Virus record (IMG/VR): IMGVR_UViG_3300049450_000009
Location: 1 to 29,007 of that record
Strand: one strand, 5' to 3'
Source of the DNA: a virus
Length of the DNA stretch: 29,007 bases
A program made the translations under genes and the position numbers. This document shows positions 1 through 29,007 of the stretch, one piece after another. The notes beneath the pieces are model-generated. The model saw only the letters and a list, made by a program, of their open reading frames with translations. It was not told where the DNA came from and searched no databases. Numbering within the stretch: the stretch's first letter is position 1; each line of letters starts with the position of its first letter.

Positions 1-124
1 CTATGCCATTGAGTCGGCCGAAGACGAAGTGGTGGAGACTACTACCTCACGTCGGGCTACGGCTGCGGCTGCGGAAGTTGAGGAAGTCGCACCGCGTCGT
101 GCAGGCCGTCGCGGTACTCGGTAA
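1..124 (+). CDS. C-terminal end of an unknown protein (5' part outside window)
   Basis: An open frame enters from the left edge in the frame starting at base 2 and ends at TAA 122-124, giving the last 40 residues. The tail starts acidic (SAEDEVVE), then becomes alanine-rich and ends in arginine/glycine repeats (RRAGRRGTR). Such low-complexity charged tails occur in several phage DNA-binding proteins, but no domain is visible, so no function is assigned. It lies upstream of the replication block on the same strand, so it may belong to the same transcription unit. Confidence 0.6.
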   Translation, partial: YAIESAEDEVVETTTSRRATAAAAEVEEVAPRRAGRRGTR

Positions 125-133
125 CTTACAAAG

Positions 134-160
134 TGGCGTGTGGGTTTGACTCACACGCCA
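134..160. other. Intergenic hairpin with a 9-bp stem enclosing a copy of the 13-bp dyad
   Basis: TGGCGTGTG (134-142) is perfectly complementary to CACACGCCA (152-160), with a 9-nt loop GGTTTGACT. The hairpin contains the dyad copy at 144-156, so the dyad is here embedded in a longer inverted repeat. It sits 10 nt after the stop of the upstream gene. No T-run follows, so a classical intrinsic terminator is not well supported; an attenuator, RNA-processing element or extended protein-binding site are alternatives. Confidence 0.6.
144..156. repeat. 13-bp dyad copy (exact)
   Basis: GTTTGACTCACAC, half-sites GTTTGA and GTGTGA. Intergenic, inside the hairpin at 134-160, upstream of the 77-aa gene. 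Confidence 0.85.
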
Positions 161-182
161 TTCAAACATAAGGAAACAAACA

Positions 183-416
183 ATGGAAAAAGAACTCCGA
201 GACATGATCTACAACACGCTACTTAAGGTATGGGAAACGGAGGGTCCACCGAATGTCCCTCAGTTAGCAGCACAGTCGATTCTCACCGCGCAGGCCGACG
301 CTCTCATAATAGATGTGCATCGTATATGTTCAAACGAAGATGAATATCATCAGTTCATCAGTTGGTTGAACAACATACGACTGGAATCAGATTTCGACAA
401 AGACGAAGAGGCGTAA
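183..416 (+). CDS. Small hypothetical protein, 77 aa
   Basis: The start is preceded by TAAGGAAACAAACA, a plausible ribosome binding site. The protein is acidic, mostly helical in appearance, and lacks a signal peptide, membrane segment or recognisable catalytic motif. Its stop is 1 nt before the next ATG (418), so the two genes are probably translationally coupled. It is the first complete gene after the hairpin-plus-dyad element at 134-160, which could regulate it. I do not recognise the family. Small genes of this kind beside phage replication genes are often early host-modulating proteins, but that is only context. Confidence 0.65.
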   Translation: MEKELRDMIYNTLLKVWETEGPPNVPQLAAQSILTAQADALIIDVHRICSNEDEYHQFISWLNNIRLESDFDKDEEA

Positions 417-417
417 G

Positions 418-618
418 ATGGAAAGCGTACTAATCAGACTGGACGAGCACATCGTCAATGGATCGGATCAGCTATTAGTGCGCATCCGTCCACAAGACAA
501 GCGGACAGTCAATCTAGCCGCAAGGGAACTAAACCTTACTGCGTCACAGTTCGTGCGGACCTTAGTGGTTCAAGCCGCACGAACTGTTGTTGCAGAGATA
601 GCCTCGAAGAAGGGATAA
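418..618 (+). CDS. Small ribbon-helix-helix-like DNA-binding protein, 66 aa
   Basis: The protein fits the ribbon-helix-helix (RHH) plan of DUF1778/CopG-type proteins: a short strand with alternating basic and hydrophobic residues (LLVRIRP, about 19-25), a first helix (KRTVNLAARELN, about 28-39), a TAS turn, and a second helix (QFVRTLVVQAARTVVAE, about 44-60). The pattern 'AA-x5-S/T-x-S-x-F-V-R' followed by 'A-A-R' resembles TacA-like antitoxins. RHH proteins bind short palindromes as dimers, with the ribbon in the major groove. No toxin is adjacent, so a phage regulator is more likely than an antitoxin. It is a candidate binder of the 13-bp dyad found across the window; that link is inference. 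Assignment is by pattern only. Confidence 0.5.
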   Translation: MESVLIRLDEHIVNGSDQLLVRIRPQDKRTVNLAARELNLTASQFVRTLVVQAARTVVAEIASKKG

Positions 619-621
619 ACG

Positions 622-972
622 ATGCGAAGACGTTTCCTTCAACGAGTTGTTCGACCTGAGCGCACAGTTCGTATTGTAGCTACATTGGTCGAAGCAGAGC
701 ATTTGAAGCCAGGCGATTTGTTCTCAGATCGAGGGCCTGACTATTGGAACATGTCGAAGCTCGCGTTTGGACAGGTGTTCGTCAAGTTTAATGACGACGC
801 TGATGCCGACGTAGGCTTCGAACCCGTTTATAGAATAACAATCGTCCGAGAAGATATATCCAAGGTCGAGAATCGCAATGCGCATTTGATCGAGGCTGAG
901 TTCAGTCCGTTCACACCACCAGGGATTGATTACGCGAGTTGGAGAAACAAGGTCAAGTGGAGAAGGGAGTGA
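622..972 (+). CDS. Hypothetical protein, 116 aa
   Basis: The start lies 3 nt after the previous stop, with GAAGAAGGGATAAACG as ribosome binding site. The N-terminus is very basic (MRRRFLQRVVRPERTVR). The centre has a 'LKPGDLFSDRGPDYW' segment and a beta-rich 'GQVFVKFNDDADADVGFEPVYRI' type stretch (quoted in part: GFEPVYRITIVRED). The 'hxPGDhF' pattern recurs in small phage proteins of unknown role. Its stop (TGA 970-972) lies just upstream of the helicase ATG at 975, giving tight coupling. No catalytic motif is recognised. Confidence 0.65.
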   Translation: MRRRFLQRVVRPERTVRIVATLVEAEHLKPGDLFSDRGPDYWNMSKLAFGQVFVKFNDDADADVGFEPVYRITIVREDISKVENRNAHLIEAEFSPFTPPGIDYASWRNKVKWRRE

Positions 973-985
973 GTATGAGTCACAC
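973..985. repeat. 13-bp dyad copy (exact), contains helicase start codon
   Basis: GTATGAGTCACAC; the ATG at 975-977 is the chosen start of the helicase. Confidence 0.85.
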
Positions 986-2288
986 TGACGACGACCGTTT
1001 CGAAGGCAGCAACCATACCGAAGAAGAAAGCACGATCATCCATCCGTCCAGCGAGCAAGAATATGCAGTGGACATGTGTACCGATCTAAAGCAACGCATC
1101 GTATCTGTCACAGGTGGAGCGGGTACAGGCAAGACGTTCGTTCTAGGTAAGGTTTATGTGGCGTTGCGAAACGAGAAAGTAGCCCTATGCGCCCCGACTG
1201 GACGAGCGGCTAAGCGCATCCAAGAACTAACAGGCATCAAAGCGGTCACAGTCCACAAACTACTTGAGTTCCCAATGCCATCGGACGATCCGGTCATCAT
1301 CGACACGGACCCCGATGATAGTGACATTATTCATTTTGAGGAACGCAAGCCTAACGAGCCTAGGCGAAACAAGTTCAACCCGTTCGAGGAAAACGTTATC
1401 ATCGTAGACGAAGCATCGATGGTAGGACCGCAACTCTATCGTCACCTTATGGATGCATTACCTAAGAAAGGCGTGATCCGTTTCTTTGGTGACAACAATC
1501 AATTGCTACCTGTAGAAGATGGCGATCCTCCATTCAGAACGTTGCTGCATAGATTTCCGTCAATCGAGTTGACGTATAATTTCCGCAGCGGCGACGCTAT
1601 TGTGTCGAACGCTTATCGTGTCTTGCGTGGTTTAGTGCCGCGTAACAATGATCATTTCCATGTTGTGTATACTGATCAGCCATTGCTTCAATTGTTTAAG
1701 TTAGTCTCAGCGCATCCAGAATTAGGTAGCGACAACAATCAAATCATTATGCCTACACGTAAAGGAAGCGTCGGGACTGGTGTAGTCAACCCAACCATTC
1801 AGCTTAGGCTAAACCGACAGAAGGAACTCCTTCGCATACCTCGGTTTGACTCACACGACAAGCCGTTGGTAGTGCGAGCGCATGACAAATTCCTGTGGAT
1901 CAAGAATGACTACGAACTGCGATTATTCAACGGTGAGATCGGACGCATCACAGAGATCGATCCCGAAGAAGGCACATTATGGCTTAACACAAACGATAGG
2001 CAACACATTGAAATCCCTCCAAGAGTACGCACGTATAACGCATACGCACAGGCGATGACGAACTACGATCCAAGGAAACAAATAGAACTTGGCTACGCCA
2101 TCACAACACACAAAAGCCAGGGTTCAGAATTCGATACGATAGTGTATTGCATCTCACGACGTGCTCCATTTCTGTTAAACAGGAACAACTTCTATACAGC
2201 CATCACTCGCGCCAGGAACCAAGTGATAGTTATCTGTGACAGACACGCTATGGGACAATCGTTAAGAAGAGAGAGAAGAGACAAGTGA
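975..2288 (+). CDS. SF1 DNA helicase, Dda/RecD-like
   Basis: ATP-dependent 5'-3' type DNA helicase for phage DNA replication or recombination. Counting from ATG 975 (437 aa): Walker A GGAGTGKT (47-54), motif Ia APTGRAAKR (73-81), Walker B VDEAS (144-148), motif III GDNNQLLPV (172-180), motif V THKSQGSEFD (about 378-387), and motif VI TAITRAR (about 408-414) in a UvrD_C_2-type C-terminal region. Length and motif spacing match T4 Dda (439 aa) rather than full RecD. An upstream in-frame ATG at 939 lies inside the previous gene; ATG 975 is preferred because GAAGGGAGTGAG precedes it closely. That start codon lies inside a copy of the 13-bp dyad (973-985), so the protein begins M-S-H-T. A second dyad copy lies inside the gene (1844-1856). 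Confidence 0.93.
   Translation: MSHTDDDRFEGSNHTEEESTIIHPSSEQEYAVDMCTDLKQRIVSVTGGAGTGKTFVLGKVYVALRNEKVALCAPTGRAAKRIQELTGIKAVTVHKLLEFPMPSDDPVIIDTDPDDSDIIHFEERKPNEPRRNKFNPFEENVIIVDEASMVGPQLYRHLMDALPKKGVIRFFGDNNQLLPVEDGDPPFRTLLHRFPSIELTYNFRSGDAIVSNAYRVLRGLVPRNNDHFHVVYTDQPLLQLFKLVSAHPELGSDNNQIIMPTRKGSVGTGVVNPTIQLRLNRQKELLRIPRFDSHDKPLVVRAHDKFLWIKNDYELRLFNGEIGRITEIDPEEGTLWLNTNDRQHIEIPPRVRTYNAYAQAMTNYDPRKQIELGYAITTHKSQGSEFDTIVYCISRRAPFLLNRNNFYTAITRARNQVIVICDRHAMGQSLRRERRDK
1844..1856. repeat. 13-bp dyad copy (exact), in helicase gene
   Basis: GTTTGACTCACAC; encodes FDSH in the helicase. Confidence 0.85.
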
Positions 2289-2310
2289 AAGCAAAGCAAA
2301 GGACAAAACG

Positions 2311-2862
2311 ATGACCAAGTACATAGCGTTAACAGGACCGCACAATAGTGGTAAGACAACAGCAGCAACAGCCCTGGGTAACGCATTGATGGCACTAGGT
2401 TACACAGTTAAGCATGACAGTTTCTCGTTTCCTGTTCTTGCGTATGCTGAAAACTTACTAGACTATCCTGCGCTCGATCTGGAAATGACCGATCCAATAG
2501 AAGCGTTAAGTAACAAATCGCTTCGTGAGTTTATTCAACGCGAACAGCAGCATATGCGTTTCAACTATGGGCCGCGCGTGCTCGGCGTACTATTAAGAGC
2601 GCGTATCGAGGGCCATAAACCGCCTATGTATTGTGTCGTTGACGATGGAGTTAATGCTAACGATGTCCTAGGACTAGGCCAATACGTATTAGTTGATGTA
2701 GCTAGGAAGAGTGTCGAAAGTGCGTACCCATTCACAATCCCTGGGGCCGATTTCTATGTACGCAACGACGGTTCAGAAGATCGGCTTCGACTTAAAATGC
2801 AGCAACTCGCACCAAGGATCATAGAAAGGCTGTCAAATGTTGAGCAGAAATCTAACCCGTGA
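2311..2862 (+). CDS. P-loop kinase, probable deoxynucleoside monophosphate kinase
   Basis: The N-terminus ALTGPHNSGKTT (residues 6-17) is a Walker A loop after a first beta strand. A second strand ends in VVDDG (109-113), Walker-B-like. The segment LREFIQREQQHMR (71-83) resembles the 'R-x-F-h-Q-x-x-G-x-x-x-R' segment of phage dNMP kinases, which phosphorylate dNMPs to feed viral DNA synthesis. At 183 aa it is shorter than T4 gp1 (about 240 aa) but usual for small P-loop kinases. It lies between helicase and polymerase, which fits a nucleotide-supply role. Its last 26 nt overlap the polymerase start. Another P-loop NTPase function cannot be excluded; substrate specificity is inferred. Confidence 0.65.
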   Translation: MTKYIALTGPHNSGKTTAATALGNALMALGYTVKHDSFSFPVLAYAENLLDYPALDLEMTDPIEALSNKSLREFIQREQQHMRFNYGPRVLGVLLRARIEGHKPPMYCVVDDGVNANDVLGLGQYVLVDVARKSVESAYPFTIPGADFYVRNDGSEDRLRLKMQQLAPRIIERLSNVEQKSNP

Positions 2863-5332
2863 CGAGCTAGAGTCTCAAGTCCGAGCACTTGCCGACACGC
2901 AGGGACTTGAAATTCAATGCCTAAGCAGTGGCCCATTGGACGCGAAGGTAGCGTTCATAAGTAAGGGTCCAGGCGAATCAGAGGCACGTCAAGGTATACC
3001 GTTCGTTGGTAAGTCAGGCCAATTACTGTGGTCCGTCGTTAAACAATACGGTCTTACTCGCGATACCGTATATGTGACGAATGTCATCAAACGACAAATC
3101 GCATTCAGCGACGACGAGAAGTTTAAGATACATCCTGATGAGTTCACCAAGTGGTGTGAGCTAGTCCTATGGGAAGTCGGTCAATTGCCTAACGTCGAAG
3201 TTATTGTGCTGTTCGGCGGTGAGGCACTCGAAGCATTTCTATGCGAAAAGGGTATCGACAAATGGCGTGGGTCTGTTATCGATCTGATCCTCCCCAATAA
3301 CAAACGTGGTAAGGCAATCTGTGCAAACAATCCAGCGGATGCACTGCGTACGCCGAAGGTTGAAGTTACATTCATGATGAATTGCAAGCGGATCGAGCAA
3401 GTCCTGACTAACAAGTTCAAGCCGTATAAGGTTGATGGGATTATCAATCCTACGTATCGTGACGCCTTAAACTTCATCAGCGATTTACAACGCAGCGATA
3501 ATCCTGTGGCACTCGATATCGAAGGGCTCAATGATCAGACAGCTTGTATCGGTCTGTCGAATGATCCGCACCGTGCCATGTGTATCAATTGGCGTGATGA
3601 CTCAGGCAATCGTTATTCGGTAGGACAAGAGGCTAGCATACTCACAGCGATACAAGACCTGTGTGACTCACACCGGATCGTTGCACAGAATGGTGGGTTT
3701 GACTCATACTGGTGTTGGTTACGGGACAGAATTCGTATTAGGATTTGGTTCGATACGTTGCTTGCGCATCATACGCTTTATCCTCAGCTTCCGCATAACT
3801 TGGGATATCTCACGTCGCAGTACACAACGCATCCGTTCTACAAAGACGAAGGCGATTACTGGAAGGAAGGCGGTGACATAGACGAGTTCTGGAAGTATAA
3901 CTGCAAAGATGCAGCGATCACGTATCGTGTCTATGAGCGTGAATACGATGAACTTGAACGGCAAAAGCTCAAGGATTTCTTCTTCGGTCACGTCATGCGA
4001 GCACAACCGCATTTAGTCGAGGCCACTGTCCATGGTGTAGCAGTCGATCAAACCGTGAAAGAAGTCATAGCTCGTGAAGTTAATCGATATGTTGCCGAGA
4101 TGGAAAATGAATTTCATAGGTTAGTCCACGAGGCAACAGAAGATATGGATTACAATCCCAATCCCGCATCATGGCCGCAGATGAAGGAGTTATTCTTTCG
4201 TCGGCTAAACCTCCAAGGTAAAGGTACGTCAACCGACAAGACCAATCGTAATCACATTCTGCAGAACGCGCACACGCGACCAATAGAAAAGGAGATGTTA
4301 AGTGCGCTCGACGCATGGAAAAAAGAAGACAAGTTCCGGTCAACCTATGCTACGTCGAAGGAGTCGAAAGACGGCAGATTTAGATGCGAATATAAACAGT
4401 ATGGAGTTAGCAATGCACCAGGTCGGCTGTCTTCTAGCGAGCTTATTAATGGAGAGGGAGGAAATATGCAGAACCAGCCCGTTAGAGCCAGAGGCTTCTT
4501 TGTTTCTGATCCGGGCACTGTCCTCATATATTTCGATCTGGCGCAAGCTGAAGCGCAAGTTGTTGGTTTTAGAGCGGACATTATGAAGTGGAAAGAGCAA
4601 TTCGCACAAGCAAAAAAGGATGGAATCTATGACTGTCACCGAGCCCTCGCTGCCGAGATGTTCAAGGTTCCGTATGATTCTGTTCCTGTTAAGGATTGGG
4701 ATGAGAACAATCATCCAACTATTCGGTACGTCGCAAAACGTTGTCGTCACGGTCTCAATTACCGAATGGAACGGTTTCGACTCGCAGAAGTCACTGAACT
4801 ACCATATCACCAAGCAGCAAGAGCATTTCAGTTGTACCATCGAACAACACCAGAGCTAGTCCCGTGGTGGGACCGTGAGTCATACGAGTTCAAGAAGACA
4901 CGGACGATGTACAACGCGTTGGGGCGACGGTTCCGCGTGCTACAACGAATGGATGAAGAGGTAATGAAGTCCGTAATAGCGTTCTATCCGCAGAGTACAA
5001 TCGGCGATAAAGTTGTGCAGACTTGGTACATGAGTGAAGAAGACGACGAGTGGCCCAAGGGTTATGCTCGAATTGCCATCAACGTGCATGACAATCTTGT
5101 CGGTATCGTCGAGCCTGCGTATGCTAAAACTGCATTGAAGGTGTTAAAGAAGCACGCCGAGAGCCCTATCTGGATACAAGATGTGCATATGCGCAGGCTA
5201 CCAGAGCCATTGTCAATTGCAGCAGAGTTGAAGATGTCGTATCCGACTATCTGGGATGATAAGCTACATAAATTCATTGAAGATAAGAAAGGCTTGCACA
5301 GATGGTCGAACATGCAAGTCGTGAAGTTGTAG
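2837..5332 (+). CDS. Family-A DNA polymerase with 3'-5' exonuclease and N-terminal uracil-DNA-glycosylase-like domain
   Basis: Replicative polymerase, 831 aa. Residues about 26-185 resemble family-4 UDG: KGPGESEARQGIPFVGKSG (43-61), VYVTNVIK (78-85), VIVLFGGEAL (122-131). Only C28 and C107 match the four Fe-S cysteines (S31 and R86 replace the others), and the usual HP(S/A) motif reads NNPADAL (164-170). The exonuclease has D227-x-E229, N285-xxx-FD289 and D358. The polymerase has PGRLSS (528-533), motif A YFDLAQAE (D567, E572), motif B with R630, K634, G639 and Y642, and motif C VHDN (750-753) where VHDE is usual. No 5' nuclease is present. The ATG overlaps the kinase end; AGAAAGG precedes it. 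Two exact dyad copies lie at 3661 and 3697, next to and within the exonuclease II motif. Confidence 0.93.
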   Translation: MLSRNLTRDELESQVRALADTQGLEIQCLSSGPLDAKVAFISKGPGESEARQGIPFVGKSGQLLWSVVKQYGLTRDTVYVTNVIKRQIAFSDDEKFKIHPDEFTKWCELVLWEVGQLPNVEVIVLFGGEALEAFLCEKGIDKWRGSVIDLILPNNKRGKAICANNPADALRTPKVEVTFMMNCKRIEQVLTNKFKPYKVDGIINPTYRDALNFISDLQRSDNPVALDIEGLNDQTACIGLSNDPHRAMCINWRDDSGNRYSVGQEASILTAIQDLCDSHRIVAQNGGFDSYWCWLRDRIRIRIWFDTLLAHHTLYPQLPHNLGYLTSQYTTHPFYKDEGDYWKEGGDIDEFWKYNCKDAAITYRVYEREYDELERQKLKDFFFGHVMRAQPHLVEATVHGVAVDQTVKEVIAREVNRYVAEMENEFHRLVHEATEDMDYNPNPASWPQMKELFFRRLNLQGKGTSTDKTNRNHILQNAHTRPIEKEMLSALDAWKKEDKFRSTYATSKESKDGRFRCEYKQYGVSNAPGRLSSSELINGEGGNMQNQPVRARGFFVSDPGTVLIYFDLAQAEAQVVGFRADIMKWKEQFAQAKKDGIYDCHRALAAEMFKVPYDSVPVKDWDENNHPTIRYVAKRCRHGLNYRMERFRLAEVTELPYHQAARAFQLYHRTTPELVPWWDRESYEFKKTRTMYNALGRRFRVLQRMDEEVMKSVIAFYPQSTIGDKVVQTWYMSEEDDEWPKGYARIAINVHDNLVGIVEPAYAKTALKVLKKHAESPIWIQDVHMRRLPEPLSIAAELKMSYPTIWDDKLHKFIEDKKGLHRWSNMQVVKL
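3661..3673. repeat. 13-bp dyad copy (exact), in polymerase gene
   Basis: GTGTGACTCACAC, a symmetric G/G form; encodes CDSHR just before the exonuclease II motif. Confidence 0.85.
3697..3709. repeat. 13-bp dyad copy (exact), in polymerase gene
   Basis: GTTTGACTCATAC, 36 bp after the previous copy; overlaps the codons for FDSY, including the exonuclease II aspartate. Confidence 0.8.
4873..4885. repeat. 13-bp dyad variant (two mismatches), in polymerase gene
   Basis: CCGTGAGTCATAC; the core TGAGTCA and right half-site are intact. Confidence 0.5.
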
Positions 5333-5341
5333 GAGCCCACG

Positions 5342-5593
5342 ATGGACTGGCAGGCAAAACTGACAGAATGGCTCATCAACGCAGGTACTGTAGGTAGACG
5401 GCAGAGCGAATTGATTTCACGAGTGAGCACTAAGGTCGATGACCGTGAAGTGCTATCGTTTCTCAATTCGCTACTGGCCGAGGGCAAGGTGCAAAAGTTC
5501 ATCTTGCCGGGAGGCGTTATTCAGTGGCGAGCTACTACAAAGATACTGCCACCGAAAGTAGAGAAGCCAAAGGTAGATAAGTCCCTCAACTAG
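5342..5593 (+). CDS. Small winged-helix-like protein, 83 aa
   Basis: The start follows GTAGGAGCCCACG, a good ribosome binding site, 9 nt after the polymerase stop. The sequence fits a winged helix-turn-helix: helix 1 (WQAKLTEWLINAG), a 'RRQSELISRV' helix, a 'DDREVLSFLNSLLAEGKV' recognition-helix region, and a wing (KFILPGGVIQWRA). A lysine/proline-rich tail (PKVEKPKVDK) follows. It is the last + strand gene, and its stop codon TAG abuts the dyad copy at 5593-5605. It could be a small regulator or replication accessory protein. The fold call is by pattern only. Confidence 0.5.
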   Translation: MDWQAKLTEWLINAGTVGRRQSELISRVSTKVDDREVLSFLNSLLAEGKVQKFILPGGVIQWRATTKILPPKVEKPKVDKSLN

Positions 5594-5605
5594 TTTGAGT
5601 CAAAC
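5593..5605. repeat. 13-bp dyad copy (exact), between convergent stops
   Basis: GTTTGAGTCAAAC, a symmetric T/T form. Its first base is the last base of the + strand TAG stop; the - strand TGA stop begins at 5608 and ends at 5606. Confidence 0.9.
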
Positions 5606-8600
5606 TCACGGCGTAGGCACTTGTAAACTCGAATGCCAAGGCTTATGCGGATCGAGGTCTTGCAACTTAATGGGTTGTCCCATGCGCCGTGAGTAATCAG
5701 CTTCGATCTTGTCGATATTGTTGTTAATCGTTCGGGCGACGTTCTGGCGATATCCCTCCAAGTAGTTCCTTACGTCTATACGATTAGTAGTGTCAACACC
5801 GTGCCGTTGCAAGAACGACATCATCTGCGGACGCTGTTGTAGTTGTTGTTGCCATGTAGGATCGTTAGCTGAATCGTTGTGTCGCATTGTTTGTATCTGT
5901 TGTGTGGAATCTTTCCAGAAGTCCAACAACGTTTTGTATCCCTGGACCGTATCCTTACGCGTACGGTTAAGTAAGTCTTTTGCGAACATCTTATACAATT
6001 CGTTCTTAGGCTCAGGTTGACTCAAACCTGCAATGTCACGTGGTAGACGCTCAAGTCCCTGTTGCCGTGCCATCTGTTCGCCAGCTTTACTTAAAGGTTT
6101 CTCTCGACCGATTTGACGCTCGCCAGTCGTACCATACTTCGCGGCGTATTCAACCAATCCATCGAGTACCTTCTTACGTTCGAACATCTTCTCCGATTCT
6201 CGCGTCATACCAGACGCGATGTTACGTTGATCGGCTATGTTTGATGCTAGCCCCGTTCCTAGCATTTGTCTTGTACCTGCTCCCATAGCGTTCTTGGCCA
6301 TTTCCCAAGATGTTCCCCATGGATCGTCTTCACTGCGAGGGGTGTGAGCGGCAGCACTGTAAGCTTTAGTCATCGCTGCTACAAACCCTGGGTTCAGTGC
6401 ATACAACGTACGCTGCAATTTTTCGGGCAGAGTTGAGTTTTGATCCTTGGCATACAGTGGGTCTCTGCGTGCATACGAACCGGCACCAGCCAAGTTGCCA
6501 AGTCCCGCCGCCTCTGTGAGGGGTGATAGAAAACCTCCGATGTTTGATGGTGGTGCAACACCTCCTGCTTCGTACGCGGCACTCAGTACAGGCGGTATCT
6601 GCGGCAACATTGCAACATCCATAAACGCATGTGCTGCGTGCCCAAAATCTTCTCGAAGGGACGAGCGTACATGCTGTTGATCGCCAAACATATGATGCAT
6701 CGCAGCCCATACTATCATTTTATGAAGCACGTCTTCTTGTGGAATGGGCCATTGGTAACCGTCTTCGACCGGAGCGCCGGGCTTCGCAAAGTAAATAGTT
6801 GTAGCCTCTCTTGTTGGGTTTTGTCCATTCGTTGCATGGTCGATATACGACTTGCCATTAGGGTCTTTGCCCATCCACATATTATAAAGATACGAAGCAG
6901 CCGTAAGCTTCATAGGTGTTATGTGCTTTACATACGTGAACGGATTAATCAGCGAGGATGGATTGGACAGACGGTTTTTCCAACCTTGTTGTGTCATGCC
7001 TCCGAACGGAAGTTTTCTGTTGGCTTCATTTGCCATTTGATATGCAGTTAAGAACGGTCGTGCAGCTTGTCGTCCAGCATAGTTAATCGCTCCGCCGATA
7101 CCAGGTTCGCGTGGTCCAGGATCGAATCTTTCGCGTGCGCCACTTGGCATGAAAGCACGTCCACCAGTTCGAGGGTTACCTGATAATTCATTCGATTCGT
7201 GAACCAATTGTTCTAGCGGTGCTCGGCCTAGATTTCCTTCAACATATGCGAAGTGCGCAGCATTGCGACCCGCTTCCAGTGTATGCTTGAAAGCATTTAG
7301 AATAGGTGCAGCCCTACGTACCAGAGCGGAGTTTGCTCCCGGCATCACGCTGCCCATACCTCGAGCATTTTCCATAGCAGACTCAGCTTGAGTCATACGG
7401 CTTCCAGAAACGCCTCCCATGTGTTGTGTTCGAGCATATGTAGTGTTGGCGTGCCATCGCACCATTGCGCGTGCCATAGCTTCGGCGACTGGACGAATCG
7501 CTTGGCCACCATAGGTTCGACCGAACCATCCGTTACCGCCATGGAGAATAGCTTGTGCTATGTAATCTGTAAGCTGTGGAATTAATTGTGAGGGTATGGC
7601 GTGGATCACACTTCCACGTCCGAGGGGAATACGTGCATTTTGTCCACTAACCAACGTCCATGCTTTCGGGAGGTTCAGTAGCCCTGGCGCCTGACGGCCT
7701 AGTGGATTTGCACCCGTTAGTGCTTGCATCTTGCCTCTAAATCCTGGGGCTCTGCCAGCTTGTCCCACTGTAGTTTGCATGATCGACCAGTTACGCAGCA
7801 TGTCAGTCGTTGGTCCGAATACTGGATTGAAATAACCAGTTGTGCCTTGCCTGTAACCGTTCGCCAACGTGTTCCATGCACGCGAGAACCAACCACCTTT
7901 CCCATAAGGATCGTGGTTAAGCCAATCAGCAACATTACGATTCTCGGCTACGTAATGCTCCATTACGCCGTCGCGTCTGAAACTAACTTGGTTAGGTCTT
8001 GCGTCAGGATTCAATGTGAAGTGCTCAGGATCAACATGTCGTAAGATGATACGCCCGTTAGGCGTTCGAAGCAAAGCGTCGGCAGCTTCACGACTAGCCT
8101 GATTGCTAAGTGCTGCACGTACATTGGCAGAAGTCACGTCCTCGGCATTTCTGAATATGTTTCCGCGAACTGCTTCTGTGTTAGCGTCTGCACGATTTGC
8201 TTCGTAGATACGCTCGGCACCAGATACACGTTTGCTCCATGGTACTTCGTTCGGATGGTTCATGTTCAAATCGGCATGTTCTTGTCCCGTGATCATTCCC
8301 ATTTCGTGCTGGAAGCGTCGAGTTTCTTCTACATGCTCCCTGAACGCATCACGTAACGATACTAGTCCAGGATCGGTATGTTCCATGTTTCGTACTAAGT
8401 TCTGAGCGTCGGCCATCGTCAAGCCTCGCACGCGTACAGGTCCAGCTTGTGGTGTAGCACGTCCCGCAACAGTACCAGGATTGTTAGTCACGTGGCGAAT
8501 GTCATCGATGGTATCCATTGCGTGCATGTAATCTTGGAATGTAGGATGATTCTGAGCGGCACGCTCGATTTCAGGGAACGACATACGGGTACTGTAAGTT

Positions 8601-11500
8601 ATATTAGGCAGGTGCGTCTCACCTTTCAAAGCTGCATTCGTAGCATGTTGCTGTGCTGTCGCACCAGTGCTCACGTCGTTGGTCACGCGTATGCGATCCA
8701 GTTCCGCTGGGTTGACACCAGCACGGCCCATGAATCGTTCTAAGGCCGCGTTTGCGTCATCGCTTCTACGGGCAAAGTCGATAGCACTAGGACGCACAGC
8801 GTATCCAGGAACAGGTGCAGGCGCAGGCGGGAGCCATCCGCGTCCACCAGGTGGTGGAGTTTGAGTCATACCGACAGGAGGCGTAGGCGGCATAGGGGAC
8901 GCAGGCGGCGTAGGAGGCGTAGGAGGCGCGGGCGGTGTTGCACGAACGCCTCCCGGAGAACGTACGGGTGGTGCTTGAGGCGGTGCGACAGGCAACGGAG
9001 GCATACCGACAGGTGGTGTTGTCAATGGTGTATGGCCTACCTGGGCAGTCGGCAATGGAGGCATTCCTGCGGGAAGTGCCGTTAACGGCAATCCTTGGCC
9101 TACGCCAGGCAATGCCCTAGACGCAGGTGCAACTTTACCTAAAAGTTCTTCCCTAAGACGTTGCTCAAACTGTTCGGCCCATCTCGTACGTTCAGTAGGT
9201 GGTCCGGCTGCACCGCCCCGTCGCCAATCTCTGTATTGAGTTTCCATCTCCGGAGTGAATTCTATCTTAGGTGCGCCCGGCAACGGAGGCATCCCATGAG
9301 GTATTTCAGTTATCGGCTTCGCGAACCGACCGCCTACAATCCGTGGAGGAAGTTGGCGCATCATTCCTATCAATCCTGCGCCACCAGCCAAATGACCAGG
9401 GGCAGGCAATTCCTCAGGGTGCGTAAGGATTTGTTTAACGTTGCTTGCAGCTTCCTCTCCGAATCGCTTACTCCATCCAGCGAACGGTGTGTCGCTTTGA
9501 AGGTGTGGTCCATGCCCTGGGTAGAGTTTCACTCCACCTGTATAGGGAGCTTCACCTTCGGCAAGGTCTGGCGCAGGATATTCTACAGGCTCTTGCGTCA
9601 TTGCCTCGGGGGTTAACGCAAAGCCTTTACTAGCGCCGACCATAGGACCGGACAAAGCAACATCGGCAGCGGAAATTGTCTGCGGTAGCCCATTAGCTCC
9701 AACAACAACATGCTTCACACTATGCGCATCGGGATGCAGCGGAATATGTCCCTGCGGTATCTCGCTGAATTGAGGTATTTCAGGAAACCCAAATTCAGGA
9801 GCTTTCGGAGGCGCTTCTTCTTTACTCTTGGTCAGGAGAGATTTCAATTCCTCGATGAGCGGTTCCGTCGGCGACGCTTGTGGAGTCTCCGGAACGACTG
9901 CGTATTGCTGTTTTTCAGTACCTTTCGGCTTCGCAGGCTCTGCTGTCTCTTTCAAAGATTCAAGCAATGCGGCTATGTCTGGTTGTTCCTGTCCTGCTTG
10001 TGCCGTTTCAGCTTCGGTCGCCGGTATAGCTACGTCTGGCGCAGCCGGAGAAGGTTTGGAAACTGTTAATGTTAATCGCTTTTTGCCATCGGACCCTGTA
10101 ACATACTCGGCGGTGTGAGGCTCAGCCATACCTTCGCCGGTCCTGCCGACTCTACCGCCGACGCCAACGTTGGCACCTACAGAACCGGCCATGCGAATGT
10201 GTGCAGGGTCTTGCTGAAACGCCTTTCCAGTTAAGAATGATAAGCCATATTCGCCTGCGTGCCTATGCAGATAATCGAGTACTGGCCCACGTTGGATATC
10301 TGCACTGACACCAGATTGGTGACCGCTACTACCGGGAGGGGCAGCAAGTCCACCCTGATTGTTGGGATTGGGATAGTAAACTTTCCCTCCCCATGCCACA
10401 GGTCGTTTAATGTAATCAGCACGATACTGTGCTTGTGTTTCAGGTGTGCGATACAAATCGCGGATTACGGCACGCTGTCCGGTTGCGCTCTCGGCAGCTT
10501 GAATGGCACGAGATAGTCTATTAGCAAATTCAGGATGAAGACCTTGAGTTATTAAGTTGCGGCCTCTACTCGAAAGGAAACCAAATGATTCGACGGCACC
10601 AGCTAGACCCTGACCTTGACTTACAGTTTGACTCACACCAGGCGTAGGTGTTGCCTTCGGTGATTGCCATACATCAGGCAAATCGGTTTCACGCGGTGGC
10701 CATTCGTCGCCAGAAGCAATAGGCGCAGTTGGTGCGAAGCGTTGTTCCTGACCACGACCTTCTGGTATTGGTGGAGATATAGCTTCTGGATCACGTTCCT
10801 CCCACCAGTTTGGTGTCGTAGTTGATCTGGGAGTCAGTATCTCTATGTTTGGCTGAGCGTTACCAGCAAACCTTGGCAAGTTGAGTCGTCGTCCTTCCTC
10901 ATTGAAATACGACTCCATTGTGCCATCAGCTAAACGTATCTGAAAGCCTGGTTGGCCAGAGCTAAATTGTCTCCCTGCTAAACCACCAGAAGCATTACCA
11001 GTTATTGGTCCGACACCATACCGCGACGATAGGTCAGAGCCGTGCAAAACCGCATCGAGTACGTCCCGCTTGAACTTTTCTACGTCTGCCTGCGTGATGG
11101 GAACATACGTTGTACCTGGATAATAACCACGCTGGCCATACGTAGGCTTGTCCCATAAAGCCTGTTCGAGCGAGTGTCCTCGATGCTGCGCTCTGTTGAA
11201 TGCACTTTCGGCTTGAATAATCTGCGCCTCAAGCGACGATTTAGGATTAACTTCACCGTGAACCATACTGGTTAGTCTATTGACCAACGCAGGATTGTTG
11301 TTGATTTCGTCAATAAACTGCCGACGGTCAATGCCACCAGGTACAATTCGTGCAGGATCAATCGGCACCACCCCAGGTATGACTGGGGCGGTTGCCGATG
11401 TATCGGAAGTATCCTTCCACGGGTCTCTACTTGGGACTTCGTCCGTAGTGATATCAGGAGTTTCGGTCTCTTGCGTCAGGTCTTCTTCGTCGTCGGCCAT
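5606..11500 (-). CDS. Giant internal virion-type protein (1964 aa) with M15 peptidase and large polyvalent-protein-like C-terminus
   Basis: Probable ejected virion protein that opens peptidoglycan during DNA entry. After an acidic start, residues about 60-210 hold a region with 'EAQIIQAESAFNRAQHRG' (91-108), weakly like cell-wall hydrolases. Residues about 316-437 match M15/VanY-type D,D-peptidases: RDLYRTPETQAQY (347-359), SSGHQSGVSAD (H394, D401) and DPAHI (H434), the three zinc ligands. Residues about 797-900 are proline-rich with repeated GMPPLP. From about 910 to 1964 the sequence is helical, and 1200-1650 resembles the LPD38-type domain of large polyvalent proteins (GYFNPVFGPTTDMLRNW, PIPQEDVLHKMIVWA). 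The ATG is preceded by CAGGAGATTCGTCA. It is the last gene of the - strand unit; its stop meets the + strand unit across one dyad copy. Confidence 0.85.
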   Translation of the reverse strand: MADDEEDLTQETETPDITTDEVPSRDPWKDTSDTSATAPVIPGVVPIDPARIVPGGIDRRQFIDEINNNPALVNRLTSMVHGEVNPKSSLEAQIIQAESAFNRAQHRGHSLEQALWDKPTYGQRGYYPGTTYVPITQADVEKFKRDVLDAVLHGSDLSSRYGVGPITGNASGGLAGRQFSSGQPGFQIRLADGTMESYFNEEGRRLNLPRFAGNAQPNIEILTPRSTTTPNWWEERDPEAISPPIPEGRGQEQRFAPTAPIASGDEWPPRETDLPDVWQSPKATPTPGVSQTVSQGQGLAGAVESFGFLSSRGRNLITQGLHPEFANRLSRAIQAAESATGQRAVIRDLYRTPETQAQYRADYIKRPVAWGGKVYYPNPNNQGGLAAPPGSSGHQSGVSADIQRGPVLDYLHRHAGEYGLSFLTGKAFQQDPAHIRMAGSVGANVGVGGRVGRTGEGMAEPHTAEYVTGSDGKKRLTLTVSKPSPAAPDVAIPATEAETAQAGQEQPDIAALLESLKETAEPAKPKGTEKQQYAVVPETPQASPTEPLIEELKSLLTKSKEEAPPKAPEFGFPEIPQFSEIPQGHIPLHPDAHSVKHVVVGANGLPQTISAADVALSGPMVGASKGFALTPEAMTQEPVEYPAPDLAEGEAPYTGGVKLYPGHGPHLQSDTPFAGWSKRFGEEAASNVKQILTHPEELPAPGHLAGGAGLIGMMRQLPPRIVGGRFAKPITEIPHGMPPLPGAPKIEFTPEMETQYRDWRRGGAAGPPTERTRWAEQFEQRLREELLGKVAPASRALPGVGQGLPLTALPAGMPPLPTAQVGHTPLTTPPVGMPPLPVAPPQAPPVRSPGGVRATPPAPPTPPTPPASPMPPTPPVGMTQTPPPGGRGWLPPAPAPVPGYAVRPSAIDFARRSDDANAALERFMGRAGVNPAELDRIRVTNDVSTGATAQQHATNAALKGETHLPNITYSTRMSFPEIERAAQNHPTFQDYMHAMDTIDDIRHVTNNPGTVAGRATPQAGPVRVRGLTMADAQNLVRNMEHTDPGLVSLRDAFREHVEETRRFQHEMGMITGQEHADLNMNHPNEVPWSKRVSGAERIYEANRADANTEAVRGNIFRNAEDVTSANVRAALSNQASREAADALLRTPNGRIILRHVDPEHFTLNPDARPNQVSFRRDGVMEHYVAENRNVADWLNHDPYGKGGWFSRAWNTLANGYRQGTTGYFNPVFGPTTDMLRNWSIMQTTVGQAGRAPGFRGKMQALTGANPLGRQAPGLLNLPKAWTLVSGQNARIPLGRGSVIHAIPSQLIPQLTDYIAQAILHGGNGWFGRTYGGQAIRPVAEAMARAMVRWHANTTYARTQHMGGVSGSRMTQAESAMENARGMGSVMPGANSALVRRAAPILNAFKHTLEAGRNAAHFAYVEGNLGRAPLEQLVHESNELSGNPRTGGRAFMPSGARERFDPGPREPGIGGAINYAGRQAARPFLTAYQMANEANRKLPFGGMTQQGWKNRLSNPSSLINPFTYVKHITPMKLTAASYLYNMWMGKDPNGKSYIDHATNGQNPTREATTIYFAKPGAPVEDGYQWPIPQEDVLHKMIVWAAMHHMFGDQQHVRSSLREDFGHAAHAFMDVAMLPQIPPVLSAAYEAGGVAPPSNIGGFLSPLTEAAGLGNLAGAGSYARRDPLYAKDQNSTLPEKLQRTLYALNPGFVAAMTKAYSAAAHTPRSEDDPWGTSWEMAKNAMGAGTRQMLGTGLASNIADQRNIASGMTRESEKMFERKKVLDGLVEYAAKYGTTGERQIGREKPLSKAGEQMARQQGLERLPRDIAGLSQPEPKNELYKMFAKDLLNRTRKDTVQGYKTLLDFWKDSTQQIQTMRHNDSANDPTWQQQLQQRPQMMSFLQRHGVDTTNRIDVRNYLEGYRQNVARTINNNIDKIEADYSRRMGQPIKLQDLDPHKPWHSSLQVPTP
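6015..6027. repeat. 13-bp dyad variant (one mismatch), in giant gene
   Basis: GGTTGACTCAAAC; encodes GLSQP in the giant protein. Confidence 0.6.
7386..7398. repeat. 13-bp dyad variant (one mismatch), in giant gene
   Basis: GCTTGAGTCATAC; encodes MTQA on the - strand. Confidence 0.6.
8859..8871. repeat. 13-bp dyad copy (exact), in giant gene
   Basis: GTTTGAGTCATAC; encodes MTQT in the proline-rich linker. Confidence 0.85.
8990..9295 (-). repeat. Three spaced GMPPLP-encoding repeats in the giant gene
   Basis: The 14-bp word GGCAA(C/T)GGAGGCAT occurs at about 8991, 9051 and 9279 on the + strand and encodes GMPPLP three times (residues 832-837, 812-817 and 736-741). It marks a repetitive linker between the peptidase region and the C-terminal region. 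Confidence 0.75.
10626..10638. repeat. 13-bp dyad copy (exact), in giant gene
   Basis: GTTTGACTCACAC; encodes VSQT just before the peptidase domain. Confidence 0.85.
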
Positions 11501-11514
11501 TGACGAATCTCCTG

Positions 11515-11527
11515 GTTTGAGTCAAAC
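11515..11527. repeat. 13-bp dyad copy (exact), upstream of giant gene
   Basis: GTTTGAGTCAAAC; its last base is part of the previous TAG stop, and the ribosome binding site of the giant gene follows it. Confidence 0.9.
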
Positions 11528-11880
11528 TAGTAAGCTTTGCCACCACCCATGTTTTTCTGAGCTTCGGCTAGCTCTTCTTCGGTGGATTGCCCAGGCTCGC
11601 CTTCTTCTTCATCAGCACCGCCTGGCATTGGCATACCTTGTGGCATTCCCTGTGGAGGCATAGGCATACCTTGAGGCATCCCAGGAGGCATTTGTCCACC
11701 ACCCATAGGCATCCCTCTGCCACCACCACCACCCATGCCACCACCCTGGCCTCCCATCATTTGCTGTAAAATCATAGGTACAAGCTGTGGGTTAGCCTGT
11801 ATCTGCTGTATTGCGAATTGAACAGCCTGTGGAGGCAGTCCCATTTGTGTTAGGATTTGCATGATCATTTGAGGGTTCAT
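11527..11880 (-). CDS. Low-complexity Met/Pro/Gly/Gln-rich protein, 117 aa
   Basis: Residues 1-42 are amphipathic and helical (MIMQILTQMGLPPQAVQFAI and following), with a 'L-P-P-x-h-h-x-x-h-h-x-x-h-x-x-N-P' pattern. Residues about 43-87 are a Gly/Met/Pro/Gln repeat (MPQGMPMP occurring twice), and the end is acidic (ADEEEGEPGQ). The start overlaps the previous stop as ATGA, and GAAGGAGGACAAGAA is a strong ribosome binding site. A similar NP-Q helical segment occurs in the portal C-terminus, so a virion-associated role is possible. No function is recognised. Confidence 0.7.
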   Translation of the reverse strand: MNPQMIMQILTQMGLPPQAVQFAIQQIQANPQLVPMILQQMMGGQGGGMGGGGGRGMPMGGGQMPPGMPQGMPMPPQGMPQGMPMPGGADEEEGEPGQSTEEELAEAQKNMGGGKAY

Positions 11881-12101
11881 TTCTTGTCCTCCTTCTTATC
11901 AGCCGTTGCAGCTTTGACTGCCCACATCGCAGCCTCTTCGTAAGCAGTCTGTGCCAGTGCGGCCAGTCGTGGATCGAGATGTTTAAGTTCCTCGCATATG
12001 TCGATAAGATCAGCTGTGTAGCGTTTGATCTTATCGACTACGTTATCCTTGCTAGGGTTGAACGACTCACGAACGCGCTGCGCCCCAAGACTACCTGTCA
12101 T
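11877..12101 (-). CDS. Small helical protein resembling the Acb2/Tad1 cyclic-nucleotide sponge family, 74 aa
   Basis: The protein has an aromatic 'SFNPSKDNVVDKIKRYTADLID' type segment (F14, N15, P16, K26; quoted in part: FNPSKDN) and a second helix 'RLAALAQTAYEEAAMWAVKA' (45-64). From memory, this two-helix layout and the AAMWAVKAAT ending resemble the Acb2/Tad1 hairpin family (DUF7681), small phage proteins that sequester cyclic oligonucleotide signals of CBASS and related defences. Length, the lysine near position 26 and the location in a phage fit; no alignment was possible. It sits among presumed virion genes, between two other very small genes, with ATGA overlaps on both sides and a strong AAGGAGGAACAA ribosome binding site. 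A structural accessory role is the alternative. Confidence 0.5.
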   Translation of the reverse strand: MTGSLGAQRVRESFNPSKDNVVDKIKRYTADLIDICEELKHLDPRLAALAQTAYEEAAMWAVKAATADKKEDKK

Positions 12102-12325
12102 TTGTTCCTCCTTAGTGCTGCCTGAATAACATCGTCAACGCTACGTGACGACTTGTGTGAAGCTAACTTGGTTAGTTCTGGATGCCCTTCATGTACGTAC
12201 TCTGGCAAGCCAGTAATGCCATGGCTCTTGCTAATGAAATCTGCGCCAACCTTCGGACTGACATCGGTTTTGCCAGCTTGGGTAGCGTACATAAAACGCC
12301 GCTGTGCATTACTGACGACAGGCAT
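12098..12325 (-). CDS. Small conserved-type phage protein, 75 aa
   Basis: The N-terminus VVSNAQRRFMYATQAGKT resembles a widespread small phage family that begins 'SxAQxRhhxA' and is found near head or tail genes; its function is unknown. Basic residues are spread throughout, and there is no membrane segment. The ATG follows TAGTAGGAGGTAACA, one of the best ribosome binding sites in the window, directly downstream of dyad copy 12341-12353. The stop overlaps the next ATG as ATGA, so it is coupled to the Acb2-like gene. Confidence 0.7.
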   Translation of the reverse strand: MPVVSNAQRRFMYATQAGKTDVSPKVGADFISKSHGITGLPEYVHEGHPELTKLASHKSSRSVDDVIQAALRRNK

Positions 12326-12340
12326 TGTTACCTCCTACTA

Positions 12341-12353
12341 GTTTGACTCAAAC
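12341..12353. repeat. 13-bp dyad copy (exact), upstream of 75-aa gene
   Basis: GTTTGACTCAAAC, a symmetric form, in the gap before the strong ribosome binding site of the 75-aa gene. Confidence 0.9.
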
Positions 12354-12363
12354 CAAAGCCAAA

Positions 12364-13410
12364 TTAGAAACTGCTATCGCCTCCGCTAAAGAAATTGCTA
12401 AACGTGTCGGACGCCTGCTGATCGCTCAACCCGAAACCTGTATCGCCTGACACATTACCGCTATCGGCACCACCACTAGTAGGCACAAGTCCGTACTGCG
12501 GTTGCTGACCGCTACTTCCACCACCACCACCGCCACCACTGCCCTTAAACGCGCCAATCAGTGATGCAAGTCCCTTCAAGTCTGGTGCAGTATCGGCAAT
12601 GCCTTTCGCATACGCATTGTAAGCATTACCAATATTGCCTGCCGAGTTTTGTAACGCTTGCAGAATCCCTTGGCTCTGCTGTTGTTGTAGCGTAGATAGT
12701 GCCTGTGGCGTATCTGACATCCGAATAGGAGCACCACCACCCTGCATCATTGTTTGTTGCAACTGTTGCAGCACTGGCAAGTATTTGCTTTGGTGCTGTT
12801 GCTGTAGAGAAGCCTCCAACGGTATTGATTCTTTGTAAGCCTCTAGTTGGTTAGCTGCAACGTTACGACCCTGTGCGTCGTCGGCGGCTTTTAGTATGGC
12901 TGGGAGATCAGCGCCTCGGCCTTGACGTATTAGTGTGCGTCCAACATCCTGAGCCTGCCTACCCGAAGCCATTTGGTTGGCAAGTTGCATTTTTGACGCA
13001 AGTGTGTCCTCGAGCGCAGCCCGACTCGGTGGTTGATCGTAACGAAATCCTGCTAGTGCAATATTGTAGTCAGGCTTTGCAGCTTCACCGCGAGCGGCAG
13101 CATCTTCGAGAATTTGTCGATTGCGTCGCGCGTCTACAGTAAGAGATTTCAGTTGTTCGTTTTGACCTGCGGAAATAATTTCAGCCTGTAGAGGCGATAG
13201 AACCGTTTCCCATGAATTTGTCGCTCGATTGTACCGTTGCTTATTACCGTAAGCATCGGTACGTGTAGCAGTTTGCAGATCATATTGCTGTGCAGCGTTA
13301 CGCTCCTGAAAGCGTAGGTTCATTAGATTGATGATCGCAGCTTCACCTGCGGATTGCGATTGTGCAGCGGCTCCGGCTAAGCCAGCGACTGCGCCTAAGA
13401 TTTCAGCCAT
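12364..13410 (-). CDS. Presumed internal virion (ejection-type) protein, 348 aa
   Basis: The start MAEILGAVAGLAGAAAQSQSAGEAAI is a glycine/alanine-rich, weakly hydrophobic segment of the kind seen at the N-termini of podovirus internal or ejection proteins. It is followed by a long helical, glutamine-rich region (LEASLQQQHQSKYLPVLQQL) and a glycine/serine/glutamine-rich C-terminus (GSGGGGGGSSGQQPQ). No enzyme motif is visible. The gene begins 2 nt after the previous stop, with GAGGAACAATAGCC as ribosome binding site. It lies in a run of three such genes between the tail genes and the giant protein, a usual place for internal virion proteins. Confidence 0.6.
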   Translation of the reverse strand: MAEILGAVAGLAGAAAQSQSAGEAAIINLMNLRFQERNAAQQYDLQTATRTDAYGNKQRYNRATNSWETVLSPLQAEIISAGQNEQLKSLTVDARRNRQILEDAAARGEAAKPDYNIALAGFRYDQPPSRAALEDTLASKMQLANQMASGRQAQDVGRTLIRQGRGADLPAILKAADDAQGRNVAANQLEAYKESIPLEASLQQQHQSKYLPVLQQLQQTMMQGGGAPIRMSDTPQALSTLQQQQSQGILQALQNSAGNIGNAYNAYAKGIADTAPDLKGLASLIGAFKGSGGGGGGGSSGQQPQYGLVPTSGGADSGNVSGDTGFGLSDQQASDTFSNFFSGGDSSF

Positions 13411-13412
13411 GG

Positions 13413-14921
13413 CTATTGTTCCTCTTCGTCTAACTTGTTATGTGTCTCTTCCGGTGTTTCCTGTGGAGTAGCAGGCAAATTACTTTCGATAAGCGGATCG
13501 TAACGCTGTTCGTTATACTTTGGATTGGACAGGTCGAATTTCGTAGGATCAGGTGGAGCATTCATCTTCTCGTACATGTCCTTTAATACTTGTGGCACAA
13601 TCATTGATTTGCCGCTCTCCGGCGTAACGACTGGTGGAGTTTGACTCACACTTGGTGTTGGCACAGGTACTTGTGCTGCTCGAGGAATGATCCCGTATTC
13701 CGCCAAATTGTTGTTAATGGCTCGTGCAGAAGTCTCAGCCATGCTACTCGGGAGGGGTTCAGCTACACGATTGACTCGCGATAACAATTCAGTTAGCATT
13801 GCCTCCGACATTCCTGGAACCGCATGGGGCTGTTCGCTCATTCTATTTGACGGCGGAGGGGCCGGAGGCGATTCGTACATCCTTCGTATTATCTCCGGCA
13901 CCCATGAAGACATACTTCGTGGAGGCGTGTCGGGGGGTGCGTATTCGCGTGGTATCGTCATACGTGAAGCGTTGTAACCGGCTAACACTTGCGGCAGCCA
14001 TGTAGGGTTCTGGTTTCGCCCTACAGGCACCGTGTTCCCAGGCACTAATTTGTACTTCTCAGGACCGCTGATTGTAGGAGACGGCTGCTCGTAATCCGCA
14101 GTTGTGGCTACAGCGTGTGTTGGATTTCTTTCGCTACCCATAGCTATGAAATCAGGATTTTCCGCCTTCCACTGTGACTCTAGAAATTTCTGTTCCCGTA
14201 ATCCAGAAGCACGTCTTTCAGCATCCGTGAGATCGATAGGCTCACCTTCGTACGACGGATAGCCATGCTTCGACTGGTACGCTATTCCTGCTTTAGTCTT
14301 CAAGAAGGGTTGATCCATGCCTACGGTTTCGGCTAGGTTATAGTCTCCCTTCATCATACGTTTGATCAGTGCATCCGAATACTGACCACTCGCAGGATTA
14401 TTGCCAGCGTACATTGCCAATACTGCTGGTAGTTGATAACTCAGCGGAACGTGTGGCTGTTCCCCGGGTTGTCCAGGTTGTCCTGTTGACGTTGTTGGTG
14501 GAGGCAATCCTGGAACGCCAGAAGTACCTCCGGCACGAGTTGCGCGCTGACCACCTTCCTTAACGCCTAAGCCACGCAGTTCTTGTTGTTGTTGTAGCAG
14601 TCGGTCATGTTCCGCTGCGCGTTCTTTAATGCCTTCTGGTGTATGTGCAGGGAACTTGTACTGGTAACGTTGACTCCCACCCACAGTACCTGGGATGTTT
14701 ATAGCGTCCTTTGGTACGGTCCCTGGAACCGTTCCGCGAGGCGTGACTGCATACGAATCCTGTGGAAGTAACAATTCAGGATGCGCGTTACGTGCCGCAG
14801 CATTGAGCGGCACGTATCTGTACCCTTTGGGTGGCGGCGGTAGTTCTTGAGGCTGCTGCTGTTGCTGCCCTCGACCTAATTCGAAGATACTCGGCAGCCC
14901 GAAACCGCTTTTCTTGGCCAT
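13413..14921 (-). CDS. Proline-rich presumed virion protein, 502 aa
   Basis: Rich in proline, glutamine and glycine throughout, with 'PQELPPPPKGYRYVPL' near the N-terminus and 'PAPPPSNR' later. No catalytic motif, signal peptide or membrane helix is visible, and the family is not recognised. The start codon lies only 2 nt after dyad copy 14924-14936, which fills the gap to the previous stop, and no AGGAG-type ribosome binding site precedes it; only GTGAG inside the dyad could serve. Another exact dyad copy lies inside the gene (13639-13651), where it encodes VSQT. Position suggests an internal virion component. Confidence 0.6.
   Translation of the reverse strand: MAKKSGFGLPSIFELGRGQQQQQPQELPPPPKGYRYVPLNAAARNAHPELLLPQDSYAVTPRGTVPGTVPKDAINIPGTVGGSQRYQYKFPAHTPEGIKERAAEHDRLLQQQQELRGLGVKEGGQRATRAGGTSGVPGLPPPTTSTGQPGQPGEQPHVPLSYQLPAVLAMYAGNNPASGQYSDALIKRMMKGDYNLAETVGMDQPFLKTKAGIAYQSKHGYPSYEGEPIDLTDAERRASGLREQKFLESQWKAENPDFIAMGSERNPTHAVATTADYEQPSPTISGPEKYKLVPGNTVPVGRNQNPTWLPQVLAGYNASRMTIPREYAPPDTPPRSMSSWVPEIIRRMYESPPAPPPSNRMSEQPHAVPGMSEAMLTELLSRVNRVAEPLPSSMAETSARAINNNLAEYGIIPRAAQVPVPTPSVSQTPPVVTPESGKSMIVPQVLKDMYEKMNAPPDPTKFDLSNPKYNEQRYDPLIESNLPATPQETPEETHNKLDEEEQ
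13639..13651. repeat. 13-bp dyad copy (exact), in 502-aa gene
   Basis: GTTTGACTCACAC; encodes VSQT. Confidence 0.85.
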
Positions 14922-14923
14922 GA

Positions 14924-14936
14924 GTTTGACTCACAC
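14924..14936. repeat. 13-bp dyad copy (exact), 2 nt before a start codon
   Basis: GTTTGACTCACAC. In the transcribed sense it directly follows the TAA stop of the 303-aa gene and ends 2 nt before the ATG of the 502-aa gene. Confidence 0.9.
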
Positions 14937-15848
14937 TTAGAACACTGCGGATGTCGTCGGCGTGGTCTTGTTAGTCGCCTGCGCGTTCGGATCGATGACA
15001 CCGGCCTGTGCAGTAGGATCGAACGGTAGGTTCTGCGCACCTTGACCAGCACCAGCGATGGCAGCCAGACCCTGTGTGTTAAACAAGTTCGCGGAGCCGA
15101 TCTTGCCCTGTAGTGACGTATTGAAGTCTCTCATAAAGTCACTAAAGTTCTGATCAGCCTGCGTGCCGAACGTGTTAGGATCGAATCTAGTACCTAGTTT
15201 TAGAGTCTGTGCCGATGTACGTCCTTTGTTCGCGATGTCATCAAGAGCTTGTTGCTCCGACGAAACAAGACCAGTACCTGCCGATCTAATCGTTGCTAGC
15301 ACACCAGGGTCTTGACGAGTGAGTTCGGCTTCCGCTGATGTCTGACCCGCGGGAGTAATAACACCGCGTGATAGCATATTCTGAATGATTGCATCAGCAG
15401 CCGAACGTTGCGTTGCATCGATGCCAGCCACGTATGGGTCCATGATGCTGAATGGAGCTTTAGACGCACCGTAGTTCGGAGAGAACAATGCATCAATGCC
15501 TCGTCCTGCTTTTGCTTGCGCCGCAGCAGTGTCGGCATCATAGATTTGTTGACCTATACCACTAAACGACGCCCCCGGATTCGGATCAGTTGGCGAGATA
15601 CCAGCAAGTGTTGATGCAATTCTGGCATCAATACTTGATTGATATTCACTAGGATCGAGTCCCTGTTGCGCGAAGAAGTCTTGCGCAGAAGCCCGACCAG
15701 CAGTAGCCGAAGAGCCACGCAGAGCCGCAAGATCAGCTTTGGTCTGCGCGTCTTTAGCATCTTGAATTTGTTGCTGTCGTGCAGCTTCTGCTTCCTTCAT
15801 CGACTCGACTTGTGCGCTGTTGTCCGGAGGCATGGATGGTGCTGACAT
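14937..15848 (-). CDS. Presumed internal virion protein, 303 aa
   Basis: Residues about 12-45 form a probable coiled coil (VESMKEAEAARQQQIQDA). The rest is rich in alanine, glutamine, serine and asparagine, with a repeated 'R-S/T-A-x-x-A' pattern and no membrane segment. No enzyme motif is recognised. The ATG is preceded by CAGGAGTAGTAAA, and upstream of that lies a dyad variant (15863-15875). It lies directly downstream of the acetyltransferase and upstream of two other presumed internal proteins. Confidence 0.6.
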   Translation of the reverse strand: MSAPSMPPDNSAQVESMKEAEAARQQQIQDAKDAQTKADLAALRGSSATAGRASAQDFFAQQGLDPSEYQSSIDARIASTLAGISPTDPNPGASFSGIGQQIYDADTAAAQAKAGRGIDALFSPNYGASKAPFSIMDPYVAGIDATQRSAADAIIQNMLSRGVITPAGQTSAEAELTRQDPGVLATIRSAGTGLVSSEQQALDDIANKGRTSAQTLKLGTRFDPNTFGTQADQNFSDFMRDFNTSLQGKIGSANLFNTQGLAAIAGAGQGAQNLPFDPTAQAGVIDPNAQATNKTTPTTSAVF

Positions 15849-15852
15849 TTTA

Positions 15853-16374
15853 CTACTCCTGAGTTTGAGTCGTACTCGGCTTCATTTTGAGGCGGTTTAG
15901 ATGATAAAGCTTACCGACAGGCTCAAAGCCTATGCTTTTGAGGTAACGTTCCATTCCTTCTTCATGCAATCCTCCCGTATGACTTGCCTGAATTAGCTTC
16001 GCCCTGCGTGCTATGGCCCAGTCGCGATAGGCCAAAGTGAGCTTCTGAAGGTTCAAAATCGACCGATATTCAGGCACAATATACAGAAAAACGTCGTTTG
16101 TGACCAGTTCCCATGAGAACAAAAGAGGAACACAGTATGCCATAATGCCACCGACAAGCTCTTCTGCGTCGTTCAAAAGTATAAAAACTGTAATTGCGCC
16201 GTCGTTCGTGAGGTTGTTTCTAAGCAGAAATTCGATACGAGTCGGGTCTACAGATGCACCTTTATAGTTAGGCAACATTGGAACAAAGACACATGCTGCC
16301 TTCACGAGGTCAGGAATATCCGTCTCGGTGAATCGGCGTAAGTGCGTTTTGCGCGTTTCAGATTTGTCGGTCAT
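15853..16374 (-). CDS. GNAT-family acetyltransferase-like protein, 173 aa
   Basis: The layout fits GNAT N-acetyltransferases: an N-terminal 'LRRFTETDIPDLVKAA' strand-helix, 'GAITVFILLNDAEELVGGIMAYC' around residues 55-80 (beta 2-4; quoted in part: ELVGGIMAY), a strand 'DVFLYIVPEYRS', and a C-terminal 'MERYLKSIGFEPVGKLYHL' typical of the last helix and strand. The acetyl-CoA loop is not a clean Q/RxxGxG/A (region near VPEYRSILNLQKL), so activity is uncertain. GNAT-like genes beside tail genes are known in several podoviruses; their substrate is unknown. The last codons overlap dyad variant 15863-15875 (TTQTQE end). Confidence 0.7.
   Translation of the reverse strand: MTDKSETRKTHLRRFTETDIPDLVKAACVFVPMLPNYKGASVDPTRIEFLLRNNLTNDGAITVFILLNDAEELVGGIMAYCVPLLFSWELVTNDVFLYIVPEYRSILNLQKLTLAYRDWAIARRAKLIQASHTGGLHEEGMERYLKSIGFEPVGKLYHLNRLKMKPSTTQTQE
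15863..15875. repeat. 13-bp dyad variant (one mismatch), at the GNAT gene end
   Basis: GTTTGAGTCGTAC; overlaps the last codons of the acetyltransferase, just upstream of the ribosome binding site of the 303-aa gene. Confidence 0.6.
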
Positions 16375-16388
16375 GATAGCCTCGGTAT

Positions 16389-18356
16389 CTAGAGCCTTGC
16401 ATTCGCCGATGCACGATAACCATTTACGTATGAATTTCCTATTATCGAAGAGGTCAAAACTTGTCTAACACCGTAAAGTGTTATACAGTCTATAGTCGTA
16501 CCTCCTACATTGGCTGATCCACTACCCGATACGGTTGGATCAACGCCGATTGCACCAATTGTAGGTGCTCCACGCATTGTGACAGGAAGCGACATCCCAG
16601 CGATCGTGAAGGCACCTGCTACCTGCGCATAGAAACCTAAGCTAAACGGTATCCATTGAAAGTAACGTTGGCACGCTGCAAGCTCTTGATCGTAAGTCGG
16701 CAACACTATCGCCTGTTGTCCACTTGCTGGTAAAATCGTTCCCGGAACCACAATAATCCCAGTTATGCGAAACACATCCGACGTTGCAGCGACAGCGTTA
16801 ACTTGCCCAGGCGCCGCAACGTAATTACCTGCCAACCAATTATTAGCCGACGGTGCTGTATACGTGGTTCCGCAAGCCATTGCAAAATCAATTTCTATAC
16901 CAAGGGTGTTATCTGTATTCCAAGTTCCTGTCGTATCACCTGGAATAGTTATGGTATTATATTGATAGACATCTGAGACAGCCTGAGTATAGGTTGCAAC
17001 ATAAGAACGATTGCTGGCAAGGTTACGAACTGCTACACTATAAATGCCAGTTCGATGATGTGCCGTCCAGAAACCTATCGATATAGGCTGAGGATTCGCA
17101 ATGCCCCACGCCAATCGCCGCGTCCGCAATCCTTCCATTCTTTGAACTGCACCTAACGCAAAATCACCGGCTCCCATAACTGTCTGTGCCGTAGTAACAG
17201 CAATACCTATAGAGCAAGGCATACCATTTATAGCACCACTCGTATATTGCGCCGCGCTTAACGTCATAGTACCAGTAAAATTTATTAGCCATCCATCACA
17301 AGTATATTTACCTGTTGTAGTTACCGGAGTCGTACCATTTTCTTGACTTATGTCCATTCCACCATTGATCGAAAGAATCTCAGGTCGCCCTACAACTGTT
17401 GTCCCTACGAACGCCGTCGTAGCAACTTTTGTTGAACTGTCACCAGCCGTAGGTGTTGGAGCGGCTGGCGTACCTGTAAACGTCGGGCTGGCTATCGGAG
17501 CCTTCAACGCATCTTGCGAATCGACATAAGTGATACTAGCTTTCAGCGCATCCTGTGAATCAACGTAGGTGACCGCCGCCTTAGATGTGTCGCTCGGATG
17601 AATGTGATCTTGTCTAGAATATAAATTCGAAATACCGGGAGCAGCAGGACCGTCCATTATAGGATTAGCGTTACCTGGTGCAGGCATTCCACTTCCACCA
17701 ATCGAACCTGCAACGAACGCAGTAGTAGCGATAGTAGTATCATTGGTTGCCAAAGCTGGCGTTGGTGCTCTCGGAACACCTGTAAACGTAGGTGATGCTA
17801 TTGGTGCTTTCGTCGCATCCTGTGCGTCAACATACGTTATCGAAGCACGAGACGTATCGGAAGGATGGCCGTGATCACCACGAGCATAAGTTTGACTCAC
17901 ACCAACTACTGCGGGACCGTTCATTAGTGGCGGAGTATTACTCGGCACAACTGGATCAAGTCGAGCGTCCACTTCATCAATCGCAGCCTGAACGTTTGTA
18001 GCTGTCAATCCACTTGTGCCATTAGCGTACGAAATCGTCGCTGCGGTGCCTGTCGTGATGACTCCAAAGCCCCAATACGACGGATGCGCAGCTCGATCTT
18101 GTGCAAATGTCGTCGGTGCCGCGGCGCTGTTGTTAGCGACTAGACAAGACCAAACAGTGCCTAAATCCGAGTCAATCGCCACGTCGCCGACAGCATAACT
18201 TGTCGAATTTATCCAATTCATCATTCCGGCAACGGCCATAACGCCGTACATCTGCGCGTCGATTGAGTCGAACGTAGCAGATAATTGCGTAACCCATGGC
18301 TCCGACATGAAGTCAGGGACTGGAAATCGAAAGTATTTTGTGTAGTGCGTGGTCAT
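16389..18356 (-). CDS. Tail fibre / receptor-binding protein, 655 aa
   Basis: The N-terminus contains a 'SEPWVTQLSATFDSIDAQMYG' virion-anchor-like segment, then a WINSTSYAVGDVA...VWSCLVANN stretch resembling a small carbohydrate-binding module (about 48-95). The shaft holds two long repeats (about 144-217 and 233-320) sharing GP-A, 'Y-x-R-x-DHxHPSDTS', 'TYVDxQDA', 'KAPIASPTFTG' and 'ATTAFV'. The DHGHP and DHIHP sequences are HxH motifs, which bind metal in trimeric fibre tips. The C-terminal part begins ILSINGGMDISQ and probably forms the receptor-binding head. The ATG overlaps the nozzle stop (ATGA). A dyad copy inside (17890-17902) encodes GVSQT. No depolymerase motif is visible. Confidence 0.88.
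   Translation of the reverse strand: MTTHYTKYFRFPVPDFMSEPWVTQLSATFDSIDAQMYGVMAVAGMMNWINSTSYAVGDVAIDSDLGTVWSCLVANNSAAAPTTFAQDRAAHPSYWGFGVITTGTAATISYANGTSGLTATNVQAAIDEVDARLDPVVPSNTPPLMNGPAVVGVSQTYARGDHGHPSDTSRASITYVDAQDATKAPIASPTFTGVPRAPTPALATNDTTIATTAFVAGSIGGSGMPAPGNANPIMDGPAAPGISNLYSRQDHIHPSDTSKAAVTYVDSQDALKASITYVDSQDALKAPIASPTFTGTPAAPTPTAGDSSTKVATTAFVGTTVVGRPEILSINGGMDISQENGTTPVTTTGKYTCDGWLINFTGTMTLSAAQYTSGAINGMPCSIGIAVTTAQTVMGAGDFALGAVQRMEGLRTRRLAWGIANPQPISIGFWTAHHRTGIYSVAVRNLASNRSYVATYTQAVSDVYQYNTITIPGDTTGTWNTDNTLGIEIDFAMACGTTYTAPSANNWLAGNYVAAPGQVNAVAATSDVFRITGIIVVPGTILPASGQQAIVLPTYDQELAACQRYFQWIPFSLGFYAQVAGAFTIAGMSLPVTMRGAPTIGAIGVDPTVSGSGSANVGGTTIDCITLYGVRQVLTSSIIGNSYVNGYRASANARL
17502..17579 (-). 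repeat. Tandem 13-codon duplication in the tail fibre shaft
   Basis: Residues 260-272 (AAVTYVDSQDALK) and 273-285 (ASITYVDSQDALK) are adjacent near-copies, and a third relative (ASITYVDAQDATK) occurs at 171-183 in the first long repeat. The codons differ between copies, so the duplication is not very recent or has been diversified. Changing the number of such shaft repeats would alter fibre length. Confidence 0.85.
17890..17902. repeat. 13-bp dyad copy (exact), in tail fibre gene
   Basis: GTTTGACTCACAC; encodes VSQT, where the second fibre repeat has ISNL instead. Confidence 0.85.
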
Positions 18357-20758
18357 CGTTTGTACTGCCCCTCTGAATACAGGAAGGAGAAGTCGTTAAC
18401 CTGTAAGGTTTTCGTAGATGTTCCGAACACCTTAACCTTTAGGATTTTGAACTTGACAGGGAATCCCCATAGCCTGGGATCGTCTGCCACACGTCCGCCG
18501 CCGTAAGGACCGTCGTCATAGCCAAATCCTCGCATGGAGTTACCAACGAACTCAACCATCAATGCAGGATTATACATTATGTTGCCATTGTCGTCTTTGT
18601 AGAGTCCATCCACATAGACTTCGACAGTGAATCTAGCTACTCCAATTGCAGTTGCTGCAACGAAACGTAACTGCTTAATTTTCATCGGCTCACGGCCGGA
18701 CATCCAAGGCAATTCCATCTCGAACGGAATTGAAATACCATTGTATATCGCCCACCACGAAGGATTGGCTGCTATGTCGTCAGCCATCGAAGTTGTTCCG
18801 CTGGTATGACTCACACTGCAAGTATAGCTCTTGGCTCCGTCGCCTGTAACTGCTGCCGTAGTAGTTGGAACGTACGCCCCCATGCTCTGGCTGGCTTCCA
18901 ACTGATTGCCGAATATGACTACGCCAGTCGTTCCGTCGCCGTCATATATACTTGCGTCTGACGACCCATCGCCTTGCAACAAGGACAGACGCAAATACAC
19001 TCCCGTTTCGGCGTTGTTCATATTTATGGTGTGACTCACACGCCACCAACCGTTCAACATCTGAATGGCGTTATAGCTTTGTGTAGCTGTTCCAGCAACC
19101 GTAGGTAAATCGAACTCGCCCGTGACTAAATTAAATCTAACAGTGACACCAGTCGCCGTCGTCGGATTGGAATAAGCTCGAAGCGAGACATAAGTCTTGC
19201 CAGCGTTGTTCTTCAAATAAATAGATCGCGTATACGTTACACCGGCGACGACTGTTACAAGTTGGTCCAGTTTATGCTGCGAGCCAATCGTAGTATCTTC
19301 CTTAAGCAGCCATGCATTATTGCTATTTAGCGGATCAATCGTGTTGGGCGCCCATAGAACTGTCGCGGCGGTAATAGTCCAAGGCGCTACGTTGAATGTA
19401 TCAGACTGCAACGCGACGTTCGTCACCATACTACGCACAAGTTGACCAGCCGTAAATACTGTACTTCTCGCCCAATTCTTATCACGGTCATTCATCCGAT
19501 CAGCGTGATAATTCTCATTTGCAAAGACAGCATTTCCGTGCTGGAATATCTTTGTGCCCGTCGAGTAGAACACACGTCCTAAGAACGATTGACACGCGCA
19601 TGACCAATTTGTGGGGAAATTAAATTCTGACCATGCATCGTAATGCAATCCTGTACTGCCAGTATGGACTAGGCAACGCCCATTCGGATTGAACAAAATC
19701 GTGTCATGCCATAGCGAATCGTAAACCATAAAGCATTGTTCAAGCTGTTGCAAGTCGGTCAAGTTACCGATAATTGATCGGTACAACGGCTCGATACGAT
19801 CACTGACATGCTGTGAATTAATCAAGCCACTGAACAGATTTCGCTTGGCGTCGCTGAAACCATCAAGTCCGGCGAAGATCAATTCTTGTTCGATAAATGT
19901 CATACACCGATGCCCGAGAAGACCGAACTTGGGCAGCGTATCAGGAAACGTAGGTGAATGTATACCTGACGCATTGTATACGCCAAGCGTCACAAGAATA
20001 GTCTGACCCTGAAAGAATATAATCAGATACGAGCGAAAACCGATCATTCCGCGAATTGACACGGCCCCTTGAGGCGCGTACGCACCCACGTCAATGCTGA
20101 TTGCATCGTTCGGGACAGGATCACCAGGGAATGTACCACTTGTACCAACTGCAGTAATGTAGATAGTAGTAGGACTGCCAGGAATACCACCGACGCAGTG
20201 GTAATTGCTGGCGACGCATCCATACTTACCGATTGGTACATTGACGTTGCTCCCTGTCGCAAGGTCTTGCAAATAAGTAACCTTAAACACGCTAGATATC
20301 GATAGCGGCTTATCCTTACCGTTATGGATTATCAGTGTATCCTTAAACGGCACGAAGTTGACGGTCGTGAATGCTGAGCCCCATGCCGACGGAGCACCAG
20401 GCAACAACGCAGCAATCGCAGTGCTCCAAATAGTCGTTACAACACCTGAATCGGAAACGGTTACGATGTTCCCTGATGTGGCGACAACAATCAAACGGCC
20501 ATTGAAGTATATCTTGTCTAGAATTGTTCCACCTGCAGGTAATGAAGCTGCTACATCGGCAAACCAACTACTACCATATCGTAGTTGTTGGCCACCAGAT
20601 GGAGCGCGTCTGAAATTCTTCAGAGTGACAGCAAACCGCGGAGCCATACTATATTCGTCGTCAACGGCGTTCAAGCCTCCGCCAAAACCTTTCAGCGTGA
20701 GGCTCTTGAGACGAGACTTAGCCGTTCGCTGCTTTAGAATTTGGTTCGGAAATAGCAT
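18353..20758 (-). CDS. Tail-nozzle / tail tubular protein B-like, with inserted jelly-roll-like domain, 801 aa
   Basis: Residues about 18-440 resemble the beta-propeller part of podovirus tail nozzle proteins: an early GFGGGLN (24-30), repeated strand pairs such as FNGRLIVVATSG (85-96) and FRSYLIIFFQGQT (241-253). Residues about 446-640 form a separate module with features common in phage fibre and structural proteins: 'SDTFNVAPWTI', 'HKLDQLVTVVAGVTYTRSIYLK', 'NGWWRVSHTI', 'GNQLEASQSMGAYVPTT'. The last 130 residues return to a propeller-like region (PWMSGREPMKIKQLRFV). This suggests an insertion in a nozzle scaffold. No classical ribosome binding site precedes the ATG; dyad copy 20761-20773 lies 2 nt upstream. 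Two dyad copies lie inside the gene. Confidence 0.75.
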   Translation of the reverse strand: MLFPNQILKQRTAKSRLKSLTLKGFGGGLNAVDDEYSMAPRFAVTLKNFRRAPSGGQQLRYGSSWFADVAASLPAGGTILDKIYFNGRLIVVATSGNIVTVSDSGVVTTIWSTAIAALLPGAPSAWGSAFTTVNFVPFKDTLIIHNGKDKPLSISSVFKVTYLQDLATGSNVNVPIGKYGCVASNYHCVGGIPGSPTTIYITAVGTSGTFPGDPVPNDAISIDVGAYAPQGAVSIRGMIGFRSYLIIFFQGQTILVTLGVYNASGIHSPTFPDTLPKFGLLGHRCMTFIEQELIFAGLDGFSDAKRNLFSGLINSQHVSDRIEPLYRSIIGNLTDLQQLEQCFMVYDSLWHDTILFNPNGRCLVHTGSTGLHYDAWSEFNFPTNWSCACQSFLGRVFYSTGTKIFQHGNAVFANENYHADRMNDRDKNWARSTVFTAGQLVRSMVTNVALQSDTFNVAPWTITAATVLWAPNTIDPLNSNNAWLLKEDTTIGSQHKLDQLVTVVAGVTYTRSIYLKNNAGKTYVSLRAYSNPTTATGVTVRFNLVTGEFDLPTVAGTATQSYNAIQMLNGWWRVSHTINMNNAETGVYLRLSLLQGDGSSDASIYDGDGTTGVVIFGNQLEASQSMGAYVPTTTAAVTGDGAKSYTCSVSHTSGTTSMADDIAANPSWWAIYNGISIPFEMELPWMSGREPMKIKQLRFVAATAIGVARFTVEVYVDGLYKDDNGNIMYNPALMVEFVGNSMRGFGYDDGPYGGGRVADDPRLWGFPVKFKILKVKVFGTSTKTLQVNDFSFLYSEGQYKR
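18804..18816. repeat. 13-bp dyad copy (exact), in tail nozzle gene
   Basis: GTATGACTCACAC; encodes VSHT just after the inserted domain. Confidence 0.85.
18839..19423 (-). other. Inserted carbohydrate-binding/jelly-roll-like domain in the tail nozzle gene
   Basis: This segment (residues about 446-640) starts at VTNVALQSDTF and ends at GAYVPTTTAAVTG, the usual beginning and end of a roughly 190-residue beta-sandwich module known from many phage fibre and baseplate proteins, often annotated as concanavalin-like or CBM-like. The boundaries are estimated from motif edges. Dyad copy 19029-19041 lies in it, and 18804-18816 lies just beyond it. Confidence 0.6.
19029..19041. repeat. 13-bp dyad copy (exact), in tail nozzle gene
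   Basis: GTGTGACTCACAC, a symmetric G/G form; encodes VSHT in the inserted domain. Confidence 0.85.
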
Positions 20759-20760
20759 AG

Positions 20761-20773
20761 GTTTGACTCACAC
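20761..20773. repeat. 13-bp dyad copy (exact), 2 nt before the nozzle start codon
   Basis: GTTTGACTCACAC, in the gap between the connector-like and nozzle genes. Confidence 0.9.
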
Positions 20774-20784
20774 TTGGATTGCCA

Positions 20785-21474
20785 TTAAGGATACGAAACC
20801 CACTGATCAGGAACACCACCGTATTGAGAGTCGCTGAAGTTGATATCATGACTCGAAAGTTGCGACATGATATCCTTGTACTTCATTTCCATCATATTCT
20901 TGCACATGTCGGCAGCCGCAGCATTCAAATCATCGCCCGCCAGTGTCGTGTATGCCGTGCTGTATGCTAGCAAATCACGATCCAAGTATATTGTGTCTTG
21001 CCAATCCCATGCATCATTCTGCACAGGATAGAACTTGGCATACACATTGATCTTGCCGGTAGCAGTCTTCGGAAGCAAATATATTTTCTTCTTGTTGTAC
21101 AAAGGGTTGCTTACGTTCAGCGCATCCCAGTAAATAATACCGTTCCCACTTAACATATTCGACTGAAATGGACTAATATGACGTGGCCGCATACTTAAAT
21201 TCGTGCGGCTACCATCACGACGGACTGCAATAATGTCTTCAAAGTCGAGAACATTAAGCAAGTCATCCGTAACGGCTGTTCCAGTGGAACCGTCAAGTGT
21301 CAATTGTACCCAGTTACAGTAATGACGCCAGTTGTACTTCTTGAATAGCATGTTAAATCCGCGAATGCAGTCCGAGAAACAACGATCATCGGAGTACATT
21401 TGCACGCCTGGGCCTGTCACTTCGCCCACGATTTCTTGTGCATCATCGACGATGTTACGAATCGTAGCAGTCAT
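20785..21474 (-). CDS. Head-tail connector / adaptor-like protein (T7 gp11-like), 229 aa
   Basis: The gene lies between small virion proteins and the nozzle, the usual position of the podovirus adaptor. The sequence has 'DDAQEIVGEVTGPGVQMYSDDRCFSDCIRGFNMLF' near the N-terminus (quoted in part: DDRCFSDCIRGFNML), a pattern of adaptor proteins with early helices, then beta-rich stretches and a C-terminal helical part (DDLNAAAADMCKNMMEMKYKDI). An in-frame ATG lies at 21507, but GGCGAG seven nt before ATG 21474 and the lack of any ribosome binding site for 21507 favour the shorter start (MTATIRN). No motif proves the role. Confidence 0.6.
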   Translation of the reverse strand: MTATIRNIVDDAQEIVGEVTGPGVQMYSDDRCFSDCIRGFNMLFKKYNWRHYCNWVQLTLDGSTGTAVTDDLLNVLDFEDIIAVRRDGSRTNLSMRPRHISPFQSNMLSGNGIIYWDALNVSNPLYNKKKIYLLPKTATGKINVYAKFYPVQNDAWDWQDTIYLDRDLLAYSTAYTTLAGDDLNAAAADMCKNMMEMKYKDIMSQLSSHDINFSDSQYGGVPDQWVSYP

Positions 21475-21567
21475 GATAAATCTCGCCACGTCCGAGAGGA
21501 GATACACTGTATATAGGATATAAGAGTACGCTCGCTGCGCTCGCGTACTCTTATATCGTGTCCATTC
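21475..21567. other. Longest intergenic gap in the window, 93 bp
   Basis: This gap has no gene and no dyad copy, unlike most other gaps of the - strand unit. It contains the hairpin at 21517-21557 and a short palindrome ATACACTGTAT (21502-21512). It separates the 229-aa capsid-associated gene from the connector-like gene. Confidence 0.7.
21517..21557. terminator. Strong hairpin with a 15-bp perfect stem between virion genes
   Basis: GATATAAGAGTACGC (21517-21531) is perfectly complementary to GCGTACTCTTATATC (21543-21557), with an 11-nt loop TCGCTGCGCTC. No T-run follows on either strand, so it is not a classical intrinsic terminator. It may lower expression of the downstream tail genes relative to capsid genes, be an RNase processing site, or stabilise the 3' end of the capsid transcripts. 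Confidence 0.5.
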
Positions 21568-22257
21568 TTATGCGTAGAACTGCTGAATGCCGTGAAGACC
21601 ACCATTATTGGCAGCATTCACCCAATTGTCACCCATCATATCGACGGAAATCTGTCTGCCGTTGACAGCCACAACTGGCGTAAACGTTCCACGTGGATCG
21701 CCGGTGGTACGCGTCGCCGGATCGGTTAGATCAGGCAACGTGAATGCCGACGCAATGGAAACGATCACACCGGATTCACTCGACGAGAAGATGTTACCTT
21801 TGTACGGTAGACCTAATGCCGCACCTGATCCAACCGAATACGTAATGGCGTTTGTCGAAGGCGTGATGTTTCGTGATTTGATAATACGATAGAACGCTTT
21901 CTTCCCTACTAGGGCAGTCGCTGCGGCAGCTGAACCAGTGAACCGCTCGATCATTGGCTGGCCTAGGTAGTCCGTACCGTAAACGTCGATCACGTTAGCA
22001 TTGCCAGGAACACCACTCGGCGTGACGGTTATAGTCCTACCGTACGTCGAATCCACAACTATTGGATTTGTCGGAGCGGCATCGGTATTTGCTGCACTGT
22101 TAGCTGCAACAGCAGTTTGGTAAACCGTACCGCTAGCTGTTGCAGGTGAACCCAAGTCGAACGTTCCAGGTTCGTTTTCGATAACCGAGCAGGCGAACTG
22201 ACATGCCTTGACATACATGTTGACGCCACTTTGAAAGAACTTCCTATCGCGATCCAT
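21568..22257 (-). CDS. Virion structural protein, 229 aa
   Basis: The protein is rich in alanine, threonine, valine and glycine, beta-rich and without a signal peptide: VYQTAVAANSAANTDAAP, then GRTITVTPSGVPGNANVIDV, GTDYLGQPMIERFTG. It resembles the class of capsid-associated or decoration proteins encoded just downstream of major capsid genes, but no named family can be assigned. GGGAGAGTGAGTC precedes the ATG. The start lies 3 nt after the previous stop, and that junction contains the dyad core TGACTCA. Confidence 0.6.
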   Translation of the reverse strand: MDRDRKFFQSGVNMYVKACQFACSVIENEPGTFDLGSPATASGTVYQTAVAANSAANTDAAPTNPIVVDSTYGRTITVTPSGVPGNANVIDVYGTDYLGQPMIERFTGSAAAATALVGKKAFYRIIKSRNITPSTNAITYSVGSGAALGLPYKGNIFSSSESGVIVSIASAFTLPDLTDPATRTTGDPRGTFTPVVAVNGRQISVDMMGDNWVNAANNGGLHGIQQFYA

Positions 22258-22266
22258 GACTCACTC
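22254..22266. repeat. 13-bp dyad variant (three mismatches), at a gene junction
   Basis: CCATGACTCACTC; the core TGACTCA lies exactly where the stop of the 143-aa gene and the ATG of the 229-aa gene meet. Confidence 0.4.
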
Positions 22267-22692
22267 TCCCTTCTCGATGACCTGTTCGTTCAACAGAATA
22301 GGTCCGGTTTTCGCAGTGGCCATTTGAATGACCATGCGTTCCATGTCCACCATGGCACCGTGACGTGCTGCATCGTCTTGTGCAGACATCATTCTGCCGA
22401 GCGGACTGTTCGGATCAGCCAGACCCTCCATGTTGATGATGCGAGGCTTGCGATCCAAACCATAGTACGCAAGCGTTTTCTTGTCGCGAACACGTATCAC
22501 GTGCCCTCGGGGAAAGTAGACCATGTAACCCGCAGGCTCCTCCATGATCACTTTCTGCATCTCATGCGATTGCCTACCAGTGGCGGTCGCACTTCGCTTG
22601 TTGGGAACCATACGATAGACTTCACGCTTGACTTTGCCTTGTAGTTCGCGAACCACAAAGGACAATCGAGCGCCGTCTTGTGCTGGGAACAT
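22261..22692 (-). CDS. Small virion-module protein, 143 aa
   Basis: A charged protein with 'VVRELQGKVKREVYRMVPNKR', 'EEPAGYMVYFPRGHVIRVRD' and a C-terminal helix (DDAARHGAMVDMERMVIQ). The strands around RGHVIRVRD suggest a compact beta domain. It lies between the major capsid gene and the 229-aa structural gene, where a decoration or head-completion protein is common, but no motif identifies it. The ribosome binding site is AAGGGAG, and dyad copy 22707-22719 precedes it. Confidence 0.6.
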   Translation of the reverse strand: MFPAQDGARLSFVVRELQGKVKREVYRMVPNKRSATATGRQSHEMQKVIMEEPAGYMVYFPRGHVIRVRDKKTLAYYGLDRKPRIINMEGLADPNSPLGRMMSAQDDAARHGAMVDMERMVIQMATAKTGPILLNEQVIEKGE

Positions 22693-22706
22693 GTTAAACT
22701 CCCTTA

Positions 22707-22719
22707 GTGTGAGTCAAAC
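22707..22719. repeat. 13-bp dyad copy (exact), between capsid and 143-aa genes
   Basis: GTGTGAGTCAAAC, followed in the transcribed sense by an AAGGGAG ribosome binding site. Confidence 0.9.
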
Positions 22720-22729
22720 CCAATGTGGG

Positions 22730-23698
22730 TTAGTTGGTCAAGTACGCGTGGGTTCGGTAGTTCCTCCACGTGCAAAGCTGACCTTCCCACACTACGCGGC
22801 GGCCGGTCGCATCCATCGACCACGGAGCGACAAGCTTCTTAATCTTCATATTGACGCCGCGAAGCACATGCAACGTCATGTATCCGTCGTTGACGAAGTA
22901 CGCGACGTTGGGAGAGAGTTTTTCATCGAACAGGAGAGGGATTCCGTTATGCGTCGTGCCAACGATCCCAAGATTAACCAATTTTTTGCCAGTTCCGGTT
23001 GCCTGTAGATCGATGTGCTGCTTGTCTCTGGCAGCGGCCTTGTGCATTCGGTAGATATTTCTACCGGCGAAGATGACAGACGGTTGCGGTGAGCTTTGAC
23101 CGTCTGTAGATCGATTAAGGTCGAGTTCCGTGATGTCATCGAAGGCTTCCTCGATGTTTTCTGGCGTCAGTGTTCCTTGGAAGTCGTATGCGGATGTCCG
23201 CCATTGGGACTCCGCGGCCATGCTAATACCCCCAACAGAACCACTGGTAGGATCGACAGGAATAAGATTTCCCAGTCCGTTAGGATCGGTGCCAGCACCC
23301 ACAGAAGTATGATAAGCAGCAAATTGGCGACTAATAGATTCGTCGAGAGCCATAATCTTGCCCTTGATGATCTTGAATATCGCCGCACGTCCTTGGTTCT
23401 CATCTTCTTCCTGATCCGAAATGATCAGCGATCCAACCACGCGTGACATGAAGTGGTTCACGGTGATGAATTCGTTGGTCTGGTTGACCGGCACAGTATC
23501 GTAATACTGCATCGATGTAACGTTCGGGTTGAGGCCCGTGATTAACGGGTTGCTGATCTGAGGCCCGCCGTCCTCAACGACCACACGCTTTTTTGCGTGC
23601 AAATACGCCGAGACGGTGCCGCTGATGGCCGAGGCCATGATCAATTTCGCACGACTACGCGTGAGCATTGCATTCACAACCGTGTCGAGAGTAGCCAT
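22730..23698 (-). CDS. Major capsid protein, 322 aa
   Basis: It directly follows the scaffold gene in transcription order, the usual place and about the usual length. Recognisable segments are VVNAMLTRSRAKLIMASAIS near the N-terminus, MQYYDTVPVNQTNEFITVNH, 'GLGNLIPVDP' (a phrase typical of HK97-fold capsids), 'LTPENIEEAFDDI' and 'IPLLFDEKLSPNVAYFVND'. The last pattern, a target-region strand followed by the reported sample, is common in major capsid proteins. AGGAGAAAG precedes the ATG. No protease motif is present. Function is by context and pattern. Confidence 0.85.
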   Translation of the reverse strand: MATLDTVVNAMLTRSRAKLIMASAISGTVSAYLHAKKRVVVEDGGPQISNPLITGLNPNVTSMQYYDTVPVNQTNEFITVNHFMSRVVGSLIISDQEEDENQGRAAIFKIIKGKIMALDESISRQFAAYHTSVGAGTDPNGLGNLIPVDPTSGSVGGISMAAESQWRTSAYDFQGTLTPENIEEAFDDITELDLNRSTDGQSSPQPSVIFAGRNIYRMHKAAARDKQHIDLQATGTGKKLVNLGIVGTTHNGIPLLFDEKLSPNVAYFVNDGYMTLHVLRGVNMKIKKLVAPWSMDATGRRVVWEGQLCTWRNYRTHAYLTN

Positions 23699-23718
23699 TT
23701 TGAAACTTTCTCCTGTTC

Positions 23719-23731
23719 GTGTGAGTCACAC
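23719..23731. repeat. 13-bp dyad copy (exact), between scaffold and capsid genes
   Basis: GTGTGAGTCACAC, a symmetric form; includes the scaffold stop codon. Confidence 0.9.
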
Positions 23732-24859
23732 CACGCCGAGTTGGTCGAGTGTGTCACGTAAGATTTGGTCGTAGGAGGCATTCACCGGAGCGACGTTGTT
23801 TGTACCATAGTTCAACGGCGCTCCGCGTCCTGCCGGGAGATTACGACGCATGGAATTACCATTTGGGCGTTGCTGTCCCTTGTTTTGGTTCATGCGCATC
23901 ATGTTAAGTTGAATTTTCGCCCATACCTCCCCCAAAGACATATTCTGAAACTGAGGTTCGCTCAGTACAGCATGAAATATGGGAATGTATTGACGAGCAC
24001 CAGGGTTCTCGTTGAAGAATCCATGTACCTCACTTTCTGTTTGACGAAGCTGAGCCTGTGCAGCTTGCGTACGTTGCTGTTGGATTTGTTCTTGTTCGGT
24101 TCTCTGCCGAATTGGTGCAGTTACCTGCGAGATTTCCTGTCGAACGATATCGACGAGCGACTTTGCGTCAACGCCACCTGGCGCTATACCAATCTTTGAT
24201 ACATCCACACCGGCCGTTGCAGCCATAGTAAGAAGTTTTCGAATTGTAGCAACGGGATCGCGCTTTGCCTCAGCCGCGAGTTGCAACGCTTGAATTTGCT
24301 CTCCGTCATTAAGACCGAGACGCGCACCTGTACCGTTTCTGTCGCGTAACTGTTCTTGTAGTTGTGTGACACGTCCGTGAAGCTCTTGGCCGATCTCAAC
24401 TGCACGATTAAGTCTATTGGTTACGTCCTGCGCTCTGTGAGTTTCCTGCGCAAGCTGAGCACGTGCTCGAACGTTGTCGGTATAGAGCCGTGCTTCCATA
24501 CCTGCACGGGCAACAACCTGACCGTTCGGACCGACGAAATTTCCTCGAGCATCTTGCGTAATTTGTCCAGGTTGGAATTGAGGCTGCTGACGCTGCGGTT
24601 GTTGTCCAGGCTGTTGTCGCTGAACTTCCGGTTGGTAAGTCGGCTGTCGCTGTTCGATCCGCTGGTCGATGTCTTGACTTTCGCTTTCAAAGCTTTCGCT
24701 TCCTTGTTCAAATGCGGATTCGTCCATGCCGAGATTGTCGAGAACCATATCCATGGCTTCGGAGCCAGGACCATTGTCGCCGCCAGTGTGATCCATACCA
24801 CCCTGACCACCCATACCGCCATTTGATTGCGAAAAGCCTTCGCCTGATGTCATCGACAT
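23726..24859 (-). CDS. Scaffolding (capsid assembly) protein, 377 aa
   Basis: Glutamine- and arginine-rich, highly helical and acidic at the N-terminus, without a catalytic motif: EGSNGGMGGQ-type glycine-rich start, QQRQPTYQPEVQRQQPGQQPQ-type region (quoted in part: QQPGQQPQRQQP), then coiled-coil-like GRVTQLQEQLRDRN and a helical middle. The C-terminus (SYDQILRDTLDQLGVV) is a compact amphipathic helix of the type that contacts the capsid protein. The position between portal and capsid genes is diagnostic. The stop codon TGA (23726-23728) lies inside dyad copy 23719-23731. CGGAGATAGCAC precedes the ATG. Confidence 0.8.
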   Translation of the reverse strand: MSMTSGEGFSQSNGGMGGQGGMDHTGGDNGPGSEAMDMVLDNLGMDESAFEQGSESFESESQDIDQRIEQRQPTYQPEVQRQQPGQQPQRQQPQFQPGQITQDARGNFVGPNGQVVARAGMEARLYTDNVRARAQLAQETHRAQDVTNRLNRAVEIGQELHGRVTQLQEQLRDRNGTGARLGLNDGEQIQALQLAAEAKRDPVATIRKLLTMAATAGVDVSKIGIAPGGVDAKSLVDIVRQEISQVTAPIRQRTEQEQIQQQRTQAAQAQLRQTESEVHGFFNENPGARQYIPIFHAVLSEPQFQNMSLGEVWAKIQLNMMRMNQNKGQQRPNGNSMRRNLPAGRGAPLNYGTNNVAPVNASYDQILRDTLDQLGVV

Positions 24860-24871
24860 GTGCTATCTCCG

Positions 24872-24884
24872 GTTTGAGTCAAAC
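24872..24884. repeat. 13-bp dyad copy (exact), between portal and scaffold genes
   Basis: GTTTGAGTCAAAC, a symmetric form; its last base belongs to the portal TAG stop. Confidence 0.9.
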
Positions 24885-27301
24885 TACTGTAAATTGGGAA
24901 CGCTCTGGCCCCCTGGTGAAGCGCCTGGCATTCCACTTGGTCCGGGCGGTGCCATTGGTTTCGGCGGTACTCCTAATTTCGGAGCACCTGCACCAGCACC
25001 TTGCGGTTGAGTTTGTCCTGAATGCAGTGCTGCAACATGCTGCAACAGGAAGCTCTGAATCTGTTGATCCGTTTTACCTTGCTGTTTCATTGCGACGACT
25101 TGTTGCTTGATTTCTGGTGGCAAGTTTGCCAGAATCTGTGCTATTGGATTTTGCCCCTGTGCGCCCTGTTGAGGTTGACCGCCTTGTGCCCCGGGTTGTG
25201 CTGGTGCGCCTCCCTGAACCGATTGTGGACCTTGTGCAGTGCCTTGTGGCGCGCCTACGCCTTGAGCGGTCTTGGCTTGCATTTCCTGTGTAATAGCCTG
25301 CCAGTCTTCCGGCTTAATAACAACTTCCGTAAACGCTTGCTCCAATACCCGAAGCATAATTTGAAGCGTCGCTCCGGGAGCCGCTTGCGCAAACTGACCC
25401 ACAGCTTGGGCGATTTGTACGGCTTCCTTTTTCTTGAATACACTGTTGGGTTTCTCCATTGACCCGGCTACGATTTCAACGCTGTACCGACCATTAAATT
25501 CCACCATTGACATTTGACGCCACGCAAGCGCAAATGTAGGCCCGACGAGATTGACTACATCGTCTTGTGTTAAGTTTTGCACAGACAATTCTGCAAGCGA
25601 ATGTGCAATTGCAGCTACTACGTCTTCGACAACATCGACCTTCGCGCCAACGGAAAGCTTCATGGATTCTTGGTAGGTATTAACAGCGTCTTCATTTGTG
25701 TTGGTTTTAAATTGTACGCCTCTAAGCGCATCAGACGTGTTCGTAATTCGATTGATAGCATCAAGGAGGCTCTGCTTATCAAATAACTCCTTGTACTGAT
25801 CCATCCGCGGAACGATTGGTTCAATAAGATCACTGACCTTCTTCTCGCCCGCTTTGACACCAATAACATGTTTCGCGTCACCTGACCCTTCACCGCGGAC
25901 GGCGTTGATGAGCTTTTCGATTTGGTCACTGTCCACCATGTCTGAGTTATATAGAAAGTAGTCGAACACAGACGTTCGCATTCGCTTCATTTTGCGATTG
26001 ATGTCATTGATCGCATCTTGTTGATCCATGTAGTATGCAGTTTCGCCTACAGCGACCGTGCCGCCGGTGGACATCGTGTAACCGATAATGAAATACGGGA
26101 AAAATCGACTGATCACCAATGGATCGTCCCATACCCACAACGGCCACGACCAATCGTCACGCTGAAATAGCATAACGCGACGTGCCACCTTGTCCCATAC
26201 AATATAACACTCGGTCGTATACATGTTGAGATAGGCCGTGCGCTCGTCGTCGGTATGATGCGTTGACTGTGACCCTGATTCGATAGCTTGTAAGACTAAA
26301 CCGAGTCCGTCATCACGCCGTCCATCTGCCGTGTTAAATGCAGCCTTATGCGTCGGCTTATAAACCAATGTACGTGCGCCTGCAGACGTTTCCTTGATAC
26401 CGCCATCGTTGCCGACAAGGTTATTCGAGTTTGAGTCATTCTGAGTCGCTGGGTCCGGTATAGTGTAACGCTCTGTCAACATCGCTGTGGACAAGAAACA
26501 ACGTTCAGCCATCCAATCCGCGTCGCTGCCATCTTGCTGTTCAGCATATGGATCGATGATAAGATTATGCGGAAGCACATTACAAAGCGACGGGCCGGAT
26601 GGTTTCAGTACTTCCATTGATAGTTCAAGTGCTTCAAGCTTGCCGTAGATCAGTTCGACTTGTTCTTGAGTTTTCGCCGATGCAAGTTCGTCTGTTAACG
26701 ATTGCATCTGTTGAACAGCAATCTCCCGCGAGTCGTTTTTCTTCGTCCAGTCAAGTTTCAGAACGCCAAAATTGGTAAGCAAACCGACACCAACGGCCTT
26801 CTTAATCTTGGGCTTCGCATTAAGACCGTTTTGACCTCGAATAAGAGTATTGAGAACTTTTTCGAGCGACTTGGTAAATGGTTCTTCAACTTCGTCGATT
26901 GTACTACATGTGACATCGGGATTTTTGCTGTAAACCGCAGGCAACATAATGTTAAGATTGGAAAACATAATGTTTTCCGTGCCGTCACCACGCTTAAACA
27001 GTCCGCGTGTGGACTCGATGGACTTGTTCTGATTGTTATTGTAATACTTAAACACTTCATCCCAAATGATCACAACTTGTTCGTATGCAGCGATAGCAGC
27101 AGTAACCTTTTTCTCCCACAACTTACCAACGGAAGAGCTTATTGCGATACGACTACCTTCGTAAATACGATAAACTGGCGCCGGTTCCGTTGACTTCGCA
27201 ACACCTTGATCGCCAACATCATTCGTGTCAACGTTGAACACGTCAGTTGCATCGACTCCGGTCGGACCTAAATCATCGCCACGATCATAAAAATCTGACA
27301 T
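24884..27301 (-). CDS. Portal protein, 805 aa
   Basis: The portal forms the dodecameric vertex through which DNA is packaged and ejected. It lies directly downstream of the large terminase and is long, as in podovirus portals. Characteristic segments are 'FSNLNIMLPAVYSKNPDV' (about 133-150), 'NVLPHNLIIDPYAEQQDGSDA', 'CYIVWDKVARRVMLFQRDDW' and 'QQDAINDINRKMKRMRTSVFDY'. The C-terminal about 130 residues are glutamine/proline/glycine-rich. No ribosome binding site precedes the ATG; dyad copy 27304-27316 lies 2 nt upstream, with only GTGAG as weak alternative. Another variant copy lies inside (26429-26441). Confidence 0.88.
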   Translation of the reverse strand: MSDFYDRGDDLGPTGVDATDVFNVDTNDVGDQGVAKSTEPAPVYRIYEGSRIAISSSVGKLWEKKVTAAIAAYEQVVIIWDEVFKYYNNNQNKSIESTRGLFKRGDGTENIMFSNLNIMLPAVYSKNPDVTCSTIDEVEEPFTKSLEKVLNTLIRGQNGLNAKPKIKKAVGVGLLTNFGVLKLDWTKKNDSREIAVQQMQSLTDELASAKTQEQVELIYGKLEALELSMEVLKPSGPSLCNVLPHNLIIDPYAEQQDGSDADWMAERCFLSTAMLTERYTIPDPATQNDSNSNNLVGNDGGIKETSAGARTLVYKPTHKAAFNTADGRRDDGLGLVLQAIESGSQSTHHTDDERTAYLNMYTTECYIVWDKVARRVMLFQRDDWSWPLWVWDDPLVISRFFPYFIIGYTMSTGGTVAVGETAYYMDQQDAINDINRKMKRMRTSVFDYFLYNSDMVDSDQIEKLINAVRGEGSGDAKHVIGVKAGEKKVSDLIEPIVPRMDQYKELFDKQSLLDAINRITNTSDALRGVQFKTNTNEDAVNTYQESMKLSVGAKVDVVEDVVAAIAHSLAELSVQNLTQDDVVNLVGPTFALAWRQMSMVEFNGRYSVEIVAGSMEKPNSVFKKKEAVQIAQAVGQFAQAAPGATLQIMLRVLEQAFTEVVIKPEDWQAITQEMQAKTAQGVGAPQGTAQGPQSVQGGAPAQPGAQGGQPQQGAQGQNPIAQILANLPPEIKQQVVAMKQQGKTDQQIQSFLLQHVAALHSGQTQPQGAGAGAPKLGVPPKPMAPPGPSGMPGASPGGQSVPNLQ
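26429..26441. repeat. 13-bp dyad variant (one mismatch), in portal gene
   Basis: GTTTGAGTCATTC; encodes NDSN. Confidence 0.5.
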
Positions 27302-27303
27302 GA

Positions 27304-27316
27304 GTTTGACTCACAC
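27304..27316. repeat. 13-bp dyad copy (exact), 2 nt before the portal start codon
   Basis: GTTTGACTCACAC, in the gap between terL and the portal gene. Confidence 0.9.
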
Positions 27317-27319
27317 TGA

Positions 27320-27351
27320 GGGGTTTCGCCGACCCCCGCCTTCGCGAGGGC
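27320..27351. other. Two small GC-rich hairpins between TerL and portal genes
   Basis: GGGG (27320-27323) can pair with CCCC (27333-27336), and GCCTT (27338-27342) pairs with AGGGC (27347-27351) on the + strand with a G-T wobble; in the - strand transcript the second stem has one C-A mismatch. They lie immediately upstream (in the transcribed sense) of the dyad copy at 27304. They could modulate the TerL-portal boundary, but the stems are short. Confidence 0.3.
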
Positions 27352-27357
27352 AAGACT

Positions 27358-28878
27358 TCACGCTCCCGATGACCTATCGCCCATTTCTACTTCATGCCAT
27401 TGCATCCATTTCTTAGGCAATGCTTCTTTCGGCGTCACGATTTTGCTCACGTCTGGCAAATACGAAAGCATGTATTTCAACGTATTCATTGCATGATCGT
27501 TCGTGTCGGCTGGCTCGTCGATACGCTGACCCAATGGGTTTTGTTTCCAGTAATACGTATTGAATTCATCCTGAATAAAAGGCAAATCGTCACAAAAATA
27601 AATCAATGGCCCAGGGTCTTCGCCGGTGATGATATGCGGTATTCCCTTCCGGCCATTCAGATACGAGTTTACTTTGGCGATACCTGTAACAATATCGTTA
27701 CTTGCCGGCCGCATCCACAGTCCCATCTCCTCGAACAACTTAGCGATAGTGCTGCCTGTCTCCCGCAGTCCTGCGACAACAACCTTTTTAAAAATAGCTG
27801 GGTCTGCGTGAATGCGTCCGTTAAACATAAGCATTCCTGAGTATTTGGCTCGGATGCGCCTAATTTCATCGGGCTGTTTGTCATATGAAAAGTCCGTCTT
27901 GTAGTAACCGTCGAGCACTATTACTCGACCCATATGGTCCACGAAAGCCAGCAGATAACAACTTGGTGACACGATACCAAAGTCGTACGCCTCGATAACT
28001 TGCACCTGGACGTGATGCAGAAGGCAATCTGCTAAATAGTGTTCAGCATCTTTGCGTGTGAGAGTATGAGTCACGTGGTCATAGTCTGGATGGACAAGAC
28101 CCTCGAACGCTACCCATTTGCCAAGTAGATAGCGGTCACGCATTTGACCCTTGAATGTCGCTTCAAGGGTTCTGATGTAGTCATCGCTAAGGTTACTCTT
28201 ATTAGCATACGTATCACTTTCGAATAATTCCAGAATTGGTAATTTCGTATCTTCATATACAAGTAGCTTTTCAGTGCGCTGTCCGGTTTTCAGCCACAAC
28301 AAATACGGTTGCACAAGTTCTTTATAGAACCAATTATGTGATGGATTCGCTGTGAGCATAACCCACTGCGGGCCACTTGATGGCATCGACTCGTCGTCTT
28401 CATCGGATTGGTAAGGCGTGTCGCCGCGTAAACGGCCTAACAAATCTAAGAAGTCCTTATGTATGATCCCTGGGTCTTCAACCTGATCGACCCCAATCCA
28501 GTCGTACGTAGCAGAAAGAAGATTGCTCGTTGAACTCCCGTCATCTCGAGAACGTCCACGCTGCGATATGTAACGGAAATTTACTATACTTCCGTTGTGC
28601 ATATAGCAAGTGTTATCCTCTTGTGTTGGTTTCTTTTTGATCCACGATGCGGGACACCATTTAAAAAACTCTCTACGAAGTGTGTCGTTGAGCTTAGGAT
28701 ATGTTTCACGAGCTAGCAGGCCATTGGAACCTGGATAGTCCTTGACCAGCTTAAGTGCCTTCACTGACAACGCTGCGGTCTTACCATTCGCAAACGCCCC
28801 ACCAAAAATCTGTACGCGTGCTCGGCTCATGTGGAACCGATACTGCACAGAACCTTCGATGAGTTTGTAGTTAGGCAT
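27358..28878 (-). CDS. terL: Terminase large subunit, 506 aa
   Basis: ATP-driven DNA-packaging motor and headful or site-specific nuclease. Walker A is GGAFANGKT (26-34), Walker B lies in ATYDWIGVDQVED (123-135, with D131 and E134), and a coupling motif is LTANP (175-179). The nuclease part contains 'IEAYDFGIVSPSCYLLAF' with a first acidic residue, an HADPAIF segment, and TNDHAMNTLKY near the end (D461, H462). Length is usual for the family. AGGAACCAAACTT precedes the ATG, and dyad copy 28893-28905 lies just upstream. It heads the visible part of the virion module. Confidence 0.93.
   Translation of the reverse strand: MPNYKLIEGSVQYRFHMSRARVQIFGGAFANGKTAALSVKALKLVKDYPGSNGLLARETYPKLNDTLRREFFKWCPASWIKKKPTQEDNTCYMHNGSIVNFRYISQRGRSRDDGSSTSNLLSATYDWIGVDQVEDPGIIHKDFLDLLGRLRGDTPYQSDEDDESMPSSGPQWVMLTANPSHNWFYKELVQPYLLWLKTGQRTEKLLVYEDTKLPILELFESDTYANKSNLSDDYIRTLEATFKGQMRDRYLLGKWVAFEGLVHPDYDHVTHTLTRKDAEHYLADCLLHHVQVQVIEAYDFGIVSPSCYLLAFVDHMGRVIVLDGYYKTDFSYDKQPDEIRRIRAKYSGMLMFNGRIHADPAIFKKVVVAGLRETGSTIAKLFEEMGLWMRPASNDIVTGIAKVNSYLNGRKGIPHIITGEDPGPLIYFCDDLPFIQDEFNTYYWKQNPLGQRIDEPADTNDHAMNTLKYMLSYLPDVSKIVTPKEALPKKWMQWHEVEMGDRSSGA
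28064..28076. repeat. 13-bp dyad variant (two mismatches), in terL
   Basis: GTATGAGTCACGT; encodes VTHT on the - strand. Confidence 0.45.
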
Positions 28879-28892
28879 AAGTTTGGTTCCTG

Positions 28893-28905
28893 GTGTGACT
28901 CACAC
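28893..28905. repeat. 13-bp dyad copy (exact), upstream of terL
   Basis: GTGTGACTCACAC, a symmetric form; directly adjoins the TAG stop of the upstream gene. Confidence 0.9.
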
Positions 28906-29007
28906 CTAGCGACGGACGTTGGTAACAACTTGCCATGAATTGGCTAGCGGACTCATTGCCTGGTACACAACTCCGGCAGCTGAGTCAAGATACCGCTCAC
29001 CAGCATA
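28906..29007 (-). CDS. C-terminal end of an unknown protein upstream of terL (5' part outside window)
   Basis: An open frame enters from the right edge and ends at TAG (28906-28908), directly next to dyad copy 28893-28905. The 33 visible residues (ending SWQVVTNVRR) show no known motif. The place directly upstream of the large terminase is often that of the small subunit, but nothing in this short tail supports that. The dyad core TGAGTCA occurs at 28981-28987. Confidence 0.5.
   Translation of the reverse strand, partial: YAGERYLDSAAGVVYQAMSPLANSWQVVTNVRR

Follow-up and report, generated by a model that had tools for sequence, protein, structure and literature searches.

The sites analysed here are most readily compared with the stoperators of mycobacteriophage L5 and other cluster A phages. 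In the cited passages these sites are 13 bp long, number more than 20 and as many as 30 in a genome, and lie in short intergenic spaces; operators are also found in promoter regions, and the motif letters vary by lineage (PMC9283540, PMC6550527). The L5 sites are asymmetric and oriented with transcription, and the protein described there as binding them is monomeric and combines an HTH with a stoperator domain (PMC9283540). The SP-beta master repressor, MrpR, is described in the cited passages as acting on a repeated element, SPBRE, at many places of its own genome (PMC10516654). Cluster K phages carry 13-bp start-associated sequences near start codons, 11–19 per genome according to the sections cited (PMC3203893). 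Repeats of 22 bp, mostly intergenic, were described in T1-like phages (Stevie, T1; TLS), with 16 in Stevie and 20 in T1; they are asymmetric, run in a single direction, and were likened to stoperators by their authors. The conserved inverted repeats of the temperate phage phiC31 are dispersed symmetric operators of the phage repressor. Ribbon-helix-helix (RHH) proteins organise DNA from dispersed sites in the MatP-matS system, where MatP has additional domains, and in that of CdbA. Distributed operators were previously known from a few temperate phages, with other proteins, and no description of RHH-bound distributed dyads in phages was found in the literature searched, which mostly did not extend to subscription papers.

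The DNA analysed, a window of 29,007 nucleotides, is a fragment of an IMG/VR phage of about 44 kb; a near-twin record, G001, has 44,355 bp. The phages studied are a group of uncultured soil viruses of bacteria. Their 13-bp dyads resemble the L5 sites in length, in being many per genome and mostly intergenic, and in having lineage-specific letters. They differ in being symmetric, not asymmetric and oriented with transcription, in occurring also inside genes, in having an RHH protein as candidate binder, and in belonging to phages in which an integrase was not detected. The T1-like phages, lytic in the passages describing them, share dispersed and mostly intergenic repeats; those repeats are asymmetric and in one direction, and no binder is named in the passages. 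The SP-beta system differs in its roughly ten promoter-region sites, 15-bp motif, tyrosine-recombinase fold and temperate lifestyle, as given in the cited passages (PMC10516654). The cluster K sequences are presented as asymmetric, restricted to the genome's right half and proposed for translation (PMC3203893); the dyads are not limited to starts in one orientation, being also intragenic and at convergent junctions. The preliminary description had named L5 stoperators and start-associated sequences as analogues of different sequence, and that comparison stands. The phiC31 operators are longer, with another repressor and in a temperate phage. MatP and CdbA have the RHH fold in common with the candidate binder, on chromosomal and far sparser sites. 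The dyad system is most likely stoperator-like, yet with symmetric sites, a candidate binder of another fold, and phages without a detected integrase.

The dyad family in the window and in related genomes

Twenty-one exact copies of GTNTGASTCANAC were recounted between positions 144 and 28905, the number first reported, and none occurred in 100 dinucleotide shuffles. Position 3 of the half-site is T, G or A in these copies and never C, as the preliminary description had stated, and sites mixing GTTTGA and GTGTGA halves are indeed the commonest form (9 of 21); all nine are a single sequence, GTTTGACTCACAC or its complement. Places with up to two mismatches number 32 against 8.0 expected, so that only some of the 11 inexact copies are real. 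A weight matrix trained on G001, with a cut-off admitting about one chance site per genome, retained six where about seven close variants had been proposed: four one-mismatch copies and two weak two-mismatch sites, at 18261..18273 and 24786..24798, whose scores are barely above the cut-off. An RNA hairpin was rejected on its geometry: the single base between the 6-bp arms is too short for a loop, and where the halves are mixed the arms do not match throughout.

Genes were taken from a simple ORF caller of our own, and start positions are therefore approximate. The first dyad (144..156, GTTTGACTCACAC) lies before the first predicted early gene, within a longer inverted repeat (135–159), and the second (973..985, GTATGAGTCACAC) includes the predicted helicase start codon (975). 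Exact copies follow within the helicase gene (1844..1856), twice within the DNA polymerase gene (3661..3673 and 3697..3709), and between the ends of two convergent genes (5593..5605). The tape-measure gene contains two exact copies (8859..8871, 10626..10638) and two one-mismatch sites (6015..6027, 7386..7398), and has a dyad upstream (11515..11527) that shares one base with the preceding stop codon. Others lie at gene junctions (12341..12353, 22707..22719, 24872..24884), within a 502-aa gene (13639..13651), within the tail fibre gene (17890..17902), and within an 801-aa tail gene (18804..18816, 19029..19041). The remaining one-mismatch sites are in the acetyltransferase (15863..15875) and portal (26429..26441) genes. 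Dyads are also found upstream of the genes for the major head protein (23719..23731) and the terminase large subunit (28893..28905). Three stand 2 bp before start codons. That at 14924..14936 reads GTGTGAGTCAAAC-NN-ATG on the minus strand, with GAG at the Shine-Dalgarno position; those at 20761..20773 and, before the portal gene, 27304..27316 seem to be Shine-Dalgarno sequences as well.

The enrichment extends beyond the window and into relatives, the outcome on which the preliminary description had made its case depend. At least one exact GTNTGASTCANAC match was present in 18 of 19 related records searched, with 40 sites in G001. Matches were few in G003 (5), G008 (10) and G014 (1) because a shifted motif is used there. 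The relatives' own genome-wide dyads include GTTTGANTCAAAC, TTTGANTCAAA, GTGTGANTCACAC, GTATGANTCATAC and TGTGTGTSACACACA. Ten genomes carried 37–55 sites each, the centre being non-coding in 56–84%. In G014, 118 raw matches overlapped in TG repeats and merging left 40; this genome was retained in the junction counts and omitted from the centre-base, intragenic-spacing and start-codon/Shine-Dalgarno counts, and its overlapping matches also spoiled its row in the even-spacing comparison, which therefore covers ten genomes. Remote relatives in which the RHH protein was not detected (G020, G022, G023, G024) have other genome-wide dyads, CTTTAACTTAAAG in G020 and TACAGNNNCTGTA in G023. Six named phages of distant similarity, selected on a polymerase or capsid match, had no comparable genome-wide dyad, the best there being one of score 32 with 6 copies in a Desulfofustis phage. 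The best-ranked named-phage matches had 25.7% identity for the polymerase (all 996 records below 60%), 23.2% for the capsid and 23.5% for the terminase.

Site density is about 1 per kb, and most widened gene junctions and long genes carry a site. Co-directional gaps of 25–60 bp held a site in 91 of 121 cases and gaps below 10 bp in 6 of 236. Convergent junctions had one in 9 of 13, where initiation or translation of either gene is unlikely to be the target, and divergent regions had one to seven each, several in most genomes. The dyad at 3661..3673 of the polymerase gene occupies the same codons in 10 of 11 genomes and does not show the drift at the synonymous rate that had been named as counting against the family. 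The comparison of junctions that had been suggested shows divergent relatives sharing site positions at some of them, though by no means at all. That relatives keep a symmetric dyad with other letters, that sites recur at junctions and polymerase codons, and that DNA-binding dimers are known with the fold of the candidate protein all support the earlier reading of a DNA site for a symmetric dimer.

A ribbon-helix-helix protein as candidate binder

A small phage-encoded protein probably holds on to the sites, either silencing the phage DNA or organising it. The best candidate, judged by profile, predicted fold and co-occurrence, is a 66-aa RHH protein encoded at 418..618 on the plus strand. Its gene lies directly upstream of the helicase gene in all 11 genomes inspected (in G012 it was located by eye in that place, and by profile), among small unknown genes. 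The protein was present in 81 of 81 loci with a TG-type dyad and in 0 of 21 dyad-less loci at E <1e-10 (2 of 21 at E <1e-3), after 37 too-short or truncated loci were excluded; the loci are redundant, with 39 distinct RHH sequences. Among the 14 early-gene families that the test covered, only the RHH showed this all-versus-none pattern, the runner-up reaching 68/81 and 3/21. The 21 dyad-less loci are remote, so presence of the RHH alone cannot prove binding.

The AlphaFold model of the monomer (pLDDT 92) has helices at 25–37 and 42–65 and no assigned strand, because the ribbon forms in the dimer. Structure comparison gave Z of 5–7 to RHH structures over residues 14–66; against solved structures the Foldseek E values were 0.36 and above, and a profile match to 7zg6 had E of 2e-4. 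The best solved matches are RHH proteins, several of them bound to operator DNA, in keeping with a strand followed by two helices. DUF1778/TacA antitoxins (KacA, AtaR, TacA1) are the closest solved relatives by sequence and fold. Antitoxins of this kind act as repressors of their own promoter, and the gene for their partner, a GNAT toxin, lies next to theirs. The phage RHH differs from them in this respect: no GNAT toxin gene was recognised among the neighbouring genes examined, the sole acetyltransferase match in the window lying at 15853–16374. Searches with the RHH protein gave no match among named phages at E up to 0.1.

Covariation between RHH residues and dyad letters is suggestive only. 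Five of 54 RHH groups, three of them with a CATTNNAATG type dyad, were dropped for having too few sites of the seeded kinds; arginine occupies the strand position in all but two of the 49 groups aligned. Five more, with fewer than 6 sites each, were dropped for the column-association test. Column-by-column mutual information between residues and motif class was rejected as a pointer to the RHH. Whether ranked by z or by excess, its best 25 columns came without exception from the polymerase or helicase, and this stronger association indicates that phylogeny confounds. In partial correlation against motif distance the RHH beta-strand gave 0.167, a value reached in 4 of 500 permutations; the RHH helices gave -0.184 and the helicase 0.280. 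Tree-based independent pairs numbered only one or two, too few for a test. The RHHs of L188 and L191 have identical strand letters and different dyads.

Proposed action and alternative readings

With moderate confidence, from sequence comparison, we take the dyads to be distributed operators at which an RHH protein of the phage itself acts, in all likelihood the 418–618 product; a distributed operator is also the best fit among the roles first proposed. The site family with its lineage-specific letters, placement and conservation is directly observed, as are the presence and predicted fold of the RHH protein; that this protein is the binder, and that it silences transcription, we infer. At each 13-bp dyad the major groove would receive the antiparallel beta-ribbon of an RHH dimer. 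Binding at about one site per kb would act genome-wide, since most widened junctions and long genes carry a site. In multi-site divergent intergenic regions it would block initiation; elsewhere, bound RHH would impede RNA polymerase elongation, like the L5 repressor at stoperators. The phage DNA could thereby be kept in, or returned to, a transcriptionally quiet state, which might serve a delay in establishment, pseudolysogeny, superinfection exclusion, or clearing of DNA before packaging. No tyrosine or serine integrase was detected in 14 relatives with the PF00589 and PF00239 profiles, and PF13614 had no match there either. There is thus no support for lysogeny, the state in which stoperators operate; other modes of maintenance may apply. 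In one prophage scan of GTDB genomes with capsid alignment, 47 stretches fitted the pattern and none was a relative. A wider proposal, which we advance only tentatively, is that this non-integrating group marks its own DNA with lineage-specific dyads about once per kb, within and between genes, read by a changing RHH protein; this would let the whole genome be switched on or off, and superinfection be excluded in a lineage-specific way, with no need for integration, and in distant relatives the binder would have been swapped and the tiling kept. Dozens of related genomes and contigs form a natural series for comparing site letters, spacing and candidate binder. They make two questions testable: why a phage spreads one protein's site over its entire genome, and how the specificity of a protein can change in step with that of some forty sites. 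Two constraints can be read from the sequence: fixed polymerase codons, and a binding site that is seemingly also a ribosome-binding site.

The dyads may have other roles, as replication or packaging marks or in genome organisation. The main rival, which we consider rather unlikely, is modelled on MatP/matS and on CdbA of the Myxococcus chromosome: RHH dimers about once per kb would fold, bridge or protect phage DNA so that it can be replicated, segregated or packaged, and would have little direct influence on transcription. It would explain why intragenic sites are held apart: the nearest site is on average 823 bp away, against 684 bp (sd 31) when the sites are given new positions within their own genes, and 0 of 2000 trials reached 823 bp. 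It would also explain why sites are spaced more evenly than at random in each of the 10 genomes counted, and why they occur between converging genes and midway along long ones; MatP and CdbA are also among the solved RHH matches. However, they match (Z about 5) no better than Arc or CopG and below the antitoxin RHHs (Z 6–7), a 66-aa protein leaves no room for a bridging domain, most genomes have several sites per divergent region, for 20 of 120 intragenic sites the nearest other site is no more than 300 bp away, and a set of roadblocks could show even spacing too. That another phage protein binds the dyads, the RHH merely tracking the clade, is improbable. Dyads in the four remote relatives without detected RHH imply that another binder can fill the role, and there are further small conserved early proteins, among them the product of 5342–5593, with sub-threshold winged-helix similarity. 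Against this, only the RHH gave 81/81 and 0/21 at the strict threshold, the 83-aa protein among these small proteins being found in 66/81 and 5/21 (some loci end before its place), and the RHH fold suits a short dyad.

Two further readings are less likely still. A translation element like the cluster K sequences, acting in RNA or at the ribosome, is very unlikely, in spite of the concentration at starts (23 of 53 sites in G001 lie before start codons against 4.7 expected): sites also lie within genes and between convergent gene ends, and translation needs no two-fold symmetry. Sites 7–10 bp before a start codon do seem to double as the Shine-Dalgarno sequence, as their centre is G in 42 of 43 and none of the 43 genes has another; they make up about a quarter (43 of 190) of start-linked sites within 3–40 bp. 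Sites farther upstream have no preferred orientation, and those at 20–24 bp are accompanied by a separate Shine-Dalgarno in 58 of 70 cases, against 279 of 366 genes without a site. Scarcely credible is a host-driven mark, either CcrM methylation (GANTC) or promoter -35 boxes (TTGACT). The window letters overlap both motifs, GANTC in TGASTCA and TTGACT in GTTTGACTC, but consensus sites of the TGTGTGTSACACACA, CTTTAANTTAAAG and TACAGNNNCTGTA kinds lack GANTC, GTGTGA-type consensus sites lack TTGAC, and promoter-like sites are not enriched (15 against 21.4 expected at 10000–29007 of the window).

The asymmetry between the halves of mixed sites is perhaps partly a by-product of Shine-Dalgarno use. 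Across ten genomes of the RHH clade the coding strand had G at the site centre in 161 cases and C in 125, with individual genomes tilted to one or the other, and the Shine-Dalgarno-linked sites (42 G against 1 C) can account for this excess. In G020, where the RHH was not detected, the centre base was strongly oriented, with 24 C against 4 G.

Dyad family in the window and in related genomes

The 13-bp dyad GTNTGASTCANAC was present in 21 exact copies in the window and did not occur in any of 100 dinucleotide-preserving shuffles of it, which bore out the genome-wide family of 21 copies reported in the preliminary description. At up to two mismatches 32 places were found against 8.0 expected, and six of the 11 inexact dyads passed a weight matrix built from the sites of G001, a near-twin record. 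The enrichment anticipated elsewhere in the genome was present in G001 (44,355 bp; 40 exact sites), which matches positions 1-25761 of the 29,007-bp virus record at 99.85% and positions 25115-29007 at 100%. A longer inverted repeat at 135-159, GGCGTGTG...CACACGCC, encloses the dyad site at 144.

Family matches in the window were those of a phage (Dda-like helicase, nucleotide kinase, DNA polymerase, tape measure, tail fibre, tail proteins, major head, portal and terminase large subunit), with replication genes on the plus strand and structural genes on the minus strand. The portal is a single 805-aa ORF (24884-27301, minus strand); G001 carries a 646-bp repeated stretch and two shorter ORFs there, either an assembly error or a real duplication. 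A 74-aa protein (11877-12101, minus strand) has an Acb2/Tad1 hairpin domain (Pfam E 5e-13) and is possibly an anti-CBASS or anti-Thoeris sponge.

Relatives were drawn from IMG/VR using terminase, capsid, polymerase and helicase, with the best 80 loci at most per scan; no close named phage was found in the collection searched. None of 14 relatives (43-48 kb) matched an integrase (PF00589, PF00239) or ParA-type (PF13614) family, and one capsid-based scan of GTDB genomes found no relative, so these phages are probably non-integrating.

In a blind perfect-dyad search a TG-type dyad ranked first in 11/11 records of 43-48 kb, including G001, and the enrichment looked for in relatives was present; the same search found no dyad in the remote G018 (21.9 kb). 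The letters were lineage-specific: GTTTGANTCAAAC or its core in G002, G006 and G009, TTTGANTCAAA in G003 and G008, GTGTGANTCACAC in G010-G012, mixed GTGTGA/GTATGA in G013, a TGTGTNNNACACA-like form in G014, and mixed GTTTGA, GTGTGA and GTATGA in G001. Matrix scans gave 37-55 sites per genome (G014 excepted). The centre base was mostly C or G, with A/T common in G011 and some further groups. Among 49 groups defined by the ribbon-helix-helix (RHH) protein discussed below, additional dyads included GTATGANTCATAC (L166, L240) and, based on four sites only, CTTTAANTTAAAG (L218).

Placement and spacing of the sites

Dyad centres were non-coding in 56-84% of cases against a 9-16% non-coding share of the genome (433 sites, 10 genomes). 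Pooled over 11 genomes, sites occurred at 91/121 co-directional gaps of 25-60 bp, 57/94 of 10-24 bp, 87/143 of >60 bp and 6/236 of <10 bp, at 9/13 convergent junctions and at all 12 divergent ones. A divergent region held between 1 and 7 sites, and the pooled density there was 3.8 per kb, compared with roughly 1 per kb over the genome; this density is not above that of non-coding DNA generally, and it is several sites per gap that is unusual. The expectation that relatives keep sites at the same junctions held for part of the genes. Four genes had a site in front of them in 9/11 genomes each, namely those of the tape measure (identity to G001 24-35%), the portal (45-71%), the terminase (54-77%) and q19 (42-65%). 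The major head gene (82-96%) had one in 8/11, and other genes, such as q18 and q44, in 0/11.

Preferred distances of site centres before start codons were about 9 and 21 bp. At 7-10 bp the coding-strand centre was G (TGAGTCA) in 42/43 sites and another Shine-Dalgarno sequence was absent in 43/43; judging from sequence, the GAG within the dyad apparently serves the ribosome, and the fixed orientation there therefore needs no asymmetric binder. At 20-24 bp the centre was G in 38 sites, C in 30 and another base in two, and 58/70 such genes had a separate Shine-Dalgarno sequence (279/366 for genes without a site). The site at 973-985 contains the predicted helicase start codon.

In the polymerase gene a dyad occupied identical codons in 10/11 genomes (lost in G012): TTT GAC TCA CAC in G002, G006 and G009, TGT GAC ACA CAC in G014, and TGT GAC/GAG TCA CAC or CAT in others. 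The amino acids varied along with the dyad letters, which mostly agreed with each genome's own motif, although G001, G003 and G008 had the TGT form despite T prevailing there in their sites. This conservation is read as selection on DNA.

In the 10 genomes the sites were spaced more regularly than in random sets (coefficient of variation 0.53-0.74 against 0.95-0.97), of which 0 to 71 of 2000 per genome were equally even. The 120 intragenic sites lay 823 bp from their neighbours against 684 bp (sd 31) after repositioning within the same genes, a distance reached in 0/2000 repositionings; 20 had a neighbour within 300 bp. Even spacing, together with the distance kept by intragenic sites, makes it seem that coverage of the genome itself matters.

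Candidate binding protein

The candidate binder is a 66-aa protein (418-618, plus strand) whose Pfam match to TacA1 is weak and does not reach the cut-off (E 0.0014). Among 34 relatives in the alignment, 12 matched TacA1 and 14 matched NikA-like (E up to 0.01). Its AlphaFold model (pLDDT 92) has helices at 25-37 and 42-65. The top solved matches were RHH proteins (KacA, AtaR, TacA1, PutA, AmrZ, Arc, CopG, MatP), with weak Foldseek E values (0.36 and above) and Z of 7 or less, a level the comparison tool describes as common; the fold was assigned from this consistent list and a profile match to 7zg6 (E 2e-4). Q18, L20 and R22 are taken to be the DNA-contact positions, via ungapped CopG and Arc ranges. 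The closest solved relatives of the candidate are antitoxins of acetyltransferase toxins; an acetyltransferase (phrog_1249; 15853-16374, minus strand) lies within the structural region, 15 kb from the RHH gene. The latter is directly upstream of the helicase in 11/11 genomes, and a gene somewhat upstream of it looks SSB-like by eye.

Co-occurrence was scored in 102 helicase or polymerase loci of at least 8 kb with the region present (37/139 were left out). RHH and TG-type dyad occurred together in 81 and neither in 21, these loci being redundant (several on one contig; 39 distinct RHH sequences). A looser cut-off gave an RHH match in 2/21 (L283, L284) and a more sensitive search one in L280; the dyad of all three is CATTNNAATG. 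That another phage protein binds the dyads is considered unlikely, and slightly more so given that none of 13 other early-gene families showed the RHH pattern. Helicase, AAA_24 ATPase and q47 were found with and without the TG-type dyad, and the remaining families were absent from at least 13/81 dyad loci, partly since loci end first.

From sequence comparison, strand residues of the RHH protein seem to go with the motif: QxxYR is paired with GTATGA, QxxFRC chiefly with GTGTGA, Qxx[VI]R chiefly with GTTTGA and PTVVRLT with TGTGTGT (exceptions L191, L239). Phylogeny accounts for an equal or greater share of this pairing; the one convergent case is L204/L217, where a distinct lineage combines V ahead of the Arg with GTTTGA.

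Among remote relatives without a detected RHH protein, G020 (L288-L290) had 28 copies of CTTTAANTTAAAG / CTTTAASTTAAAG genome-wide, with coding-strand centre C in 24/28 and presumably a different, perhaps asymmetric, binder; G023 (L294-L296; 46 kb) had 55 copies of TACAGNNNCTGTA, G024 (20 kb) 16 of TACAANNNTTGTA and G022 31 of TAAAN5TTTA. No genome-wide dyad was found in G028, several other remote loci or, in comparable form, six named, distantly similar phages. With weak RHH matches, G025 had 22 copies of CATTNNAATG and G026 only a faint dyad.

Possible function

Distributed operators as such are established. The literature searched yielded no symmetric, RHH-linked, evenly tiled and lineage-specific form of them in phages that lack a detected integrase. 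Control of initiation only, or of translation, misfits sites in mid-gene and between convergent gene ends. The dyads might instead be stoperator-like sites of an elongation roadblock or silencer, or sites of a DNA organiser like MatP or CdbA. Even spacing is the strongest argument for the organiser. The roadblock or silencer is favoured in our analysis because known short RHH proteins are mostly repressors and because divergent regions hold several sites each. It is favoured also because the lineage-specific motifs recall the immunity types of cluster A phages (PMC6550527).
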